From assembly GCF_000522985.1 (NCBI RefSeq), contig NZ_CP007130.1, positions 248,001-312,000 on the forward strand: a stretch of DNA of 64,000 nt, read 5' to 3'. The position numbers were made by a program, and so were the translations under genes. Shown here piece by piece: positions 1 through 64,000 of this stretch (positions within the stretch are counted from its first letter, which is position 1; each line of letters opens with the position of its first letter). The notes beneath the pieces are model-generated. The model saw only the letters and a list, made by a program, of their open reading frames with translations. It made no database searches and was not told the origin of the DNA. This DNA comes from Gemmatirosa kalamazoonensis (GTDB taxonomy: Bacteria; Gemmatimonadota; Gemmatimonadetes; Gemmatimonadales; Gemmatimonadaceae).

Positions 1-869
1 TCCGCGAAGCTCGCGGTGAGCGCGGCCCAGACCAGCCGCTCCTTGCAGACGGCCGCGGCGACGACGTCGTGCGTCGCCGGATCGACGAAGACGCGCTCGA
101 CGTCATACTCGGGATCCTCCAGCACGACCACGCGCTCGGCGGTCGCCAGGTCGTACCGCACGAGCCGATTCGCGTTCGCATCCTTCGCGCTGATCGCGAA
201 GAGCGCACGATCGTCGGACGAGAACGCGACGAGTCGCGGCGCGCCATCGGCGAAGGCCACCTCGTCGAGCACGCGCCAGGGCGCCGACGCGCCGTCGCGG
301 ACGCGAATGACGTACGATCCGCCGGCCACTTGCGCGACGGCCGCGCGCACGACGAGCGCGTTGTCGACGAGCCAGGCGATGACGTCGCCCGAGTTCTCCG
401 TGTCGAGCTCCGCGAGGCCCGCGGCCAGGTTCACCCGATGCACGTCGAGCAGCCGTGGCGTGCGTGCGTTCAGGGTCACGAGCGCCTCCTGCGGGAACCG
501 CGCGTCGAGGGCGAGCGGCAGTGCGCGCAGGTGCTCGCCCGGCGTCAGGTCGCGCGGGGCGCCGCCCTCGAGGTCGACCTGATAGAGGTGGTAGTTCTCG
601 TCGCCGGCGCGGTCCTGCAGATACAAGATGTGCCGCCCGTCGCCCTGCCACGTCGCCCACGGCAGCGGACGCACCGGGTCGTGCGCGACGACTCGATCGT
701 CCCGCGCCCCGATCGTTCGCACCCACACGCTCTGCTTGCCGTCGTGCGGCGCCAGGTAGGCGAGCCGCGCCCCGTCGGGCGACACGCGCGCCGAGTCCCC
801 CTCCGGGTTGCCGAACAGGGTCTCGCGCGGAATGAGCGGCGGCGGGCACAGCTCGAGTGAAGTCGTCAT
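1..869 (-). CDS. S9-family prolyl oligopeptidase-like protein, N-terminal part (cut by window edge)
   Basis: The minus-strand frame is open from an ATG at 869 to the window edge, giving about 289 residues. It starts MTTSLELCPPPLIPRETLFG and soon shows the blade motif ARVSPDGARLAYLAP, typical of the beta-propeller that precedes the alpha/beta-hydrolase domain in S9 peptidases (prolyl oligopeptidase/acylaminoacyl peptidase group). Further blades follow (for example PLPWATWQGDGRHILYLQDR). The catalytic Ser-Asp-His domain would lie outside the window, so activity cannot be judged. No signal peptide is evident, which suggests a cytoplasmic enzyme acting on short peptides. It is divergent from the TetR gene at 926 across a palindrome, so it is a likely target of that regulator. 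Confidence 0.75.
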   Translation of the reverse strand, partial: MTTSLELCPPPLIPRETLFGNPEGDSARVSPDGARLAYLAPHDGKQSVWVRTIGARDDRVVAHDPVRPLPWATWQGDGRHILYLQDRAGDENYHLYQVDLEGGAPRDLTPGEHLRALPLALDARFPQEALVTLNARTPRLLDVHRVNLAAGLAELDTENSGDVIAWLVDNALVVRAAVAQVAGGSYVIRVRDGASAPWRVLDEVAFADGAPRLVAFSSDDRALFAISAKDANANRLVRYDLATAERVVVLEDPEYDVERVFVDPATHDVVAAAVCKERLVWAALTASFA

Positions 870-873
870 GATG

Positions 874-893
874 CGAATGTAAAATCACATTCG
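874..893. promoter_or_regulatory. Inverted-repeat operator between the S9 and TetR genes
   Basis: CGAATGT-N6-ACATTCG is a perfect 7-bp inverted repeat in the 56-bp divergent intergenic region, in an AT-rich patch unlike its surroundings. Size and position fit a TetR-dimer site that would control both divergent genes. The link to the neighbouring regulator is inferred. Confidence 0.6.
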
Positions 894-925
894 TGTTACA
901 GCAAGAGGGCCGTTAGCCTGCAACC

Positions 926-1582
926 ATGCACAACAGGACCCCCGATGGCGTGATCGCGCCGCAGCAGCAGCGGAGCCGCGATACGCTGGCCCGCCTCCTC
1001 AAGGCCACGACCGAGGCGCTCGAGACCCACGGGCTCGACGGCGCGACGATCCCGCGCATCGCCGCCGCCGCCGGCGTCGCGCCGGCGAGCATCTATCGCC
1101 GCTTTCGCGACCGGAACGCGCTCGTCCGCGCGGCGCTGGTGGACGCGCTGGAAACGGGCGCCACGGCGCGCCAGACGATGCTGCGCCTCGAGGCGTTCCC
1201 GGATCGCACGCTGGAGGGGGTGGTGCGTGGGCTGGTCGCGATCACGGCGCGGCAGTACCGCGCGCAGCCGGGGCTCATGCGCGCGCTGACGCGCTTCATC
1301 GAGACCGACACCGATGACGAGTTTCGATCGAGGGCCCTGGCGCTCGTCGCGGGGAACTTCCAGGGGATCACGGACCTGCTGCTCGCCTTCCGCGACGAGA
1401 TCGCGGCGCCGGATCCCCGGCGCGCGATCATGTTTGCGCTGCTGACCATGGCCACGGTCATCGAGGTCCGCGCGTTGGAGACGGTGTCGATGTGGCACGA
1501 GCTGATGCCGGTCTCCGACCAGGAGCTCGAGGCCGAAGTGACGAGGACCGTCCTCGCGTATCTCCGGCTTCCAGCCCGTTAG
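926..1582 (+). CDS. TetR/AcrR-family transcriptional regulator
   Basis: The protein has 218 residues, normal for TetR. An N-terminal helix-turn-helix spans about residues 15-62 (GLDGATIPRIAAAAGVAPAS then IYRRFRDRNALVRAAL), with the typical IYRRF recognition-helix end. The rest is the all-helical ligand/dimer domain. It diverges from the S9 peptidase gene over a perfect inverted repeat (874-893), so autoregulation and control of the peptidase are the simplest reading. It converges on the RND fusion gene, which ends 9 bp beyond its stop, and that operon has its own TetR upstream. The ligand is unknown. Confidence 0.88.
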   Translation: MHNRTPDGVIAPQQQRSRDTLARLLKATTEALETHGLDGATIPRIAAAAGVAPASIYRRFRDRNALVRAALVDALETGATARQTMLRLEAFPDRTLEGVVRGLVAITARQYRAQPGLMRALTRFIETDTDDEFRSRALALVAGNFQGITDLLLAFRDEIAAPDPRRAIMFALLTMATVIEVRALETVSMWHELMPVSDQELEAEVTRTVLAYLRLPAR

Positions 1583-1590
1583 CCGCCACG

Positions 1591-4500
1591 CTACGGCACC
1601 GAGCGGCCGACCAGCCGACGCAGCTCCGCGCGGGCGACGCGGACGCCGAGCAGCGCGGCGTAGCGATCCGCATCAGCCGTCGCGCGCTCGGCGTCGGCCT
1701 CGGCCCTCGCGCTGACCATCGCCAGCCCGGTGCCGGCACGCTCGCTCGCGATCCGCGCCGCGGCGGCCCGCGCGTCGGCCGCGGCCGAGGCTGCGTCGAG
1801 CAGGCGCTCGGCACGCACGGCCGCCCGCCACGCGCGGCGGACCGCGACGGCCACTTCCTCGTCGACACGCGCCAGGTTCTCGTCAGCGGCGCGGCGGCGC
1901 GCGACGGCCGCCTCGGTCTCGCGGCCGCGACGGCCGAAGTCCCACGCGGTCCAGGCGAACCGCACCCCGCCCGTCCATAGCTGGCGCCCGATGATCGGCG
2001 AGAGGTTCTGGCGGACGAGCTGCCCGTAGAGCGCCACGTCGGGGATCCACGCGGCACGTGCCGCAGCCTCCCCGGCCGCCGCCTCGGCGACCTGCTCGCG
2101 AGCGGCGTGCACCTCGGGGCTCCCGGCGTGGGCGGCCTGCCGCCACGCGTCCAGCACCGCGGTATCGCCACGCACTGGCGTGTCGACGTCGTCGGTCGCG
2201 AGCGTCGATCCGCCAAGCGACACGACGCGCGCGGCGGAGACGTCCGCGCGACGTCCCGACGGCGTCGTCGGGTCGTCGGGGTCCGCGGCCGGCACGGTCA
2301 GACGCGGCAGCGGCGCCGGCTCGGCGAGCGTGAGCGGCGCGTCCGGGTCGATCCCGAGAAGCAGCGCGAGCTCGGCCCGTGCGTCCTCGGCCGCGTTCTC
2401 CGCCGCGACCACGGCCTGCCGCGCGTCGAGCACGCCCGCCCGCGACGCCGCGCGGTCGGCGTTCACCGCGAACCCTGTCTGCACGGCGCGCGTGGCGTCG
2501 AGGTCGCGGGCCTCTCGGGCGGCGAGGGTGAGGCGCGCCGCCGCCGCGCGGCGGTCGGCGATCAGCACCGTCAGGTAGAGCCGCTCGACGTCGAACGCGA
2601 CGTCGCGTGCCGTCCCCTCGCGCGCGGCCTCGGCCCGACGTGCCGCGGCGTCGGCGGCGCGCACGCCGGCGCCGATGCGAACGAGTGGGGTGAGCGGCTG
2701 CGTCACCGTCGCCAGGCCGAACCACGCGGCACGCCCGTCCTGCGCGAGCACGCGGTCGGTGTACGGCACCGGCCGATCCGCGGCGTCCATGCCGAGCGCG
2801 CCCTGCGCGATCGCGATGCGCTGCGTCCCCGTGTTGCCGAGCCACTGGCCGCCGACCTCCAGCCGCGGCAGCCGGTCGGCGCGGGCTGCTCGCGACAGTG
2901 CGGTCCGCTCGGCCACGCGCTCCGCGGCGATGCGGGTCGCTCGACCGTGTTCGGCGGCGAGCGTCAGCGCCTGATCGAGGGTGAGCGCGATCGTCCGCGG
3001 TGAGTCCGGCGCGGCCTGGGCGGCGGCGCGGGTGACACTCGCGGCGAGCGACGCACCGAGCATCGCGAGGACGAGCGCGCCCGTCGCCAGCGATCCGGCG
3101 AGCGGCGACTCGCGACGGTGCGCGGCGACCGGAAGGGATACGGGCGCCGCCGTCTGCTCTGTGCCGGCGACCGCCCGACGCTCGGCCCTCCGATCGGCCG
3201 CACGCTCGGCGCGCACGAACAGGATCGGCACCACCACCAGCGTGCCCACCATCGAGAAGACGAGGCCCACGGCCAGCACGCTGGCGAGCGGGCTCCAGAG
3301 CCCGGAGCCGCTGACGATCAGCGGCACCACGCCCACGGCGGCGGCCATCGTCGTGAGGAAGATCGGGCGGAGCCGGCGGCGTCCCGCGTCGAGCGCGGCC
3401 CGCTCGAGCGGCACGCCCGCCGCGCGCAGTGCGAGCGCGTAGTCGACCAGGATGATCGCGTTGCGCACCACGACGCCGGTGAGCGCCGTGAGTCCGAGGT
3501 TCGCCGTGAAGCCGAACGGGTTGCCGGTGAGCACGAGCCCGAGCGCGCTGCCGAACAGCGCGAGCGGGATCGACACCATCACGACGAGCGGATGGCGCAG
3601 CGTGCGGAACTGCACGAACAGGATGAGGAAGATCCCGAACAGCGACACCGAGAGCGCGACGCTCATCGGCCGCTGGATCTCCCCCTGATTCTCGGTCTCG
3701 CCGCCGTAGGTGAGCGTGTAGCCGGGCGGCAGGGTCAGCGCGTCCAGGCGTGGCCGCGCCGTCGCGAGCACGGCGCTCGCGAGGAGCCCAGGTCGCGCGA
3801 ACGCGAGCACGCTCACGGTGCGCACGCCGTTGCGGCGTACGATGCGACTCGCCTGCCAGTCGGCGCGCACGTCCGCCACCTCGCGCAACGGAAGCCGCGC
3901 GCCGGTCGTCGGCGACGTCACGTACGCGTCGGCGATGTCGGCGGGGCCGCGGCGGCTCGCGCTGTCGAAGCGCAGGCGCACGTCCACCCGTCGGCCACCC
4001 TCCCAGAGCGTCGTCGCCGGCACGCCGTCGAAGCCGGCGGCGAGCTGCTGCGCGAGATCGCCTTCCGTCAGACCCAGGCGCGCCGCGGCGTCGCGCCGCA
4101 GCGCGAGCGTGAGCGCCGGCTGATCGTCACGCCAGTCGGTGCGCACGTACTCGCTCCCCGGCGTCGCGGCGAGGACGCGCACCGCCGAATCGGCGAGCCG
4201 GCGCAGCGCCGCCTCGTCGTCGCCGGCGATGCGGATCTCGATGGGCGCCTTCAGCGCGGGCCCCTGCTCCAGCTGCTTCACGAGCACCGTCGCTTCCGGC
4301 GCGAGGCGCGCGAGCGGCGCGTGCAGCGACGCCTGCAGCCTGGGCGTGCTCTCCATGTCCGTGGTGTTGACGACGAGCTGGCCGAAGTTCGGGACGTTGA
4401 ACTCGGGCTCCACGTTGTAGTAGAAACGCGGCGCGCTCCCGCCGACGAACGCGCCGACCTGCGCCACGCCGGGCGTGCGCTCGAGGCGCGCGGCGAGCCG

Positions 4501-6390
4501 CCGCACGACCGCGTCGGTGGCCTCGAAGCGCGTCCCCTCGGGCATCCACACGTCCACCACGAACTGCGGCCGCTCGGCGGGTGGGAAGAAGCGCTGCGGA
4601 CGCGTGCCTAACAGCGCGGCGCCGGCCACGACGGACAGCGTCGCGACGGCGAGCGTGAGGCGCTGGCGCGGCATCGCCGCGGCCATCACGCGCGCGTAGG
4701 CGCGCTCCATCACGTCGAGCGGGGAAAACCTCCGGGACTCGGGACTCGGGACTCGGGGCTCGGGTGCGGGTGCGGGTGCGGGTGCGGGTGCGGGCGCGGG
4801 TGCCGTCCGCTCACGAGTCCCGAGTCCCGAGTCCCGAGTCCCGACGCGCGGCCGCAGCCCCGTGCGGATGAACGCGAGGCAGAGGAGCGGCGTGAGGAAC
4901 ATCGCCACGCCGTAGCTGCAGAGCAGCGCCACCGCGACGGTGAACGGGAGCGCGCGGATGAACTCCCCCACCGTGCCGGGCAGGAGGAGCCCGAGCGGGA
5001 GGAAGCTCGCGACGATCGTGAGCGTCGCGCCGAGCACCGGCGTGGCGAGGTCGCTCGCCGCGCGCCACGCCGCGTCGGCGGGCGACACGCCCTCGTCGAG
5101 CAGCTCCACGTAGTTGTCGGCGATGACGATCGCGTCGTCCACCACCATGCCTAACGCGACGACGAGTCCGGCGAACGAGATCTGGTGCAGCTCGATGCCT
5201 AACGCCCGGAGGGCGGCGACCGTGACCGCGACGGTCGCCGGAATGGCGACCGCGGCGATCGTCGCCACGCGCAGCGGCAGGAGCAGCACCGTCACGAGGA
5301 TCACCGACAGCACGGCGATCGTGAACTCGCGCCCGAACGCGAACACGCGCTGGCGCACCTGCGTCGGCTGATCGGCGACCCGGGTGATCTCGAGATCGGG
5401 CGGGAGCAGCGGGCGCACCCGATCCAGCGCGCGCGCGACGTCCTGGCCGAACGCGACGATGTTGCGCCCCTCCTGCATCTCGATCGACATGAGCACCGCG
5501 GGCGAGCCGGCGACGCGCGCCGCGTACGTCGGGTCGACGTAGCGGCGTGTGACCTCCGCGACGTCGCCCAGGCGCACCGGCTGCCCCGTCGGGGCGCCGC
5601 CGAGCTGCACGGCGCGCACCTCCTCCTCCGAGGCGAACTGTCCCTGCGGGCGGAGTCGGAGCTCGGCGCTTCCCACGTCGAGCGCGCCGGCATTCACCAC
5701 GGCGTTGCGGGCGCGCAGCGCGCCGAGCACCTGCGCGGGCGACAGGCCGTACTGCGCGAGCCGCTCGGGACGGACGGTCACGGCCAGCTCCTCCTCCTGC
5801 TCGCCCCAGCGGCGCACCTTGGCGGTGGCCGGCACGGCGCGCACCGCATCCTCGATGCGGTCGAGGAAGGTCCGCAGCTCGCGCGGCCCGTAGCGCCCGT
5901 CCGGGGCGCGCACGGTGAGCAGCACGGCGGCCACGTCGCCGAAGTCGGCGTCGACGATCGGACCGACGACGCCAGGCGGCAGGTCGAGCGCCGCGGTCTC
6001 GTTGAGGTCGTGGCGCAGCATCGCCCAGAACTCGGCGGGCTGCCTAACGCCGTCCTCGAGCTCCACGTTGGCGACGAACAGCCCGGGGCGGCTCGTGGTG
6101 TACGTCTTCGCCTTCTTCACCTCGGCCCGCGCGAAGAGACGGCGCTCGATGCGGCGGGCCACCTGCTGCTCGACCTGCTCCGCCGTCGCACCCGGGTAGA
6201 GCGCGAGCACGAGCCCCTGGCGGATCGTGATCTTCGGATCCTCGCGCCGCGGCATCGTGAACAGCGCGGTGACGCCGAGGGCGACGAGCAGCGACAGGAG
6301 GACGTAGACGACCTGGCGGTTGCGGACGGCGGCGCGGATGACGTTGAAGCGCGCCCCGTGGACGGCCGCGTCGTTAGGCGTGTGCATCAT
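1591..6390 (-). CDS. RND efflux pump fused to a TolC-like outer-membrane factor
   Basis: One continuous 1599-residue frame. Residues 1 to about 1100 are an RND permease: first membrane helix near 30-48, the MPRREDPKITIR motif, porter domains, and the TM4 proton-relay pair in GMVVDDAIVIADN. From about 1140 a hydrophobic signal-like stretch (GALVLAMLGASLAASV) leads into an outer-membrane-factor domain (TLDQALTLAAEHGR, two OEP-type coiled-coil halves) that runs to the end. Pump and outer-membrane factor are normally separate genes. I found no ATG or GTG at the junction that would start a separate OMF with a full signal peptide. The start overlaps the adaptor gene stop by 4 bp (ATGA). An interdomain linker (around residues 515-553) is encoded by a hairpin minisatellite. 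Substrate unknown. Post-translational cleavage at the junction is possible. Confidence 0.9.
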   Translation of the reverse strand: MMHTPNDAAVHGARFNVIRAAVRNRQVVYVLLSLLVALGVTALFTMPRREDPKITIRQGLVLALYPGATAEQVEQQVARRIERRLFARAEVKKAKTYTTSRPGLFVANVELEDGVRQPAEFWAMLRHDLNETAALDLPPGVVGPIVDADFGDVAAVLLTVRAPDGRYGPRELRTFLDRIEDAVRAVPATAKVRRWGEQEEELAVTVRPERLAQYGLSPAQVLGALRARNAVVNAGALDVGSAELRLRPQGQFASEEEVRAVQLGGAPTGQPVRLGDVAEVTRRYVDPTYAARVAGSPAVLMSIEMQEGRNIVAFGQDVARALDRVRPLLPPDLEITRVADQPTQVRQRVFAFGREFTIAVLSVILVTVLLLPLRVATIAAVAIPATVAVTVAALRALGIELHQISFAGLVVALGMVVDDAIVIADNYVELLDEGVSPADAAWRAASDLATPVLGATLTIVASFLPLGLLLPGTVGEFIRALPFTVAVALLCSYGVAMFLTPLLCLAFIRTGLRPRVGTRDSGLGTRERTAPAPAPAPAPAPAPEPRVPSPESRRFSPLDVMERAYARVMAAAMPRQRLTLAVATLSVVAGAALLGTRPQRFFPPAERPQFVVDVWMPEGTRFEATDAVVRRLAARLERTPGVAQVGAFVGGSAPRFYYNVEPEFNVPNFGQLVVNTTDMESTPRLQASLHAPLARLAPEATVLVKQLEQGPALKAPIEIRIAGDDEAALRRLADSAVRVLAATPGSEYVRTDWRDDQPALTLALRRDAAARLGLTEGDLAQQLAAGFDGVPATTLWEGGRRVDVRLRFDSASRRGPADIADAYVTSPTTGARLPLREVADVRADWQASRIVRRNGVRTVSVLAFARPGLLASAVLATARPRLDALTLPPGYTLTYGGETENQGEIQRPMSVALSVSLFGIFLILFVQFRTLRHPLVVMVSIPLALFGSALGLVLTGNPFGFTANLGLTALTGVVVRNAIILVDYALALRAAGVPLERAALDAGRRRLRPIFLTTMAAAVGVVPLIVSGSGLWSPLASVLAVGLVFSMVGTLVVVPILFVRAERAADRRAERRAVAGTEQTAAPVSLPVAAHRRESPLAGSLATGALVLAMLGASLAASVTRAAAQAAPDSPRTIALTLDQALTLAAEHGRATRIAAERVAERTALSRAARADRLPRLEVGGQWLGNTGTQRIAIAQGALGMDAADRPVPYTDRVLAQDGRAAWFGLATVTQPLTPLVRIGAGVRAADAAARRAEAAREGTARDVAFDVERLYLTVLIADRRAAAARLTLAAREARDLDATRAVQTGFAVNADRAASRAGVLDARQAVVAAENAAEDARAELALLLGIDPDAPLTLAEPAPLPRLTVPAADPDDPTTPSGRRADVSAARVVSLGGSTLATDDVDTPVRGDTAVLDAWRQAAHAGSPEVHAAREQVAEAAAGEAAARAAWIPDVALYGQLVRQNLSPIIGRQLWTGGVRFAWTAWDFGRRGRETEAAVARRRAADENLARVDEEVAVAVRRAWRAAVRAERLLDAASAAADARAAAARIASERAGTGLAMVSARAEADAERATADADRYAALLGVRVARAELRRLVGRSVP
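4733..4843. repeat. Hairpin minisatellite inside the RND gene
   Basis: (GGGACTC)n on the left (about 4733-4758) is matched by (GAGTCCC)n on the right (about 4814-4843), so the two arms are reverse complements. The loop (about 4761-4804) is itself a tandem GGGTGC/GGGCGC hexamer array. In frame it encodes an (AP)n linker flanked by GTRDSGLGTRE and RVPSPESRR, between the two halves of the pump. It looks inserted or expanded relative to other RND pumps and can probably change length in 3-bp-compatible steps. Confidence 0.85.
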
Positions 6391-7571
6391 GGCGTGGTCC
6401 TCCCGGTGGAGGCGACGGGACCGGCGACGGGACCGGCGATCGCGGCGACACGCGCGCCGTCGCGCAGGCGCTCCTGGCCGGCGACGATGACCGGGTCACC
6501 CGCCGCGAGCCCGTCGACGATCTCGACCGCGCCGCCGGCGAGCGGCGCACCCACCGTCACGCGGCGCGCCCGCGCCCGCCCCGCGCCCGCGTCGAGCACG
6601 TAGACGCGCGGCGCTCCTTCCGGATCGTGCGCCACCGCCGACACGGGGACGGCGACCACCCGGCTGGAGGCGCCGGTGGCGACGGCCACGCTGGCGACCA
6701 TGCCGGCACGCAGCACGCGGTCCGCGTTAGGCACCACGACCTTCACCGTGTAGGTGCGGCTCGCCGGGTCGGCGGCGACGCCCACGAGCTGCACGCGTCC
6801 CCGCACCGTGCGGCCGAGCGCCGCGAGCTCCACGCGCGCCGGCTGCCCCGGGCGCAGCGCCCCGACGTCCGCTTCCGGCACGCCTACGCGCACCTGCACC
6901 TCGTCGAGGGCGACGAGCGTGAACGCGGTGCCGCCCGGCGAGACCGACGCGCCGATCTCGGTACGCTTCGCCGCGACGACGCCGTCGAACGGCGCCGTCA
7001 GCGTGGCGTCGCGCAGCCGCTTCGCGGCGAGGTCGCGCACCACCTCCGCCTGCCGCGCCGCGGTGAGGAGCCGCTCGTAGTCGTTAGGCGCGATGCTCCC
7101 GGCGTCGAGCAGGGGGCGGGCTCGGCGCAGCTCGTCGGCGGTGCGCTGGGCCTGGAGCTCGGTCTGGCGCAAGGCGAGCGCGTAGTCGGTGGGATCGAGC
7201 GCGGCGAGCACCGCGCCGCGGGTCACGGCATCTCCCTCGTCGACGGCCACGCGCGCGACGCGCCCGCCGACCTGGAACGCGAGATCGGCGGTCGCGCGCG
7301 CCTCGAGCGCGCCGGCGGCCCGCACCTCGACCGGCCGCTCGACCAGCGCGGCCGGCGCGACGCGCACGGCGGTCGTCGCTTCGCTCGCCGCGTGGGATGC
7401 GGAGTCGTCGGCGCGGGCGGCGGCCCCGCATCCGCCGATCGAGAGGAGCGGCAGCGCTGCGACGGCGGCGAGCGCGAGCCGCGACGCCGCGCGCGGCGCC
7501 CGGGCCGGCACGACGCGGACGATGTGTTCGCAGGGGGCAGCGCCCAGGGGCGGACGGTGGGGGTAGCGCAT
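6387..7571 (-). CDS. RND efflux periplasmic adaptor lipoprotein (membrane fusion protein)
   Basis: 394 residues. The N-terminal hydrophobic stretch ends in a lipobox-like LLSIGGC, so the mature protein is probably lipid-anchored. It has the usual adaptor order: biotinyl-lipoyl half motif (GRVARVAVDEGDAVTRGAVL), a helical hairpin (ALRQTELQAQRTADELRRA), second lipoyl half (ATLTAPFDGVVAAKRTEIG), then beta-barrel and membrane-proximal domains. It would link the inner-membrane pump to the outer-membrane channel. It overlaps the RND-OMF fusion by 4 bp, so the two are translationally coupled. The ATG at 7571 leaves a long N-terminus before the lipobox. A downstream GTG would give a more standard signal peptide. 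Confidence 0.9.
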   Translation of the reverse strand: MRYPHRPPLGAAPCEHIVRVVPARAPRAASRLALAAVAALPLLSIGGCGAAARADDSASHAASEATTAVRVAPAALVERPVEVRAAGALEARATADLAFQVGGRVARVAVDEGDAVTRGAVLAALDPTDYALALRQTELQAQRTADELRRARPLLDAGSIAPNDYERLLTAARQAEVVRDLAAKRLRDATLTAPFDGVVAAKRTEIGASVSPGGTAFTLVALDEVQVRVGVPEADVGALRPGQPARVELAALGRTVRGRVQLVGVAADPASRTYTVKVVVPNADRVLRAGMVASVAVATGASSRVVAVPVSAVAHDPEGAPRVYVLDAGAGRARARRVTVGAPLAGGAVEIVDGLAAGDPVIVAGQERLRDGARVAAIAGPVAGPVASTGRTTP

Positions 7572-7641
7572 ACGAGCTCTCCGGGTGGGCGGCAGGCGGC
7601 GGTGCCGGCCGTTCTGGCCGCGCCGCGCACGTGCCGTAACG

Positions 7642-7722
7642 CGAGCATTCGCTCATATGAGCGAATGCTCGCGTCTATATATGAGCGAACGCTCGCCTTG
7701 TCAATAGGTGAGTCTTCGCTCA
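7642..7722. promoter_or_regulatory. Array of four TetR-type operator sites, including a 32-bp perfect palindrome
   Basis: Four 14-bp sites of the form YGAGYNNNYGCTCR lie at 7642-7655 (CGAGCATTCGCTCA), 7658-7671 (TGAGCGAATGCTCG), 7682-7695 (TGAGCGAACGCTCG) and 7709-7722 (TGAGTCTTCGCTCA). The first two form a perfect 32-bp palindrome (7641-7672). They fill the divergent region between the adaptor gene and the TetR gene, so the TetR product most likely binds here to repress both the efflux operon and itself. Confidence 0.75.
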
Positions 7723-7733
7723 TATTTCCCGCC

Positions 7734-8471
7734 ATGCCCTCGCGCCCCACGACCCGCCGCCGCGCGCCCGCTCCCGCCGCCACGCCCACGCCGCCGCTCC
7801 CGGTGGTGCCGGACGCACCGCCCGCCGCGCTGCTGCGCCGAGTGCCGCAGCAGGATCGCGGGCAGCGGCGGGTGGACATCATCCTCGACGCCGCCGCGGA
7901 GGTGATCGCCGAGGTGGGCGTGGACGGCGCGACGACGAACGCCATCGCCGCGAGAGCGCACACGTCGGTCGGGTCGCTCTACCAGTTCTTCCCGAACAAG
8001 GACGCGATCGTCCAGGCGCTCGCGGTGCGGTACACGTCCGCGTTCGAGCAGCTCAAGGACCGGGTGATGGCGCTGGAGGTGGCCGACCTGCCGCTGCACG
8101 AGATGATGCAGGGGATCGTGCAGCCGATCGCCGCCTACTGCGACGCGAACCCGACGTACCGGCACGTGTACGCGGCCACGAACGACGCCGTCCGGGGCCC
8201 GTCCGCCGAGGAGGCTCGCCTCCACGAGGCCGTGGTGTCGCGCATCGAGGCGCTCATCGCCCGGCGCTGCCCGTGGGTCCCTGCGGCGCAGCGGCACGCG
8301 ACGGCGGTCGTGCAGGTCGAGACGGTGCACGCGATCCTCTTCCACGTGCAGCTGCGCCCGCCCGAGGAGCGCCCTGCCCTGCGCGAGGAGCTCGTGCGCA
8401 TGCTCGTCTGCGCGCTCGAGCCGTTCGACCGCATGCGTCCGGCGGGGTGGCCAGAAGGACGCGCCGGCTGA
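7734..8471 (+). CDS. TetR/AcrR-family repressor of the efflux operon
   Basis: 245 residues from the ATG at 7734. The frame stays open upstream, but the operator array makes this start more sensible. A proline/alanine-rich tail of about 40 residues precedes the helix-turn-helix (VDGATTNAIAARAHTSVGSL followed by YQFFPNKDAIVQALA, about residues 62-100). The C-terminal helical domain would bind drug-like ligands. It is divergent from the adaptor/RND-OMF operon, the classical efflux-repressor arrangement, and its operators can be seen between them. Confidence 0.88.
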   Translation: MPSRPTTRRRAPAPAATPTPPLPVVPDAPPAALLRRVPQQDRGQRRVDIILDAAAEVIAEVGVDGATTNAIAARAHTSVGSLYQFFPNKDAIVQALAVRYTSAFEQLKDRVMALEVADLPLHEMMQGIVQPIAAYCDANPTYRHVYAATNDAVRGPSAEEARLHEAVVSRIEALIARRCPWVPAAQRHATAVVQVETVHAILFHVQLRPPEERPALREELVRMLVCALEPFDRMRPAGWPEGRAG

Positions 8472-8547
8472 CCCAACCGCGAGAGAGCGCCCGCCGCTTC
8501 CCGCCGTTTCGACGCCGACACGCGTCGCCAGCGTCCGACGCCCGTCA

Positions 8548-9876
8548 ATGTCCCGCTCCGTACCGCTCTCGCGCGCACGTTTCCAACGTGCGCGTACCGC
8601 ATGTGGCCTCCGCTCGGCCCCGCGAATCGTAGCGTCGCTGCTCGGATGGGCGCTTTGTGCGTCCGCAGGCTGCAGCGCCGATCCAGCTGTCGGACCGAAG
8701 GATGCCGGAGTCTCGGGCACACCGGCTCCCCTCGCGTCCGGAGCGACGGTGGTCGCCGGTACGTTCATGAGCTGCGCGCTCGGTAGTCCAGAGGCGCCCG
8801 CGTCGCGCGGCGCAGGGTCCGCAGCATACTGCTGGGGCGATCCCGAGTTCGGTGCGTTAGGCAACCCGGCGGTGACTCGCGACACGGCCCTCCCGGTACC
8901 GATCGCGGGCACGCGTCGGTACGTGGCCTTGGCGACCAACGCCGCGATCGCGTTCACCGGGCCGTCCACCGTGTGCGCGCTGACCGCGGCGGGCGAAGCC
9001 GACTGCTGGGGCAGCAGTCCCGCGGAGCTCATCGGCCCCGCGGAGAGCGGCTGCACCGGGTGCGTCCGTACACCGCGCGCCGTCGCGACGGCGTACCGAT
9101 TCCGCCGCTTGAGCGTCGGGTCGGGGCACATCTGCGGCGTCATCGCGGACTCCACGGCCGTGTGCTGGGGACGCGGGACCGAAGGGCAGCTCGGTAACGG
9201 CGGTCTCGTCACGTCGTCGACGCCGACACCGGTTGCGGGAGGGCTGCGGTTCGCCGACATCGCCGCAGGCGAGTCGTACACGTGCGGGATCACCGCCGCC
9301 GGCGTCGCGTACTGCTGGGGCGCGAACAACCGCGGCCAGCTCGGTGACAGCACGCAGGCGACACGAAGCACACCCGTACGCGTGCGCTTCCCCGGCGCGT
9401 TCCGCGCGATCGACGTCGGATCCCTGACCACGTGTGGCGTGTCGACGACCGGCGCGCCGTTCTGTTGGGGACGCACCGACGGTCGCATCACGGCGACGGA
9501 CAGCGCGTTCTTCTCGCGTACGTCGGTCGCGCCCGTCCCCGTCGAGCTGCCGACCGCCGTGCGCGTCGTGGACATCGGGCTGCTCAACCTGTGCGCGATC
9601 GGACAGGACGACGTGACGCGCTGCTGGGGATGGGGGACGCACGGAGAGACCGGCCCGACCGACGAGACACGATGCCGGCAGGCGTCCGTGGAGCTGTACT
9701 GCTTTCCCGGGCGGATCGACGCGCCGACGCTGACAGAGGTGCACGTCGGCGTCTATCACGCCTGCGGGCGCGCGCGGGACGGTGCGATCTACTGTTGGGG
9801 CGGCAACTTCCATCTGGGTGCCGGCGGGCCGACCTACGCGAACCAGCCCACACCGCAGCGCATCGGCGTGCCGTGA
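8548..9876 (+). CDS. Secreted RCC1-repeat beta-propeller lipoprotein
   Basis: 442 residues. The N-terminus has a hydrophobic stretch ending LCASAGC, a good lipobox, so the protein is probably surface- or periplasm-anchored. The body is a series of RCC1-type repeats with the signature CG(I/V)...YCWG and GQLG (CGITAAGVAYCWGANNRGQLG is one unit in two pieces). This predicts a seven-bladed propeller. Each blade carries paired cysteines, which fits disulfide formation outside the cytoplasm. Bacterial secreted RCC1 proteins of this kind have no assigned role, though binding or scaffolding is likely. The next gene begins 17 bp after the stop. Confidence 0.88.
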   Translation: MSRSVPLSRARFQRARTACGLRSAPRIVASLLGWALCASAGCSADPAVGPKDAGVSGTPAPLASGATVVAGTFMSCALGSPEAPASRGAGSAAYCWGDPEFGALGNPAVTRDTALPVPIAGTRRYVALATNAAIAFTGPSTVCALTAAGEADCWGSSPAELIGPAESGCTGCVRTPRAVATAYRFRRLSVGSGHICGVIADSTAVCWGRGTEGQLGNGGLVTSSTPTPVAGGLRFADIAAGESYTCGITAAGVAYCWGANNRGQLGDSTQATRSTPVRVRFPGAFRAIDVGSLTTCGVSTTGAPFCWGRTDGRITATDSAFFSRTSVAPVPVELPTAVRVVDIGLLNLCAIGQDDVTRCWGWGTHGETGPTDETRCRQASVELYCFPGRIDAPTLTEVHVGVYHACGRARDGAIYCWGGNFHLGAGGPTYANQPTPQRIGVP

Positions 9877-9892
9877 AGAGCCCCATCCGGTG

Positions 9893-11503
9893 ATGCGACC
9901 CATCGCCGCCGATCGCCTGCTGCGCCGCGCGGACTGGTGCTGGCTGTTGCCCGAGGGACGTGTCGCGCGGGTGATCTGTCTCGCCACCGACGACCTCTGC
10001 GCGTCGGCTCGCGTCGTGGCGGACGACGCGACGGCCTGCGGTACCATCCGTGGCGTGGAGCGGGTCGACATCGCGAGCGTGTCGACGCGCGACGGGCAGT
10101 ACGACCTGGCGCTCGCCACGAACTGCGACGCGTCGACGCTGTCGCGTGCACGCCAGGCGCTGCGCGCAGAGGGCGCGCTGTACGTCGAGTGCGGAGCGAG
10201 GACGGTCGGCGGCGTGAAGCGTCTCGAGCGGCGCCTGCACGCCGCAGGGTTCGGCGATGTGCAGCGCGTGATGCGTTGGGATGCGTCCGACGCAGACCGT
10301 GCGTGGCTGCCGCTCGATTCGGCGCGGGCCCTCCGGCACTACTTCCTTCGGCACCACGTGTCGGCACGGCATCCGATGCGCCGCTTCTGGCTGCTGATGC
10401 AGCGGCGCGCGGCGTTGGTCCTCGTGGCCGGTGGCTGGCTTCCGCGCGGCACGGTACTGATCGCGCGCGCGGTCGACACGCGGCGGAGTCTCCGGGCGCC
10501 ACAAGGGAAGGCTGCGAACCGCGGCACGGTGCCGTGGTGGGTCGGTGCGGCGTCGCGGTTGCTCGCCGAACCCGCGTCGAACGATTGGCTGCTCCTGACG
10601 CCCGGGTCCAATGCGGAGGCGAAGGCGGTGGGCCTCGTCCTCGATCGGGCGGCGAAGTGGCCCCGTGCCGCGGTGAAGCTCGGTCGCACTGGGGAAACCA
10701 TGGCGCGTTGCGAGCGTGGCCTGCGCGCGCTCGAACGACTGCGCGAGTATGGGGTCACGGCGCTCGGCCACGCACCGGAGCCGGTCGGGCGACTCGTGGA
10801 CGCGCACGGCCGTCTTCGAGGGACGGTCGAGAGCGCGGTGAGCGGCCGGCGCCTCGACACGGCGGTACGGTCCGACACCGTCTCGCGGCTCACCGTCGAG
10901 ACGACCGACTGGCTGACCGCGCTGGCCATCGCGACACGTGGCCCACCGCGAGACGACGCCTGGGAGCGACTGCTCCGCCCGACGGTGGACCGCTTCCGTG
11001 ATGGCGCGGGTGGCCTCGTCGATTCCGCACTGTGCGAGGAGGCCGTGGCCCTCCTCGCGGGAGTGAAGTCCCTGCCCACGGTGTTCGAGCACCACGACTG
11101 CCGGCCGTGGAACATCTACCGCACGCGCGACCACCGCCTCGTGGCGTTCGACTGGGACAACGCCCGCCCCCACGGGCTGCCCGCGTTCGACCTGCTGCAG
11201 TGCCACGCCTATCTCGCGTTCGCGGTCGACGGCACGCTGGCGACGGGGCGCTACGCGTGGTCGCACCGCCGCGCGGAGGCAGGGCGGCTCGGCGGCGTGC
11301 GGCGAGCCTGCCGCGCGCGGTACGCGGACGCGGTGGGTCTCGACGACTACGCGATGCGGGCGATGCGTGCGTTCGTCTGGATGCGGCTCTGCGCGGACGA
11401 GGTGGAGGTGCGCCGGGCCGGTGGCGCGCCCCTCGCCAGAAGCGACGTCGCGCAGTCCCTGCTCGGGCTCTGGGAGGCCGAAGCGCGCGCAGCGCTCGCC
11501 TGA
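9893..11503 (+). CDS. Fusion of a methyltransferase-like domain and an APH-like sugar/lipid kinase
   Basis: 536 residues. Residues 1 to about 200 resemble the later half of a class I methyltransferase fold (LALATNCDASTLSRARQALR, then a beta strand and LHAAGFGDVQRV), but the glycine-rich SAM loop is not evident, so this part may be inactive. The C-terminal half has the aminoglycoside-phosphotransferase/choline-kinase catalytic motifs: HHDCRPWNIY (catalytic loop, Asp and Asn) and LVAFDWDNA (metal-binding DWD). With the GT4 glycosyltransferase downstream and a radical SAM gene nearby, a role in surface glycan synthesis is more likely than antibiotic resistance. Substrate not known. Confidence 0.7.
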   Translation: MRPIAADRLLRRADWCWLLPEGRVARVICLATDDLCASARVVADDATACGTIRGVERVDIASVSTRDGQYDLALATNCDASTLSRARQALRAEGALYVECGARTVGGVKRLERRLHAAGFGDVQRVMRWDASDADRAWLPLDSARALRHYFLRHHVSARHPMRRFWLLMQRRAALVLVAGGWLPRGTVLIARAVDTRRSLRAPQGKAANRGTVPWWVGAASRLLAEPASNDWLLLTPGSNAEAKAVGLVLDRAAKWPRAAVKLGRTGETMARCERGLRALERLREYGVTALGHAPEPVGRLVDAHGRLRGTVESAVSGRRLDTAVRSDTVSRLTVETTDWLTALAIATRGPPRDDAWERLLRPTVDRFRDGAGGLVDSALCEEAVALLAGVKSLPTVFEHHDCRPWNIYRTRDHRLVAFDWDNARPHGLPAFDLLQCHAYLAFAVDGTLATGRYAWSHRRAEAGRLGGVRRACRARYADAVGLDDYAMRAMRAFVWMRLCADEVEVRRAGGAPLARSDVAQSLLGLWEAEARAALA

Positions 11504-11687
11504 GCGGACGCCCGCCCGCGGCCTTATGTTGGGCCCGTCCCCGTTCGCCCCTGAAGCTGCGACGCGATGGTCGCGCTCCCGATCAACGAGAACGCCTAAC
11601 GATCACGAAGCCGTGACCGCCCTGACCGGTGCGCACGAGCGACGCGACACGACACGCGTCGAGGAACCAGCGCGGGACGCGCGCGTG

Positions 11688-12803
11688 ATGCTGCTGCTCG
11701 ATGCGCTGCAGGTGAACGGCCCGTCCCGGCTCGTCGTCGCACTCGCGACGTCGCTGCGCGACCGCGGAATGGACGTACGCGTGGCGTATCTCGGGCTTGG
11801 CGACTGGCCGGAGGGGGCCGAGACGCTGCGGGCGCGCCGCATTCCAGTGCTCGACCTCGGGTTGCGCAGTCTGCTGGATCCTCGTCCCTGCCTCCGGCTC
11901 GCGGCACATCTGCGTCGCGACGCGGTCCGCGTGCTTCATACGCACAACCGGTACGCGCACCTCGTGGGGCGACCGGCGGCGGCGATCGCCCGGTGCGGCC
12001 TCGTGTCGACCGATCACTGGATCGTCGAGACGGACCTCGGTGTTCGCGGATGGATCCGGCGGCGGCTGGACGACATGAGCGTGCGGGCGTTCCGCGGCGA
12101 GATGGTGATGGTCTCGCACGCGCAGCACGCCGAGCACGCACGGCGCGGGCGGCTGCGATCGTCCCACACGGAGATCGTCCACAACGGCGTCGATGCCGAC
12201 GCGTTCCAACCGGACGCGGACGCCCGTCACCGCGTTCGCGCCCGACTGGGCATCGACGACGCGACCCCGGTGCTCATGTCGGTGGCCGTGCTGCGGCCGG
12301 GAAAGGGACACGAGCACCTGCTCAAGGCCATGCGCCGGCTCCATGACCGGGTGCCCAGGGCGCGACTCGTCATCGTGGGTGACGGAAGCGAGCGCGTTAG
12401 GCTCCAGCAGGCTGCGTCCGCACTCGCGTTGGACGCGGTCGTCCACTTCCTCGGCACGCGCCTCGACGTCGCCGAGCTGCTCGCGGCGGCCGATGCGTAC
12501 GTGCATCCGTCACAGTTCGAGAGCTTCCCGACGAGCGTCATGGAAGCGATGGCGACGGCGCTGCCGGTCGTGGCGACCGCCGTCGGCGGCGTGCCGGAGC
12601 TCATTCGGCACGACGACACGGGCCTGCTGGTGCCGCCCGGGGAGCCGGACGCACTGGCGAGCGCCATGGAGCACGTGCTCCGTCCCGCGGTGGCGGCGCG
12701 GCTCGGCGCAGCGGCGCGATCCTGGGTCGAGACCCACGCCTCGCACGACGCGTGGGTCGAACGGCACCGGGCGCTCTATCGACGCGTCGCCGCCGCGCGA
12801 TAG
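11688..12803 (+). CDS. GT4-family glycosyltransferase
   Basis: 371 residues from the ATG at 11688. A GTG at 11613 in the same frame would add 25 hydrophilic residues. I prefer 11688 because the first beta strand (MLLLDALQVNGPSRLVVALA) begins there, as in other GT4 enzymes. The second Rossmann domain has a conserved strand/loop (VLMSVAVLRPGKGHEHLLKA), and the nucleotide-sugar EX7E motif is visible in FESFPTSVMEAMATALPVV. It would transfer a sugar from an activated donor to a lipid or glycan acceptor at the cytoplasmic membrane face. It follows the kinase-like fusion gene by 184 bp. Confidence 0.88.
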   Translation: MLLLDALQVNGPSRLVVALATSLRDRGMDVRVAYLGLGDWPEGAETLRARRIPVLDLGLRSLLDPRPCLRLAAHLRRDAVRVLHTHNRYAHLVGRPAAAIARCGLVSTDHWIVETDLGVRGWIRRRLDDMSVRAFRGEMVMVSHAQHAEHARRGRLRSSHTEIVHNGVDADAFQPDADARHRVRARLGIDDATPVLMSVAVLRPGKGHEHLLKAMRRLHDRVPRARLVIVGDGSERVRLQQAASALALDAVVHFLGTRLDVAELLAAADAYVHPSQFESFPTSVMEAMATALPVVATAVGGVPELIRHDDTGLLVPPGEPDALASAMEHVLRPAVAARLGAAARSWVETHASHDAWVERHRALYRRVAAAR

Positions 12804-12836
12804 TCGCGAACCGTCAGGACGCGACCGCGTCGCACG

Positions 12837-13961
12837 TCAGGAGATCTCGGGCTGACGATAGCGCTTGAGCGACGGCGCGTGCTTGGCGATCCGCGTGTCG
12901 AGCTCGCAGTGGCAGTTCGGGCAGTTCAACTGGAACGCGTCGCGCGCCGCCTGCCGGTGGGTCTCGGTGAAGACGATCTCGGACAGCCGCTGCTCGTGCA
13001 GGTTCCCGAGTCGGAACGTCACATAGCACAGCTTCACCGTGCCGTCGGCTCCCACCCAGATCATCTGGTAGTTGTCGCACGGCACGCGCATGTCGGGGCC
13101 CTTCAGCAGCCAGTCGGGCATCGACCGCATCGCCTCGACCGTCTGCGTGAACCGGGCCGGGTTCTCCGCGCGACGGCGGAGCATCTCGCCGACCACGGCG
13201 CGGATCGCCGGCTCGTCCTCGGGCCGGAACTGCAGGCAGCGGTCCGGGCCCTCGTCGAAATACGGCAGCGAGTAGTGGATCAGATCCGTGCGTACGGTAA
13301 GGTCGTACTTCTCCGCGAACGCGAGCATCGCGTCGAACGCCTCGACCGAGCAGGTCGGGCGCATGAGGAGCCAGTTGATGCGCAGCGACACGGCGCTGCC
13401 GTAACGCTCCCGCACGCGCGCGATGCTGGCCTCGACGCGCGCGAAGCGCCCCTTGCGCTGCGCGTATTGATCGTACGCGTCGCCCACGCCGTAGAAGCCG
13501 ATCGTGACCCGCCGCAGACCGGCCGCATAGAGCGTGTCGATCTGCTCCCCGAGTCGGATGGCGTTGGTCGTGACGTAGCACTCGAGACCGAGACCCACCG
13601 TATGCTCCACCATCTTCGGAAGGTCAGGATGCAGCAGCGGCTCGCCGCCATAGAGGCGGACGTCCCACATGCCGATCTCTCGCGCGTCGTCGAGGAGGTC
13701 GCGCACGATCGGCCAGGGCAGCTGGCTGCCCGGCATGAAGTCCCGGCCGTACCGGCACCCGACGCACCGCTGGTTGCAGTGCGCGGTGATCGCGATGTGG
13801 AGGCGCCGGGGCTCGGGCCGGATCAGAACGGGGAGCGCCCGCGCAGCGGAAAAACGCGTGCGCTCGATCTGCTCGTCGATGGCCCGCGCCCCCTGCCAGA
13901 GTCGCGGGTGCCGCTTCAGCGTGTCTGCCAGCGCCGTGCGCAGGTGAGAACGGATCGACAT
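12837..13961 (-). CDS. Radical SAM/SPASM-type protein
   Basis: 374 residues. The radical-SAM [4Fe-4S] cysteines are at about residues 61-69 (HCNQRCVGC, the canonical CX3CX2C). They are followed by the SAM-binding GGEPLLHPDL motif. The C-terminal part carries additional cysteines (LCYVTF about 50 residues before LNCPNCHCEL), matching a SPASM/twitch auxiliary cluster. Such enzymes modify peptides or cofactors, or act on sugars. No precursor peptide is recognisable nearby, and the position next to a glycosyltransferase hints at surface-polymer chemistry. It converges on that gene, with 33 bp between the two stops. Confidence 0.85.
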   Translation of the reverse strand: MSIRSHLRTALADTLKRHPRLWQGARAIDEQIERTRFSAARALPVLIRPEPRRLHIAITAHCNQRCVGCRYGRDFMPGSQLPWPIVRDLLDDAREIGMWDVRLYGGEPLLHPDLPKMVEHTVGLGLECYVTTNAIRLGEQIDTLYAAGLRRVTIGFYGVGDAYDQYAQRKGRFARVEASIARVRERYGSAVSLRINWLLMRPTCSVEAFDAMLAFAEKYDLTVRTDLIHYSLPYFDEGPDRCLQFRPEDEPAIRAVVGEMLRRRAENPARFTQTVEAMRSMPDWLLKGPDMRVPCDNYQMIWVGADGTVKLCYVTFRLGNLHEQRLSEIVFTETHRQAARDAFQLNCPNCHCELDTRIAKHAPSLKRYRQPEIS

Positions 13962-14267
13962 GGGCAGATCCTCGGGATGGCCCGCGGTGAGGCGCCTAAC
14001 TTGTGCCTCATGCCGACAGACCGCAAGGTCGGCACTGCGGCGACTGGGCCCAGTCGATCACAGTGACTGTCGACAGTCGACGCGATTGTGCCGCGCATTG
14101 GCCGCAGTCGCTGCAACGGCCTAACGAGACACGTCGGATCCGTGCGCTCGGGCGACATGCGCGCGTCCGCCCACATGTCGCGTCCCCTCACCTGGGGCTA
14201 GCTTACCGGCACGGCGCGACGTCGCGATGACCGTCGCAGCCGCCACCCTGTCCGGAGAGATGTCCGC
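13962..14267. promoter_or_regulatory. Divergent intergenic region with three inverted repeats
   Basis: No gene seen in these 306 bp. It holds a 7-bp stem TGCCGAC/GTCGGCA (14011-14034), a perfect 16-bp palindrome CGACTGGGCCCAGTCG (14041-14056) and a perfect 12-bp palindrome ACTGTCGACAGT (14066-14077), all within 67 bp. It also has two copies of the CCTAAC word (13995, 14120). Regulator binding sites for the divergent genes are the likely meaning. Confidence 0.5.
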
Positions 14268-14708
14268 ATGCGCACGTGCCCTACACGCTGGCTCGGACTC
14301 CGGTGGCGCCTGGCGCGCGCGGTCGCCGCCGCGGGCGTCGCGCTCGCGGCCACCGCATGCGGGGGATCCGGCGCGGCGCGCCCGTCCGCCGACTCCGCCG
14401 CGGCATCCGGAAGCGCTACGCCATCGGGAAACGCCGCGGCGCCCACGCTCGTCGTCGGCGGCCGCTACGAGACGCTGCCCGGGACGATCGTGTGCCCCAC
14501 CGCGGCCGCGCTCGGCCGGGTGAGCGACGTCGCGCGGCAGCGCGACACGTCGGCCTTCTTCAAGGCGCTCGAGGACGCCGGCTGCTCGCCGGTCGTCGCC
14601 GGCGCGATCGTGCAGGTCGCCGAACAGCAGCAAGCGGTCGCGCGCGTGCGCCGCGCCGGCGACACGAGCACGTACTGGACGAGCGCCGACAAGCTGTCGC
14701 CGCGCTGA
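14268..14708 (+). CDS. Small lipoprotein of unknown function
   Basis: 146 residues. The signal peptide ends in a clear lipobox (ALAATAC, Cys about residue 31), followed by a low-complexity Ser/Ala/Gly spacer to about residue 58. The folded part (TLVVGGRYETLPGTIVCPTA onward, about 85 residues) has two cysteines (IVCPT, AGCSPV) that could pair outside the cytoplasm. I do not recognise a family. The next gene starts 39 bp downstream on the same strand, so the two may be co-transcribed. Confidence 0.75.
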   Translation: MRTCPTRWLGLRWRLARAVAAAGVALAATACGGSGAARPSADSAAASGSATPSGNAAAPTLVVGGRYETLPGTIVCPTAAALGRVSDVARQRDTSAFFKALEDAGCSPVVAGAIVQVAEQQQAVARVRRAGDTSTYWTSADKLSPR

Positions 14709-14747
14709 CCTTCCCTGCCCCGCCGTCCGCGCCCCGCCATCGCCCCC

Positions 14748-15869
14748 ATGCGCCGGATCCTCCGCACGGCCGCCGCCGTCCTCACGCTCGGCACGCTCCC
14801 CGTCGCGCTCTCCACCGCGCCGGCCGCGGGTCAGCCGACCGCGCGCGTGGACCACGCCGAGCACCACGAGTTCGTGCTCGAGCAGTTCCGCACCGAGAGC
14901 GGCGTCGTGCTGCCGCGCGCGCGGGTCGTCTACGGGACGTACGGCCGACTCGATGCCGCGCGCGACAACGCGGTGCTCGTCCCGTCGCACTACATGGCCG
15001 ACCATCACGGCTACGACTGGCTGATCGGGCCGGGCCGCGCGCTCGACACGGCGCGAGTGTTCGTGGTCGCGACGGAGCTTTTCGGCAACGGACACTCGTC
15101 GTCGCCGAGCAACACGCCCGAGCCGTTTCACGGACCCCGGTTCCCCGTGACGACGATCCGCGACAACGTCGAGGCGGTGCACCGGCTACTCACCGAGGAG
15201 CTGAGGATCACGCACCTGCGGGCCGTCGTCGGCTTCTCGATGGGCGCCGAGCAGGCGTTCCAGTGGGCCGTGAGCTACCCGGACTTCGCCGACCGCATCG
15301 TCGCGACCGCGGGCACGGCGAAGACGTACGGACACGGCGTCGTACGCCTGGAGGGGCAGATCACGGCGCTCACCGCCGACTCGGCGTTCGCCGGCGGCGA
15401 CTATACCGCGCCACCTCGCCGCGGCCTCGATGCGTTCGCGATGGTCTGGGCGGGATGGCTCTACTCGCAGGAGTGGTGGCGCCGCGAGCTCTGGCGGGGC
15501 ACCGTGCCGCCGGGGACCACGTTCGCGCAGGTGCTGGAGAACTACCGCACGCGCTTCCTGCACAACGCCGACGCGAACGACCTGATCCTCCAGGCGCGCA
15601 CGTGGGAGCGCCACGACGTGGGCGGCACACCGGGCTTCGGCGGCGACGTGGAGCGCGCGCTCCGGTCGATCCGCGTGCCGGTGCTCTACATGCCGTCGGA
15701 GACGGACCTCTACTTCCCGGTCGGCGACGCGCGATACGAGGCGCAGTTCATCGCGCACGTGGAGCTGGTGCCGATCCCGTCGCTCTGGGGACACCCGGCG
15801 GGCGCGGGCGCCGGCCCGGGCGACGCGCAGTTCCTCAACGAGCACATCGCCCGGTTCCTCCGCTTCTGA
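14748..15869 (+). CDS. Secreted MetX-like alpha/beta hydrolase
   Basis: 373 residues with a signal peptide (TAAAVLTLGTLPVALSTAPA). The fold follows the homoserine O-acetyltransferase (MetX) family: LVPSHYMADHH strand and oxyanion region, ATELFGNGHSSSPSNTP, and the nucleophile elbow GFSMGAEQAFQW. A late acid (MPSETDLYFPV) and a His (LWGHPAGAG) complete a plausible Ser-Asp-His triad. True MetX is cytoplasmic and makes methionine. The signal peptide here points to a secreted esterase or acyl-transferase relative instead. It is convergent with the permease gene at 15907. Confidence 0.82.
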   Translation: MRRILRTAAAVLTLGTLPVALSTAPAAGQPTARVDHAEHHEFVLEQFRTESGVVLPRARVVYGTYGRLDAARDNAVLVPSHYMADHHGYDWLIGPGRALDTARVFVVATELFGNGHSSSPSNTPEPFHGPRFPVTTIRDNVEAVHRLLTEELRITHLRAVVGFSMGAEQAFQWAVSYPDFADRIVATAGTAKTYGHGVVRLEGQITALTADSAFAGGDYTAPPRRGLDAFAMVWAGWLYSQEWWRRELWRGTVPPGTTFAQVLENYRTRFLHNADANDLILQARTWERHDVGGTPGFGGDVERALRSIRVPVLYMPSETDLYFPVGDARYEAQFIAHVELVPIPSLWGHPAGAGAGPGDAQFLNEHIARFLRF

Positions 15870-15906
15870 GGCTGCCCGACGCGCGCTCGAACGTGGCCGC
15901 GTCGTG

Positions 15907-18483
15907 TCAGTCCGCACGGAGCACGATGTTCGGGTCGGTGCGCGCGGCCCGCAGCGCCGGCCGCGCGCACGCCGCCGCCGCGACGACGAGCAGCACGCCG
16001 GCGACGGCGCCGAAGACACGCACGTCGCGCGCAGACTGCTGAAAGAGCAGCGGCTGCAGCCGACTGCTCCCCGCGAGCGCGAGCAGCGTCCCGCACGCGA
16101 CGCCGCCCGCGGCGAGCCGCACGCCCTGGCCGACGACGACGCGCACGATGTCGGTCGATCGCGCGCCTAACGCGGCGCGCACGCCGAGCTCGTGGCCGCG
16201 CTGCGCGACGTCGTATGCGACGACGCCGTAGAGCCCCGTCGCCGCGACGACGACGGCGAGCACGCCGAGAGCGACGAACAGCGACGCGCCGATGAGCCAC
16301 GAGCGACGCTTCGCATCCATCAACGCCTGCGCCGGCCGCACGACGACGAATGCGGCACCGGGGAGCGCGGCCTGCAGCGCGCGGCGCACGCCGCCGGCCG
16401 CCGCGTCCGGATCGGTGCGCAGGCGCACGAGCATCGTGTTCGCGCGGAAGTCGAGCTGGCCGTCGGGCACGTAGTAACGCATCGGGTGGTCGGCGACTGG
16501 GTCGTGCAGCGCGTTCTCGGCGACGCCGACGACCGTGGTGCACGGCATCGTGTCCGCCGAGGCGCGCCACGCGATTCGCACGCAGCGGCCTAACGGATCG
16601 CGCCCCGGCCACAGCGCGCGCGCCATCGCCTCGCTCACCACGAGCACGCGCGCTGCGCCGACGCGGTCCTGCTCGGTGAGCGCGCGGCCACGCACGATGC
16701 GCGTGCCCATCGTCGCGAAGTAGTCGCCCGAGACGGTCTGGAAGGTGAAGCGCCCGCGCCGCCGCAGCGAGTCGACGCCCGGCACCGCGAGGCTCAGCGT
16801 CGACGTGCCGGGCGCGAACACCGGGTTCGTCACCCACGCGACGTGGGTGACCTCGGGACGGGCGAGCGCGGCATGCGCGAGGTCCGCGCGGACGCGCGCC
16901 TCGCCGAGCGAGTCGAGCGGCGTGCCGCGTCGCTCCCACCGCGCGACGAGCAGTGGTCCGAGGTCGTAGCCGAGCCGCAGCGCGCGCACGTGCGCGAGGC
17001 TGCGCACGAACAGCCCGGCGCCGACGAGCAGCACGACCGAGAGCGCGCACTGCACGAGCAGCAGCACCGCACGGGCCGGCGAGCGACGGTAGCTCATCTC
17101 ACGCTCGCCCGCGCGCAGCGTCCCGATCGGATCGGTGCGCTCGACGAAGAGCAGCGGCGCGACGCCGGTGAGGATCGCCGTGCCGACGGCGGCCACGAGC
17201 GCGGCGACGAGCGTGCGCCCGTCGATCACCGCGCCGGCCGACGTACCGGCGGGTGCCGCGTCCGCGAGTACGAGCCGCTGCAGCGCGGCGCCCGTCCATC
17301 GGGCGACGACGAGCCCGATGCCGACGCCGAACAGCGACAGCAGGAGGCTCTCGGTGAGCGCCTGCGCGGCGAGCCGCCAGCGCGAGACGCCTAACGCGAG
17401 GCGCAGCGCCACCTCGCGCCGGCGCCCCAGCGCGCGGGCGAGGAACAGGTTCGCGACGTTCGCGCACGCGATGAGCAGCACGGCGAGCGCGACGCCGGCG
17501 ACCCAGCGCAGCGTGCGCGCCTCGAGTCCGGGGTCGGGGCCGATCGCGGTGCGGATCGGTCCCGCGATCGCGCGGACGCGCGCCGAGTCGAGCGACGCAT
17601 AGCTCGGATGCACGACGCGCGACGCGACCCAGCTCCGCTCGAACGCCCGCGTCAGATCGGCCGTCGCCGCGTCGCGCGTCACGCCGGGGCGGCGGCGGAC
17701 GAGCATCTGGACCCAATCCCAGCTGTATCCCACGTAGTACGGATCGCCGACGCCCGCGCCGAGGTGCGTCGCGTACGCGGTGATCGGCACGTACACCGCC
17801 GGCGCGCGTCCCTCGGCGACGCCGGCGAAGTCGCGCGGCGCGATGCCGACGATCGTGTACGACCCGTCGCCGACCTGCAGCCGCTCGCCGATCGCGTCGC
17901 GCCCGCCGAGTGCCGACTGCCAGTACGCGTAGCTCACGACGGCGACGTCGCTCCCGGTCGGCACGACGTCGTCGGAGGGCGTGATGAAGCGGCCCGACGT
18001 CGGGCGCGCATCGAACAGCGCGAAGAAGTCGCCGCTGACGCCGAACACCATCTCCTCGCGCGCGCCCTCGCCGCTGCCGACGCCGTGCGTCGCGGCGGTG
18101 AACGCGGCCGTCTGCGCGAGCGACGTCGACCAGCGCGCGAGGTCGCGGTAGCGCGTGTAGGGATACAGCGTGTATGGCCTGTCGTCGTTCCACCCCGCGG
18201 TCCTGAGGTAGACGCGGTCGACGTGGCTCGCGTCGCGAAGGTAGGGAAACGGCCGCAGCATGAGCCGGTCGATCGCGCCGAACAGCGCGGCGTTCCCGCC
18301 GAGTCCGAGGCCCAACGTGAGCACGACGGCGGCGGTGAAGCCGGGCGACCGCCGCAGCCCGCGCAGCGCGTGCCGCACGTCCTCGCTGCGTCGCTCGAGC
18401 CAGGGCACCGACCATCGCGCGCGCGCCCCGGCGTTCACCGGTAGCGTGCTCCAGCCGCGCACCGTCGCGAGCAGCTCGCGCAT
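15907..18483 (-). CDS. FtsX/MacB-type ABC permease (ADOP family)
   Basis: 858 residues from the ATG at 18483. A MacB periplasmic core follows the first membrane helix (SPGFTAAVVLTLGLGLGGNA). Two FtsX modules each carry the signature ALGRRREVALRLALGVSR or RGHELGVRAALGARSTD. The double-permease layout with no ATPase partner is that of the acidobacterial duplicated orphan permeases, common in Acidobacteriota and Gemmatimonadota. The usual N-terminal PadR-associated segment is missing at this start. The DUF4097 gene upstream ends 38 bp before it on the same strand, so the two are probably co-transcribed. Transported substrate unknown. Confidence 0.88.
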   Translation of the reverse strand: MRELLATVRGWSTLPVNAGARARWSVPWLERRSEDVRHALRGLRRSPGFTAAVVLTLGLGLGGNAALFGAIDRLMLRPFPYLRDASHVDRVYLRTAGWNDDRPYTLYPYTRYRDLARWSTSLAQTAAFTAATHGVGSGEGAREEMVFGVSGDFFALFDARPTSGRFITPSDDVVPTGSDVAVVSYAYWQSALGGRDAIGERLQVGDGSYTIVGIAPRDFAGVAEGRAPAVYVPITAYATHLGAGVGDPYYVGYSWDWVQMLVRRRPGVTRDAATADLTRAFERSWVASRVVHPSYASLDSARVRAIAGPIRTAIGPDPGLEARTLRWVAGVALAVLLIACANVANLFLARALGRRREVALRLALGVSRWRLAAQALTESLLLSLFGVGIGLVVARWTGAALQRLVLADAAPAGTSAGAVIDGRTLVAALVAAVGTAILTGVAPLLFVERTDPIGTLRAGEREMSYRRSPARAVLLLVQCALSVVLLVGAGLFVRSLAHVRALRLGYDLGPLLVARWERRGTPLDSLGEARVRADLAHAALARPEVTHVAWVTNPVFAPGTSTLSLAVPGVDSLRRRGRFTFQTVSGDYFATMGTRIVRGRALTEQDRVGAARVLVVSEAMARALWPGRDPLGRCVRIAWRASADTMPCTTVVGVAENALHDPVADHPMRYYVPDGQLDFRANTMLVRLRTDPDAAAGGVRRALQAALPGAAFVVVRPAQALMDAKRRSWLIGASLFVALGVLAVVVAATGLYGVVAYDVAQRGHELGVRAALGARSTDIVRVVVGQGVRLAAGGVACGTLLALAGSSRLQPLLFQQSARDVRVFGAVAGVLLVVAAAACARPALRAARTDPNIVLRAD

Positions 18484-18521
18484 CGCGGTCGAGGCGCCAC
18501 CACGCCCCGACGCCAGGCCGC

Positions 18522-19367
18522 CTAACGCACGCGCCGCAGCGACACGCTGCCGTTGCCGGTGGAGATGTCCACGCGACGACTGCCGTGGCCGATCCGGCCG
18601 CTGATCCGGCTGTTGAAGTTGCCGCTCCGCACCTCGATCGGAAAATCGGTGTCGAAGCCCCGCTGTCCGCTGACCGACACGTCCCCGCCGAAGTCGTCGG
18701 GCAGCCACAACACGACGGAGCCGTTGCCGGTGCTGAAGTGCATGTCGCCGTCGCGCAGCGCGAGCATGCGAGCCTCGATGCGCCCGTTGCCGGTGGATGC
18801 CGTGACGGGACCGGTGGCCGTCGAGACGTCGATGTCGCCGTTGCCGCTCGAGGCCTCGACGGGGCCGGTCGCGTCGGCGACGCGCACGCGGCCGTTGCCC
18901 GACGACGCCACGACGTCCGCGCGGACGTTCTCGACGGTCACCTCGCCGTTGCCGCTGCTGGCGTCGATCCGCACGCCGGCGGGCAGAGACACGAGGAGCC
19001 GGGCCCGCGTCGGCCGGCGCCCCCAGTCGCGGCCGCTCCCGTTGATGCCACGCGCCGAGCACTCGATGTCGTCGCGGTCCGGCACGGCGCAGATCGTCAC
19101 GCCGTCGTCGTCGCGAATCACCCGGTAGACGACGTCGGTCCCCCGATCGGCCGACGCGATCGCCCGGCCATGGACTTCCGCGCGATCACCCGTCGCGGCA
19201 CGGACCTCCACGGGTCCGTTCCAGTTGCGGATGCGGAGCCACGCGCCGGCCCGCATGGCCTCGGACCAGTCGAAGTCGCCGCGTGTGACGCCCTGCGCCG
19301 AGGCGAGGGCGGGAGTCACGACGGCGAGGAGCGTGGCGGCAGCGAGCGCGCGGGAAGCGGTTCTCAT
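18522..19367 (-). CDS. Secreted DUF4097-type beta-helix protein
   Basis: 281 residues from the ATG at 19367 (signal peptide MRTASRALAAATLLAVVTPA). An upstream in-frame start exists but would bury the signal. The body is a run of near-identical beta-strand turns with the motif (A/I)SSGNG or STGNG, for example RIDASSGNGEVTVENV, matching DUF4097/adhesin-like right-handed beta-helix proteins. The product would be periplasmic or surface-bound. It sits directly upstream of the ADOP permease. Its stop codon TAG is formed inside a copy of the GCCTAACG word (18521-18526), reading CGT-TAG. Confidence 0.82.
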   Translation of the reverse strand: MRTASRALAAATLLAVVTPALASAQGVTRGDFDWSEAMRAGAWLRIRNWNGPVEVRAATGDRAEVHGRAIASADRGTDVVYRVIRDDDGVTICAVPDRDDIECSARGINGSGRDWGRRPTRARLLVSLPAGVRIDASSGNGEVTVENVRADVVASSGNGRVRVADATGPVEASSGNGDIDVSTATGPVTASTGNGRIEARMLALRDGDMHFSTGNGSVVLWLPDDFGGDVSVSGQRGFDTDFPIEVRSGNFNSRISGRIGHGSRRVDISTGNGSVSLRRVR

Positions 19368-19516
19368 CGGAAATCGGGCTCGGGTCGGGGCGGCGGGATC
19401 GGTCGCCGGGGTTCGACAGTGCGACTGCACGGAGAGTTTGGGCTCCGTGCGAGGTCCACCGGGGTCTCGAGCCGGCCGGTTAACTTGCAGCCGTCCCGCC
19501 TTCCGCGTTTCCGCCC

Positions 19517-20224
19517 ATGCTCCTTCAGCTGCTCAGCGTCGCGCTCCTCGGCGCTCCTCGCGAGGCGTCCGCCGACACGGTTCCCGCCGTGGCGGCGCGT
19601 GTGCCCCCTGCGGCCGTCGTGCACATCGCCTCCGACGACGGCCTCGGGGAGCTCGGCGTCTTCACCGCGCTCGGCGCCGAGCTGCGGCTCGAGGCCGCTG
19701 GCCCGGCGCGCGCCGGCAAGAGCGGTTCGCCGGCCGAGCTCCACGTCAGCAGGCGGCCCGACTCGCTGACGGCGCTCCTCGCGGCGCGCCTCGCCTCCGG
19801 GCGGCGCCTGGCCGCCGTCACCGTGGAGCTGCCCGGTCCGAGCGACACGCTGCGAGTGCGCCTCGTGGACGTGACGGTCACCGCCGCGCGACTCGTCATT
19901 CCCCCCGCGTCCGACGTCGAGGCGCAGCGCGTGACGCAGGAGATGGCGGTGAGCCAGGCCGCCGCCGACCGCGCAGAGGCGGCGCGCCAGCTCGCGGAGG
20001 CGGAGGCGCTGGCCGCGCTCGAGCCGCGCGAGCGGACCAGGCTCGTGCCCGCGAACGCGCTCGCGCGAGCGCGTGATCAGGTGCAGCTCCTCGACCTGCG
20101 GCTCGCCGCGGCCCGCCGCCAGCTCGGGCTCGTGAACGAGCGCGCGGCGCGCGAGGCCGCACCCACGGAGGACATCACGCTCCACGCCGAGCGCGCGGAG
20201 ATCGTCAGCGCCGCCGGGCACTAG
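19517..20224 (+). CDS. Secreted protein of unknown function with a coiled-coil tail
   Basis: 235 residues starting MLLQLLSVALLGAPREASA, a short signal-like N-terminus. The middle (residues about 30-130) is beta-rich. It includes LAAVTVELPGPSDTLRVRLV followed by DVTVTAARL, a strand pattern faintly like Hcp-type barrels, but too weak to call. Residues about 140-215 are Ala/Glu/Arg-rich and probably helical (EAARQLAEAEALAALEPRER). It is divergent from the DUF4097 gene. I do not recognise the family. Confidence 0.6.
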   Translation: MLLQLLSVALLGAPREASADTVPAVAARVPPAAVVHIASDDGLGELGVFTALGAELRLEAAGPARAGKSGSPAELHVSRRPDSLTALLAARLASGRRLAAVTVELPGPSDTLRVRLVDVTVTAARLVIPPASDVEAQRVTQEMAVSQAAADRAEAARQLAEAEALAALEPRERTRLVPANALARARDQVQLLDLRLAAARRQLGLVNERAAREAAPTEDITLHAERAEIVSAAGH

Positions 20225-20266
20225 CGCGGGCGGCGCGCCGCACCGCCATCGCGTTCCGCGAGGTGC

Positions 20267-21358
20267 CTAACGCGCCGCGAGAGCCCGGAACGCGCCGAGG
20301 TCCCACCGCGGCACGAGCTCGATGCGCAGCGGCTCGCCCGGCCGCACCACGAACGGCAGCCACACGTAGGTCGACCGCTCGAGCGCCCGCGGCTCCCAGC
20401 GGTCGGCCATGAAGACGAAGCAGCGCGCGCACGCCGACGGGACCGGCAGCACGAACGCGCTCTGCGAGCGGAACGTCGTCGCCGAGTCGGGGCCGACCGC
20501 GGGGTTGCCCACCGTGCGCCACGGCCCGAGCACGCGCTCGGCGACGTGGTAGCGCGCCGGGTTCGGGTCCCAGCCCGACTGCCCCGACGTGATCAGGTAG
20601 TACGTGCCGTCCACCTTGAACGGCGCCGGCGCCTCGCGGCGCGCGTCGGGAAAGAGTCGCGCCCACGTCCGTCCCTCGACGATCGGCCGCGCGACGTCGG
20701 TGTAGTCGTCGGAGAGCCGCGACACGTACATGGTCCGGTTGCTCTCCGACGCGTAGAACACGTACGCCCTGCCGTCGTCGTCGGCGAGGAGCGCCATGTC
20801 GCGGAACGTGTTCCCGAGCTCGCGCTCGCGGAGCTGCGCGCTGTCGGCGCCGTAGCCGTAGTCGTAGCCGATCGGGCGGAAGACGCGGACGAGGCGGAAC
20901 GGGCCGTTAGGCGACGCGCTCACGGCGACGCCGGCGCTCGCGTCGCTGTAACGGTTCGCGTCGAGGTGCATCCACATCACGTAGCGCTTCGTGCGCCGCT
21001 CGTAGATCACCTTCGGCCGCTCGGCGACGCCGCGGTCGCGGAACCGCTCGGGGAGGCTGTCCTTCGGGAGAACGACGCCTTCGTTCTTCCAGTGCAGCAG
21101 GTCGGTGGAGGAGTACGCCGAGATGCCGGTCTTGTTGCCGCCGCCGAGCCGATGGTTCTCGCCGTACCAGTAGTAGCGCCGGCCGACGCGCAGCACGCCG
21201 CCTCCGTGCGCCTCGATCGGCGCGCCGTCGGTGTCGCGCCATTCGACCCCGGGGACGAACGCGTCCCGGCCGTCCACCGGCGTCGGCGGCGGCGGCGCGC
21301 GATGGCAGGCGAGGAGCACGATCACGAGTGCTCGGTAACGCGGCGCAGCCTTCGTCAC
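20267..21358 (-). CDS. GH43-like glycoside hydrolase lipoprotein
   Basis: 363 residues. The GTG start at 21358 overlaps the stop of the upstream FAD-oxidase gene by 4 bp (GTGA), which decides it. The N-terminus ends in a lipobox (VIVLLAC). The protein then shows the five-bladed propeller pattern of GH43, closest to exo-beta-1,3-galactanase-like members: EAHGGGVLRVGRRYYWYGEN, TDLLHWKNEGVVLP, ERPKVIYERRTKRYVMWMH and EAPAPFKVDGTYYLITSGQS. It would cleave plant-type galactan or arabinan side chains outside the cytoplasm. The stop codon TAG is formed inside a GCCTAACG copy (20266-20271). Confidence 0.82.
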   Translation of the reverse strand: MTKAAPRYRALVIVLLACHRAPPPPTPVDGRDAFVPGVEWRDTDGAPIEAHGGGVLRVGRRYYWYGENHRLGGGNKTGISAYSSTDLLHWKNEGVVLPKDSLPERFRDRGVAERPKVIYERRTKRYVMWMHLDANRYSDASAGVAVSASPNGPFRLVRVFRPIGYDYGYGADSAQLRERELGNTFRDMALLADDDGRAYVFYASESNRTMYVSRLSDDYTDVARPIVEGRTWARLFPDARREAPAPFKVDGTYYLITSGQSGWDPNPARYHVAERVLGPWRTVGNPAVGPDSATTFRSQSAFVLPVPSACARCFVFMADRWEPRALERSTYVWLPFVVRPGEPLRIELVPRWDLGAFRALAAR

Positions 21359-22770
21359 GCGTGCGACGCCGACGCCCGCGCGGGGATCACCTTGCCCGGG
21401 TTCATGAGGTTCTGCGGGTCGAGCGCCGTCTTGATCCGTCGCATCGTGTCGATGGCCGCTCCGTGCTCGCGCTCCATGAACTTCATCTTGCCGATGCCGA
21501 CGCCGTGCTCGCCGGTACAGGTGCCGCCGAGGCGCAGCGCGCGCTCGACGAGCCGGTCGGCGAAGCGCTGCGCCTCCGCGAGCTCCGTCGGGTCGTCGCG
21601 GCGAACCATGAATGCGAGGTGGAAGTTCCCATCGCCGACGTGGCCGAGCAGCACGACCGGGATCGACGCGGCGACGAGATCGGCCTTCGTCTCGGCGATG
21701 CACTCGGTGAGGCGCGAGATCGGCACGCAGACGTCGGTCGTCAGGCCGCGCGCGCCGGGGCGCAGCGCGAGCGCCGCGGGGTATGCGTCGTGGCGCGCCT
21801 GCCAGAGTCGGTCCCGCTCCGTCGTGGTCGTGGCGAATCGGAACCGCTCCCCACCGCGCTCCTCGGCGAGGCGCTGCACGTGGTCCGCGTCGGCGCGCGT
21901 CTCGGCGTCGCTGCCGTGGAACTCAAAGAAGAGCGTGGGCGTGGACGCGTAATCGAGCCGCGAGTAGCGGCGCACCGCATCCATCGCGCGCTCGTCGAGC
22001 AGCTCGGCGCGCGCCAGCGGGATGCCGAGCTGGATGGCGGCGATGACCGTGTCGACCGCGCGCTCCACCGACGGGAACGCGCACACCGCGGCGACGACGT
22101 GCTCGGGCACCGGGTGCAGGCGGAGCCGCAGACGGACGATGATGCCTAACGTCCCCTCGGAGCCGACGAGGAGGTGCGTGAGATCGTACCCCGCCGACGA
22201 CTTGCGCGCGCGGCCGCCGGTGTGGATCAGCGCGCCGTCGGCCAGCACCACGTCGAGACCGAGCACGTTCGCTCGCATGGTGCCGTAGCGCACCGCCGTC
22301 GTGCCCGACGCGCGCGTCGCCGCCATCCCGCCTAACGTCGCGTCGGCGCCCGGGTCGACGGGGAACGTGAGCCCCGTGTCGCGGAGATGGCGATTGAGCT
22401 GGAGGCGCGTCACTCCCGCCTCGACGACGACGTCCATGTCCTCGGCGTTGACCTCCAGGATCCGGTCCAGGTGTCGCATGTCGACCGTGACCCCACCGCG
22501 CAGCGCGAGCACGTGCCCTTCGAGGGAGCTGCCGGCGCCGAACGGGATGACCGGCGTGCCGTGCCGCGCGCAGAGGCGGACGATCTCCTGCACCTCCTCG
22601 ACCGACACCGGGTACGCGACCGCGTCGGGCGGACGAGGCGGGTGGTACGACTCGTCGCGCCCGTGCTGCGCGCGCTCGTCGGCCGACGTGGTCAGCCGGT
22701 CGCCGAGGAGGGCCGCGAGGTCCGCGACGACGCCGGAGGCCGCGCCGTGTGCGTCGATCCGCTCGCTCAA
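21355..22770 (-). CDS. FAD-binding oxidase, GlcD/D-lactate dehydrogenase type
   Basis: 471 residues. I chose the TTG at 22770 because it overlaps the upstream DJ-1 stop (TTGA), giving a normal family length. An open frame further upstream lacks a better start. The FAD_binding_4 domain is clear (HGTPVIPFGAGSSLEGHVLA, DPGADATLGGMAATRASGT). The C-terminal oxidase domain ends with the conserved GEHGVGIGKMKFM and DPQNLMNPGK. These flavoenzymes oxidise D-lactate, glycolate or related 2-hydroxy acids, usually passing electrons to quinone. It forms a tight operon DJ-1 > FAD oxidase > GH43 with 4-bp overlaps on both sides. Confidence 0.9.
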   Translation of the reverse strand: MSERIDAHGAASGVVADLAALLGDRLTTSADERAQHGRDESYHPPRPPDAVAYPVSVEEVQEIVRLCARHGTPVIPFGAGSSLEGHVLALRGGVTVDMRHLDRILEVNAEDMDVVVEAGVTRLQLNRHLRDTGLTFPVDPGADATLGGMAATRASGTTAVRYGTMRANVLGLDVVLADGALIHTGGRARKSSAGYDLTHLLVGSEGTLGIIVRLRLRLHPVPEHVVAAVCAFPSVERAVDTVIAAIQLGIPLARAELLDERAMDAVRRYSRLDYASTPTLFFEFHGSDAETRADADHVQRLAEERGGERFRFATTTTERDRLWQARHDAYPAALALRPGARGLTTDVCVPISRLTECIAETKADLVAASIPVVLLGHVGDGNFHLAFMVRRDDPTELAEAQRFADRLVERALRLGGTCTGEHGVGIGKMKFMEREHGAAIDTMRRIKTALDPQNLMNPGKVIPARASASHA

Positions 22771-23393
22771 CTCGCGGCGGCGGACGCCGCTCGGGGCGCC
22801 GCGAAGGTCGAGGCGAGATCCGGGACGGCGCCGGGCTCCCCTTCGCCGAGGCACGACATCACTTCACGGTAGAACTCGGGGTGCGACTGCCAGGTCTGCG
22901 CGGTGACCATCCGCCCGTGTCGCACCGCCTGCCGGTCGGCGACGTACTCCCCGCCGCCCAGCTCCACGTCGGTGCGGCAGTGCTCGTACGCCGTGACACG
23001 CGCGCCCGCGGCCAGCCCGGCACGCACCAGCACCTGCACACCGTGGCAGATCCCGAACACCCACTTGCCGCGCTCGTGAAACGAGCGGACGATCGCCAGC
23101 ACGCGCGCGTCGTGCCGCAGGTACTCCGGCGCGCGCCCGCCGAGCACGAGCACCGCATCGTAGTCGTCCACCCGTACGTCGTCGAACGCGAGGTCCGACT
23201 CGAGTCGATAGCCCGCACGCTCCACGTACGTGTCCCAGCCGGGCTCGAAGTCGTGGATCACGAGGTGCAGCCGCTTGCGCGTCGGCGCCGCGATGCGGGG
23301 CTCGTGGCCGGCCTCGCGAAGGCGATGCACGGCGTAGAGCGTCTCGTAGCACTCTCCGCCGTCGCCCGTGATGATCAGGATGCGCCTCGCCAT
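22767..23393 (-). CDS. DJ-1/PfpI-family class I glutamine-amidotransferase-like protein
   Basis: 208 residues. It has the DJ-1/PfpI fold: first strand RRILIITGDGGECYETLYAV (with the conserved acidic residue), DAVLVLGGRAPEYL, and the nucleophile elbow VFGICHGVQVLV with Cys at about residue 117. Members include glyoxalase III-type deglycases, chaperones and peptidases. Since the next gene is a D-lactate/glycolate-type oxidase, a methylglyoxal-to-D-lactate route is an attractive but unproven pairing. A low-complexity Ala/Ser tail closes the protein. First gene of the three-gene coupled operon. Confidence 0.87.
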   Translation of the reverse strand: MARRILIITGDGGECYETLYAVHRLREAGHEPRIAAPTRKRLHLVIHDFEPGWDTYVERAGYRLESDLAFDDVRVDDYDAVLVLGGRAPEYLRHDARVLAIVRSFHERGKWVFGICHGVQVLVRAGLAAGARVTAYEHCRTDVELGGGEYVADRQAVRHGRMVTAQTWQSHPEFYREVMSCLGEGEPGAVPDLASTFAAPRAASAAAS

Positions 23394-23478
23394 CGAACGA
23401 CCTCCGGCTGGGTGAAGTGATGTGATGGGTTGGCCACGTTACAGCGGCGCGCGGCGGCGCGTCAGAGTCGAACCGTCG

Positions 23479-24492
23479 TCACGTATCCGTCGTACCCGTC
23501 GCCGCGCGCGAGGCGGCGAGGGCGACGAGCAGGAGCACGGCACCAGCGGCCGGGAGCAGCCACGCCTCCCGCGCGATCCCCGGCTCCAGCACCGACAGCT
23601 CCGGATGTCCGGGGGCATGGCGCACGACCACCCTCGCCCCCGCAGGGTAGCGCGCCTCGACGCGCTCCACCCACCCACCGCCGCGCGTGGCGCGCGCCGC
23701 CGCGAGCTGCCCGAACGCGCGCACGTTGTTGAAGTACGTGTGCCCGTCCACCGCGTATCGGTAGACGAGCGGCACGGCGTCGCGGCGCGCCACGTAGTCC
23801 GCCGCGCCCGGGCCGAAGACGATGACGCCGGGCACCGATGGCCAGCGCGCGCTCGCGTGCGCGCGCCAGAGCCGACGGACGCCGACGCCGAGCAGCGCGA
23901 GGCCCGCGACGCCGAGCACGCCGGCGACGAGCGGGAGCAGCGAGCCGCCGGGGCGGTCGCGTGCGTGGCGCGCCGCCAGCAGGACCGTCAGCAGGCCGAG
24001 CCCGATCCCCGGCAGCAGAAGCACGAGCGGGGTGAGGCCGGGGTGGACGACGGCGAGCCCCGGGTCGCGCGGAGCGTACGACACGCGCACCCGCGCACCG
24101 ACGGGGTGGCGCAGCAGGCGCAGCTGCGCCCACGTCGCATCGCCCGAGGCGGCCCACTCGCCGAAGTGCAACGTCTGCGTGGTGTAGGTCCGCCCGCCGA
24201 GCCGGTACTGCACGGTCACGCGGCCGTTCGTCATGCGCGTCTCGCGCACGCCCCCATCCGCGTCGCGATCTCGCTCCGTCGATGCGACATCGACGGCGTC
24301 GACGACGACGCCCTCGGTCGTGGGCCAGCCGCTGCTCGCCGCGGCGCGCCACACGTTGCGCAGTCCCGCGAAGATGGGAATGCCGACCATCACGAGCAGG
24401 AAGAGCGCGACCAGGGCCAGGCCTGCGTACTCGAGGCCCGAGCGCTGCGCCGCAGCGGTCGCCCCCGTCGGGAGCGCGGTGTCGGAGCGCAT
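23479..24492 (-). CDS. Membrane protein with two DUF3592-type domains
   Basis: 337 residues from the ATG at 24492. Four membrane segments can be seen: LALVALFLLVMVGIPIFAG, LVLLLPGIGLGLLTVLLAA, LLPLVAGVLGVAGLALLGVG and a final LLPAAGAVLLLVALAAS. Between them are two repeats of the DUF3592 pattern: SSGWPTTEGVVV...VQYRLGGRTYTTQTLHFGE with VRVSYAPRDPGLAVVHPG, and SARWPSVPGVIV...YRYAVDGHTYFNNVRAFG with VVVRHAPGHPELSVLEPG. The beta domains would sit outside the membrane. The family's role is unknown. It is divergent from the SnoaL-like gene at 24578. Confidence 0.82.
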   Translation of the reverse strand: MRSDTALPTGATAAAQRSGLEYAGLALVALFLLVMVGIPIFAGLRNVWRAAASSGWPTTEGVVVDAVDVASTERDRDADGGVRETRMTNGRVTVQYRLGGRTYTTQTLHFGEWAASGDATWAQLRLLRHPVGARVRVSYAPRDPGLAVVHPGLTPLVLLLPGIGLGLLTVLLAARHARDRPGGSLLPLVAGVLGVAGLALLGVGVRRLWRAHASARWPSVPGVIVFGPGAADYVARRDAVPLVYRYAVDGHTYFNNVRAFGQLAAARATRGGGWVERVEARYPAGARVVVRHAPGHPELSVLEPGIAREAWLLPAAGAVLLLVALAASRAATGTTDT

Positions 24493-24577
24493 GGCACGCA
24501 CCGGATCGTGGTCGGAGAGGTCGCCCGCATGCGGAATCGACGACGCGGCATGCCGGGCGCAAGGCCTGCCCTGCGTC

Positions 24578-25159
24578 ATGGGAACCCTCCGCGGCGTCCC
24601 CGTGACCAACGACGAGTCAGCCGCGCCGAGCGAACCTCTTCCCGGAGCTCCCGTGATCGCACGACACGCGCGCGCAGTCGTGGCGCTGGCCGCACTCGTC
24701 CTCGTGGTCCCGGAAGCGCGCGCACAAGGCGGCGCCGCGTGCGCGCCTTCGGACAGCGCCGCCGAAGCGACGATCCGCACGCGGCTCGCCGATTGGGTCG
24801 AGGCGACGAATCGCGGCGACCGTGCCGCCGCGCGCGACGTGTGGGCACCGGCCGTCGTCGGCTGGTTTCCGAGTGCGGCGGTGTTCGGCGACAGTGCCGC
24901 GTTCGCGGAGGCGGGGCTCACGTTCGACCGGTCCGCGCCGCCATCGGCGACCACGTTCGAGCTGCGGATCGATCAGGTGGACGTCGGCGGTCGCATGGCG
25001 GCGGTGCACGACGTGTGGACGGAGACGCGACGACTCCCGGGCGGTCGCAGCGTCCGGCGCGTGATCCGGGGCTCCGAGCTGTGGCGCTGCTCCGCGGACG
25101 GGAAATGGCGCATCGCCAGATACGTCAGCGCGCCCGAGCCGTGGGCGGTCGTTCGCTAG
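24578..25159 (+). CDS. Secreted SnoaL/DUF4440-like (NTF2-fold) protein
   Basis: 193 residues from the ATG at 24578. A GTG at 24653 would start directly at a clean signal peptide (ARAVVALAALVLVVPEARA), and either start is possible. The mature part follows the NTF2-like pattern: EATIRTRLADWVEATNRGDR (first helix), VVGWFPSAAVFGDSAAFAEA, then the curved sheet DVWTETRRLPGGRSVRRVIR and WRCSADGKWRIARYVS. Such cone-shaped domains bind small ligands or act as enzymes. Nothing indicates a substrate. It ends at a strong bidirectional terminator. Confidence 0.78.
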   Translation: MGTLRGVPVTNDESAAPSEPLPGAPVIARHARAVVALAALVLVVPEARAQGGAACAPSDSAAEATIRTRLADWVEATNRGDRAAARDVWAPAVVGWFPSAAVFGDSAAFAEAGLTFDRSAPPSATTFELRIDQVDVGGRMAAVHDVWTETRRLPGGRSVRRVIRGSELWRCSADGKWRIARYVSAPEPWAVVR

Positions 25160-25171
25160 CGACGCACGGAC

Positions 25172-25212
25172 GAAACGGGCGCGGGCCCGTCGTGAGCACC
25201 CGCGCCCGTTTC
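25172..25212. terminator. Bidirectional hairpin terminator
   Basis: A perfect 14-bp stem (GAAACGGGCGCGGG and its complement) with a 13-nt loop lies between the convergent genes ending at 25159 and 25242. The arms end in AAA/TTT, so it can work on both strands. Confidence 0.8.
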
Positions 25213-25241
25213 AGCGGCCTCGCGCGGCCTAACGAATCCGG

Positions 25242-26000
25242 TCAGACGCAGCCGGCGAGCGGTGGAACGACGCCGATCGGCCGGAACAGCCCGCCCAGCA
25301 CGGTCACGTTGGCGGAGCGGAAATACGCCGTCACCAGATCCGCGTGCCCACGCACCGCGGGCAGCGCCTGGCGCGCCGCGTCGATCGAGGGGAACTGCAC
25401 GTAGTCGATGTAGAACTCCGGGTATTCCACGAACTGGCCGGTCTCGCCGTAGCGCGCCCCGGCGCCGCGCAGCAGCTCGTGGAACGCCCGGCTGTGCCCC
25501 GTGAACGCGGCCTGCTCCCCCGGCTTGAGCCCGACCACACGCAGCATCGCGACGCTGCCCGGTGCCGGCGTCGGGATCGCGCAGACGGGCGCGTCGTCGA
25601 GCGCCACCGCGTGGCCGAAGAACGGCACCTGGTCCATGAGGCCGAAATAGACCCCCGCCACCTCCGGATCGGCGACGGCGCGCGACACCGCGTCCTCGGC
25701 CTGTCGGTACGTGGTCCAGAGCGTGTAGTCGAGGAACACCGTCGAATCGGCGACGCTCTGGTAGGAGAGGTTGCCGAGGAAGCCGGGGTAGCTCTGCATC
25801 GCCCCGCGGATGTGCGCCTGCGCGTCGGCGACGAGATGCACCTTCTGCGGCGGCACGTGGAAGTACGCCATCTCCACGACACGGTGCGGCGCGGGCGCCG
25901 TGACGGGCTCGATCGCTCGCGACGCGGGCGACGGCTGCGCGAGCGCGGACCGGAGCGCGACGAGCGCCAGGGCAGGAGCGGGAAATCGGAGCTTGGGCAT
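25242..26000 (-). CDS. Secreted protein with two dimeric alpha/beta-barrel (ABM/EthD-like) halves
   Basis: 252 residues from the ATG at 26000, with a signal peptide (APALALVALRSALA). Two ferredoxin-like halves of similar design follow. The first (about 45-140) includes VVEMAYFHVPPQKVHLVADA and FLDYTLWTTYRQAEDAVSRA. The second (about 150-240) includes VVGLKPGEQAAFTGHSRAFH and FYIDYVQFPSIDAARQALPA. Stand-alone domains of this kind are antibiotic-biosynthesis monooxygenase or heme-degrading-like barrels. Here a fused pair mimics the usual dimer. The PepSY gene lies 34 bp upstream on the same strand, so an iron- or heme-related operon is possible but unproven. Confidence 0.7.
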   Translation of the reverse strand: MPKLRFPAPALALVALRSALAQPSPASRAIEPVTAPAPHRVVEMAYFHVPPQKVHLVADAQAHIRGAMQSYPGFLGNLSYQSVADSTVFLDYTLWTTYRQAEDAVSRAVADPEVAGVYFGLMDQVPFFGHAVALDDAPVCAIPTPAPGSVAMLRVVGLKPGEQAAFTGHSRAFHELLRGAGARYGETGQFVEYPEFYIDYVQFPSIDAARQALPAVRGHADLVTAYFRSANVTVLGGLFRPIGVVPPLAGCV

Positions 26001-26034
26001 CGGTGTGTGAGGTGAAGGGGATCGTGGAGGATCG

Positions 26035-26988
26035 TCAGGCAGCGTCGGGCACGCGGTCGACCGCCGCGACGCGCGCACCACCGCGCCGCGCCGTGCGCCG
26101 CCGGGCGAACGAGAGGAGCCCCGACGTCAGCATCCAGAGCATGGCCGCGGCGGCGAGCAGGTTCAGCATCCCCGACCAGCGCCCGGCCCACGTCCCTTCG
26201 TGCAGCGCGCGGCCTAACGTCGACACGCCCGTGTCCAGGCGGCGCACGCTCCCGTCGTTGTAGACGTAGCGCACCGCGCCACTCGGCTCCTCGACGATGA
26301 AGAACGCCGCACCGCCGGGCAGACGCTGCATCCCGTCGAGCCGCGTCAGATCGGCGACACGCGCCACGTCGGCGAGCGTGCGCGAGAGCGGTACCCGCGT
26401 CGCCGACGACGGCGTGACCACCGGGAGGTGCAGCTTCATCATCACGAGCGAGAGCGGCAACAGCGCGACGAGCGGCCACAGGATCCACCCCGCGCGGATG
26501 TGCCGCCCGAGCGGCCCGGCGCCGTGCCCGAAGCGCGCGAGGAACGGCCCGGCGACGACGAGGAAGATCATCGCGAGCGAGGCGAGCGTGACGACCGCGC
26601 CGGCGCCGAACCACATGTCCTTGTGCACGCGCATCGCCACGTCGAACACGTCGACCGTCGTCTGCGGCCGCGGTATCGGCGCGTCGCGGCCGGTCGCCAC
26701 GTCGTAGGCCGTTAGGCCGCGCGGCCCCGCGAGCACGATCGTGCGTGCGTCGTCCGGCAGGCCCACGAAGTCCACCGGGCCGGCGGCTTCGGCGCGCGCG
26801 ACCATCGCCGTCACCCTCGCGAGATCGACGTGTCGCGACGTCGGGGCGATGCGCTCGACCGGATGGAGGATCGGCCGGAACGCGAGCACCGCGCCCGACA
26901 GGATGATGAGCGCGACGACGGGCGACAGCAGCACGGCGAGCCAGCGGTGGAGGCTCGCGACGCGAGCGCGGGTGCGGGAGCGGGGCAT
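26035..26988 (-). CDS. PepSY-associated transmembrane protein
   Basis: 317 residues. It begins RVASLHRWLAVLLSPVVALI, the conserved LHRWLG-like start of PepSY_TM proteins. Three more membrane segments follow (AVVTLASLAMIFLVVAGPFL; WILWPLVALLPLSLVMM; LLAAAAMLWMLTSGLLSF), with a PepSY-like periplasmic region between the first and second that includes VAMRVHKDMWFG. Family members are linked with iron or heme uptake or reductase functions at the inner membrane. It lies upstream of the two-barrel secreted protein, 34 bp apart. Confidence 0.85.
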   Translation of the reverse strand: MPRSRTRARVASLHRWLAVLLSPVVALIILSGAVLAFRPILHPVERIAPTSRHVDLARVTAMVARAEAAGPVDFVGLPDDARTIVLAGPRGLTAYDVATGRDAPIPRPQTTVDVFDVAMRVHKDMWFGAGAVVTLASLAMIFLVVAGPFLARFGHGAGPLGRHIRAGWILWPLVALLPLSLVMMKLHLPVVTPSSATRVPLSRTLADVARVADLTRLDGMQRLPGGAAFFIVEEPSGAVRYVYNDGSVRRLDTGVSTLGRALHEGTWAGRWSGMLNLLAAAAMLWMLTSGLLSFARRRTARRGGARVAAVDRVPDAA

Positions 26989-27083
26989 CGGACGTGGCGT
27001 GAGGGAGCGTGGCGATCCGCATGCCGCGTACGGCCGATCGTCGCTCCGGTTTCCGGCAGACCGGTGCGCGGGTCGATGCCTAA

Positions 27084-27123
27084 CATCGTCCTCACATCGT
27101 CCTCACATCGCCCTCGCATCGCC
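27084..27123. repeat. 11-bp tandem repeat in a promoter region
   Basis: Three full copies and a partial of an 11-mer (CATCGTCCTCA, CATCGTCCTCA, CATCGCCCTCG, CATCGCC) lie in the 230-bp divergent region between the PepSY gene and the small secreted protein. The 11-bp period puts each unit on the same helix face, so cooperative protein binding is possible. Confidence 0.55.
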
Positions 27124-27218
27124 CACACGTGGCGCGGACGACGGCGATGCGGCGCACACCGTAGGGAGTCCCGCGTCATCCACCGTCCCACGCCACCCGA
27201 CTCCCGGAGGATCACTCC

Positions 27219-27665
27219 ATGCGCACACGTCCCACGCGGTCCACGCTCGGCATCGCCCTCACGCTTCTCTGCCTCGTCGCTCGACCGGCCGCGGCGCAGT
27301 CGCCCACCGCATCGCCGGCCGTCCCGCCGTCCACCGTGACCGTCGGGTCGACCCGGCTCACGCGCTGGGATGCACGGCCCGTCGGCAGGTACGACGTCGA
27401 GCTCGCGCTGCCCGACGGCCCGATGCCGGTGACGCTCACGGTGTCCGACTCGGCGGGCCGTCTCACGGCGACGTTCTGGAAGGTCGGCGACCGCGACGGA
27501 CACGAGATGAGCGTCACCGTCAAGGACACCGACCTCCTCCTGCACGCCGAGACGCCGCGCGGTCCGCTGGACATCGTGCTGCAGCGGCAGGGCGAGCGCG
27601 TGGCCGGACGCTGGACGTTAGGCGCGGATCACGGCAGCGTGCAGGGCAAGGTCGCCAGTCCGTGA
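27219..27665 (+). CDS. Small secreted protein of unknown function
   Basis: 148 residues with a clear signal peptide (LGIALTLLCLVARPAAA, cleavage near AQS). The mature part is beta-rich: YDVELALPDGPMPVTLTVSD, RLTATFWKVGD, DLLLHAETPRGPLDIVLQRQ and VAGRWTLGADHGSVQGK. The pattern resembles small lipocalin-like or refolded-barrel domains that test how a value changes with and without a ligand, but no family is certain. It converges on the histidine kinase gene, with 14 bp between the stops. Confidence 0.7.
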   Translation: MRTRPTRSTLGIALTLLCLVARPAAAQSPTASPAVPPSTVTVGSTRLTRWDARPVGRYDVELALPDGPMPVTLTVSDSAGRLTATFWKVGDRDGHEMSVTVKDTDLLLHAETPRGPLDIVLQRQGERVAGRWTLGADHGSVQGKVASP

Positions 27666-27679
27666 GCGCACCGCCGTCG

Positions 27680-29473
27680 TCAGGACGCTGAAGCGTCGGG
27701 CACCGGGGCGGGCTCCCGCTCGCTCGCCGCCGGTGCCGCGCCCTCCACCTCGACGATGGGCAGCGCCACCACGAGGCACGCGCCACATGCGTCGGCGCCG
27801 TCCTCCGTCGCGACCGTGCCGCCATGCTGCGCGACGATGGCGCGCACCACGCCGAGCCCCAGCCCGCTCCCGCTCGCCCGGCGCTGGCCGTCGCCGAGGC
27901 GCGTGTAGAGGTGCCAGATGCGCTCGCGGTCCGCCGGCGCGATCCCCGGCCCCTCGTCGCACACCCGGATCGCCGCGGTGGTGCCTAACACCTCGAGGCT
28001 GACGCGGATCCGCTGCCCCGTCGGCCCGTACTTCACCGCGTTGTCGAGCAGGTTCGTGACCACCTGGCGCACGAGCGTCGCGTCGCACTCGGCGCCGCAC
28101 GGGTCGAGACGCGTCACCTCGATGCACGCGTCGCGCGCGAGCGCCTGCGGCTCGAAGTCGCGGACCGCGTCGGCCACCAGCGCGTCGAGACGCTGCGGTG
28201 TGCGGTTGATCCGCCAGTCGGGGAGCTCGGCGCGCGTGAGCGTGAGCACGTTCTCGACGAGCGCCGTGAGATCGCGCGTCGCGCGCTCGATCACGCCGGT
28301 GACGCGCTCGCGCTGCTCGGCGCTCCGCGCGCGGCCGAGGCGCAGCATGTCCGCGTGCAGACGGAGACGCGTGAGCGGCGTGCGCAGCTCGTGCGAGAGC
28401 TGCGCGAGGAAGGAGATCTGCTGTTGCGCGACGCGGTGCTCGATGCGCAGCATCCACAGGCTGCTCAGCGCGAGCCCGGCAGCCACCGCGAGCAGCAGCC
28501 ATGGCAGCGCATCGTGCGCGCGCTCCGGGGCGGCGGTCACGAGCTGCGCGGCGAGACGCTCGGCCAGGCGCACCTCGATGCGGACACCGTGGTCGCCGCG
28601 TCGGTTGTCGACCACGCCCTCGACGGCGTAGCGTGCCGGCCAGCGCGCCGGTCGCGTGTACAGCGGCACGTTCGTCTCGCGATCGACGACGCGGATCGCG
28701 ACGAGCGTCGAATCCACGGCGAACGGCCGGTTCACGTCCCACTCCGGCCCGGCGTACGTGGCCGGCAGCACGGGAATGGTCGCCAGCACGTCGGGCACGA
28801 GCATGCGGTAGAAGTCCGGCCGGTACGCGAGCGCGGCATACCAGATCGGCGCGCGCGACGTCGGCACGTGCGCCGCGTGAGCCACCCCGCGAAACAGCGG
28901 CCCGCTGCCCCCGGCGCGGACCCAGAGCTGGACGGCGCGGTCGTCGCGGCGCGGCCCCGCGCGATCGGTCCCCGCCGCGGTGGCGCGGCGCAGCACGTCC
29001 TGCACCTCGCGCGCGGCGGCGGAGTCCTCCGCCGGCGACGTGCCGGCGGGCAGGAACTCGAAGCGCCCCGTGGCGGCGTCGAGGCGTGCGACGGCGACGC
29101 GCGTCGGCACCGGCGGCGCGACCGAGTCGCCGTTCCACCACGCCCGCCGCGCGAGCCGGGCGAAGTCGGCGAGCGACGGGAGGCGCGCCGGCTCGGGGCG
29201 CAGGTCGTCGAGCACGAGCTCGAACGGCGCGGCCAGCGCGTCGAACCCTGCGTACTGCACGCCCGTCGCGACGCCGCGCGCGATCACCGCCGCGTCGTCC
29301 TCGAGCGCGCGGCGCGTCTCCCGCGCGAGCAGCCGCCGCCCCCAGAGGCCGTCGAGCACCGCGATCGCGACGAGCACCACGGAGCCGAGCAGCGCACACG
29401 CCACGTAGAGCGAGCGCCCGGAGCGGCGCGTGCGGAGTGTGTGTGACAGGTGCACGATGACATTATGGAGCAC
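27680..29473 (-). CDS. Membrane sensor histidine kinase
   Basis: 597 residues from the ATG at 29473. A GTG six codons later is an alternative start. Membrane helix 1 is about 22-41 (YVACALLGSVVLVAIAVLDG) and helix 2 about 325-345 (ALPWLLLAVAAGLALSSLWM). A periplasmic sensor of about 280 residues lies between them with no recognised fold. The kinase core is complete: H-box FLAQLSHELRTPLTRLRL, N-box NLLDNAVKYG, G1 DEGPGI, G2 GSGLGLGVV. It is divergently paired with the OmpR-type regulator at 29491, only 17 bp away, so the two promoters must overlap. Confidence 0.93.
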   Translation of the reverse strand: MLHNVIVHLSHTLRTRRSGRSLYVACALLGSVVLVAIAVLDGLWGRRLLARETRRALEDDAAVIARGVATGVQYAGFDALAAPFELVLDDLRPEPARLPSLADFARLARRAWWNGDSVAPPVPTRVAVARLDAATGRFEFLPAGTSPAEDSAAAREVQDVLRRATAAGTDRAGPRRDDRAVQLWVRAGGSGPLFRGVAHAAHVPTSRAPIWYAALAYRPDFYRMLVPDVLATIPVLPATYAGPEWDVNRPFAVDSTLVAIRVVDRETNVPLYTRPARWPARYAVEGVVDNRRGDHGVRIEVRLAERLAAQLVTAAPERAHDALPWLLLAVAAGLALSSLWMLRIEHRVAQQQISFLAQLSHELRTPLTRLRLHADMLRLGRARSAEQRERVTGVIERATRDLTALVENVLTLTRAELPDWRINRTPQRLDALVADAVRDFEPQALARDACIEVTRLDPCGAECDATLVRQVVTNLLDNAVKYGPTGQRIRVSLEVLGTTAAIRVCDEGPGIAPADRERIWHLYTRLGDGQRRASGSGLGLGVVRAIVAQHGGTVATEDGADACGACLVVALPIVEVEGAAPAASEREPAPVPDASAS

Positions 29474-29490
29474 GTGCCCCGGTACCGACC

Positions 29491-30204
29491 ATGGCCGACA
29501 TCCTGATCGTCGAGGACGACGCGGACATCGCGAGCGGGCTCCGAGAGAATCTGGAGCTCGAGGGACATGCCGTGCGGATCGCGCCCGCGGGCACGATGGC
29601 GCTCGCGCTGGCGCGCGACCGGCGCCCCGACCTCGTGATCCTCGATCTGAGCCTGCCGGACATGGACGGCCACGAGCTGCTCCGCCGCTTCCGGATGCAG
29701 GGCTACACGAGCGCCGTCGTGATCCTCTCGGCGCGCGACGCGCAGGCCGAGAAGATCGTCGGGCTCCGCCTCGGCGCCGACGATTACGTCACGAAGCCGT
29801 TCGGCGTGCTCGAGCTGCTCGCGCGGATCGACGCCGTGCTGCGCCGCACGGGCACCGAGACCGCACGCTCGGCCGCACCACCGGCGGAGCACGGCCCGAC
29901 GCGCGACGTCGAGCGCGTGCGCGACGTCGAGGTGGACCGCGACGCGCGCGTGGTCCGCGTCGCCGGGCAGCACGTGGCGCTCTCGCCGAAGGAGTTCGAC
30001 CTCCTCGACGCGCTCCTGCGCCGGCAGGGGCGGCTCGCCACGCGGCGCGAGCTGCTGCGCGAGGTGTGGGGCTACTCGACGCTCGTGAGCAGCCGCACCG
30101 TCGACACGCACGTGGCGCAGCTCCGCCGGAAGCTGGAGCGCGACCCGGTGCAGCCGGAGCTCATCCTGACCGTCGCGAAGTCGGGCTACCGGCTCAACAT
30201 GTGA
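29491..30204 (+). CDS. OmpR/PhoB-family response regulator
   Basis: 237 residues. The receiver domain has the acidic pair (VEDDAD), the phospho-acceptor Asp in LVILDLSLPDMDG (about residue 53) and the conserved Lys in DDYVTKPFG. A winged-helix DNA-binding domain follows (about 145-235), with the recognition region SSRTVDTHVAQLRRKLE. It pairs with the histidine kinase encoded head-to-head. Targets are unknown. The serine hydrolase gene next to it is convergent and so is not in the same transcript. Confidence 0.94.
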   Translation: MADILIVEDDADIASGLRENLELEGHAVRIAPAGTMALALARDRRPDLVILDLSLPDMDGHELLRRFRMQGYTSAVVILSARDAQAEKIVGLRLGADDYVTKPFGVLELLARIDAVLRRTGTETARSAAPPAEHGPTRDVERVRDVEVDRDARVVRVAGQHVALSPKEFDLLDALLRRQGRLATRRELLREVWGYSTLVSSRTVDTHVAQLRRKLERDPVQPELILTVAKSGYRLNM

Positions 30205-30213
30205 CGGCTCCGC

Positions 30214-31237
30214 TCACCGCCCCTGGTCGTGCGCACCGAGCCAGCCGCGCACGAGGCCAGCGATGTCCTGCGCGGCCGGCGGGTCGAGGTTCGCGAGCAC
30301 GACGATCCGATACCCATCCGGCAGCGCGCCGTCCATCGCCACGTTCACGCCCGGCGCGCCGCCGGCCGGGATGCGCACGCCGCGCGGCAGGCGCCCCGAC
30401 GCGACCGCCGACAGGTAGCGGAGCAGATCCGCCGCCGTCGAGTAGCCGCCGCCGGCGGCGCTGCCGCGGCCCGGGAGCAGCGCGGCGTTCGGGTGCAGCG
30501 TCGTCACGCCGTCACCGTCGTAGTCGATCTGCCGCGTGTAGCCGATGGCCGTGTTGGGCGGCAGCGAGTCGACCGACCACGACGCGGTCTGCGTCATGCC
30601 CGCCGGGCGGAAGACGTGCTCGCGCACGTAGTCGTAGTAGTCCTCGCCGCTCACCCGCTCGACGAGCGCGCCGAGGACGACGAACCCCGCGTTCGAGTAC
30701 CGCTGTCGCGTGCCGGGATCGAACTCCAGCGGCTCGCGCGCGAACAGCGGCACGTAGTCGCGGTTGTGCCGGACGTCGTGGCGCGAGCCGCCCGGCGGCG
30801 CGCGGAAGATGTCGCCGCCGATGCCCGAGCGCATCGCGAGCAGCTCACCGATCGTGACGCGCCGCGCGACGTCGGCGTTCGGGTAGTCGGGCCAGTACCG
30901 CGCGATCGGCGCGTCGAGGTCCAGCTTTCCGGCGGCGGCGAGCTGCGCGATCGCGGTCCCGGTGAAGTTCTTGTTGAGCGAGCCGATGTTGAAGTGCGTG
31001 TCCAGATCGTTAGGCACTCGCCGCTCGCGGTCGGCGAAGCCGTACGCCCGCTGGAACACCGGCGTCTCGCCTTTCGCCAGCACGACGACGCCGGAGAACG
31101 CACCACTGGCGGCGACGCTGTCGAGCGTCGTTCCCAGACGGGACACGAGCGTCGCCTCGTCGATCGCCTGTGCGCGCCCGGCGGCGGGCACGCACGCGAG
31201 CAGCGACAGCGCGACGCGAGCGGAGCGGCGTAGCATG
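30214..31237 (-). CDS. Secreted serine hydrolase, class C beta-lactamase/esterase family
   Basis: The ATG at 31237 is chosen over one 20 bp upstream because an AGGAGG Shine-Dalgarno sequence lies just before it. The signal peptide is VALSLLACVPAAGRA. The active-site SxxK is SLNK in HFNIGSLNKNFTG, the second motif YSN is in RYSNAGFVVLG, and the third element is GGAPG in PAGGAPGVNVAM. That is the complete set for a class C-like serine hydrolase (beta-lactamase, esterase or DD-peptidase relative). The substrate cannot be told. It would act in the periplasm. Confidence 0.88.
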
Positions 31238-31266
31238 GAGCCTCCTGAGCAGAGCACGGGCGCAAG

Positions 31267-31383
31267 CTAGGGGCTCGATTCCCTCACCGGCGTGTCGGTG
31301 GTGTGCGGGAGTTGTGCGGTCGAGGCGAGGAAGACGTCGTGCACGATCTCCTCGGCCGTGGACCGAGCGGCCCGCCGCCCGGC
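31267..31383 (-). pseudogene. Possible relic of an ECF sigma factor downstream of the kinase
   Basis: In frame just after the kinase stop, the minus strand reads RRAARSTAEEIVHDVFLAS, then an unrelated tail, then a TAG at 31267. AEEIVHDVFL matches the conserved core of sigma-70 region 2 in ECF factors. No start codon, region 4 or further homology is visible, so at most a fragment remains. ECF sigma factors encoded beside Ser/Thr kinases are known in Planctomycetes and Acidobacteria, which makes a lost partner plausible. Confidence 0.3.
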
Positions 31384-34044
31384 CTACCGCTTCGCCGCCG
31401 CGTCACGGCGGAAGTGCTCGAGCCAGTTCGCGGTCACGACGATGCGCGTGTCCCGGGACGCGACGGTCTGCGTCAGCAGCATGCGGCCGTGCCGGTCCAC
31501 GTCCCACGCGCCGCCGAGGCCCGGGATCGTCGCCACGAGCTCCCGCGCGCCGAACGTGAGCGGCGGGCCGGGGTGCACGGGCACGCGGTAGATGGTCCTG
31601 CCGTCCCGGCCGTGGTAGAACACGGTGCGGCCGTCCCCCGACCAGCGCGCGCGCTGCCCGCCGCCGGCCGAGACCTTCCACTGGCCGCCGGCGTCCGCCA
31701 CCGGGAACGGTCGGATGTAGATCTCCGGAACGCCCGACTCGTCCGAGGTGAACGCCGCGTAGCGCCCGTCGGGGGAGACGGCGGCGTCCGACTGGCTCCA
31801 GGGCGACTTGAGATACACGCGCGGCGTCGGCGTGCCGGACGCCGGGTTCACGACCCCGATCCCGGCGCCGGTGATGCCGTTGGCCGGCCCCCCGAACGCG
31901 CGCGGCGTGCCGTTGTCCGTGAACACGAGCACGGTGTCCGACGGCCACGCCGTCGCGTGCTGATCGTTGGGCCGGCGGAAGAGGTGCACGGGCCCGGTGT
32001 GCCGGTCCACGGGGAGGATGAAGAGGTCCTCCGCGTCCGTGTTCTCGCCCTCGGCGGTGAACGCCAGCCGCTTGCCGTCCGGCGACCAGATCGGCGAATG
32101 GCCGCCCCCGCCGGAGGTGACGCGGCTCAGCGTGCCTAACGAGAGGTCGAAGATCGCCGTGTAGCGGTTGGTGCCGCGGGCCGAGCCGACGGTGAGCGCG
32201 AGCGCACGGCCGTCGGGGGAGAAGCGGGCGTAGCCGAAGACGCTCGGCGGGATGCGGAGCGTGTCGAGTCGTCCCCCCGGATCGCGCAGCAGGAGCCTCG
32301 CCTCCGATTCGACGCCCGACCGGTAGACGAGCGTGCCGCTCCGCGTGATCACGAAGGGGGCGATCGCGCCGTTCTGCTGGACGTCCGACACGATCGGGAT
32401 CGGCTCGCCGGACACCGCGTGCCGCGCCCGGTCGAAGCGCATCGCGAACAGGCCGCCGTTCGGATGCCCGTACACGATGTGACCGGTCGCGACGTACCGG
32501 CCCTCCGTCGCCTCGTCGAGGACGACGTAGGCGGTGTCGGACGCGACGTCGTAGTACATGAGCTTCGTCCCGCGCTGCTCGCTGACGAACAGGACGCCCC
32601 GGCCGTCGGGCATGACGTGCGGCGACTGGGCGTCGGGCGCGCCCGCGAGCCGGCGCGGCGCGCCACCCGCCGGCGGGATCAGGTAGAGTCGATTGCCGCT
32701 CTCGAAGACGATCGTGCCGTCGTCCCCCCAGTCCACGCGACCGGCGAGCAGCGAGTCGCGCGGCACCAGCCCCAGCGGGGTCCCGCCGTCGACGGCGACC
32801 TTCTGGAGATGCCCGTTCGCCGCGAAGACGATCCACGCGCCGTCCGGCGAGAAGGCCGGCGACTCGGCGCCCACGGTCCCGGCGAGGAGGCGGTAGTCGC
32901 GCCGGCCCGGGTCGCGCACGGCGATGCCGCTGTCGGTGGCGAAGGCGAATCGCGCGCCGTCGGGGGAGACGGCGAAGCGCGCGAGCTCGGGGCTGGCGCC
33001 CGGAAGCTCGAGCGTGAGCGGCACCAGCGGCGGCGGCTCGACCGCGCGCGTACGGCCCCACGCCCACGCCGCGGCGACGAGGCCACCGACGAGGCACACG
33101 GCGCCGCCGGCGAGCGCGAGACGCGACGCGCGCGGGACGATGCGCACGGCCGGTGCGGCGACGGCGGCCGAGACCGTGCCCGCGGGGAGGAGCGACGGGT
33201 CGTGCAGGGCGGCAGCGAACTCCCGCGCGCTCGCCGGCCGGTCGGCGGGGAGCTTCGACAGCGCCAGCGCCACGGCGGCGTCGACCTGCGGCGGCACCGA
33301 GTCGCGCGCGCGGGCGAGGGAGATCGGCCGCTCCGTGAGCACGCGCGCGACGATCGCCTGCGCGTTCGGCCCGGTGAACGGCGGCGTGCCGGCGAGCATC
33401 TCGTAGGTCACCGCGCCGAGCGCGTACACGTCCGCCCGTGCGTCGATCGTCCGCTCGCCCATGGCCTGCTCGGGTGCCATGTAGTGCGGCGTGCCTAGCG
33501 AGAGCCCCGTCTGCGTCATGCGGGACCCACCCGCCTGCTGCACGGCGAGCGCGATCCCGAAGTCGGCGACCACGACGTGCCCGTCCTGCAGGAGGATGTT
33601 CTCCGGCTTGATGTCGCGGTGGACGACACCGTGGCGGTGCGCGTAGTCGAGCGCGTCGGCCACTTCCGTGGCGAACCGCACCGCCTCGGGCACCGGCAGC
33701 TGACGCTCGCGCTCGAGTCGCGTGCGCAGCGTCTCGCCCTCCACGTACGGCATCACGTAGTACAGCAGTCCCTCGGCCGATCCGGAGTCGAACGGCGGGA
33801 GGATGTGCGGGTGCTGCAGGTTCGCCGTGGTCCGGATCTCGGCCAGGAACCGCTCCGGGCCGAGCACCACCGAGAGCTCCGGGTGAAGCACCTTGATCGC
33901 CACGCGCCGCCGGTGCCGTTGATCGTCGGCGAGCCACACGGTGGCCATGCCGCCGGCCCCGAGCTCGCGCTCCAGCCGGTAGCGGCCCGCGAGCGTGGTC
34001 GCGAGTCCCGTCAGGTGCGCTGCGCTGAGCGATCCGGTCGTCAT
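31384..34044 (-). CDS. Ser/Thr protein kinase with TolB-like beta-propeller
   Basis: 886 residues from the ATG at 34044. Residues about 20-285 are a Hanks-type kinase: glycine loop ELGAGGMATVWLA, catalytic lysine VAIKVLHPE, catalytic loop VVHRDIKPENILL, DFG in VVADFGIAL and the APE-type MAPEQAMG. One membrane helix (LALAGGAVCLVGGLVAAAWA, about 315-335) separates it from an extracytoplasmic WD40/TolB-like propeller with repeated SPDG motifs (FAVSPDGARFAFATD, WSPDGKRLAFTAEG). It would sense something outside and phosphorylate cytoplasmic targets. A 442-bp gap separates it from the TPR-CHAT gene upstream. Confidence 0.93.
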   Translation of the reverse strand: MTTGSLSAAHLTGLATTLAGRYRLERELGAGGMATVWLADDQRHRRRVAIKVLHPELSVVLGPERFLAEIRTTANLQHPHILPPFDSGSAEGLLYYVMPYVEGETLRTRLERERQLPVPEAVRFATEVADALDYAHRHGVVHRDIKPENILLQDGHVVVADFGIALAVQQAGGSRMTQTGLSLGTPHYMAPEQAMGERTIDARADVYALGAVTYEMLAGTPPFTGPNAQAIVARVLTERPISLARARDSVPPQVDAAVALALSKLPADRPASAREFAAALHDPSLLPAGTVSAAVAAPAVRIVPRASRLALAGGAVCLVGGLVAAAWAWGRTRAVEPPPLVPLTLELPGASPELARFAVSPDGARFAFATDSGIAVRDPGRRDYRLLAGTVGAESPAFSPDGAWIVFAANGHLQKVAVDGGTPLGLVPRDSLLAGRVDWGDDGTIVFESGNRLYLIPPAGGAPRRLAGAPDAQSPHVMPDGRGVLFVSEQRGTKLMYYDVASDTAYVVLDEATEGRYVATGHIVYGHPNGGLFAMRFDRARHAVSGEPIPIVSDVQQNGAIAPFVITRSGTLVYRSGVESEARLLLRDPGGRLDTLRIPPSVFGYARFSPDGRALALTVGSARGTNRYTAIFDLSLGTLSRVTSGGGGHSPIWSPDGKRLAFTAEGENTDAEDLFILPVDRHTGPVHLFRRPNDQHATAWPSDTVLVFTDNGTPRAFGGPANGITGAGIGVVNPASGTPTPRVYLKSPWSQSDAAVSPDGRYAAFTSDESGVPEIYIRPFPVADAGGQWKVSAGGGQRARWSGDGRTVFYHGRDGRTIYRVPVHPGPPLTFGARELVATIPGLGGAWDVDRHGRMLLTQTVASRDTRIVVTANWLEHFRRDAAAKR

Positions 34045-34486
34045 GGGAGGTCCCTGGTCGATGCGCGGCAACATACGGCCGTGGCCTCGTCTCGCCAGCG
34101 GCGCCCGGTTCGAGCAGCGTGGACCATCGGGCACCATCGTGGACCATCGTCCTCGCCGGGTGCGCCGCGGCGCCCAACGCTCCCGCCCCGAGTCCGAAGC
34201 GCGGAGGTGCTCGCGGGAAGCCGGAGCCGCGAGCGCATCGCGCGGGACGGCGCGCGGTCGCGTGCTGTCTAACGGCACCGCCGAGCGCAGGTACTATGCG
34301 CGAGAATCCGAGTGGCGCGAGGCCGCCGCCGATCAGCCGCCACCGCCTGCCGCGACCGCTGTGACGCGCGAGGACGCTCGTGACGCCTCCGACGACGATC
34401 GGAGCAAGGACGGCTAGCGCCAGCCACGCGAACGCCGACAGTCGGTAGCGCGCGTCGTTGCTCATCGCGCGCGTCGGGTACCCGCC
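34045..34486. other. 442-bp intergenic region, no convincing gene
   Basis: Nothing is firmly coding here. A minus-strand frame from an ATG at 34465 begins with a membrane-like stretch (AFAWLALAVLAPIVVGGVTS) but then runs into the kinase gene in another frame, so it may be a decayed small membrane protein. Short repeats of GTGGACCATCG occur near 34120-34150. The minus-strand kinase promoter should lie here. Confidence 0.5.
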
Positions 34487-37400
34487 CTACCTCGCGCCGA
34501 CGAGCTGGAACGCGGCCCAGTAGCGCGGCGACGCAAAGCCCGGCGTCAGGCGTACGTCACGTTGCGCGAGTCGCAGCGCTTCCGCCTTGCTCCGCGCGGG
34601 CGTGCCGTCGCTGCCTAGCCAGTGCGCGTAGAAGCGCTGCATCAGCAGCGCCGTCGCCCGGTCGTCGACGCTCCACAGGCTCACCAGCACGCTGCGCGCG
34701 CCCTTCGCCAGCAGCGCGCGCTGGAAGCCCACCGTGCCCTCCGCCTGCTCGAGGTCCCCGAGCCCCGTCTGGCACGCGCTCAGCACGACGAGATCCGCAC
34801 TGAGTGACGGCACGTCGTCGAGCAGCTCGCCGATCGTGAGGAGCCCGTCGTTCGTACCGTCCGGCGCCAGCGCGACGTAGGAGTCGCGCACGCGCGCCGC
34901 GCTGCCGTACGCGAGGCCGTGCGTGGCGAGGTGGACGAGCCGCGCGCTCGGCAGCGCCTGCCTAACGGCGGTCTCGGTCGCCACGCCGCCCGTGAGCGCG
35001 GCGACGCCGAACTGTCGCGCGACCGCGTCGCCCTCGACCCGCGCCGCGGGCAGGTCGCGGAGCGCGGCGCGTCGGCCGTCGACGCCCGCCACGGTCGGCA
35101 TCACCGGATCGCCGACGACGAGCGCGCGCGCCGCGGCGTTCGCTGGTCGCGCCTCGGCCGCGGCGAGCGCGCGGAGCGACGGCGCGTAGCGCACGGCGTA
35201 GCGTATGCCTAACGGCACCGTGTCGCCTGGCGCGGGCAGCGCGGCGAACGGCACGTACCCCAGCGCGTCGAACGGCACGATCACGAGGTCGCCGCCCGCC
35301 GGCACCATGCGCGCGAACGCGTCAGGCAGGAGCAGGGCGCCTAACGCGGCGGTGGCGGCGCGAAACCGGGCCGGTGCCTCGGGGCTCGCCTCGTCCTCGA
35401 CGCCGCGCACGTCGGTCGCGCTGTGTTCCTGCTCCAGCGGTGCGCCGCGCGCCATGCGCGTGCGCGCGGCATCGGCGCCCAACGCCGCGCGCAACGTCAA
35501 GATCAGCCGTCCGAGGCTGTCGCCCGTCACGGCATGGCGTGTCAAGCGCGGCACGCCCGCCGGCGGAACGAGCCACGTCGTCAGGGTGTCGCGGCTGTAG
35601 AAATAGTACAGCACCGTCGAGCCGGACCGCGCGAGCGGCGCGAGCTCGAGCGCCGCCTCCCTGGCGAGGTCGGCGCCGGCGACGGTGTCGCGCGCCCAGA
35701 GAGCGTCGGTCGGCGTGGCGCCGCGCGCGGCGCGAGAGCGAGCGAGCAGGTCGCGCAGTCCCTGCGCGCGTCCGCGCTCCGCCGCGGCGAGGGCGGCAGT
35801 GCCGGCCGCACCGCCGGACGACGTGCGCTCGAGCCACAGCCGGACCCACAACGCGGCGGTGCCGCGCGCCTGCTCTGCGTACGCGACGGCGCTCGCGTCG
35901 TTCCCGGCGTGCAGGCGGCTCTTCGTGAACAGGACCAGCGCCGTGTCGACCACGGCGAGCGCCGAGTCGACGCGGCCCATCTCGGATAGCACGGCGCCGA
36001 TGTTGCCCAGCGTGTTGGCCTCGTCGTCGCGGTCGCCACTCGCGCGGTAGAGTCGCAGCGCGGCGCGATGGTCGGCGAGCGCCGAGTCGAGCTGGTGCCG
36101 GACGGAGTGCACGAGCGCGAGGCCGACGAGCGTGCGCGCCTCGACGCGCGGGTCGCGCGTCGCGCGGGCGAGCGACAACGCGACGCCGTAATACGCGAGC
36201 GCCGAGTCGAGGCGACCGAGCTTGCGGTGCGCGTCGCCGATGCACTGGAGCGTCGCCGCCTCGCCGTTGCGATCGCCGATCGCGCGGCGCAGGGCCAGCG
36301 CGACGCGGTAATACGTCAGCGCGGAGTCGGGGTGGTTCGTGCGCTGGAGGATGGTGCCGACGTCCTGGACCGTCGTCGCCATACCCGGGCGATCGTCGAT
36401 CGCGCGCTGCAGCGAGAGCGCGGCGAGGTCGTATGCGACGGCGGAGTCGGGCTGCCCCATCTGGCCGAAGACGGCGCCGATGTTCTGGAGCGTCGCGGCC
36501 TCGCCGTGCCGGTCGCCGACCGCGCGGCGCAGGGGGAGCGACGCTCGGAAGTACGCGAGCGCGGAGTCGGCCTGTCCGAGGCCGGCGTACTCGACGCCGA
36601 TGTTGCCGAGCGCCGACGCTTCCACGCGGCGGTCGCCGACGGCGCGGAGCAGTGGGAGCGCGGCACGATAGTACGCGAGCGCGGAGTCGGGGTGGCCGAC
36701 GCGTTCGTGGAGCGTGCCGATGTTGTTGAGCGTGTTCGCTTCGCCGTCGCGATCGCGCGCCGCGCGCTCGAGCGGCAGCGCGGCGCGGTAGTACACGAGC
36801 GCGGAGTCGGGCAGGCCGACGTCCGCGAGCGCGCTGCCGATGTTCGCGAGCGCCGTCGACTCGCCGCGCCGGTCGCCGAGCGCGCGCGCGATCGGGAGCG
36901 CGGCGCGGTGGTACGCGAGCGCCGAGTCGGGGCGGCCGATGGCGGCGTAGAGCAGGCCGATGCTGCCTAACGTGCTGGCCTCGCCGTGCCGGTCGCTGAT
37001 CGCGCGCTGGATCGGAAGCGCCGCGCGCAGGTAGCTGAGCGCCGAGTCGGAGCGCCCCGTGCGCGCGAACAGCAGCCCGATGCCGCCGAGCGTCGCCGCC
37101 TCGCCCTGGCGGTCGCCGGCGGCGCGCGCGAGGGGCAGCGACGCGCGGTAGTAGGCGAGCGCCGAGTCGGAGTGGCCGATCTCGTAGTGGACGACGCCGA
37201 TGTTGCTGAGAAGGAATGCCTGCCGCGCGGGGTCGCGCAGGGCACGGGCGATGCGCAGTCCCGCGTGATAGTACGCGAGCGCGGAGTCGGGCTGCCCCGC
37301 GTCGTCGAAGGTGAGGCCGAGCTTGTTGAGCGTCAGCGCCACGCTCGCGCTGTCGTGCCGCGCACGCAGGATCGCGAGCGCGGCGTGGAACGACGCGGCC

Positions 37401-37567
37401 GCCGAGTCGTAGCGAGTCTGCGCGAACTGTTGCATGCCGCGGTTCACGAGCGCCGTCGCGCTGTCGACGGGCGTCTGTGCACGGCACGGCGACGCCGTGA
37501 CGGGGAGCGCCGTGACGGCGAGCGCCGCGAGCAGCGCGACGGCTTGCATCGGTGGCAGCGACGGCAT
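34487..37567 (-). CDS. Secreted TPR-CHAT protein 1
   Basis: 1026 residues from the ATG at 37567, which follows a GGGAGGG Shine-Dalgarno. A signal peptide (AVALLAALAVTALPVTASP) is followed by about 13 tandem 40-residue TPRs of the kinesin-light-chain spacing (consensus GEAATLGNIG...GQPDSALAYYRAALPLRRA; about 31-560). A linker carries the conserved ERGRAQGLRDLLARS, and then a CHAT (caspase-HetF-associated) protease domain spans about 740-1026. The catalytic His is in HLATHGLAYG (about 881) and Cys in LSACQTGLGDL (about 932), so the dyad is intact. CHAT proteases are caspase-fold peptidases usually triggered through their TPRs. The signal peptide places this one in the periplasm or outside. It is divergent from the M48 peptidase gene. 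Confidence 0.93.
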   Translation of the reverse strand: MPSLPPMQAVALLAALAVTALPVTASPCRAQTPVDSATALVNRGMQQFAQTRYDSAAASFHAALAILRARHDSASVALTLNKLGLTFDDAGQPDSALAYYHAGLRIARALRDPARQAFLLSNIGVVHYEIGHSDSALAYYRASLPLARAAGDRQGEAATLGGIGLLFARTGRSDSALSYLRAALPIQRAISDRHGEASTLGSIGLLYAAIGRPDSALAYHRAALPIARALGDRRGESTALANIGSALADVGLPDSALVYYRAALPLERAARDRDGEANTLNNIGTLHERVGHPDSALAYYRAALPLLRAVGDRRVEASALGNIGVEYAGLGQADSALAYFRASLPLRRAVGDRHGEAATLQNIGAVFGQMGQPDSAVAYDLAALSLQRAIDDRPGMATTVQDVGTILQRTNHPDSALTYYRVALALRRAIGDRNGEAATLQCIGDAHRKLGRLDSALAYYGVALSLARATRDPRVEARTLVGLALVHSVRHQLDSALADHRAALRLYRASGDRDDEANTLGNIGAVLSEMGRVDSALAVVDTALVLFTKSRLHAGNDASAVAYAEQARGTAALWVRLWLERTSSGGAAGTAALAAAERGRAQGLRDLLARSRAARGATPTDALWARDTVAGADLAREAALELAPLARSGSTVLYYFYSRDTLTTWLVPPAGVPRLTRHAVTGDSLGRLILTLRAALGADAARTRMARGAPLEQEHSATDVRGVEDEASPEAPARFRAATAALGALLLPDAFARMVPAGGDLVIVPFDALGYVPFAALPAPGDTVPLGIRYAVRYAPSLRALAAAEARPANAAARALVVGDPVMPTVAGVDGRRAALRDLPAARVEGDAVARQFGVAALTGGVATETAVRQALPSARLVHLATHGLAYGSAARVRDSYVALAPDGTNDGLLTIGELLDDVPSLSADLVVLSACQTGLGDLEQAEGTVGFQRALLAKGARSVLVSLWSVDDRATALLMQRFYAHWLGSDGTPARSKAEALRLAQRDVRLTPGFASPRYWAAFQLVGAR

Positions 37568-37604
37568 GATCCCTCCCGATTCCGATCGGCTGACGCTGCG
37601 CGCG
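37568..37604 (-). promoter_or_regulatory. Conserved leader of TPR-CHAT gene 1
   Basis: Reading toward the gene: CGCGCGCAGCGT, 6 variable bases, ATCGGAATCGGGAG, 6 bases, ATG. The same two blocks with the same spacings precede TPR-CHAT 3 (48336-48372). The second block contains the Shine-Dalgarno. The first may be part of the promoter or a regulator site. Further upstream, an 11-bp direct repeat CGCAGCATCTC occurs at 37629-37639 and 37643-37653. The remaining divergent region to 37864 holds no gene. Confidence 0.6.
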
Positions 37605-37864
37605 GTGGCGCCGTCGCGCCAGTCCACACGCAGCATCTCGACGCAGCATCTCTCGGTGGACACGCACGACGCGCGGCCGTTACGACGTGCGGTGGGCACC
37701 AGGCCGTCGGTAACGCGGCGCGAACGCGCGTGTCGACCGTCGCAGCACCGCGCACGAACTCGCGCTCAGCTTGACACTCACTGGACCGTGCCGCAGCCTG
37801 GGGCTCCGGGCGCCCCCTTCCGCCTCCGTCGATGCGCGGCCACCCATCCCTCCGCCCCGCTCCG

Positions 37865-39742
37865 ATGTCGCTCCGTCGCCACCGCTGGCTCATCGCGCTC
37901 GCCGTGACCGCGGGCATCGCCGCACCGTACATCGCGCCCGCGCAGGCGGCCGCGCCGCTCCCCGATGTGCCGTTCGCCGTCGCGCGCGCCCAGGGCGAGC
38001 GGATGCTGCGCATGCTCGTCGAGCACTACGGCGTGGTGCGCGACTCGCTCTGGCGGCGCGACGTCGACATGGTGATTCGACGGCTCGTGCGCGCGACCGG
38101 CGTTCCCAACTTCGACGTGGAGTGGCAGATCGTCGGCGACCCGGAGATGAACGCGAGCGCGATGCCGGGCCACGTGCTCGTCGTCAACGCAGGGCTGCTC
38201 GCCGCGGTCGACACGATCGTACGCCGCGAGGTCCCGAACGATCCCGTTCGCCGCCGCGCGCGTCGTCAGGCGTATGTCGCCGCGGTGCTCGGCCATGAGA
38301 TCGCGCACGCCACGCTCGGGCACCCGGACTCGACGCTGCGCGAGGCGCTGGCCGGCCGGCAGGGCTTCGACATCGATCAGGTTCCCGAGCAGGTGCTCGC
38401 CGAGAACGCGGAGCGGCTGCTCGCGGACGCGACGGTGATGCGCGATCTCGAGCGGTCGCGCGCGCACGAGAGCGCGGCCGATCGCGCCGGCGCGCTCTAC
38501 CTGCTCCGCGCCGGGTGGACGATCCAGACGGCGATGGACTTCTTCGGTGTGCTCGACAGCCTCGAGCGCGCCGCGCGCCACGAGGCCGGCCCCGCGACGA
38601 CGCACGAGATCCGCTGGTTCCTCTCGCACCCGCACTCCGCCCGGCGCGCGGCGGACCTCGAGATGCTGCGCGCGAGGCTGCGCGGCGACCAGGCGACGTT
38701 CGACGATGCGCTGACGCTCGTGCAGACGGGCAAGGCGCTCGACAGCGCGGTCGTGATGCTCGACAGCGTGCTGGTCGACTTCCCCGAGCTGCCGCAGGTG
38801 CATCACGCGCGCGCGGTCGCGCTCGAGCGCATGTGGAGCGACGGCGCGTCGGTCGCCGCGCTCCGCGTGCGTGCCGCGTTCCCGACGTACGACACGCCGT
38901 TCATCCAGAGCGTCCGCGGCAGTGTCGGCGACGAGCGACTGCTCGAGCGCGCGCGCGCCGCGTACCACGAGGTGCTCGTGCGCGCGCGCCTCCCGTACGC
39001 GCTCGCGAACCTCGCGGTGCTCGACGCCTATGCCGGCGACGTGCCGCTGGCGCTCGCCCGCTCCGACAGCGCGCGCCGGCTCGCGCCGAACGACACGTCG
39101 GTCGCCGTCAATCGTGCGGTCGTGCTCTACCTCGCCGGCGAGCCCGCGCAGGCGCGCGCGCTGCTCGCGCCGATCGCGCGTGGCGATTCGTCCGCCGAGG
39201 CGGTGTACGACTTCGCGCGCGCGTCGCTCGCGGCGGGCGACACGGCGGCGGCGCGCGCCGCGTTCCTGCACTACCGCGCGCTCGATCCGCGCTCGAGCTG
39301 GGGGCGCGCGGCCGGCGACGCGCTCGCGCTCACGGCGACGGCTGCGCGGCGCACGGATGCGACGGCCGCATCCAACTCCGCCGCGCCTCCCATGGTGATG
39401 GGTATCACGCTCGGTACGCGGCACGATGGCGTGCTGGCGGCGCTCGGATCTCCGGACGCGAGCGGACGCGGGAACGGCGCGCTGGTGCTGCACTACGAGT
39501 CGCGCGGCCTCGCCGTCGCCTTGGGCCCCGACGGCAGCGTCGTCGCGATCGGCGTGCGCGCGCCGGCGACCGTCGCGTTCGACGGCGTCACGGTCGGGAT
39601 GCCGCTCGCCCAGGTGGCGGCGCGGCTCGGCGCTCCGGTCGGGCGTTCCGGCGACGCATTCGTCTTCGACCGCGGCCGCTGGCTGCTGTTCGTCACGCCG
39701 GCCGGCGGCCTGGTCGAGTCGCTCGTGATGGCGACGCGCTGA
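37865..39742 (+). CDS. Secreted M48-family metallopeptidase with TPR-like region
   Basis: 625 residues from the ATG at 37865 (signal peptide WLIALAVTAGIAAPYIAPAQ). The zinc site is GHEIAHATLGH (HExxH near residue 143), and the third ligand is the Glu in RAHESAADRAGALYL. The M48 core is followed by TPR-like helices (about 270-490, for example RLAPNDTSVAVNRAVVLYLA) and a C-terminal two-repeat beta domain (MVMGITLGTRHDGVLAALGS and VTVGMPLAQVAARLG). M48 enzymes of this BepA/LoiP type act on envelope proteins. The CHASE2 cyclase starts immediately after the stop (TGA-GTG), so the two are one transcription unit. Confidence 0.9.
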   Translation: MSLRRHRWLIALAVTAGIAAPYIAPAQAAAPLPDVPFAVARAQGERMLRMLVEHYGVVRDSLWRRDVDMVIRRLVRATGVPNFDVEWQIVGDPEMNASAMPGHVLVVNAGLLAAVDTIVRREVPNDPVRRRARRQAYVAAVLGHEIAHATLGHPDSTLREALAGRQGFDIDQVPEQVLAENAERLLADATVMRDLERSRAHESAADRAGALYLLRAGWTIQTAMDFFGVLDSLERAARHEAGPATTHEIRWFLSHPHSARRAADLEMLRARLRGDQATFDDALTLVQTGKALDSAVVMLDSVLVDFPELPQVHHARAVALERMWSDGASVAALRVRAAFPTYDTPFIQSVRGSVGDERLLERARAAYHEVLVRARLPYALANLAVLDAYAGDVPLALARSDSARRLAPNDTSVAVNRAVVLYLAGEPAQARALLAPIARGDSSAEAVYDFARASLAAGDTAAARAAFLHYRALDPRSSWGRAAGDALALTATAARRTDATAASNSAAPPMVMGITLGTRHDGVLAALGSPDASGRGNGALVLHYESRGLAVALGPDGSVVAIGVRAPATVAFDGVTVGMPLAQVAARLGAPVGRSGDAFVFDRGRWLLFVTPAGGLVESLVMATR

Positions 39743-42517
39743 GTGCGCGACTGGTCCGACTCGAGCGTCGTCGTCGCGGCGGCATGCGCGGTCGTCGCGT
39801 GCGCGCTCGTCGGCGCACTGCGCGAGACGCGCGCGCTGGAGCCGGCCGGGCTGTGGGCGTACGACGCGCTACTGCGGCGCATCCCACCGGACACGACACC
39901 GGTGCCGCACGTCGCAGTCGCGCGCATCACGGAGCGCGATCTGCGGCGCGCCGGCTGGCCGCTCGCCGATAGCACGGTGGAGATGGTGGCCCGCCGGCTC
40001 GCGTCGTTAGGCGCGCGCGTGGTGGCGTTCGACGTGTATCGAGAGCGCGTGCCGCCGGCGATCGCCGCGGCAGGCAGCGCGATCGGCGGCACGGCGGTCG
40101 TGTTCGCGTCCAAGCTCGCGTCGGCCCGAGACGGCGGGTTCCCCTGCCCCATCGGGTCGAGCGAGGACGCGTGCGGCTTCGCCGACGCGGTGGCGGCGCG
40201 CGGCTCGCCGACGCTGCGACGCGCGCTGTATCATGTGCAGCTCGCGGGAGATTCCGCACCGCGCGCGTCGCTCGCGTACACGGCCGTCGTGCGCTACGTG
40301 GCGCCTGACGTGCTCGACACGTCCGCCGAGCCGCGACTCGGACGTTGGCGCTTCGCACCGATGCAAGGCCGCGAGGGCGACTACGTGCGCGATCCGATCG
40401 TCGGACACGAGGAGCTGCTCGACCTGCATCGCGGTGCCCCGCGCGTACTCACGTTCGACCTCGACGCGCTGTCCCGCGGCCGCGTGCCGCGCGCCTGGGT
40501 GGCCGGCCGCATGCTCTTCGTCGGCTACGACGCCGCGTCCATCCGCGACGAGGTGTACCTGCCGACTACGGATCCCGATCGGCAGCCGCCGGGCGAGCCG
40601 GGCGCGTTCTACCACGCACTCGCCGCGAGCCAGGCCGCCGACCTCACGCTCGGCGGCGGCTCGGTGCTTCGGGTGCGCACGCTGCCCGACTGGGGCGAGT
40701 GGATCGCGCTCGCCGCCGGCTGTGCGTTGGGAGCGACGTTAGGCGCGCTGCTCGGTCCTCTCCTCGGCATGCGGCGAACGGGCGCGTGGCTGCTGCTGGC
40801 CGCGTGCGCGTCGCTCGCGCCGCTCGCCGTGCTCGGTGCGTGGGGCGCGCTCCGCGCCGGCTGGTGGCTGCCGCTCGTGCAGCCGCTGCTCGGCTGGGCG
40901 ACCGCGGCCGCGGCGACGACGGCGATGCTCGCCGTGGCGGAGCGGCGCGCGCACGCCGCGGTGATGCAGCTCTTCTCGCGGCACGTGTCGGCCGACGTGG
41001 CGCGCGACATCTGGCGACGGCGGCACGAATTCCTCGACGGCGCGCGACCGCGGCCGCGGCGCATCCCGGTGACGGTGCTTCTCGCCGACCTGAAAGGCTA
41101 CACGAGCGCCGCGGAGCATGCGCCGGCCGAGCAGGTGATCGCGTGGGTGAGCCGCTTCACCGACGCGATGGCACGCGAGATCGATCGACACGGCGGGATC
41201 GTGGACGACTACGCGGGCGACGGCATCAAGGCCGATTTCGGCGTGCCGTTCGCGCGCGCGACCCACGACGAGGTGCGCGACGACGCGCGCCGCGCGGTCG
41301 GCTGCGCGGTCGCGATGGCCGGCGCGCTGGAGCGGCTGAACTCCGAGTGGCTCGCGGCCGGGCTCCCCGTCGCCGCGATGCGCATCGGGGTCGCGAGTGG
41401 AGAGGCGGCGGTCGGCAGCATCGGCAGCGCCGACCGCCTGAAGTACACCGTCGTCGGCGACGTCGTGAACGTGGCGTCGCGGCTCGAATCGCTCGACGTC
41501 GTGCACGACTTCGCGGCGCTGCCGTGCCGGATCCTCCTCGACGCGGCGACGCACGCGCTCGTGCGCGACACGGTGCCGTGCGAGCCGCTCGGCGCGCAGC
41601 CCGTCCGCGGACGCGCGCAGCCGGTCGAGGTGTATCGCGTGCGCGCGGGCGCGACCGTCGCCCGTCTGCCGGCGGTGCCGAACGCGACAGTCGCGGCGCG
41701 CACGCTCGTCGTGCTCGCGTGCCTGACGGTTTCCGCAGCGGCCGCCGGTGCGCAGCCGCGCACGCGCGCGGCGGCCGAGTCCACGCCGCCTCACGCGCGC
41801 GCCGACTCCACGACCCGGAGCGCGGCGCGCCGGGCGACAACGCGCGCGACGCCGCCGGCGACGCGACGGATCGCGTACATGAAGGTCGGGCTGCCGCCGC
41901 GGCTGATCGGTGCCGGCGCGCGCGGCTGCGCGCCGCGTCGACTGCCGACGGTCGTCCTCCTCGCGCCGCACGACCACGTGGCGCAATCGGCCACGGCGAG
42001 CCCCGTCCTGTTCTGGCGCTACGCGGCGGCGCCCGAGGTCGCGCCGAGCGACGTGATCCTCGTGCTCGCGGGTGCCGGGCGCGCGGACACGGCGCGGTTG
42101 CCGGTGCCTGACGGGCCCGTCGTGCGGCGCGTGCGTCTGGCCGATCTGGGCTACGCGCTGCGGCCCGGCGTCACGTACACGCTGCAGGTGCGCGCCCGCG
42201 TCGGCGGACGCACGCTGGCCGGCGACAGCGTCGCGCTGCGCATCGCGCGCGACGTGCGGCCGCGGCTCTCGGGGGAGGCCGCCGTCGCCGCCGCGCGCCG
42301 GTTGGCAGGCGGCGGCGTGTGGTACGACGCCTACGCGCTGCTCGCCGACAGCGCGAGCGTCGCGCCTAACGACGACGCCATCGCGGCGCTGCGCGACACG
42401 CTCGAGCGCGACGCCGAGCGCGCGTCGCATCACGCCGCGCGGCCGTGCTCGGAAGACGACGCGGCGGTTGATCGGCCGCGCTACCGCGCGCCGACGAGCT
42501 GGAACGCGGCCCAGTAG
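39743..42517 (+). CDS. CHASE2-adenylate cyclase with a DUF928-like C-terminal domain
   Basis: 924 residues, GTG start abutting the M48 stop. One N-terminal membrane helix (about 8-26) is followed by a periplasmic CHASE2 sensor (30-315) and three membrane helices (about 318-400). The class III cyclase domain (about 430-640) has metal Asp in VLLADLKGYT and in YAGDGIKADFG, and the adenine-specifying Lys/Asp in LKYTVVGDVVNVASR. These features predict an active adenylate cyclase. A further hydrophobic segment (TLVVLACLTVSAAAAGAQ, about 651) would bring the tail back outside. Residues about 725-835 (PTVVLLAPHD, SPVLFWRYAAA, PGVTYTLQVRARVGG) resemble DUF928, a family of cyanobacterial proteins. The last 12 residues are read from the antisense of the CHAT 2 gene. 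Confidence 0.88.
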   Translation: MRDWSDSSVVVAAACAVVACALVGALRETRALEPAGLWAYDALLRRIPPDTTPVPHVAVARITERDLRRAGWPLADSTVEMVARRLASLGARVVAFDVYRERVPPAIAAAGSAIGGTAVVFASKLASARDGGFPCPIGSSEDACGFADAVAARGSPTLRRALYHVQLAGDSAPRASLAYTAVVRYVAPDVLDTSAEPRLGRWRFAPMQGREGDYVRDPIVGHEELLDLHRGAPRVLTFDLDALSRGRVPRAWVAGRMLFVGYDAASIRDEVYLPTTDPDRQPPGEPGAFYHALAASQAADLTLGGGSVLRVRTLPDWGEWIALAAGCALGATLGALLGPLLGMRRTGAWLLLAACASLAPLAVLGAWGALRAGWWLPLVQPLLGWATAAAATTAMLAVAERRAHAAVMQLFSRHVSADVARDIWRRRHEFLDGARPRPRRIPVTVLLADLKGYTSAAEHAPAEQVIAWVSRFTDAMAREIDRHGGIVDDYAGDGIKADFGVPFARATHDEVRDDARRAVGCAVAMAGALERLNSEWLAAGLPVAAMRIGVASGEAAVGSIGSADRLKYTVVGDVVNVASRLESLDVVHDFAALPCRILLDAATHALVRDTVPCEPLGAQPVRGRAQPVEVYRVRAGATVARLPAVPNATVAARTLVVLACLTVSAAAAGAQPRTRAAAESTPPHARADSTTRSAARRATTRATPPATRRIAYMKVGLPPRLIGAGARGCAPRRLPTVVLLAPHDHVAQSATASPVLFWRYAAAPEVAPSDVILVLAGAGRADTARLPVPDGPVVRRVRLADLGYALRPGVTYTLQVRARVGGRTLAGDSVALRIARDVRPRLSGEAAVAAARRLAGGGVWYDAYALLADSASVAPNDDAIAALRDTLERDAERASHHAARPCSEDDAAVDRPRYRAPTSWNAAQ

Positions 42518-45342
42518 CGCGGCGACGCAAAGCCGGGCGTTAGGCGCACGTCGGTCTGCGCGAGGCGCAGCGCCTCCGCCTTGCTGCGCGCCGGCTGCCC
42601 GTCGGCGCCCAGCCAGTGGGCGTAGAACTGCCGCATGAGCAGCGCCGTCGCCCGGTCGTCGACGCTCCACAGGCTCACCAGCACGCTGCGGGCCCCCTTC
42701 GCGAGCAGCGCGCGCTGGAAGCCGACCGTCCCTTCGGCCCGTTTCAGATCCCCGAGCCCGGTCTGACACGCGCTCAGCACCACGAGGTCCGCCGAGAGCG
42801 GCGGCACCGCGTCGAGCAGCTCGCCGATCGTGAGGAGACCGTCGTTCTTGCCGTCGGGCGCGAGCGCGACGTACGAATCGCGCACGCGCGCCTCGCTGCC
42901 GTACGCGAGCCCGTGCGTGGCCAGATGGACGAGGTGCGCGTTCGGCAGCGCCTGCCTGACGGCCGTCTCCGTGGCGCCGCGGTCCGTCAGCACGGCGACG
43001 CCGAAGCGTCGCGCCACGGCGTCCCCCTCCGCGCGGGCGGCAGGCAGGTCGCGCAGCTTCACGCGCCGCCCGTCGGCGGCCGTGACGGTCGGCATCGCCG
43101 GGTCGCCGACCACGAGCGCGCGGCCGGCCGCTCCGGCGACGGCGTGTGCCTCGGCGGCGGCGAGCGCACGCAGCGACGGCGCGTAGCGCAGCGCGTAGCG
43201 AGCGCCTAACGGCAGCGTGTCGCCGACGATGGGGAGCGCGCCGAACGGCACGAGACCGAGCACGCCGTGAGGCACGATGACGAGGTCGGTGCCCGCCGGC
43301 ACCGTCCGCGCGAGTCCCGGCGGGAGCAGCGTCGCGGCTAACGCTGCCATCACGGCGCGGAGCCGCGCCTGCGCCTCCGGACTCGCCTCGTCCTCGACGC
43401 CACGCGACCCCGCGGTGTCGTCAGGCGAGCGCCGAGCGACGCGCTCCTGCTCGACGTCCCCACCGCGCGCCATGCGCGTCCGCGCAGCGTCCGCGCCGAG
43501 TGCCGCGCGCAATGTCGTGACGAGCGCGGCGAGGCTGTCGCCGTTCAGGCGCCTGCGACCGCCGACGCGAAGTTCGCCGGTCGGGCTCAGGAGCCACGTC
43601 GTCAGCGCAGCGGGGCTGATGAAGTAGTAGAGCGCCGCGGAGCCGGCGCGCCGCAGCGCGTCCAGCTCCGACGTGCCTTCCGTCGCGAGGTCCGCATCGG
43701 GCACGGTGTCGTGCGCCCAGCCCGTGGAGTCGGCCGTCGGCCCGGCCGCGCTCCCGGACCGGGCGAGCAGATCGCGCAGCCCCTGCGCTCTCCCGCGCTC
43801 GGCGGCGGCGAGAGCGGCGGTGACTGCCACGGTCGCGGACGTGTCGCGCGACGCCGCTCTCGAGAGCCAGGCCCCGACCCACATGTCGGCCGCGTCGTGG
43901 TGGTCTTCCGCAAAGGCCACCGCACCGGCGTCGCCGCCGGCGTGCATCCGGATCGTGGCGTACAGCGCCATCGCGCTGTCCAGCACGTGCAGCGCCGCAT
44001 CGTACCGGCGTATGCTTCCGTAGATCCGACTGATGGCGCTCAACGTCCCCGCCTGTTGACTGGGGTCGCCCACCGCGCGAGCGAGCGAGAGCGCCGCCCG
44101 GAAGTACGCGAGCGCCGAGTCGGCTTGGCCGCGCTCGGCGAAGCCGCGGCCGATGTCGCCGAGTGTCTCGGCCTCGCCCCCGCCGTCGCCGACGGCGCGA
44201 TGGAGCGGGAGTGCCACGCGGTAGTACGTCAGCGCCGAGTCGACGTGGCCCGTGCGGTGGTACGCGACACCCATTCTGCTCAGCGCCAGCGCCTCGCCGC
44301 GGCGGTCGCCGACGGCGCGCAGGAGCGGCAGTGCCGCCCGGAAGTACGTGAGCGCCGAGTCGAGCGTTCCGATGCCGGTGAAGATCCAGCCGAGGTGGCT
44401 GAGCGTCACCGCCTCGCCGGTTCGATCACCCACGGCGCGGACGCGGGGGAGCGCCGCGCGGTAATAGAAGAGCGCCGAGTCGGGCTGTCCCGTGCGGCTG
44501 AAGACGCCGCCGATGCTCGCGAGCGCGGTCGCCTCGCCCGCGCGGTCGCCGACGGCGCGGTGCAGGAGCAGCGCCGCGCGGAGGCACGCGAGGGCTGAAT
44601 CGGGCCGGCCGATGCCCTCGAGGACCGCGCCGATTACCCTGAGCGTCTCCGCCTCGCCTTGGCCGTCGCCCGCGGCGCGACGGAGCGCCAGTGCCGGCCG
44701 CAGGAACACGAGCGCTGAATCGGGCCGCCCCGTCTTGAAGTACTCCCCACCGATCGTGGTGAGCGTCTCCGCTTCGTTCTTGTGGTTGCCGACCGCGCGG
44801 TGGAGCGCGAGTGCCTCGCGATAGTATGCGAGTGCGGAATCCGGACGGCCGATGCGCCCAAAGACGACGCCGATGTTGGTGAGCATCGACGCCTCGCCAC
44901 CGCGGTCGCCCGCCGCGCGGTAGAGCGCGAGCGCCAACCGGTCGTAGGCCAGCGCCGAGTCGGGTTGGCCGAGCCGGGTGTAGACCACGGCGAGATCTTG
45001 GAGCGCTCCCGCCTCAGCGTTGCGGAGCCCCAGCGCGCGCGTGAGCGGCAGCACCGACTGGTAGTATCCGCGCGCCGAATCGACCTGGCCGATGGTGAGA
45101 AACACTCTGCCGATGCCGTACAGCGCCGCGCCCTCGCTCCGGCGTTCGCCGACGGCGCGACTGTGCGTGAGCACCGCCCGGAACGTCGCCAGCGCAGAAT
45201 CGCGCTGGCCCGCCCCGAGCTGGCGTTCGCCACGACCCACGAGCGACATCAGACTGTCGGCTGGCGTCTGGGCGCGGCACGGCGACGCGGACGGAACGAC
45301 GAGCGCCGCGAGCAGCGCGAATGCGCCGACCGCCGCACGCAT
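42481..45342 (-). CDS. Secreted TPR-CHAT protein 2
   Basis: 953 residues. The ATG at 45342 overlaps the stop of TPR-CHAT 3 by one base (TGATG), which fixes the start. The signal peptide is MRAAVGAFALLAALVVPSAS. About 11 tandem 40-residue TPRs (for example TGEAVTLSHLGWIFTGIG) run to about residue 450, then the ERGRAQGLRDLLARS linker and a CHAT domain with His in HLATHGLAYGSEARV and Cys in LSACQTGLGDLKRAEG. The C-terminus (TPGFASPRYWAAFQLVGAR) is identical to those of CHAT 1 and 3, while the TPRs differ. The last 37 bp overlap the end of the cyclase gene on the opposite strand. Confidence 0.92.
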   Translation of the reverse strand: MRAAVGAFALLAALVVPSASPCRAQTPADSLMSLVGRGERQLGAGQRDSALATFRAVLTHSRAVGERRSEGAALYGIGRVFLTIGQVDSARGYYQSVLPLTRALGLRNAEAGALQDLAVVYTRLGQPDSALAYDRLALALYRAAGDRGGEASMLTNIGVVFGRIGRPDSALAYYREALALHRAVGNHKNEAETLTTIGGEYFKTGRPDSALVFLRPALALRRAAGDGQGEAETLRVIGAVLEGIGRPDSALACLRAALLLHRAVGDRAGEATALASIGGVFSRTGQPDSALFYYRAALPRVRAVGDRTGEAVTLSHLGWIFTGIGTLDSALTYFRAALPLLRAVGDRRGEALALSRMGVAYHRTGHVDSALTYYRVALPLHRAVGDGGGEAETLGDIGRGFAERGQADSALAYFRAALSLARAVGDPSQQAGTLSAISRIYGSIRRYDAALHVLDSAMALYATIRMHAGGDAGAVAFAEDHHDAADMWVGAWLSRAASRDTSATVAVTAALAAAERGRAQGLRDLLARSGSAAGPTADSTGWAHDTVPDADLATEGTSELDALRRAGSAALYYFISPAALTTWLLSPTGELRVGGRRRLNGDSLAALVTTLRAALGADAARTRMARGGDVEQERVARRSPDDTAGSRGVEDEASPEAQARLRAVMAALAATLLPPGLARTVPAGTDLVIVPHGVLGLVPFGALPIVGDTLPLGARYALRYAPSLRALAAAEAHAVAGAAGRALVVGDPAMPTVTAADGRRVKLRDLPAARAEGDAVARRFGVAVLTDRGATETAVRQALPNAHLVHLATHGLAYGSEARVRDSYVALAPDGKNDGLLTIGELLDAVPPLSADLVVLSACQTGLGDLKRAEGTVGFQRALLAKGARSVLVSLWSVDDRATALLMRQFYAHWLGADGQPARSKAEALRLAQTDVRLTPGFASPRYWAAFQLVGAR

Positions 45343-48335
45343 CAGCGGGCCCCCACGAGCTGGAAGGCGGCCCAGTAGCGCGGCGACGCGAAGCCGGGCG
45401 TCAGCCGCACGTCGCTCTGCGCGAGCCGCAGCGCCTCCGCCTTGCTCATCGCCGGCATGCCGTCGCTGCCCAACCAGTGGGCGTAGAAGCGATCCATGAG
45501 CAGCGCCGTCGCCCGATCGTCGACGCTCCAGAGGCTCACCAGCACGCTGCGCGCGCCTTTCGCGAGCAGCGCACGCTGGAAGCCGACCGTCCCCTCCGCC
45601 TGCTTGAGATCCCCAAGTCCGGTCTGGCACGCGCTCAGCACGACGAGATCGGCAGCGAGCGACGGCACGTCGTCCAACAGCTCACCGATCGTGAGCAGCC
45701 CGTCGTTCGCGCTGTCGGGCGCCAGCGCGACGTACGAGTCCCGCACGCGCGCTTCGCTGCCGTACGCCAGGCCGTGCGTCGCCAGGTGCACGACAGGAGC
45801 GGTCGGCAGCGCCTGCCGGACCGCCGTCTCGGTGGCCGCGCCGCCGGTGAGCATCGCGACGCCGAAGCGGCCGGCGACCACCTCGCCCTCGCGGCGCGCC
45901 GCAGGGAGGTCCCGTAGCGGGACACGTCGACCGTCCGCGCTCACCACGCGCGGCATCGCCGGGTCGCCCACGACGAGCGCGCTTCGAGCGCGCGACACGC
46001 CGCGCGACTCCGCCGCATCGAGTACGCGGAGCGATGGTGCGTAGCGGAGCGCGTAGCGGGCGCCTAACGGCAGGGTGTCGCCGGCGATGGGGAGGGCGGC
46101 GAACGGCACGAGGGCGAGCACCCCGTGCGGCACGATGACGAGGTCCGTGCCGGCGGGCACGGCGCGTGTGAGCGCGTCGGGGAGCAGCAGCGCGCCTAAC
46201 GCCGCGGTCGCGGCGCGGGATCGCGCCTGCCCTTCAGGGGTCGACTCGTCCTCGACACCGCGCGAACGGGCCGCGTCGTCGGGCGCTCCGGTGCCTGAGG
46301 CGGCCCGCTCCTGCTCGAGCTGCCCACCCCGCGCCATGCGCGTGCGCGCGGCGTCGGCGCCCAACGCAGTGCGCAGCGTCGTGACGAGCGCCGCGAGACT
46401 GTCCGGCTTCACGACGGCCAGGCCGGCGAGGCGCAGCTTTCCCGCCGCGTCGAGCAGCCAGGTCGTCAGCGTGTCCTGACTGCTGTAGCTGTCGTGACCG
46501 AGGAAGTAGTAGAGCGCGGCCGTCCTCGTGTGGCGTAACGGGGCCAGCTCCTTCGCCGCCTCGGCGGCGAGGTCCGCGCCGGGCACGGTGTCCCGCTCCC
46601 ACAGGATGTCGGCAGAATTCGGCACCGCCGGTCCGGCCGACGTCGACGCGCGGGCGAGCAGATCCCGCAGCCCCTGCGCGCGCCCGCGTTCGGCGGCGGC
46701 GAGGGCGGCTGCCACGGCTCCATCGGATGCCGCCCGCGCGTGCGTGAGCCAGCTCCGTACCCAGAGATCGACGGCACCCCGCTGGTCTTCGGCATACGCC
46801 ACGGCGCTCGCGTCGCTCCCGGTACGCATCCGCACGGTCGCGAAGCGCGCGCTCGCGCTGTCCAGAAGGGCGCGCGCCGCGTCGGACTGGCCGGCGTGAT
46901 CGAGCAGCTTGCCGATCCACGAAAGCGCCGCCGCCTCGCCCTGCGGGTCGCCCATGGCACGCCGGAGTGCGAGCGCGTCCCGGAAGTCGCCGAGCGCGGC
47001 ATCGGGCCGACCGGTGCGCCAGTACAGCACACCGATGTTCGCGAGCGCGCTCGCCTCGCCGTCACGGTCGCCCACGTCGCGCTGCAGTGGAAGCGCCATC
47101 TGGTAATACGTCAGCGCCGAGTCGAATTGGCCGATGCGATGATAGACGGTGCCGATGTTGCCGAGCGCCGACGCCTCGGTGCCTCGGTCTCTGACTTCAC
47201 GGCTGAGTCGCAGCGCCTCCCGGTGGTAGCTGAGCGCCGAATCGAGCTGACGCATGCCCCAGTAGGCCGATCCGACGCTGTTGAGTGCCTCCCCCTCGAG
47301 CGCACGGTTGTTCACCGCGTGGGCGAGCGGCAGCACCGACCGGAAGTAGCTGAGCGCCGAATCACGCTGGCCGGTGCCGAGATAGATCGAGCCGATGTCG
47401 TAGAGCGTCGTCGCCTCGCCTCCCCGATCCGCGACGGCACGCTGGATCAGCAGCGCCGAGCGGAAGTAGGCGAGCGCCGAATCGATCGCACTGGCGCCGT
47501 GATACACCAAGCCGATGCTGCCGAGCGTCGTCGCCTCGGCTCGGCGATTGCCTGCGGTCCGGTAGTAGGCGAGCGCAGCTCGGTAGTAAGCGAGCGCCGA
47601 GTCGGCCGGGCCGATGCGATAGTAGATCGTGCCGATGGTCGATACCGTCGCCACCTCGCCGGCACGGTCGCCCATCGCGCGTCGGAGGGGCAGCGTCGCG
47701 CGGTAGTAGGCGACCGCGGAATCGCGGCGGCCGGCGGAATCGTGGGCCATGCCGATGCTGTTGAGCATCGCCAATTCGCCCCCACTGTCGCGCAGCGCGC
47801 GGACGAGCGGGAGCGCCGCCCGCAAGTAGCCGAGTGCCGAGTCGGGGCGGCTCGTGCGAAGGTAGAACCCGCCGACGCCGACGAGCGCCATCGCCTCGAG
47901 CCGGCCGTCGCCCGAAGCGCGGCTGAGCGGAAGTGCTTCCCGGAAGTAGCCGAACGCCGAGTCCGGACGGCCCGTCGTCTGGTACAGTAGACCGATGGTC
48001 GTGAGCGTCGTCGCTTCCAGCCGGCGGTCGCCGCCATCGCGCGCGAGCAGGAGCGCCGCCCGGAAGTAGATGAGTGCGGAGTCGGGCTGGTGAGTGCTGA
48101 AGTGCAACAGGCCGATGCCATTGAGAACTCTCGCCTCGCCGCCGTGATCAGCGATCGCATGCTTGAGCCGGAGCGCCGCCCGCAGCGAGACCGCCGCCGA
48201 ATCGAACTGGCGTGACTGGGTCTGGCGCAGCCCGCGATCGAGCAAGTCCGTCGCGCTGTCCGCGGTCGTCTGCGCGTGAGACGGCGACGACACGAGAACG
48301 GGTGCGAGAAGCATCACGATGCGCGTGCAGCGCAT
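45342..48335 (-). CDS. Secreted TPR-CHAT protein 3
   Basis: 997 residues. The ATG at 48335 follows a GGGAG Shine-Dalgarno in the leader shared with CHAT 1, whereas an in-frame ATG at 48362 would lie inside that leader. The signal peptide is short (TRIVMLLAPVLVSSPSHA). About 12 tandem 40-residue TPRs (for example GTEASALGNIGTVYHRIGQ) are followed by the RGRAQGLRDLLAR linker and a CHAT domain with an intact His (HLATHGLAYG) and Cys (LSACQTGLGDLKQ). It is translationally coupled to CHAT 2 and begins 61 bp after the GAF gene, so it may also be read from the sigma/subtilase/GAF operon. Confidence 0.92.
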   Translation of the reverse strand: MRCTRIVMLLAPVLVSSPSHAQTTADSATDLLDRGLRQTQSRQFDSAAVSLRAALRLKHAIADHGGEARVLNGIGLLHFSTHQPDSALIYFRAALLLARDGGDRRLEATTLTTIGLLYQTTGRPDSAFGYFREALPLSRASGDGRLEAMALVGVGGFYLRTSRPDSALGYLRAALPLVRALRDSGGELAMLNSIGMAHDSAGRRDSAVAYYRATLPLRRAMGDRAGEVATVSTIGTIYYRIGPADSALAYYRAALAYYRTAGNRRAEATTLGSIGLVYHGASAIDSALAYFRSALLIQRAVADRGGEATTLYDIGSIYLGTGQRDSALSYFRSVLPLAHAVNNRALEGEALNSVGSAYWGMRQLDSALSYHREALRLSREVRDRGTEASALGNIGTVYHRIGQFDSALTYYQMALPLQRDVGDRDGEASALANIGVLYWRTGRPDAALGDFRDALALRRAMGDPQGEAAALSWIGKLLDHAGQSDAARALLDSASARFATVRMRTGSDASAVAYAEDQRGAVDLWVRSWLTHARAASDGAVAAALAAAERGRAQGLRDLLARASTSAGPAVPNSADILWERDTVPGADLAAEAAKELAPLRHTRTAALYYFLGHDSYSSQDTLTTWLLDAAGKLRLAGLAVVKPDSLAALVTTLRTALGADAARTRMARGGQLEQERAASGTGAPDDAARSRGVEDESTPEGQARSRAATAALGALLLPDALTRAVPAGTDLVIVPHGVLALVPFAALPIAGDTLPLGARYALRYAPSLRVLDAAESRGVSRARSALVVGDPAMPRVVSADGRRVPLRDLPAARREGEVVAGRFGVAMLTGGAATETAVRQALPTAPVVHLATHGLAYGSEARVRDSYVALAPDSANDGLLTIGELLDDVPSLAADLVVLSACQTGLGDLKQAEGTVGFQRALLAKGARSVLVSLWSVDDRATALLMDRFYAHWLGSDGMPAMSKAEALRLAQSDVRLTPGFASPRYWAAFQLVGAR

Positions 48336-48372
48336 ATCCACTCCCGATTCCGATTCCTTCACGCTGCGCGCG
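48336..48372 (-). promoter_or_regulatory. Conserved leader of TPR-CHAT gene 3
   Basis: Reading toward the gene: CGCGCGCAGCGT, 6 bases, ATCGGAATCGGGAG, 5 bases, ATG. The blocks (48361-48372 and 48341-48354) match the leader of TPR-CHAT 1 exactly, including the 6-base spacer and the distance to the ATG. CHAT 2 lacks it because it is coupled to CHAT 3. Confidence 0.6.
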
Positions 48373-48396
48373 ACCGCGCCGCAGCGCCAGCCTCGC

Positions 48397-48879
48397 TCAT
48401 TCGGGCACGGCGGCCTTGGCGTGCGTCAGAACCGCCTCGATCAGGAACGCATACCACGCCGCTTCCGCGAGATCCTCGACTCCGAACCGCGCGCGCTCCG
48501 CGGGGTTGATCGCCGACAGCACGCCGACCACCTCGCCGCCTAACGTCACCGGCACGGCGACCATCGCCGTGACCGGTCTGCCCGTCGCGCGCATCACCGT
48601 CGGGTTCTGCCAGTCGTCCGGACCGACGACCATCCCCGAGCCCTGCGTGGCGACGAATCCGACGACGCTCGCGGTCACCGGCACCGACTGCGCCTCCACC
48701 ACCGATTCGTCAGGCCCGTGATTCAGCGCCGCGGCGAGCGCGTCGTCGCCGTCGTACGTCCACAGCGTCGACTCGGCGGCGCCGAGAGCACGTGCCGCAC
48801 CGGCGAGCAGGCGACGCAAGCGAGCGGCGAGCGGCGGCCGTCGGCAGAACCCGGCGTCGACGTCAGGGAGCGTGCTCAT
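48397..48879 (-). CDS. Stand-alone GAF-domain protein
   Basis: 160 residues. The ATG at 48879 overlaps the subtilase stop by 4 bp (ATGA). Nearly the whole protein is a GAF domain: RRLLAGAARALGAAESTLWT, the FVATQGSGMVVGPDDWQNPT stretch, and the strand pair MVAVPVTLGGEVVGVLSAIN, ending in helix FGVEDLAEAAWYAFLIEAVL. GAF domains bind cyclic nucleotides or other small ligands. With an adenylate cyclase encoded 6 kb away, cAMP is a testable ligand, but that is only inference. No output domain is present, so it probably acts on a partner protein. Confidence 0.85.
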   Translation of the reverse strand: MSTLPDVDAGFCRRPPLAARLRRLLAGAARALGAAESTLWTYDGDDALAAALNHGPDESVVEAQSVPVTASVVGFVATQGSGMVVGPDDWQNPTVMRATGRPVTAMVAVPVTLGGEVVGVLSAINPAERARFGVEDLAEAAWYAFLIEAVLTHAKAAVPE

Positions 48880-49628
48880 GTCGCCATCGGTCGCGCGATG
48901 TCGTACAGCGCGGCCTTCACCTGCGTCGCGTTCCACCGCGGATGCCGCTCGCGCAGCCGCGCCACGAGCGCGGCGACGTGCGGTGCGGCGAAGCTGCTTC
49001 CCGTGACGACCGCCGTCGCGCCGTCCCGCCAGGCCACCGGCACGTCCACGCCCGCGGCGCGGAACTCCACGAGCCGTCGCGCGCAGCGCTCGAGCGCGAG
49101 CGGCGGCAGCGCGGCGTGCGCCACGGACACGACGGAGGCGAAGTGGGCCGGGTACTCGACGATGTCTGGATCGAGATTGTTGCACGCCGACACGAGGATC
49201 GATCCCGCGACGTACACGCCGTCCACCGCCGGCTTGAATCGGCCGAGCAGCGCGAGGTACGTCGAGCCGAGGCTCGTGTTGATCACGTCATAGCGCTGCA
49301 CGACGGCCCACTCGAGCGCCGCGAGCAGATGCTCCGTGGTGCCGCGCCCGCGCTTCCCGACGACGCGCACGCTCGCGAGCGCCGCGTCGGGCGCGTGCCG
49401 CCTGACGATCGACGCGACGGCGGTGCCGTGGCCCACCAGATCGTTAGGCGCGTCGGGCACGACGCGCTTCCGACCGTCCTCCGACTCGTCGACGGCGAAG
49501 TGCGCGACCGCCGCACCGGCGAGCGCCGGATGCGCGTCGTCGACACCCGAATCGACGATGAGCACGCGCACGCCGCGCCCCGTCAGGCCGGCGAGCGGCT
49601 CCGCCGACTCGTGCGCGAGCGTGCTCAC
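48876..49628 (-). CDS. Cytoplasmic subtilisin-like (S8) serine protease
   Basis: 250 residues. The GTG start at 49628 overlaps the sigma-factor stop (GTGA). The complete S8 catalytic set is visible: Asp in RVLIVDSGVDDAHP, His in VGHGTAVASIV, oxyanion Asn in LVSACNNLDPD and Ser in VVTGSSFAAPHVAAL. There is no signal peptide and no I9 propeptide, so it is a minimal core likely to work in the cytoplasm. That is unusual for subtilases and is known from conflict or regulatory-proteolysis operons. Tight coupling between the sigma factor and the GAF protein suggests the three act together. Confidence 0.9.
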   Translation of the reverse strand: MSTLAHESAEPLAGLTGRGVRVLIVDSGVDDAHPALAGAAVAHFAVDESEDGRKRVVPDAPNDLVGHGTAVASIVRRHAPDAALASVRVVGKRGRGTTEHLLAALEWAVVQRYDVINTSLGSTYLALLGRFKPAVDGVYVAGSILVSACNNLDPDIVEYPAHFASVVSVAHAALPPLALERCARRLVEFRAAGVDVPVAWRDGATAVVTGSSFAAPHVAALVARLRERHPRWNATQVKAALYDIARPMAT

Positions 49629-50452
49629 GTGCGTGGCAGCGCCTCATGCACGTCGTCCGCGAAGCGGTCACCGTACCGCTCGATCACTGCACGCCGGAGC
49701 CTCTTGAGCGCGTCGAAGCGACGCTTGCGCAGCGCGACCTCGCTGCGTCCCGTCGCCACGGTCAGCTCCGCGTACGAGCGCCCCTCGACGATCTGCTGCT
49801 GCAGTAGCTCCCAGTCCTCGGGCTTCAGCACCTCGCTGGCGACGGAGGCGAGCGCGCGTGCCATGCGCTTCAACTGCATGTCGCGCTCGCTCGTCATCAC
49901 CTCGCCGTCGGCGGTCCAGCCGCCCTCGAGGCCGCGCACCTCGCCGTCGCGCGCCTCGAGCGGAACATGCTCGGGCTTCGCGTCGGCCGCGCGCATCCAG
50001 TTCTTGAGCGCGTTCGCGCTCACGGTGGCGCCCCACGTCCTCAGCGACGACTGCCCGCGGTACGTCGCGAGCTTGTCCCACAGGCGCGCGAACACCAGCT
50101 CGACGAGGTCGGCCTCGTTCCATCCGAGGCCGTAGGCGTAGATCCGCTTCAGCACCACGGGCTCGAGGCGGCTCCGGATCTCGACGAGCGCCGACTCGCT
50201 TCCCTGCTGCGCCTTGAGCGCGAGCGCGAGATCGGCCGCGTGGGCGGGCGGCGCCTCGCGCAAGAACAGGTCGAATCGCGCGCGCCGTCGCCGCGCACGC
50301 CGCGCCAGTTCGGCCGCCACCGTGCCCAGACGCGCGTCGACACGTGCGACGGCGGCGGACGCGCCGCGCAGCGCGCCGAACACGCGCACGACGGCCGCGA
50401 AGAAGGTCTCGTCCGCCGAGTCGATGAAAGGTGCGGCGTTAGGCTCGCCCAT
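49625..50452 (-). CDS. ECF-like sigma-70 family factor with an N-terminal extension
   Basis: 275 residues from the ATG at 50452. Residues 1 to about 75 form a helical, Arg-rich extension. Region 2 is recognisable at about 90-155 (DLVELVFARLWDKLATYRG, QSSLRTWGATVSANALKNWM). An acidic linker follows, and region 4 lies at about 210-262 (LKPEDWELLQQQIVEGRSY, AELTVATGRSEVALRKRRFD). It would direct RNA polymerase to a specific regulon, perhaps including the CHAT leaders. It heads an operon with subtilase and GAF genes (4-bp overlaps), which could be its release machinery. The start region overlaps the preceding gene by 14 bp. Confidence 0.83.
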   Translation of the reverse strand: MGEPNAAPFIDSADETFFAAVVRVFGALRGASAAVARVDARLGTVAAELARRARRRRARFDLFLREAPPAHAADLALALKAQQGSESALVEIRSRLEPVVLKRIYAYGLGWNEADLVELVFARLWDKLATYRGQSSLRTWGATVSANALKNWMRAADAKPEHVPLEARDGEVRGLEGGWTADGEVMTSERDMQLKRMARALASVASEVLKPEDWELLQQQIVEGRSYAELTVATGRSEVALRKRRFDALKRLRRAVIERYGDRFADDVHEALPRT

Positions 50453-50792
50453 GGGACGGCGCGTGTTGCGGGTGGATCGAGAACTCTCCGGTCGCCCCGG
50501 CATCGTCGAGCCAGACGCCAGCGATGCCGTGGCCGAGCGCCGCGCCATCGAGATCCGTGGCGGAGCCGTCGGATGCCGTGAGCAGCAGGGCGAACCGCCC
50601 GGACTCGGCCCCGTAGATCCCGAAGACGTCGAACGGGCCGCGCGGCTCGTCACCACTCCCGACGATGATACCGTCGTGGAAGCGGAGCGCGAGTCGGAGG
50701 CATCGGCGCGTGCCGGCATCGCTACGGTACCCGGCCCAGCAGCCGTCGGGAGGTTGCCGTCGTGCGTGCGTGGCGGTGGAGGGCTGTGGCAT
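50439..50792 (-). CDS. Small beta-barrel protein preceding the sigma factor
   Basis: 117 residues from the ATG at 50792. A GTG at 50828 is an alternative. The sequence is beta-rich with a repeated hairpin pattern: WAGYRSDAGTRRCLRLALRF, HDGIIVGSGDEPRGPFDVFG and GIAGVWLDDAGATGEFSIHP. This resembles small avidin- or lipocalin-like barrels built from G-rich turns, but I cannot assign the family. No signal peptide. Its TAA stop lies inside a GCCTAACG copy (50438-50443), and the same bases encode Pro-Asn in the overlapping sigma factor gene. First gene of the operon. Confidence 0.65.
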   Translation of the reverse strand: MPQPSTATHARRQPPDGCWAGYRSDAGTRRCLRLALRFHDGIIVGSGDEPRGPFDVFGIYGAESGRFALLLTASDGSATDLDGAALGHGIAGVWLDDAGATGEFSIHPQHAPSHGRA

Positions 50793-50841
50793 CGGAGTCC
50801 GGTGAACGTGTCTCCGCGGGGCTGACACCGTAAGACGGCGT

Positions 50842-50900
50842 GCGTTACCGCCGGCGCGCGCGCCGCGCGCGTTGCGCGCGTTGCGCGCGACTCGTAACGC
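50842..50900. repeat. Alternating-CG block flanked by an inverted repeat
   Basis: GCGTTAC (50842-50848) and its complement GTAACGC (50894-50900) enclose about 45 bp of almost pure alternating CG with three TTGCGCGCG-like units. This lies in the divergent region between the sigma-factor operon and the PPC-like gene. It could form Z-DNA or a cruciform, or be a binding site. No gene here. Confidence 0.5.
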
Positions 50901-51003
50901 GTCGCCGGTGCGCGTGTCAGTCGGTGTGCGCAGCCGCCCCGATCGACAACAGCCGACTTCCCGGCCCGGCGGCGCGCTCGACTCTCACCCCAGGGTTCCT
51001 GCC

Positions 51004-51384
51004 ATGCGTGCCACGCTTCGTGCTTCCGTGATCGCGCTCCGCGACCGTCTCGCCCGCCGTCCGCTCGTCGCCGCCGCCGCGGCGCTCCTCCTGATCGCCG
51101 CACCCGCCGGCGCGATGGCCGACGCCTATCTGTTCACGAGCCGCGCGATGCCGCACGACTACAACATCCACACGATCTACGCCTCCGGCGGGCGCGTCAC
51201 CGTACGCGGCGACGGCGACACCGATCTCGACTGCTACCTCGTGAAGAACGGCCAGGTGATCGCGACGGACGACGACGCCACCGACTACTGCATCCTCGAC
51301 ACGCACGGCTACGCCGGCCCGTACGCGCTGATCGTGAAGAACTGGGGCAACGTCTACAACCAGTACGACGTGCGGATCGAGTGA
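51004..51384 (+). CDS. Small secreted PPC-like protein
   Basis: 126 residues from the ATG at 51004. The signal peptide (RPLVAAAAALLLIAAPAGAM) is followed by one domain of about 85 residues. The pattern HTIYASGGRVTVRGDGDTDL, LDCYLVKNGQVIATDDDATD and GPYALIVKNWGNVYNQYDV is that of a bacterial pre-peptidase C-terminal (PPC) beta-sandwich, here free-standing. Two Cys could form a disulfide. PPC domains are normally attached to secreted proteases. The secreted caspase encoded two genes downstream is the obvious potential partner. Confidence 0.78.
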   Translation: MRATLRASVIALRDRLARRPLVAAAAALLLIAAPAGAMADAYLFTSRAMPHDYNIHTIYASGGRVTVRGDGDTDLDCYLVKNGQVIATDDDATDYCILDTHGYAGPYALIVKNWGNVYNQYDVRIE

Positions 51385-51392
51385 CGGCGGAC

Positions 51393-51446
51393 ACTTCGGT
51401 CCCGAAGTATCCTGGCGGGTCCCGCCGCGTGGGCGCGGGACCCGCC
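51393..51446 (+). terminator. Two adjacent hairpins after the PPC-like gene
   Basis: ACTTCGG-TC-CCGAAGT (51393-51408, 7-bp stem) is followed by a 12-bp perfect stem GGCGGGTCCCGC with its complement and a 9-nt loop (51414-51446). There is no U-tract, so termination would be weak or Rho-assisted. They may trim the transcript and allow partial read-through to the caspase genes. Confidence 0.55.
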
Positions 51447-51559
51447 GACGGCACCATTCGCCGCGACACAGCATTGACAGCCGCATCCCACGCCCCACTG
51501 TTGTCCTGCCTCACCCGAAGTCGATGCGGCTGCGCGTCCTTCACCCTCTTGGAGGTCCC

Positions 51560-52063
51560 ATGTCATCGATCGTCGGTCGACACCTCAGACCATTCTTCGC
51601 CGCCCTGCTCGTCGTCGTGACGCTGGCGTTGTCCGTGGGTGCGCTCGAGGCGCGGGCGCTCAACGAACCGCACCGCCAGCCAACGCAGCCTGCGCAGGTG
51701 GTGCACACGAAAGGCGTGAAGAGCCGGGGCGCCGCGACGGACCCGAACGTCAAGCGCGACTCGCTCCCCGCGAATCATGCCGGCACCACGGTGCCGGCCC
51801 CGCCGAGCAAGGGCGGCGCGAAGACGCGCGGCGCGATGAGCGGCGCGCTGCACGTCGACAACCGCACGTCGTGGATCATTCGCATCTACGTGGACGGCGA
51901 CTACGTCGGCAACGTCGGCCGGTACGGCGACTCGTACGGCTACTACGGCTGCTCCGTCCGCACGCTCTACGCTCGCGCGTACTTCGACGACGGCACGTGG
52001 ATCGCCTGGGGGCCGGTCCGCCGTGACCTGTGCGACAACTACACGTGGGAGCTCGACCCGTGA
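51560..52063 (+). CDS. Secreted protein encoded directly before the caspase
   Basis: 167 residues. The ATG at 51560 is preceded by GGAGG at 51551, which decides the start. A signal peptide (LRPFFAALLVVVTLALSVGA) leads into a low-complexity, positively charged linker (about 35-95). The compact C-terminal domain begins LHVDNRTSWIIRIYVDGDYV, continues GNVGRYGDSYGYYGCSVRTL and ends in a strand WIAWGPVRRDLCDNYTW, with two Cys. This looks like a small beta-sandwich of the kind that binds a partner. I do not recognise the family. Its stop overlaps the caspase GTG (GTGA), so co-translation with the caspase is likely and it may be its inhibitor or carrier. Confidence 0.75.
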   Translation: MSSIVGRHLRPFFAALLVVVTLALSVGALEARALNEPHRQPTQPAQVVHTKGVKSRGAATDPNVKRDSLPANHAGTTVPAPPSKGGAKTRGAMSGALHVDNRTSWIIRIYVDGDYVGNVGRYGDSYGYYGCSVRTLYARAYFDDGTWIAWGPVRRDLCDNYTWELDP

Positions 52064-54546
52064 GCCCCGCGCGCCGCCACGCCGGCCGTCTCCTGCTCCG
52101 CGTGGCGGCGCTCGCACTCGGCGCGCGCGCCGCACACGCGCAGTCGCGCCATGCGCTGCTGATCGGCATCAATCAGTACGAGTACGCCGCGCCCGTCCTC
52201 ACGTCGTGGCAGCGCCACGTGCAGCCGGCGGTCGCCGCGTGGCGAGCGCGGTTACAGGGCAGCGCGCCGGCGACTGCGGCGCGCCTCACCGGCGAGCCCG
52301 CGCCGCACCGGCAGCTCGTCGGAGATCTCGACGGTGCGGTGAACGACGCGACGGCGATGGCCGAAGTGCTCCAGCATAGATATCAGTTCGCACCGCCGCG
52401 GCTCCTGCTCAATGAGCACGCAACGCGCGACTCGATCCTCGCCGCGCTGCGCCAGCTCGCCGACGACGCGCGGCCGGGCGATGTGATCGTGTTCTACTAC
52501 GCCGGCCACGGCTCGCAGCGCGTGAACTCGCTCAGCACCCGCAAGCTGAACCACCTCGATCAGACCATCGTCCCGGCCGACGCGAACGCGGGCCAGTTCG
52601 ACATCCGCGACATGGAGCTTGCCGCGGCGTTCGATCGCGTGCTCGATCGCATCGGCCCGACGGGCACGCTGACACTCATCTTCGACAGCTGCCACAGCGG
52701 CGCGGTCACGCGCGGCGAACCGAGTCCGTCGAAGGTACGGTGGGCAGCCGCCGACCCGCGCGACGCGGCCGACTCCGTCGCCGTACCGCCGCCGGAGGAT
52801 CGCGGCGCGCTGTTCCTCGCCGCGGCGCAGGACTTCGAGCCGTCGAGCGAGGTGACGACGTCCGACATCGAGGGGCGGCCACGCGCGCACGGCGCGTTCA
52901 CCGCGGCGCTCCTGCGCGTCATGCGCTCGGCGCCCCCGAACGAGCCGGCGATGCGGGTGTTCGAGCGCGCCCGCGCGATCCTGCAGCAGGACGGCCTCGC
53001 GCAGAACCCGGTGATCCGCGGCACCGAGTCCGACCGCCGCCGCTCGCTGTTCGGCACGTATCACGGCGCGATCGCGGGCGGCGTCACCGCGCCGGTGCTG
53101 CGCGTCGAGCACGACACGGTGCGGCTGCAGGCGGGCCTCGCCGTCGGTCTCGCGCCGGGCGCGGAGCTGCGACTCGTCGACTCGGCGCCTAACGCGCCGG
53201 TGCGGCTGAAGGTCGTCGCGGTGCACGGACTCGCCGAGAGCGACGCGGTGGCCATCGCCGGCTCGCCAGGTCGCCTCTCGCCCGGCACGCTCTTCGTGGT
53301 CGACCGATGGACGTCCGCGAGCGGTCCGGCGCTGCGCGTGTGGATCCCGGCCGGCCGCGAGCCGGCGGCGCTGACGCGCGACGTCGCCGCGCTCGGCGCG
53401 CTCCGCCACGGTTCGGTCGCGGAGTGGACCGACGATCCCACGACGCTGCCCGACGACGGACGGCCGTTGTACGTGGTGCGCTACGAGCCGGACGGCTGGC
53501 ATCTCGTCACACCGGCCGGCGCGACGATGCGGCTCGCCACTGCAACAGCGGACGAGGTGGGCCGCGCGATCGCCGCGGCGGAGTCCGCCGCGACCTCGGT
53601 GCGCGAGCGCGAGCGTACCGCGCTGCGTGCCGCCGGCGCCCAGGCCGATGGCATCCTGCCGCCCGCGGGCGTACGGCCACGCGTGGCGGTGCTCGTGCCG
53701 CCGCCGACACCGCTGCGCACCAGTCTCCGGCTCGGACGCGGAACGCCGAACGACGCCGTCGAGCCGGTCGACGACCCCGCGGCGGCCGACTACCTGCTCG
53801 CCGGTCGGCTCGGCGACGGTGGCGTCAGCTACGCGTGGCTGCGGCCTAACGGCAGCGCGGCGTCGCAGCGGCGCTCGAGTCTTCCGCCGCGCACGCTGTG
53901 GGTGGGCTCCGGCGCGCTCGACGTCGCGGCCGACTCACTCACCGAGCTCGCGACGCGCCTGGCGCGGCTGCGCGGCTGGCTCACGCTCGCGGCGCCGCCG
54001 GACACCGGCGAGTCTCGGTTCCCGTATCGGCTCGCCCTTCGAAATCGAGCGACCGGCGCGCTCCGCGACTCCGGCGAGACGCACGACGGGGAGAGCTTCG
54101 ACCTCGTGCTGCAGCGCGACTCGACGATCCCGGTCGACCGCATTCCCGCGCGCTGGGTGTACGTGCTGGCGATCGACAGCTACGGACGCGGCATCCCGCT
54201 CTTCCCTTCGGCGGGGCTCGGCGGTAACCGGGTGCCGATGGACTCCGCGGGCACCGACATCGCGCCGCCGGTGATCACGCTGCCGCGCCGCGCGCCCATC
54301 CGCATCGTGCCGCCGTACGGCGTCGACACGTTCGTCCTGCTGACGACGGCGGAGGCGATCGACCCCGACGTGCTGCGCTTCGACGGCGTACGCGGAGCGT
54401 CGAGCGACGCGGCGGGCGGAACACTCTCACGGCTCCTCGCCCGCGTCGGGCGCACGCGCGGCGTGGACGACGACCCCGTGCCGTCGTCGTGGTCGGTGCA
54501 GCGGCTAGCGCTGCGCAGCGGGCCGGCGACGACGGCGAAGCCGTGA
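52060..54546 (+). CDS. Secreted caspase-family (C14) protease with DUF4384-like C-terminus
   Basis: 828 residues. The GTG at 52060 overlaps the previous stop, which sets the start. The signal peptide is GRLLLRVAALALGARAAHA. The caspase p20-type domain (about 28-340) starts RHALLIGINQYEYAAP and carries His in VFYYAGHGSQRVNS (about 149) and Cys in LIFDSCHSGAVTRG (about 210), so the dyad is intact. It is followed by AAQDFEPSSEV and HGAFTAALLRVM, as in metacaspase-like and paracaspase enzymes. Several beta domains follow, and residues about 650-780 (ARWVYVLAIDSYGRGIPLFP) match the DUF4384 pattern often fused to bacterial caspases. Secretion places it in the same compartment as the three CHAT proteases. 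Confidence 0.93.
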   Translation: MSPARRHAGRLLLRVAALALGARAAHAQSRHALLIGINQYEYAAPVLTSWQRHVQPAVAAWRARLQGSAPATAARLTGEPAPHRQLVGDLDGAVNDATAMAEVLQHRYQFAPPRLLLNEHATRDSILAALRQLADDARPGDVIVFYYAGHGSQRVNSLSTRKLNHLDQTIVPADANAGQFDIRDMELAAAFDRVLDRIGPTGTLTLIFDSCHSGAVTRGEPSPSKVRWAAADPRDAADSVAVPPPEDRGALFLAAAQDFEPSSEVTTSDIEGRPRAHGAFTAALLRVMRSAPPNEPAMRVFERARAILQQDGLAQNPVIRGTESDRRRSLFGTYHGAIAGGVTAPVLRVEHDTVRLQAGLAVGLAPGAELRLVDSAPNAPVRLKVVAVHGLAESDAVAIAGSPGRLSPGTLFVVDRWTSASGPALRVWIPAGREPAALTRDVAALGALRHGSVAEWTDDPTTLPDDGRPLYVVRYEPDGWHLVTPAGATMRLATATADEVGRAIAAAESAATSVRERERTALRAAGAQADGILPPAGVRPRVAVLVPPPTPLRTSLRLGRGTPNDAVEPVDDPAAADYLLAGRLGDGGVSYAWLRPNGSAASQRRSSLPPRTLWVGSGALDVAADSLTELATRLARLRGWLTLAAPPDTGESRFPYRLALRNRATGALRDSGETHDGESFDLVLQRDSTIPVDRIPARWVYVLAIDSYGRGIPLFPSAGLGGNRVPMDSAGTDIAPPVITLPRRAPIRIVPPYGVDTFVLLTTAEAIDPDVLRFDGVRGASSDAAGGTLSRLLARVGRTRGVDDDPVPSSWSVQRLALRSGPATTAKP

Positions 54547-54981
54547 CGACCCGCTCCGCGAGCATTCCCTCACACATCGCCCACGACCAGCGACGAGCCG
54601 GCTGCCGTGACACCGCCGCGATGTTCCCGCCGTCTACCGTGGCCATCGTGGCCTCGGCGAGGCCGGCGGCGATCTCGGATTCGGTCTCGGACCTGCCTAC
54701 CGCGGCCAGCCCCGCGCCAGGTACCGGCAGCACGAAGGCGAGTGCCTCGGGACCGTCGCGCAGGCTCGCCACCAGACGGCATGTAGCGACCGTCGCCTGA
54801 CGCTGTTCGGCGTGGGCCGGGCCAAGGTGTGCGATCCGTCGGCGCCATTGAGCGATGAGCTACGCGCGAAACTCCGCGCTATGCCTCGCTGCCTAACGAT
54901 GCGCGACGGACGACCAGTGACGCCCGGCGCGACCCGGGCGCCTCCGATCGCCATCCACCGTCGGCCGTGCATCGCGCGCAT
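54547..54981 (-). pseudogene. Probably frameshifted minus-strand gene of unknown function
   Basis: An ATG at 54981 has a perfect AAGGAGG Shine-Dalgarno and lies 76 bp downstream of the shared promoter motif at 55057-55078, so a gene clearly starts here. The first frame (MRAMHGRRWMAIGGARVAPG) loses coding character after about 45 codons. Strong coding bias then moves to another frame, which reads VASLRDGPEALAFVLPVPGA and GLAEATMATVDGGNIAAVSR. That frame runs on into the antisense of the caspase gene. The simplest reading is a frameshift plus a lost 3' end. A plus-strand frame (54812-55030) is a weaker alternative. No family recognised. Confidence 0.4.
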
Positions 54982-55056
54982 CCTGCCTCCTTCGTGGGGA
55001 AGTCGATGCGACGCCCCAATCGAGGACTAGGCCGAGCGCCCCCGACATCGATAGAT

Positions 55057-55078
55057 TGTCTAGGACAACTATTGGACA
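55057..55078 (-). promoter_or_regulatory. Copy A of the TGTCTWGGACA-N7-GACR motif
   Basis: TGTCTAGGACA-N7-GACA. On the minus strand it is followed after 5 bases by TCGATG in the -35 position. It sits 76 bp upstream of the minus-strand ATG at 54981. Two other copies lie at 55923 and 57445. Confidence 0.55.
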
Positions 55079-55103
55079 GCGCCATCCTTCATCCTGGCTC
55101 CTC

Positions 55104-55328
55104 GTGTCCATCTTCGGCCCGTTCCACCATCCGACCGCGGCCCCGCCTAACGGCAGCCTGTATCGCAGGACAGGCACACTGCAACTCGGCCCGCTCCGGC
55201 TCGAAGGCGGAGCCGAGGTCCGGCAGGCAGCCTCGCGGGAGCTCGGTGGCACCGTCGCGCCGTCCACCGCGGTGGTCGTCACCACGAAGCCGGCGGCCGC
55301 CGGTGTGCGTCCCGACGCCGGCGCGTGA
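55104..55328 (+). CDS. Possible small protein, unknown function
   Basis: 74 codons from a GTG at 55104, ending at a TGA. Third codon positions are GC-rich (about 84% by hand count), which fits coding, and the product is beta-like (GSLYRRTGTLQLGPLRLEGG, GTVAPSTAVVVTTKPAAAGV). There is no Shine-Dalgarno and no family match that I know. A copy of the GCCTAACG word encodes Pro-Asn here. The stretch from 55329 to 55408 holds a 9-bp tandem GAGCCTCGA repeat (near 55359-55389) and nothing else seen. Confidence 0.3.
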   Translation: MSIFGPFHHPTAAPPNGSLYRRTGTLQLGPLRLEGGAEVRQAASRELGGTVAPSTAVVVTTKPAAAGVRPDAGA

Positions 55329-55408
55329 GGCGTCTGTCCAATCGGTCGGTGCGACGAGCCTCGAGACGAGCCTCGAGAAGAGCCTCGAGCTGTCGTCACC
55401 GCGGGTCG

Positions 55409-55813
55409 TCACACGATGCTGCGGTCGCGGCTCTGCACCGGCTGGGTCGCGTCGAGCTGCTCCATCGCCGTTCGAACGATGCGGGCCGACGACCACCACC
55501 GGTCACTCGGCACGTGGAAACGGATCACCGACCCGTCGCCTCCGCCGTCGGTGAGTGGTCCGGCGTGCCACTCGTCGACGAAGATCGGTGCGCTGGCCGA
55601 CGTCGCCCACGCCCGCGCGCTCATCGCCGCGCTGTACGGCCGGCCGGCCACGGTCCAGCGCACACGGGTGCAGTAATCCCGCGTGTAATCCCACTCCTCG
55701 CAGAGCGAGGCCTCGTCCACCCCGGGAAGGATCTCGACCTCGGGCACTCGGTGCGCCGCGTCCGCGGCGTAGAGTGGCGGGGCGGTCGCGCCCGCCGGGC
55801 GTGTGCGGCGCAT
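55409..55813 (-). CDS. Small protein of unknown function under a recognisable promoter
   Basis: 134 residues from the ATG at 55813. Features: EVEILPGVDEASLCEEWDYT, DYCTRVRWTVAGRPYSAAMS, PIFVDEWHAGPLTDGGGDGS and a Trp pair in FHVPSDRWWSSARIVRTAME. The pattern is mixed alpha/beta, soluble, with no signal peptide. I recognise no family. Upstream, the minus strand has TTGACA (55912-55917), a 17-bp spacer and TACGCA (55889-55894), a good sigma-70 promoter. The shared 22-bp motif ends 5 bases before the -35, in the position of an activator site. Confidence 0.65.
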   Translation of the reverse strand: MRRTRPAGATAPPLYAADAAHRVPEVEILPGVDEASLCEEWDYTRDYCTRVRWTVAGRPYSAAMSARAWATSASAPIFVDEWHAGPLTDGGGDGSVIRFHVPSDRWWSSARIVRTAMEQLDATQPVQSRDRSIV

Positions 55814-55922
55814 GCTCGGGAGGTCCTCAGGTGAGCGCGCGAAGTCCGTCGCGCAGGGTCGGCTGGCGACGGCGTGGCATGGTGCAAATGCGTAGGTCTC
55901 AGTCCGACGTCTGTCAAGCTTT

Positions 55923-55944
55923 TGTCTTGGACAATTCGTTGACG
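55923..55944 (-). promoter_or_regulatory. Copy C of the TGTCTWGGACA-N7-GACR motif with a sigma-70 promoter
   Basis: TGTCTTGGACA-N7-GACG. On the minus strand the motif is followed after exactly 5 bases by TTGACA, a 17-bp spacer and TACGCA, leading to the gene that starts at 55813 (110 bp). Confidence 0.65.
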
Positions 55945-55946
55945 CT

Positions 55947-56084
55947 GTGCCTGCTGCGCGCCATGCTTCTCTCCTGCGAGACGGCCTGACGCCGTCGCTC
56001 GCGCGGGCAGAGTTCGATCTCGTCGCGCACCCGGGGCTCAACGATCGCGTCCGGACGCTCGGGGCGCGCCTGCGCGAGCGCTGA
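55947..56084 (+). CDS. Possible 45-residue protein
   Basis: A GTG at 55947 opens a 46-codon frame ending in TGA. The product is helical and charged (SLLRDGLTPSLARAEFDLVA, then LNDRVRTLGARLRER). Codon third positions are GC-rich. It begins 3 bp after copy C of the shared motif, which points the other way, and it has no Shine-Dalgarno, so this is a weak call. Apart from it, 55814-56128 appears to be regulatory sequence with two copies of the GCCTAACG word (56096, 56128). Confidence 0.25.
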   Translation: MPAARHASLLRDGLTPSLARAEFDLVAHPGLNDRVRTLGARLRER

Positions 56085-56128
56085 CGTGCGGCACGCCTAA
56101 CGCGCCGCACGCCTGACGAGCCCCGCGC

Positions 56129-56335
56129 CTAACGCAGCGCGACGCCGAGCAGGATGGCGGCGCCGACGACGTTCGCGAGCACCAGGAGCGCGCGCAGCAG
56201 CACACGGAGCCAGCGTCGCGGATCCTCCGCGGACGGGGCGGGCGGGCCCAGGATCTCCGACGGGCGCATCACCTCCATCGCCATGGCTCGCGGGAGCGCG
56301 CGTTCGGGTGCGCCCGCGTGGACCCGTGTGCTCAC
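56129..56335 (-). CDS. Small single-pass membrane protein
   Basis: 68 residues from a GTG at 56335 that overlaps the previous stop (GTGA). An ATG at 56284 would also leave the membrane part intact. The C-terminal half is one membrane helix (RALLVLANVVGAAILLGVAL) preceded by a basic stretch (EDPRRWLRVLLR), which suggests N-in topology. It is the last gene of the small operon 57053 > 56451 > 56335. Its TAG stop is formed inside a GCCTAACG copy (CGT-TAG). Function unknown. Confidence 0.6.
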   Translation of the reverse strand: MSTRVHAGAPERALPRAMAMEVMRPSEILGPPAPSAEDPRRWLRVLLRALLVLANVVGAAILLGVALR

Positions 56336-56451
56336 GTGGCGAAGCACGCCGCGACGCTGCTGCGACCGGCACCGTGCAGCAACGCGTCGAGCGCGTACGC
56401 GCCGACGGTCCGTGCGAGCGCGGCGTGGGCCGCAGTCGAGAACGTGGGCAT
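56332..56451 (-). CDS. 39-residue protein in a coupled operon
   Basis: The ATG at 56451 shares one base with the preceding stop (TGATG), and its own TGA overlaps the following GTG by 4 bp. Product: MPTFSTAAHAALARTVGAYA, then LDALLHGAGRSSVAACFAT, mostly helical. The double overlap with neighbours is the main evidence that it is a gene. Function unknown. Confidence 0.55.
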   Translation of the reverse strand: MPTFSTAAHAALARTVGAYALDALLHGAGRSSVAACFAT

Positions 56452-57053
56452 CAGCCCGAGTCACCGGCGGCGACGTCCACGACGGCCTGCGCCAGGAGCG
56501 CGAGACAATGCGCCGCCAGCGCGTCGGTCTCGTAACGCGTCCCGTCGGCCATGCACCACCCCCAGTCGGCGGGGACGGACTGCGCCTCGGCGACGTCGAT
56601 CGCGTCGACGTCGAGCGCGGCGACGTCATCGAGCGCTCCCCCCCGATCGTCGCAGTAGAACACCAACGCCCGGACGATCGTCGCGCCGCCTGGCCCACGC
56701 TGCGCCGACCCGGGACGGGAGACGGTTCCGCGCCAGACGAGGACCTGCAGCTCACCGAACGCCGCGTCGCTGGCCGCGTCGGGGAACCACGACACGCTCA
56801 CCGCGGCCGCGGCGCTCTGCAGGATGCACGCGCGCGGCGTGCGATGACGCTCGACGGGCTGCGGCGGCCGCGCCGCGCGGATCACCGTGCGCTCGGGCGC
56901 GAGGATGTCGAGCAGGCGATTGACCGCGCGTTGGACGCCGGCGCGCGCCTTGTGCGTCGGCGGGTCCGTCCACCGTCTCGTGAGGTCGACGCGCTCCGGT
57001 GACTCCGCGGCGTCGGCCCGGTCGAGCAGCAGCGCATCTTGATGGTCACTCAC
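56451..57053 (-). CDS. Protein of unknown function, first gene of a three-gene coupled unit
   Basis: 200 residues. The GTG at 57053 follows a clear GGGAGGAA Shine-Dalgarno. Visible features: a charged N-terminus (SDHQDALLLDRADAAESPER), a central alpha/beta part (AAAAVSVSWFPDAASDAAFG, ELQVLVWRGTVSRPG, IVRALVFYCDDRGGALDD) and a C-terminal helix (TDALAAHCLALLAQAVVDVA). No signal peptide, no recognised family. It overlaps a 39-residue gene, which in turn overlaps a small membrane protein gene, so the three products probably work together. Confidence 0.65.
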   Translation of the reverse strand: MSDHQDALLLDRADAAESPERVDLTRRWTDPPTHKARAGVQRAVNRLLDILAPERTVIRAARPPQPVERHRTPRACILQSAAAAVSVSWFPDAASDAAFGELQVLVWRGTVSRPGSAQRGPGGATIVRALVFYCDDRGGALDDVAALDVDAIDVAEAQSVPADWGWCMADGTRYETDALAAHCLALLAQAVVDVAAGDSG

Positions 57054-57156
57054 TTCGCGGTTCCTCCCAGTCGGTCCCGTGCCGTGCAGCCCCTGCGCGG
57101 CGGAGCGCCGCGCATGTGGGCCCGCGCAGTCGCATGCGTGCCGCGGGCGCGAGACG

Positions 57157-57345
57157 TCACGGGTCGTACGTGACGGCTTTCGGCGCCGTCAGCGCGCTCG
57201 CGGCGAGCCGCTGACAGAGGTCGCCGATGACGTAGCTCGGCGCCGTCGCGATCGCGATCTCGCGCCGTGCTTCGAGCTTCGCCTCGGCCTCGGCCAGCGT
57301 GCGCCGCAGCGGCGGGTCCTTGTACTCGTCGTATGGGCGTGCCAT
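57157..57345 (-). CDS. 62-residue helical protein under the shared motif
   Basis: ATG at 57345. Product starts MARPYDEYKDPPLRRTLAEA and continues with a predicted amphipathic helix (EAKLEARREIAIATAPSYVI) and a second helix (GDLCQRLAASALTA). It lies 100 bp downstream of copy B of the TGTCTWGGACA motif and 103 bp upstream of the 200-residue gene on the same strand. No family known to me. Confidence 0.55.
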   Translation of the reverse strand: MARPYDEYKDPPLRRTLAEAEAKLEARREIAIATAPSYVIGDLCQRLAASALTAPKAVTYDP

Positions 57346-57444
57346 CGGTGCCGCTCCCGCGCGGGTGACGTGCAGGTCGCCGCTGCATCGCGACCGTGCC
57401 GGACCCTCGGAAGGTGTGCCGGGGACCGCACAGAGTCAAGAAAC

Positions 57445-57466
57445 TGTCTAGGACATTTTCTCGACA
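57445..57466 (-). promoter_or_regulatory. Copy B of the TGTCTWGGACA-N7-GACR motif
   Basis: TGTCTAGGACA-N7-GACA. On the minus strand it is followed after exactly 5 bases by TTGACT and, 17 bases later, CACCTT, a weak -10. It is 100 bp upstream of the gene starting at 57345. Confidence 0.6.
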
Positions 57467-57543
57467 ATCCTGCGTGCCCGGTCCAACCGGCACCTCGGGC
57501 AGCGCACGGTCGGAGACCGGGGAGGGCGTGCCGGATCTCCGAG

Positions 57544-57789
57544 CTACGGCTGCGCCATGAGGGCCTCGAGATCGACCGGTGCGAGCGCGCGCCAGTGGAG
57601 CGGGAAGTTCCACGCGCGGCGCACCAGCCCTTCCGAGAGGAAGATGAGGCACCGCGCGCCACGCGAGCCCGGCACGAGCGCGGCGTCGCACTCCACCACG
57701 CGCCACGCGATGCCGTGGGCGTCGACGAGGTGCACGGCGTCGGGCGCGTTCCAGAGGGGCGCGCCTAACGGGTCTCGGGCAACGCTCAC
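57544..57789 (-). CDS. Small Trp-rich protein coupled to a degenerate receiver
   Basis: 81 residues. The GTG at 57789 overlaps the upstream receiver stop (GTGA). Product: DPLGAPLWNAPDAVHLVDAH, GIAWRVVECDAALVPGSRGA, RCLIFLSEGLVRRAWNFPLH and a helical WRALAPVDLEALM. The pattern of a short beta sheet ending in a W-x-x-L-x-x-x-x-L-E-A-L helix looks like small single-domain proteins I associate with Gemmatimonadota genomes, but I cannot name a family. Co-translation with the receiver-like protein suggests a shared job. Confidence 0.6.
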   Translation of the reverse strand: MSVARDPLGAPLWNAPDAVHLVDAHGIAWRVVECDAALVPGSRGARCLIFLSEGLVRRAWNFPLHWRALAPVDLEALMAQP

Positions 57790-58268
57790 GGCGCCGCACC
57801 TCCGGCGCGGCCGTCCTCCGATCCGCCGTTCGTCCCGCCCAGCGCATCGAGTCGGCGCACCTCGCGCAACAGCACACTGGCGGTGGCCGGCTTGTACAAC
57901 ACCGCGTCGCTGCCGGTCTGCAGCGCCCGGTCGAGATCGGCGGCACTCCGGTGGCGGGTGTAGACGAGCACGCGCAGCCGCGGGAGCCGGCGCCGGTCCC
58001 CCTTGAGCACCATGACGACGCACGGCCCCTCGGCGCACCCGATGTGCAGCTCGGACACCACGCAGCGCGTGAGGGCGGCGCGCACCAGCCGCAGCACGAC
58101 GTCGCCGTCCACCTCCGCGGCGACCTCGTACCCACCGCGCTCGAGCACGGCGCGACTCGCCGCCGCGTCGGCAGGGACGTCGTCGACGAGGAGCACCGGC
58201 GGCACCGCGGACGGCGCGCGCGCGGCCGGCTCCGCCGCCGGGCCGTCGCCGAGATCGAACGGGCACAT
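57786..58268 (-). CDS. Receiver-like (REC) domain protein lacking the phospho-acceptor Asp
   Basis: 160 residues from the ATG at 58268. The fold reads as a CheY-like receiver: first strand VLLVDDVPADAAASRAVLER with the acidic pair, VLVYTRHRSAADLDRALQTG, and the conserved Lys in AVLYKPATASVLLREV. The strand that should end in the phosphorylated Asp reads CVVSELHIG, with no Asp, so normal phosphorylation is unlikely. Such pseudo-receivers usually act through protein contacts. There is no output domain. It is coupled to a small Trp-rich protein. The 299 bp upstream (58269-58567) show no convincing gene. Confidence 0.65.
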   Translation of the reverse strand: MCPFDLGDGPAAEPAARAPSAVPPVLLVDDVPADAAASRAVLERGGYEVAAEVDGDVVLRLVRAALTRCVVSELHIGCAEGPCVVMVLKGDRRRLPRLRVLVYTRHRSAADLDRALQTGSDAVLYKPATASVLLREVRRLDALGGTNGGSEDGRAGGAAP

Positions 58269-58567
58269 GCAGCGCTCCGGGACCGGGAACGCCCGGCGGC
58301 GTGCCGGGCGGGTCGAGCGGGCGCTGACGGGGGCGCGGTCTGGGAGAGGTCGACGGACCCGGGAGGGCGTCTGGGGACCGGAGAGACGGCGGCTGCGTCA
58401 GCCGAACCGTGAAGTGACCACCGTACTGCATTTCCGGCTCCACGACCACGGCCCACGCGCACCGCGGCGTTGCACGGCGCGCGTCCGCCGCCGGCACGGG
58501 CGCGATGACGATCGCCGGTGCGCCCCGACGAACACGCGCGACCGCACCGTACGCCCGGCGCCGTCGC

Positions 58568-58771
58568 TCAGTCCGCGCGCTCGAGCGAGCGCACGCACAC
58601 CACGCCGCGGGCGCGTGCGCTCACGCGGCCGGTGAGGTCGAGCGCGCTCAGTGCATCCTCCAGGCGGCGGACCACCCGCGCCATGACCTGCGGGCTCACC
58701 AGCGCGGCCGAGCGCTGGCGCGCCGCGGGCCACTCGGCCGTCTCGAGGACGGATTGGCGGGGGTTCGTCAT
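58568..58771 (-). CDS. 67-residue helical protein
   Basis: The ATG at 58771 follows GGAGGAA. Product: TNPRQSVLETAEWPAARQRS, then SPQVMARVVRRLEDALSALD and a short beta end (VSARARGVVCVRSLERAD). It is small, soluble and helical. I know no family. It lies in the run of small minus-strand genes 54.5-58.8 kb but has no visible copy of the shared motif upstream. Confidence 0.5.
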   Translation of the reverse strand: MTNPRQSVLETAEWPAARQRSAALVSPQVMARVVRRLEDALSALDLTGRVSARARGVVCVRSLERAD

Positions 58772-58991
58772 CGCAGTGCTTCCTCCGGTGCGGGGATCGG
58801 GCGGGTCCGTATCGGCGTCGTCTGCCACACGGTACGGGTGTCGCGGCGGGCCAGCATGAGTCAGGTGACCCCGCCGCGCGCGACAGTGTGGCGGTGCCGA
58901 TCAGCAATACGCCGCACGGCCCGTATTCGCGTCACCGCGACGCGCGCAGCCGCCTAACGGCGCGGGCAACGACGCAGGACGCCCGCTCCGG

Positions 58992-61511
58992 TCACTCGTA
59001 TCGCAGCGCCCGAATCGGCTCCACGGTCGCGGCCCGGCGCGCGGGCAGATAGCCCGCCCCGTACGCCACGAGCGCGAGCAGGGCCGCCGCGAGCCCGATC
59101 GACAGCGGGTCCCAGCCGGGGAGCCCGAACAGGAGCGACTTCGCCGCCGTGCCGAGGGCGAGCGCCGCCGCGACGCCCACGACGCCGCCGGCGAACGTCA
59201 TGCGCGTCACCTGGCGCAGCACCATCCCGCGGACCTGGGCGCGGCTCGCCCCGAGCGCCATGCGCACGCCGATCTCGCGCGTCCGCTGCGCGATCGTGTA
59301 CGCCAGCACGCCGTACAGCCCGATCGCCGCGAGCAGCGTCGCGAGCACCGCGAACGCGACGGCGAGAACGCTCACGAGGCGGTCGAGGTAGGTGTTCTCG
59401 CGCACCTGCTGCGGCAGCGTCTTGAGGTTCTCGACCGGCAGGTTCGGGTCGAGCGACTGCACGATGCGCGGAATCGCTCGCAGCACCTGCTCGGACGTGA
59501 GCGTCGTCCGCACGTAGTAGTTCATCTCGCCGATGGCGCTGTCCTGCCGGAACGGGAGGAGGAACGTCGGCGGCGTCTCGCCCTTGACCTCGGAGTACTT
59601 CGCGTCGCGCATCAGCCCGACGATCTCGATGTCGAGCCGGTGATCGGCGTCGCTGCCGATGTTGCCCATGGCCATGTGCCGGCCGACCGCCTGCCGTCCG
59701 AGGCCGAACTTCCGCGCGAACGTCTCGTTGACGATCGCGACCTTCGGGGCGCCCGGGCCATCCGCGGCCGTGAATGCCCGCCCGGCGAGCAGCGCGCTGC
59801 CTAACGTCTGGAAGTAGCCCGCGCCGACCTGGTTGTAGCGCGCGTTGGCGTCGGTGTCGGCGTCGCGGTGGAATCCCTCGACGGCGACCTCGGTGCCCCA
59901 GTTGCTGCCCGCGAGCAGCGGCACGCGCGCCGCCGTGACGGCCGCGACGCCCGGCTGGGCCGCGAGCTCCTGCTCCAGCCGCTCGAACAACGCCGCCGAC
60001 CGCGCGTTCGCGTAGCCGTTGAGCTGCGGCGAGATCCCGAACGTCACGACGCGCTCCGTCGCGAGACCGAGGTCGACGCGGCTCACGTTCACGAGACTGC
60101 GGATGAACAGTCCGGCGCAGACGAGCAGCGTCATCGCGAGCGCGATCTGCGTCGTCACGAGCGACGTGCGGAACCGCGTCGCCGCCCTCGCGCCGGAGAG
60201 CTGCCCCGCGCTCGACCGGATCGTGCCGATGAGGCCCGGCCGCGTGCTGTGCAGCGCGGGGAACAGGCCGAACAGCACCGCCGTGCATAGCGCGACGAGC
60301 GCGGCGAACGCCACGACCGTCGGGTCGAGCCGCGTGTGAACCGTCTGGGCGTCGTCGGCGGGCAGCAGCGCGGTGATCCCGCGGAGCGTCCAGTACGCGA
60401 CTCCGAGACCGAGCGCGCCGCCCGCCGCGCCTAACGCCAGCGACTCCGTCAGCAGCTGCCGCACGAGCGCACCGCGCCCGGCGCCCAACGAGAGCCGCAC
60501 GGCCATCTCCCCCGCGCGCCGCGCGCCGCGCGCGAGCAGCAGGTTCGCGATGTTCGCGCACGCGATGAGCAGCACGATGCCCGTGATGGCGAACAGGAGC
60601 AGCAGCGGCGCCCTGGCGTCGGTCGGCTGCGCGCTCTGCCCCCGCGCGCCCGGCTTGACGACGATCTGCTTCGTGCGGAAGCGCGCCATCGTCGCCGCGC
60701 TCATGCCCTTCTGCAGCGGCGCCTCGACGTCGGCGAGGATCGGCCGGTACGCGGCGGTCAAGCCGCGCGCCGCCTGCTCCGCCGTCGCCCCCGGCGCGAG
60801 ACGGCCGAAGACGTAGAGCCAGTACGCGCGGCGGTTGTCGACGACCTTCCACCCCGGCGCCATCAGCTCGCGCATCGCGAGCGGCACGAAGACGTCCGGG
60901 TGCATGCCGAGCGTCGTCCCCTCGAACCCGCGCGGCGCGACGCCGACGATGGTCATCGCCTGCCCGTTGATGACGACGATCTGGCCGAGCACGCCCCGGT
61001 CGTGGCCGAGCCGGGTGTTCCAGTAGGCGTAGCTCAACACGGCGAGCGGGTGTGCGCCCGGCGTCTCGTCGTCCGCCGCCCCGAACAGCCGGCCCAGCGC
61101 CGGCGTGAGACCGAGGGTCGGAAAGTACGAGCCCGACACCAGCATCCCCGTGCCGCTCCGCGTCTCCCCGCGGAACGCGAGGTTCGCCCCGAAGTCGCGA
61201 TGCCCCGCGAGCCCGCTCAAGACGGCCCGCGTCGCCGGGGCGCGCTCGAGATCGCGGAACATCGGGTAGCTGAACACGGCGTCGCAGCTGCCCGCCATGC
61301 CGCACGCCACCGCGCCGGGCTTCGGTCCCGGCGCGACCAGGTTCACGAGCCGCGCCGGATCGCGTACGGGCAGCGGCCGGAGCAGCAGCTGGTCGAACAG
61401 CGAGAAGATCGCCGCGTTCGCACCGATGCCGAGGGCGAGCGACAGGATGGCGACTGCGGTGACGAACGGCGTCTGGCGGAGCGCGCGGAGCGCGAGCCTC
61501 GGGCTGGTCAT
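58992..61511 (-). CDS. FtsX/MacB-type ABC permease (ADOP family)
   Basis: 839 residues. The ATG at 61511 overlaps the stop of the upstream esterase by 4 bp (ATGA). It starts at RLALRALRQTPFVTAVAILS followed by the conserved LALGIGANAAIFSLFDQLLL. MacB-type periplasmic regions (for example FSYPMFRDLERAPATRAVLS) separate two FtsX modules with RAGEMAVRLSLGAGRG and RTREIGVRMALGASRAQ, and it ends VEPIRALRYE. Like the permease at 15.9-18.5 kb it is an orphan duplicated permease without an ATPase nearby, and the two are paralogues. Coupling to an esterase/TPR gene is unusual. The substrate is unknown. Confidence 0.9.
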   Translation of the reverse strand: MTSPRLALRALRQTPFVTAVAILSLALGIGANAAIFSLFDQLLLRPLPVRDPARLVNLVAPGPKPGAVACGMAGSCDAVFSYPMFRDLERAPATRAVLSGLAGHRDFGANLAFRGETRSGTGMLVSGSYFPTLGLTPALGRLFGAADDETPGAHPLAVLSYAYWNTRLGHDRGVLGQIVVINGQAMTIVGVAPRGFEGTTLGMHPDVFVPLAMRELMAPGWKVVDNRRAYWLYVFGRLAPGATAEQAARGLTAAYRPILADVEAPLQKGMSAATMARFRTKQIVVKPGARGQSAQPTDARAPLLLLFAITGIVLLIACANIANLLLARGARRAGEMAVRLSLGAGRGALVRQLLTESLALGAAGGALGLGVAYWTLRGITALLPADDAQTVHTRLDPTVVAFAALVALCTAVLFGLFPALHSTRPGLIGTIRSSAGQLSGARAATRFRTSLVTTQIALAMTLLVCAGLFIRSLVNVSRVDLGLATERVVTFGISPQLNGYANARSAALFERLEQELAAQPGVAAVTAARVPLLAGSNWGTEVAVEGFHRDADTDANARYNQVGAGYFQTLGSALLAGRAFTAADGPGAPKVAIVNETFARKFGLGRQAVGRHMAMGNIGSDADHRLDIEIVGLMRDAKYSEVKGETPPTFLLPFRQDSAIGEMNYYVRTTLTSEQVLRAIPRIVQSLDPNLPVENLKTLPQQVRENTYLDRLVSVLAVAFAVLATLLAAIGLYGVLAYTIAQRTREIGVRMALGASRAQVRGMVLRQVTRMTFAGGVVGVAAALALGTAAKSLLFGLPGWDPLSIGLAAALLALVAYGAGYLPARRAATVEPIRALRYE

Positions 61512-62830
61512 GGAGCGCTCACGGAATCGGGAGCGATGACGAACGGGTTGCGACGAAGCGTACGGTCCTCGCGCACCGACGGCCATGCGCCGGTGACGAG
61601 CCGCGCGCGCCGCCGCGGCGCGCGTCGCTGCAGGAGCGTGTCGAGGGTCGAGCGCGCGTCGCCCGGCAGCTCCGTCGGCGACGACGGCGCCATCGCGATC
61701 GCGCGCCGGAGCTGCGCGATCGCGCCGGTCGTGTCGCCGAGCGCGAGATGGCCCGCCGCGAGGCGCGCCACGGCGCGCGCCGAGCCGGGATGAAGCGTCA
61801 CGTTCCTCCGCAGCACGAGCAGCGCGACGCGCGGCTGCTTCAGCGTGTTCGACGCGACGCGGGCGAGACGGTTGACGTCCGGCTCCGGCAGTCGCTCGGA
61901 CAGCAGGAGCGTGCGCGCGGAGTCGGCATACATCGCCTCCGAGGCCGCGAGCGCGCGCACGACCGCCGCGGAGTCGGCGCGCTCGTCGAGCGTGGCGATG
62001 GGCAGCGACTGCGTCGCCACCGGCGCGAAGACGAAGCGCAGGCCGTCGGGGAGCGCCGACAGTGGCACCAGCGCGTGCCAGTCGTCGGGGTAGCGGCGGT
62101 GCGCGAACGCGACGTTAGGCGGTCGGATCGAGTCGAGGTGCGATGCGAAGCGGCGCGTGGTCGTGTCGATGTCGGCGTCGCCGAGGCCGTGATGTCCGGC
62201 GAAGATGCGCTGCCGCGCCGACGATCGCGCGATCGCGTCCGCGTACTCGACGGCGGGACGTCGGTCGTTGTACCAGATCGCCGGGTCCATGGCGATCACA
62301 CCCTGGTAGCGTCCGGGCCACGTCGCCGCCGAGTAGAGCGCGAACACGCCGCCCGCGGAGAAGCCCGCGAGGACCGTCGTCGGCAGCGTGCGGTAGCGCG
62401 CCCGGACGGCCGGCAGGGCCTCGTCGAAGAGGAAACGCGCGAACGCGTCCGCCCCGCCGCCGGTGGGAAACTCCGCCACCGACGAGCCGGTGGGGGCGGG
62501 CAGCATGTCGTGCAGCCGGTCCGCGCCGTTCTCCACGCCGACGACGATCATCGGCGGCACGCCGTCGGCGTTCTCGGCCAGATACGCGGCCTGCGCGATG
62601 GCGAGCCGGAACATCGCGCGGTCCTCGGCGTCGAGCACGACGAGCACCGCGTAGCGGTCGCTCCCTCGCTCGTAGGCGTCGGGCACCGCCACGTCGATCG
62701 TCCGGCGACCGAGCGCACGCGAGGCGATGCGGATCGGAACCCACGGCTCGACGCGCTCGCGCTGGGCGGCCGCCGGCGACGCGAGCGCGAGTCCGATGAG
62801 GAACGACGGCAGGTGAGTGACGCGCGGCAT
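61508..62830 (-). CDS. Secreted esterase (Fes/IroE-like) with C-terminal TPR segment
   Basis: 440 residues with a signal peptide (LPSFLIGLALASPAAA). The alpha/beta-hydrolase part (about 25-270) follows the enterochelin-esterase/esterase-D layout: RYAVLVVLDAEDRAMFRLAI, MIVVGVENGADRLHDMLPAP, nucleophile elbow TTVLAGFSAGGVFALYSA, and a late His in RYPDDWHALVPLSAL. The C-terminal 130 residues contain TPR-like helices (LHPGSARAVARLAAGHLALG). It would hydrolyse ester bonds outside the cytoplasm. Translational coupling to the ADOP permease is clear. A siderophore substrate is possible but not shown. Confidence 0.87.
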   Translation of the reverse strand: MPRVTHLPSFLIGLALASPAAAQRERVEPWVPIRIASRALGRRTIDVAVPDAYERGSDRYAVLVVLDAEDRAMFRLAIAQAAYLAENADGVPPMIVVGVENGADRLHDMLPAPTGSSVAEFPTGGGADAFARFLFDEALPAVRARYRTLPTTVLAGFSAGGVFALYSAATWPGRYQGVIAMDPAIWYNDRRPAVEYADAIARSSARQRIFAGHHGLGDADIDTTTRRFASHLDSIRPPNVAFAHRRYPDDWHALVPLSALPDGLRFVFAPVATQSLPIATLDERADSAAVVRALAASEAMYADSARTLLLSERLPEPDVNRLARVASNTLKQPRVALLVLRRNVTLHPGSARAVARLAAGHLALGDTTGAIAQLRRAIAMAPSSPTELPGDARSTLDTLLQRRAPRRRARLVTGAWPSVREDRTLRRNPFVIAPDSVSAP

Positions 62831-62870
62831 GCGGCAAATGTGCGGCCCGACACGAGCGTCGTCTTGAACG

Positions 62871-63695
62871 CTAGAAGCGCACGCGTTCGCGGTACCAGCG
62901 AGGCGAGCACCCCGTGAGGCGGCGGAAGGTGCGCGTGAAGTGCGCGTGGTCCGAGAAGCCGGCCCGCGCCGCCACGCTCGAGATGGTGCCCTCCCCGCTC
63001 ACGAGCTGGTCGCACGCCCACGCCACGCGCCGCCGGCGGACGAACTCGCCCATCGAGCAGCCGAAGCGTCGGCGGAAGAGCCGCGTGAGGTGCATGGGAT
63101 GCACCCCGGCGATCCGGGCGACGTCCGCGAGCCGCACCGCGCCGGTCAGCCGCCCCGCCAGGTACTCCGCGCACGCGTCCAGCCGGCGGTGCGGCTCGAA
63201 CGTGCCGCGCGCGCGGCGGTCCCGCACGGCGTCGCACAGCAGCGCCACCGCCTCGTCCATGCCGAGCGCGCTCCCGTCGTCGTCCCGATGGAACTCGCGC
63301 CAGACCGCGAACGCGTGCCACTCGACGTCGTCGGTGAGCACGCGCCCCGCGATCCGGCGCGCCGGCGAGACGTCGTCGGTGAGCTCGCGCCATGCGTCGA
63401 GCGCGAGCTCCACGTTCAGCGACGCCGTGCCGCGGGGGCCGACGACGTTCGCGTGCGACTCGTGGTCGCGATGGAATATCACGGCGCCTCGACGGCAGTC
63501 CCGGGTCGCGCCGCCCGCGCGCTCCGCGTACGCGCCGCGCAGCACGTACGAGAAGAACGGTGAGGCGTGCTCGTGATCGGGGAGCCGTGAGTGTGGCTCG
63601 TACACGGCCTCGAACACGTGCAGACCGGCGCGCGTCACCGCACGCTGCACCCGCCGGGCCGCCAGCCCGTCCGTGGTCGCGGGGTCGCCGTCCAT
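62871..63695 (-). CDS. AraC-family transcriptional regulator
   Basis: 274 residues. The N-terminal cupin-like sensor domain (about 20-100) has PHSRLPDHEHASPFFSYVLR. The C-terminal double helix-turn-helix (about 170-272) is typical: VRLADVARIAGVHPMHLTRL, FRRRFGCSMGEFVRR, and the second HTH TISSVAARAGFSDHAHFTRT ending in the conserved CSPRWYRERV. It is 40 bp upstream of the esterase gene on the same strand, so it may be co-transcribed with and regulate the esterase/ADOP operon. It is divergent from the gene at 63800. Confidence 0.9.
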   Translation of the reverse strand: MDGDPATTDGLAARRVQRAVTRAGLHVFEAVYEPHSRLPDHEHASPFFSYVLRGAYAERAGGATRDCRRGAVIFHRDHESHANVVGPRGTASLNVELALDAWRELTDDVSPARRIAGRVLTDDVEWHAFAVWREFHRDDDGSALGMDEAVALLCDAVRDRRARGTFEPHRRLDACAEYLAGRLTGAVRLADVARIAGVHPMHLTRLFRRRFGCSMGEFVRRRRVAWACDQLVSGEGTISSVAARAGFSDHAHFTRTFRRLTGCSPRWYRERVRF

Positions 63696-63799
63696 CGGAT
63701 CACGTTACACGGACGGCTCGCGCGGTGCACTCGACCTGCACCGCGTCGCATGTCCGAAACGTCCAATCGCGCCGCCGTGCTGCGGCAAAGATTGGCGGC

Positions 63800-64000
63800 A
63801 TGACTGACACTCCACTCCGGCGACGCGTCGTCGTCCTCCTCGCCCTGGCGCAGCTCACCGCGCCGCTCGCCGCGCGTCCGTCCGCCGCGCAGCAGCCGTT
63901 CGACAGCGCGACCTGGGACATCCGCGCGGCGGAGTCGCGCATCGAACCCTATCGAGGCCGCGCCGCGCTGCTGCTGCGGGACGGTGCCGCGTGGCTCACG
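63800..64000 (+). CDS. Secreted protein, N-terminal part (cut by window edge)
   Basis: The frame is open from the ATG at 63800 to the window end, giving 67 residues. A signal peptide (RRVVVLLALAQLTAPLAARP, cleavage near SAAQQ) is followed by FDSATWDIRAAESRIEPYRG and a strand RAALLLRDGAAWL. The start of the mature part resembles LamG or GH16-like sandwich domains, but too little is visible to be sure. Confidence 0.6.
   Translation, partial: MTDTPLRRRVVVLLALAQLTAPLAARPSAAQQPFDSATWDIRAAESRIEPYRGRAALLLRDGAAWLT

Follow-up and report, generated by a model that had tools for sequence, protein, structure and literature searches.

Why should one 8-mer, GCCTAACG, be scattered all through a 64-kb stretch (the window) of the genome of the soil bacterium Gemmatirosa kalamazoonensis (G000, 7.48 Mb)? 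An exact word count gave 49 copies of GCCTAACG and 53 of the 6-mer CCTAAC, both as stated in an earlier note (Table 1). Its 6-mer starts were exact for 52 of the 53, the remaining one (34971) having to read 34961, and the four it had set apart as incomplete (4607, 13995, 27079 and 27984) were indeed not among the exact copies. Its expectation of about two full 8-mers per window proved too high, as dinucleotide shuffles of the window (n = 100) led to a mean of 0.67 and a maximum of 3. According to our own gene finder, 38 copies lie within predicted genes, nine are intergenic and two are at gene edges, in agreement with the described occurrence in genes and intergenic DNA; the claim that the genes are unrelated did not hold throughout, however. 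The copies at 35207, 43204 and 46062, and likewise those at 35339 and 46194, occupy homologous places in neighbouring paralogues (two of the three genes holding the trio are TPR-CHAT), with 66-73 of 89 flanking bases identical, so that not all window copies are independent.

Table 1. Copies of GCCTAACG in the window, with strand and location (gene coordinates are followed by the gene's strand).
Position	Strand	Location
5149..5156	+	gene 1591-6390-, AcrB-type RND pump with OEP domain
5197..5204	+	gene 1591-6390-
6042..6049	+	gene 1591-6390-
6372..6379	-	gene 1591-6390-
6725..6732	-	gene 6387-7511-, HlyD-type
7082..7089	-	gene 6387-7511-
8855..8862	-	gene 8749-9876+
11594..11601	+	intergenic
12395..12402	-	gene 11685-12803+
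14119..14126	+	intergenic
16165..16172	+	gene 15907-18483-, MacB/FtsX permease
16588..16595	+	gene 15907-18483-
17389..17396	+	gene 15907-18483-
18520..18527	+	end of gene 18522-19319-
20265..20272	+	end of gene 20267-21358-
20905..20912	-	gene 20267-21358-
22144..22151	+	gene 21355-22770-, FAD-linked oxidase
22330..22337	+	gene 21355-22770-
25227..25234	+	intergenic
26212..26219	+	gene 26035-26988-
26710..26717	-	gene 26035-26988-
27616..27623	-	gene 27219-27665+
31008..31015	-	gene 30214-31236-
32134..32141	+	gene 31384-34074-, protein kinase domain
34960..34967	+	gene 34487-37636-, TPR-CHAT
35207..35214	+	gene 34487-37636-; homologous place to 43204, 46062
35339..35346	+	gene 34487-37636-; homologous place to 46194
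36965..36972	+	gene 34487-37636-
40005..40012	-	gene 39743-42517+, CHASE2/cyclase
40737..40744	-	gene 39743-42517+
42364..42371	+	gene 39743-42517+
42538..42545	-	gene 42481-45342-
43204..43211	+	gene 42481-45342-
46062..46069	+	gene 45342-48362-, TPR-CHAT
46194..46201	+	gene 45342-48362-
48538..48545	+	gene 48397-48879-
49442..49449	-	gene 48876-49628-
50437..50444	-	gene 49625-50452-
53187..53194	+	gene 52060-54546+
53844..53851	+	gene 52060-54546+
54891..54898	+	intergenic
55145..55152	+	intergenic
56095..56102	+	intergenic
56127..56134	+	intergenic; 32 bp past copy at 56095
57763..57770	+	intergenic
58952..58959	+	intergenic
59799..59806	+	gene 58992-61511-, MacB/FtsX permease
60429..60436	+	gene 58992-61511-
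62113..62120	-	gene 61508-62830-

Genome-wide abundance and placement in codons

The whole genome contains 4,469 copies, one per 1.67 kb, dispersed over all four replicons, plasmids included, against 133 (63+70) of the reversed word. A count near expectation, named in the earlier note as evidence against its proposal, was thus not obtained, and the density is, as it had suggested, like that of uptake sequences, of the order seen in Haemophilus. Both orientations occur as claimed; the split in the window (34 on the plus and 15 on the minus strand) is a local skew and the whole genome is balanced, with 2194 forward and 2275 reverse copies. In 604 kb sampled from G000, 371 copies were divided 184/187 between the strands without significant heterogeneity between pieces (p 0.08), which disfavours a replication-oriented site, one of the candidates originally offered. 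The same balance makes it very unlikely that GCCTAACG acts as a Chi-like hotspot of recombination recognised by a RecBCD/AddAB-type enzyme: as an abundant octamer in coding DNA it resembles Chi, but the strand bias is absent, the enrichment far exceeds that of known Chi, and the word is nearly absent from sister genera, where small samples yielded no substitute.

Spacing in the 604 kb was more even than in 500 random placements, with 71 gaps of 800-1200 bp (47±6 at random), 16 of 3-5 kb (34±5) and 28 of 50-300 bp (about 50). By observed-to-expected ratio GCCTAACG led all 8-mers of the window under a dinucleotide model, and those of the genes in the 604 kb under a codon shuffle. The Markov comparison proposed earlier gave an excess under these models, but a maximal-order Markov model did not rank the word among the highest 8-mers, since its constituent 7-mers are scarcely found outside it.

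Within predicted genes lay 293 of the 371 sampled copies, whereas codon shuffling (n = 20) led to an expected 3.6 and a maximum of 7. The placement of GCCTAACG in codons carries a cost in codon usage (TTA-GGC): 174 of the 212 TTA codons in the sampled genes are inside it. At rpoB columns 645, 923, 1246 and 1595 the word was present in four to five genera each, and a CTN leucine codon in all nine low-copy f1 genomes of the set; rpoB of G000 has four copies. The orientations on the coding strand are unequal (187 vs 106), and for known uptake sequences a commoner orientation has been reported as well (PMC2346458). In G000 it is the exact word that is in excess (293 copies where about 4 are expected), and the consensus is sharp, with a pyrimidine preferred directly before it. 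The 24 one-mismatch words together, by our own sums, reached 385 against about 289 expected by codon shuffling, most of the excess being due to GCCCAACG (69/17), GCCGAACG (171/97) and GCCTAACA (25/2); with this background the raw ratio of perfect to one-mismatch copies is below 1, unlike in Haemophilus, where perfect copies outnumber one-mismatch copies (PMC1626085).

Distribution among relatives and in a second phylum

Enrichment of GCCTAACG in Gemmatimonadota is patchy and polyphyletic, with seven changes on the rpoB tree. Outside this phylum, GCCTAACG abounds in two genomes from a second one; 5,157 copies were counted in a MAG titled Chthoniobacterales (Verrucomicrobiota), where all 29 inspected read GCCTAACGA. 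In G303, A follows GCCTAACG in 29/29 copies. The strictness of the word differs between enriched genomes, ACCTAACG and GCCTAACG being found 24 vs 4,469 times in G000 and 346 vs 834 times in G011. In the middle-density genomes G169 and G011 the excess of one-mismatch words is about as large as the number of perfect copies, so that decay is an alternative to dialects there. Small samples of non-enriched genera revealed no other strong word, and these genera are therefore not plainly other dialects.

A possible but rather unlikely explanation is that a protein of the nucleoid, of repair or of segregation binds GCCTAACG throughout the genome, with weak selection rather than uptake maintaining its thousands of sites. 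HIP1 (GCGATCGC) of cyanobacteria, a palindromic genome-wide octamer, dense and in genes, whose function is debated, would be the model. GCCTAACG resembles it in density and placement in genes, but is no palindrome and does not figure among the methylated motifs published for the species (PMC3974934). Even spacing, occurrence on both strands and on all four replicons, a mobile element included, the sharp consensus in G000 and a receptor search that found none in sampled stretches of eight genomes would fit such a protein; the patchiness between sister genera would be odd for a core chromosome function.

For a DNA modification target, also among the candidates of the earlier note, it can be said that non-palindromic words can be methylated and that 5-methylcytosine is hard to see by SMRT sequencing. 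Nevertheless, the SMRT methylome of G. kalamazoonensis reports only RGATCY, ATGCAC and CCAGN7TCA (PMC3974934), so that we regard this explanation as scarcely credible.

Identity with the integron core

One base added to the integron core GCCTAAC/GTTAGGC gives GCCTAACG, an identity which, like the patchy phylogeny and the second phylum, goes beyond the earlier note. G000 has its own integron, with IntI at C3:856836-857774 and 20 adjoining attC-like hairpin sites in L094, 14 of which were measured at 95-98 bp. The exact 8-mer is present at 7/20 ends on one side and 7/20 on the other, and the variant GTCTAACG at 6/20 ends. By our own arithmetic, done after the fact, only about 8 of 32,896 random 8-mers would hold the exact core. 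IntI was above cut-off in 12/13 enriched f1 genomes and in both strongly enriched second-phylum genomes, the copy of G479 reading through one stop. Scattered GCCTAACG might thus serve the integron integrase as attG-like docking sites or as decoys, but we consider this quite improbable. Non-enriched f1 genomes carry IntI almost as often (8/10), and it was not above cut-off in the enriched G305, G151, G053 and G141, while G027, G054 and G129 gave partial matches only. Paired R''/R' boxes that close an imperfect hairpin were present inside the cassette array, whereas the scattered copies are single half-sites without a partner arm (of the 371, just one head-to-head pair lay within 160 bp), and GTCTAACG is absent from the sampled G000 genes (0 vs 2.9 expected). 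In addition, strand exchange by the integrase inserts cassettes and would not rewrite synonymous codons.

A doubtful variant would combine both subjects: a horizontally mobile uptake specificity aimed at the attC core, with which integron gene cassettes end. Its receptor gene would move between genera and phyla (Gemmatimonadota, Verrucomicrobiota), would have been of advantage at first through cassette import, and by biased uptake would then have written GCCTAACG thousands of times per host. A search of the open literature found no work joining integron, attC and uptake sequence.

The case for DNA uptake

The density, strand balance, even spacing, coding placement, dialects and competence genes all agree with a DNA uptake sequence of natural transformation, and GCCTAACG probably functions in this way; of the three readings originally offered, this one has the best support. 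A surface receptor of the transformation machinery would prefer DNA bearing GCCTAACG, and imported conspecific fragments would replace resident alleles; alleles containing GCCTAACG would therefore build up wherever a site permits, at intervals of about 1-2 kb. Uptake would then be the cause of the pattern, and its patchiness may reflect gain or loss of the receptor.

The check for com/pil genes suggested earlier detected ComEC in 32/35, DprA in 17/17 and a type IV pilin signature in 17/17 genomes searched, G000 included in each case. All are as common in non-enriched genera and therefore not diagnostic. The ComEC tree did not group the enriched genera (seven changes), and no cluster of 26 pilin-like proteins, from an incomplete sampling of stretches from eight genomes, sorted enriched from non-enriched genomes. 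Other observations may speak against uptake. Known DNA uptake sequences (DUS) favour conserved or housekeeping genes; rpoB of G000 does have its four copies, but the poorest 20-kb stretch, L029 (three copies), holds housekeeping genes. In C1, a mobile element, the word is as dense as elsewhere, and close pairs of copies are nearly all direct (16/18), not inverted as in the DUS pairs of Neisseria terminators.

The uptake signal sequences (USS) of Haemophilus and other Pasteurellaceae lie on both strands, dispersed and fairly even. They are described as short, non-palindromic and highly over-represented at hundreds per Mb, with two clade-specific types, the Haemophilus 8-mer AAGTGCGG reaching 1,687 copies in 1.8 Mb (63-fold; PMC1626085). 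GCCTAACG is likewise short, non-palindromic, over-represented and present at hundreds per Mb, but it is unrelated in sequence, belongs to a host of 73-74% GC in another phylum and is nearly absent from sister genera. The DUS of Neisseriaceae are reported to be read by the minor pilin ComP and to form dialects, with strict inner and less important peripheral bases (PMC3630211, PMC3868556). GCCTAACG also occurs in thousands of copies and with dialects, but has 8-9 bases instead of 10-12, and no ComP-like receptor was identified among the sampled pilin-like proteins.

To our knowledge, uptake sequences have been established in Neisseriaceae and Pasteurellaceae only, and we know of no uptake assay in Gemmatimonadota. 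Searches of the open literature found no work joining DNA uptake sequence with Gemmatimonadota; with Verrucomicrobiota, only a review on detecting gene transfer was among the matches listed, and for the literal word the titles among the matches listed were unrelated. Competence has been inferred from ComEC in a set of soil bacteria including Gemmatimonadetes (PMC7305173).

If the system arose separately and was gained or lost several times among close genera, natural comparisons would be at hand, and neighbouring enriched and non-enriched genomes (G000 and G030 vs G015; G020 vs G031; G019 vs G014) could help to trace the receptor. Through its match to the integron core, finally, the word suggests a connection between transformation and the capture of cassettes that can be tested.

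Abundance and placement of the word in the genome

The 8-mer GCCTAACG was present in 49 exact copies in the window (34 forward, 15 reverse), the number counted in the earlier note; 100 dinucleotide shuffles averaged 0.67. The start positions listed in the note were also correct except for one slip (34971 instead of 34961). Under the dinucleotide model no 8-mer of the window had a higher ratio of observed to expected copies, and the runners-up mostly overlap the word; a maximal-order Markov model did not rank it, because its 7-mers occur almost only inside it. Five of the 49 copies lie at homologous places in neighbouring paralogues and are therefore not independent. Two of the three large paralogous genes in the window were assigned to TPR-CHAT by Pfam. 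When 20 kb of the window were compared with a plasmid collection, from which the own genome was possibly left out, no match was obtained.

The genome searched comprises 7,479,215 bases in contigs of 5,311,527, 1,106,233, 1,040,503 and 20,952 bases, and the KBS708 genome paper gives replicons of 5,312, 1,106, 1,041 and 21 kb (PMC3974934). The excess in the window extends to this whole genome, with 2,194 forward and 2,275 reverse copies of the word compared to 63 and 70 of the reversed word, a generous control since the word, unlike the control, carries a stop codon in two of its six frames. A sample of 604 kb (27 pieces of 20 kb and the window) contained 371 copies, 184 and 187 on the two strands. 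The variance of copies per 20-kb piece (11.7) was close to the mean (11.9; 27 pieces), strand heterogeneity between the pieces was not significant (p 0.08), spacing was more even than random, and a pyrimidine directly preceded the word in 306 of the 371 copies. Among 18 neighbouring copies less than 160 bp apart in the sample, 16 were in direct orientation, and some intergenic triplets in two stretches (L012, L032) showed periods of 11-16 bp. Two gaps without the word, about 17 and 12 kb long, were observed in the stretches L029 and L098, where housekeeping genes lie (Der, GpsA, PlsY, DapF and CTP synthase among those scanned); foreign origin of L029 was rejected, as its scanned proteins (10 of 19 predicted) are mostly housekeeping. 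Genes for a tyrosine integrase and a DUF5906/VapE-like protein lie on the 21-kb element, which carries 12 copies per 15 kb and is described as high-copy and perhaps a phage (PMC3974934).

Locations of the features discussed in the source genome (G000; C1-C4, its contigs)
Feature	Location	Strand	Remark
Window	G000:C4:248001-312000		on a megaplasmid
Three large genes	window 34487-48362		flanks around the word homologous
Middle gene of the three	window 42481-45342		between the two genes scanned with Pfam
Stretch L094	G000:C3:838001-858000		array of 20 attC-like sites adjoining the IntI gene
IntI gene	C3:856836-857774	-	array on its 3' side
Element L096, 21 kb	G000:C1		14,997-bp unit, partly repeated
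Stretch L012	G000:C2:1-about 15 kb		same unit at the start of the chromosome record
Stretches L029 and L098	G000:C2:3750001-3790000		word-free gaps

Genes in the 604-kb sample were predicted with our own 3-periodic gene finder (477 genes, 88% coding), which placed 293 of the 371 copies within genes, 51 in intergenic DNA and 27 at gene edges. Codon shuffling led to an expectation of 3.6 genic copies (maximum 7 over 20 shuffles), and repeated shuffling to 4.4 and 4.8. In 174 of the 293 genic copies the word is read as xCG-TTA-GGC, and these account for 174 of the 212 TTA codons in the sample (213 in a rerun), so that TTA is used there mostly to spell the word. Of 397 complete genes with a length of 450 bp or more, 207 had no copy, where a Poisson distribution predicts 211, and intragenic positions were uniform (KS p 0.37). 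Only three one-mismatch words were clearly above expectation in the genes, GCCCAACG (69 vs 17), GCCTAACA (25 vs 2) and, on a high background, GCCGAACG (171 vs 97), while changes at positions 1, 2 and 7 were almost absent (one in total vs about 14 expected).

Patchy distribution and strictness among relatives

Copies were counted in 59 relatives and in 295 genomes of the phylum, two overlapping sets. Strong enrichment was detected in ten genera of the host's family, with 709 to 4,469 copies per genome, and was consistent within genera having several genomes (g26, 2/2; g29, 3/3). In another family all five genomes of genus g47 had 181-779 copies, and mildly raised counts were obtained for G141 (172) and G040 (168); genus g40 is not uniform, as two further, less complete genomes had only 11 and 22 copies. 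None of the genomes outside the order exceeded 67 copies among the 295. Close kin of enriched genera were nearly without the word, namely G015 (26 copies), G031 (16) and G014 (34). A search of 30 genomes gave rpoB from all but G003, G027 and G053, and on the tree of the other 27 the trait, taken as at least 500 copies, requires at least seven changes. A single clade of the 12 enriched genomes of the host's family, a grouping named after a first tree was seen, was rejected (p-AU 4e-65). The word occurs at 12 rpoB alignment columns and is common to several genera at five of these (169, 645, 923, 1246 and 1595). At seven of the 12 columns the amino acids encoded by the word (Leu-Gly or Gly-Leu-Thr) are near-constant across genomes, so that change there is mostly synonymous; at the other five they vary.

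Genomes also differed in strictness, as judged from the counts of ACCTAACG and GCCTAACG: the ratio was low in G000 (24/4469), G020 (36/3754) and G030 (39/2415), but higher in G011 (346/834), G027 (721/3749), G019 (581/3411) and G169 (458/1765). In G169 and G011, which are of middle density, one-mismatch words exceed expectation by about as many copies as there are perfect ones, and part of this excess may therefore be decay. It consists mainly of ACCTAACG and GCCTGACG rather than C-to-T substitutions at positions 2, 3 and 7, a pattern that reads more as leniency than as decay after loss of drive. A substitute word comparable to GCCTAACG was found neither in samples of 24-90 kb from G021, G015, G022, G001, G023, G018, G012 and G035 nor in smaller ones from G003 (20 kb, with top words resembling a local repeat), G009 (8 kb) and G031 (4 kb), sizes at which a weaker word could escape.

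Integron core and competence machinery

GCCTAAC/GTTAGGC is the classic integron core, and the identity of the enriched word with it is real. In the non-enriched G035 the copies are clustered in one-strand arrays with attC-like hairpins, and the site ends in one array (L099) are CGTTAGGC in 21 of 24 cases on one side and GCCTAACA in 19 of 24 on the other. In the array of G. kalamazoonensis itself, 7 of the 20 site ends on either side are the exact 8-mer, and 14 of the 19 word copies in these 20 kb are at attC-like ends. The position of this array relative to the IntI gene is the reverse of the usual integron layout. An integron-driven abundance of the word, which this identity and the site ends would favour, is nevertheless highly improbable: the scattered copies of this genome are single and not attC, and IntI above cut-off does not sort the genomes of the host's family, as 12 of 13 enriched ones have it and so do 8 of 10 of the others. 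No IntI above cut-off was found in G305, G151, G053 and G141, all enriched to some degree.

ComEC was detected in 32 of the 35 genomes searched, and DprA and a type IV pilin signature each in 17 of 17, alike in enriched and other genera. Transformation is therefore possible, and what sets the enriched genera apart would be a receptor; among 26 pilin-like proteins from sampled stretches of 8 genomes, none sorted enriched from non-enriched genomes. ComEC as a moved specificity gene was rejected, its tree largely following the rpoB tree. A soil population study associates ComEC loci with low linkage across a group of soil bacteria, Gemmatimonadetes included (PMC7305173), which makes competence there plausible. 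The modified motifs reported for the G. kalamazoonensis methylome, RGATCY, ATGCAC and CCAGN7TCA, do not include GCCTAACG (PMC3974934).

The word in a second phylum

A search of genome contigs for three clustered copies led to at least 120 stretches. Halomonas (L254), Thioalkalivibrio (L243) and Desulfacinum (L259) are among the diverse genomes with heptamer tandem repeats (GCCTAAC)n; as such repeats occur in 50 among the 120 matches listed (L233-L352), the scan is no survey of phyla. Two of the genomes followed from it were strongly enriched: G303, a MAG titled Chthoniobacterales bacterium MGR_bin418, where 4.3 Mb contain 5,157 copies of the word and 256 of the reversed word, and G305, titled Gemmatimonadaceae CRAIB_MAG39, with 3,099 copies in 3.2 Mb; the remaining nine had 21-95 copies each. 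In 16 kb of G303 an A directly followed the word in 29 of 29 copies, giving the scattered form GCCTAACGA. Among 387 genomes of its phylum, G303 included, one more was strongly enriched (G479, 2,139 copies), eight had 100-250 copies and the others fewer than 100. These genomes share none with those drawn from the window's phylum, so the groups differ; by record title the phylum is Verrucomicrobiota. A single enriched MAG could be a binning error, yet two genomes of this phylum carry the enrichment.

A literature search found no paper naming a DNA uptake sequence in Gemmatimonadota. That the word is another kind of genome-wide binding site appears unlikely to us. In anatomy and evolution it resembles a DNA uptake sequence that has dialects, which it probably is, and from this we infer uptake itself; the enriched word is shared between genomes of the phylum of G. 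kalamazoonensis and of a second phylum.

Follow-up and report, generated by a model that had tools for sequence, protein, structure and literature searches.

The window, as we call the whole stretch of 64,000 nucleotides analyzed here (contig C4 of a 7.5-Mb genome whose gene content and composition suggest Gemmatimonadota), carries four overlapping genes on its minus strand. In order of reading they encode an orphan small protein of 117 aa (50439-50792), an ECF-like sigma factor of 275 aa (49625-50452), a minimal cytosolic S8 subtilase of 250 aa that starts with GTG (48876-49628) and a 160-aa GAF-domain protein (48397-48879). When re-measured, the overlaps reported in the initial annotation held at every junction: 14 bp between the small protein and sigma genes and 4 bp at both the sigma/S8 and S8/GAF boundaries. 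Pfam models recognized Peptidase_S8 (E-value 1.3e-26), GAF (1.2e-9) and Sigma70_r2 (1.4e-5) domains, and the GC content at codon positions 1/2/3 of the first gene (0.73/0.59/0.81) and of the S8 gene (0.77/0.52/0.92) fits coding sequence. The first reading frame had a coding score of 23 and could alternatively start at a GTG at 50828. Inspection by eye and hydropathy revealed a signal-peptide-like N-terminus in none of the four proteins.

The operon reads, as first described, toward the genes of two TPR-CHAT proteins located downstream on the same strand, CHAT3 (45342-48362; Pfam CHAT, 5e-64) and CHAT2 (42481-45342; 2.6e-64). A six-gene transcription unit from the small protein through CHAT2 is plausible, because the gap between the GAF gene and CHAT3 is 34 bp (GTG start) or 61 bp (ATG start, at 48335), the stop codon of CHAT3 and the ATG of CHAT2 share 1 bp, and a search for terminator-like sites found none. 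An ECF-like promoter pattern occurred 6 times against 5.3 expected, which is not above chance. Around the operon we identified three TPR-CHAT proteins in all, a caspase, an M48-like protein, a class III cyclase and two small secreted proteins. On the plus strand, the gene of the M48-like metallopeptidase/TPR protein (37832-39742; named M48 by eye) is followed by that of the cyclase (39743-42517). At higher coordinates, also on the plus strand, lie a small secreted protein of PPC-like look encoded divergently from the operon (51004-51384; an ORF with no Pfam match), a second small secreted protein, SEC2 (51524-52063), and the caspase-fold protein (52030-54546; Pfam Peptidase_C14, 4.5e-23). Signal-peptide-like N-termini were apparent, by eye and hydropathy, in CHAT1-3 (hydrophobic in CHAT3), the caspase, the M48-like protein, the PPC-like protein and SEC2.

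The subtilase proved to be the minimal core, lacking a signal peptide, that the initial annotation had described. Its catalytic residues (Asp26, His67 and Ser212) and oxyanion residue (Asn151) are 100% conserved in an alignment of 43 sequences, and there is no room for a propeptide because the catalytic Asp already sits at residue 26. The protein scored 94 bits against PF00082 (cut-off 21.8), as expected of a Peptidase S8. Its nearest named model was QhpE (NF049966), with a score (104.1 bits) below the cut-off of 165 for assignment to that family. We also considered and rejected a mycosin of type VII secretion, as the score stayed below the cut-off (TIGR03921, 84.8 bits against 278.75) and the N-terminus is not signal-like. 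In a tree of S8 sequences, the enzymes encoded next to a GAF gene grouped apart from control subtilases on a weak separating branch (68/69), with the window S8 on a long branch whose exact placement is unsure.

The adjacency of the S8 and GAF genes is conserved across genomes. A tblastn search of PLSDB with the S8 sequence retrieved a plasmid of Miltoncostaea oceani (Actinomycetota) on which annotated genes for sigma, S8 and GAF proteins follow one another, the last two overlapping by 4 bp. Phyla and families in these comparisons are the kinship groups of the genome collection. Within the window's own phylum, an S8 search of 200 genomes found the GAF pairing in two among the loci fetched, the window's and that of another genus in its family (genome G134, locus L061), where an S8 of 41% identity overlaps its GAF gene by 8 bp; at the 28 other S8 loci checked in this phylum, no GAF gene lay within 1.5 kb. 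We then scanned 84,980 species genomes with three S8 queries (from the window, the plasmid and L061), choosing hits independently of any GAF gene, and recovered 80 loci. The first 41 (identity of at least 38%, except two at 32-33%), together with L061 and L066, were taken as a subfamily of 43, and the remaining 39, which were weaker matches and mostly large subtilases, as controls. An adjacent GAF gene was present in 40 of the first 41 loci (42/43 with L061 and L066), the exception being an S8 frame that reaches the contig end (L106), and in none of the 39 controls. The window pair, with its 4-bp overlap, belongs to this subfamily, which is defined by a GAF gene directly adjoining a minimal S8 gene. 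In a separate search of 296 genomes of Actinomycetota, the phylum to which L077 belongs, 10 genomes (about 3%) had the S8; apart from L077 itself, all nine had an adjacent GAF gene, though one or two of them may duplicate species already counted. Of 31 S8/GAF junctions measured, 18 overlapped by exactly 4 bp, in either gene order (23 loci S8-first, 19 GAF-first), and no S8-GAF fusion was seen among the loci examined. Neighboring S8 and GAF genes occur in about six bacterial phyla, the relatives coming from five phyla other than the window's. S8 and GAF are, therefore, a conserved pair beyond chance. Two loci with S8 proteins of 35-38% identity (L062 and L063) were left out of the family because they have no GAF gene and adjoin export and LanC-like genes.

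The GAF member of the pair is most likely a cyclic-nucleotide sensor, as predicted from sequence profiles and a structural model. Searched against the PDB, the family profile matched the GAF domains of CyaB2 (150 bits), cAMP-bound Lcd1 (123 bits) and PDE2A (116 bits) best, with PDE5 and PDE10 also among the first matches; the HD-GYP protein 4mcw scored 104 bits, and PtsP (45 bits) and NifA (42 bits) were weaker. A single family member scored 75 bits against the Lcd1 GAF. The high rank of phosphodiesterase-like GAFs is partly a database effect, because a generic GAF control profile, which matched two PDB entries only, also found the cAMP-bound Lcd1 GAF (29.6 bits). The gap between CyaB2 and PtsP (150 versus 45 bits) is a stronger argument than the ranking. 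Judged by the family profile, the nearest proteins of solved structure are binders of cAMP or cGMP; the relation is much weaker for the window sequence alone, a divergent copy whose best PDB match had an E-value of 0.014. The AlphaFold model of the window GAF (pLDDT 90, from 30 sequences) nonetheless resembled, in Foldseek, the GAFs of PDE2, PDE10, PDE6 and CyaB2 most, the first match being the PDE2A GAF. The NKXnFX3DE motif is incomplete in the window protein, which retains N125, F132 and D136 and carries P126 in place of K and L137 in place of E; the cAMP-bound Lcd1 GAF likewise departs from it (NR...FSPEDL). Thus, profile and predicted fold liken the operon's GAF to the cAMP- and cGMP-binding GAFs of CyaB2, PDE2/5/6/10 and Lcd1, but it stands alone beside a protease, outside any cyclase or phosphodiesterase.

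Further, the neighborhood of the pair is rich in cyclic-nucleotide functions. Class III cyclases (often cyclase-AAA or cyclase-kinase proteins), CRP-like regulators and MFS and ABC exporters with a cNMP-binding domain recurred near the S8 and GAF genes. At 35 of the 43 loci a class III cyclase or cNMP-binding gene lay no farther than about 8 kb away, against none of the 39 controls (Fisher p 9.5e-16). This p-value is to be read as a guide only, because Streptomyces-like genomes are over-represented among the controls and the test loci supplied the seeds of the domain models. In the window, the candidate source of the GAF ligand is the class III cyclase noted above (cyclase HMM, 2.5e-55, its sequence being one of the HMM seeds), the nearest one, encoded 6 kb from the pair on the opposite strand. 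Its homologue in L061 (44% identity), a CHASE2 and Guanylate_cyc protein, adjoins the S8 and GAF genes.

The two upstream genes are less constant companions. The sigma factor scored above the cut-off of the NCBIfam sigma70-ECF model (TIGR02937, 45.6 versus 42.9 bits) and of Pfam Sigma70_r2 (25.3 versus 24), and below that of Sigma70_r4 (14.9 versus 24.1). Ahead of region 2 the window protein has an N-terminal extension of about 75 aa; in the alignment, the L061 sigma factor likewise had a long extension and those of Actinobacteria had none, making the extension a candidate cleavage target. A sigma gene lay within about 8 kb in 15/43 loci of the pair and in 4/39 controls; the sigma factor is thus an accessory, near the pair at fewer than half of the loci. 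The only close relative found, in L061 (39% over residues 49-153), is encoded in the S8-GAF locus, 5 kb from the pair. As a search anchor the sigma factor was abandoned: 200 genomes yielded only generic ECF matches (E 1e-12 or weaker), none of the 29 loci fetched around these matches had an S8 or GAF gene alongside, and PLSDB returned no match. The small protein was useless as an anchor, as it had no match in Pfam, NCBIfam or PDB and a search of 200 genomes of the phylum gave no convincing homologue. Its identification as a beta-barrel is unproven, since no family matched and the single-sequence AlphaFold model, with five strands, had a pLDDT (42.8) too low for a structure search and speaks neither for nor against a barrel.

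We favor, at a probability of roughly 45%, a cytosolic subtilase switch gated by cyclic nucleotides and tied in this organism to a sigma factor and an exported CHAT/caspase set. Its core would be a two-gene module of a cyclic-nucleotide-sensing GAF protein and an intracellular minimal subtilase, co-produced and probably joined in one complex, and in this genome co-translated with the sigma factor and the orphan protein. The nearby CHASE2-type cyclase would supply the cNMP whose binding to the GAF protein gates the S8, and the gated enzyme would make one specific cut, rather than degrade broadly, in the N-terminal extension of the sigma factor or in the small protein. The altered sigma factor could then change the transcription of the CHAT and caspase genes. 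More tentatively, S8-GAF pairs may represent widespread, undescribed intracellular proteases gated by cAMP or cGMP that act on small peptides in most phyla and that in this family were rewired to control a sigma factor and a regulon of exported CHAT and caspase proteins, as a subtilase counterpart of CalpL/T/S. Such a switch would convert a second-messenger signal into protein cutting, and its sharp genomic signature (an adjacent GAF gene, a 4-bp overlap and cyclase or cNMP-binding neighbors) makes the case testable with two proteins and one small molecule. Direct switching by cAMP or cGMP is not known from any established class of bacterial proteases, and we found no paper in the open-licence literature on a subtilase with GAF and cyclase or on RiPPs with GAF and cyclase. 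CalpL, a known second-messenger-gated protease switch, belongs to CRISPR immunity. In the CalpL-CalpT-CalpS system, a cyclic-nucleotide messenger triggers the protease to cut an anti-sigma factor and free a sigma factor (PMC12751052). The operon would resemble this system in what it does if the proposed steps hold; however, CalpL, a Lon-SAVED fusion, senses cA4, whereas the operon encodes an S8 subtilase and a separate GAF protein with cAMP or cGMP as the predicted ligand, and is not a member.

The genes encoded around other S8-GAF pairs bear on the substrate. Repeated [DE]xE[GA]H motifs were present in small proteins at 17 of the 43 loci and none of the 39 controls. NHLP-like peptides of 84 aa, matched below the curated cut-off, occurred at 10 loci, often between the sigma and S8 genes, and sactipeptide-type peptides at 6, which also had radical SAM enzymes. 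A recurrent actinobacterial order is sigma, 84-aa NHLP-like peptide, S8, GAF and a cNMP-binding MFS exporter. These RiPP-like peptides of actinobacterial and Chloroflexi relatives are rival candidates for the substrate. The initial annotation had proposed that a ligand-bound GAF protein licenses the S8 to act on the sigma factor or its barrel partner. The licensing part gains from the conserved pair and from the GAF being most likely a cyclic-nucleotide sensor. The choice of substrate is not supported, as most pairs have no sigma gene nearby, the barrel is an orphan, and the peptide genes of many relatives are better substrate candidates.

Peptide maturation is a serious rival to the switch, because peptide genes occur near S8-GAF pairs and the closest named S8, QhpE, is a leader peptidase. 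Cytoplasmic and subtilisin-like, QhpE removes a leader peptide in a single turnover during the biogenesis of quinohemoprotein amine dehydrogenase (PMC7876137). Like the window S8, it is a cytosolic subtilase and it is encoded with its substrate; the window operon differs in having a GAF partner and no qhp or radical SAM gene seen in it. By this account, the S8 would be a RiPP-type protease, the GAF protein and its cNMP would time precursor cleavage, exporters such as those with cNMP-binding domains would release the product, and the sigma factor would only control expression; in the window, the precursor would be the 117-aa protein or the product of a gene elsewhere. We consider it somewhat unlikely for this locus. 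No precursor peptide gene was found near the protease in the window, and no NHLP-like or sactipeptide-like gene was detected in the window ORFs or in loci L061, L161 and L162. The DVEGH repeat was absent from the window and L061; the only pattern of this type in the window is inside a response regulator. In addition, verrucomicrobial GAF-S8 pairs adjoin YkuD and unrelated genes, and both the NHLP-like matches and the QhpE score fall under their cut-offs.

Co-transcription may instead serve economy only, with the sigma factor and the orphan protein unrelated to S8 and GAF, as short overlaps are frequent in compact, high-GC genomes, the sigma gene accompanies the pair at only 15 of 43 loci, and the barrel is not conserved at all. 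This seems improbable to us, given that loci L066, L075, L079, L083, L085, L088 and L107, from another phylum, also have a sigma gene in the S8-GAF operon, and that sigma genes are rarer at the same distance in the control loci.

A cytosolic S8 should not meet the exported forms of the CHAT and caspase proteins, because the N-termini of CHAT1-3 and the caspase are signal-peptide-like; any link between the S8 and these proteins is more likely transcriptional. The same N-termini make it about equally improbable that the operon is a defense or programmed-death system with CHAT and caspase executioners triggered by the sigma factor and S8-GAF pair, as in Craspase or EACC2-caspase systems, for although the region has three CHATs and a caspase that are kept in relatives, and ECF sigma factors are known beside EACC2-caspase systems (PMC8195603), the matches of the operon genes were all to generic models (subtilase, TPR and caspase) and to no specific defense family, and CHAT and caspase genes are absent near most S8-GAF relatives. 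Craspase/CASP (Cas7-11, the TPR-CHAT protein Csx29, Csx30 and CASP-sigma) works by proteolysis of a sigma inhibitor (PMC10028731) and has in common with the window a TPR-CHAT protein and an ECF sigma factor in one locus. The operon would resemble it, too, in what it does. But Csx29 acts with Cas7-11 in response to target RNA, whereas no Cas7-11 was seen among the ORFs inspected, the window CHATs seem to be exported and the S8 is the protease inside the cell; the window locus is not a member. The EACC2-caspase conflict systems resemble the window in having a caspase-fold protein with an ECF sigma factor nearby, yet they pair EACC2 and caspase domains, whereas the window combines exported CHAT and caspase proteins with S8-GAF.

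If the subtilase switch is real, it would provide a first regulatory handle on exported bacterial CHAT and caspase proteins. L061 shares with the window, in a different order, the M48, CHASE2-cyclase, SEC2, caspase, sigma, S8 and GAF genes, with 35% identity between the caspases. In L162, SEC2, the caspase (E 8e-133) and M48 genes are side by side, and in L161 a TPR-CHAT gene (E 1e-234) adjoins SEC2, whose homologues in all three loci stand beside caspase or CHAT genes. The exported CHAT/caspase kit therefore recurs within this bacterial family, and among the genomes examined it is joined to S8, GAF and sigma in two, the window's and G134.

Small proteins built on repeated [DE]xE[GA]H units, of which DVEGH is one instance, were encoded close to the S8-GAF pair (minimal subtilase and probable cyclic-nucleotide sensor) at 17 of the 43 subfamily loci (L071, L074, L079, L081, L082, L095, L100 and L107, among others) and at none of the control subtilase loci. 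These proteins, which carry no family name, look like multi-core peptide precursors; the example in L081 (1694-2248) also contains KHTHHGAP repeats. A recurrent actinobacterial cluster (L083, L088, L107, L079, L085, L075, L066, L077, L089 and L097) encodes an 84-aa NHLP/Os17-like peptide, often between sigma and S8 and in the vicinity of a cNMP-binding MFS exporter and a cyclodeaminase-like gene (FTCD_C). Sactipeptide-like clusters of the Streptomyces type (L087, L091, L101, L102, L076 and L099) combine a radical SAM protein, an aroma-sacti-domain peptide and a cyclase-AAA protein with S8 and GAF. Related minimal S8 enzymes without GAF (L062, 9015-9836; L063, 87-2102) adjoin LanC-like genes and genes for HlyD/ABC export, a setting that by eye looks NHLM-like and suggests that these enzymes are cousins that process peptides.

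Among G203 (Verrucomicrobiales), L098 and L104, one genome has three minimal S8 paralogues; there and in a relative, a YkuD L,D-transpeptidase gene adjoins GAF-S8 pairs. SEC2, a small, predicted exported protein without a Pfam match, is kept alongside CHAT or caspase genes (window, 51524-52063; second-genus locus L061, 13065-13538; relatives' loci L161, 9264-9809, and L162, 9517-10065). Toward its C terminus, the window's cyclase protein (39743-42517) seems to resemble DUF928, and the combination of cyclase, CHAT and DUF928-like parts is reminiscent of cyanobacterial CHAT loci.
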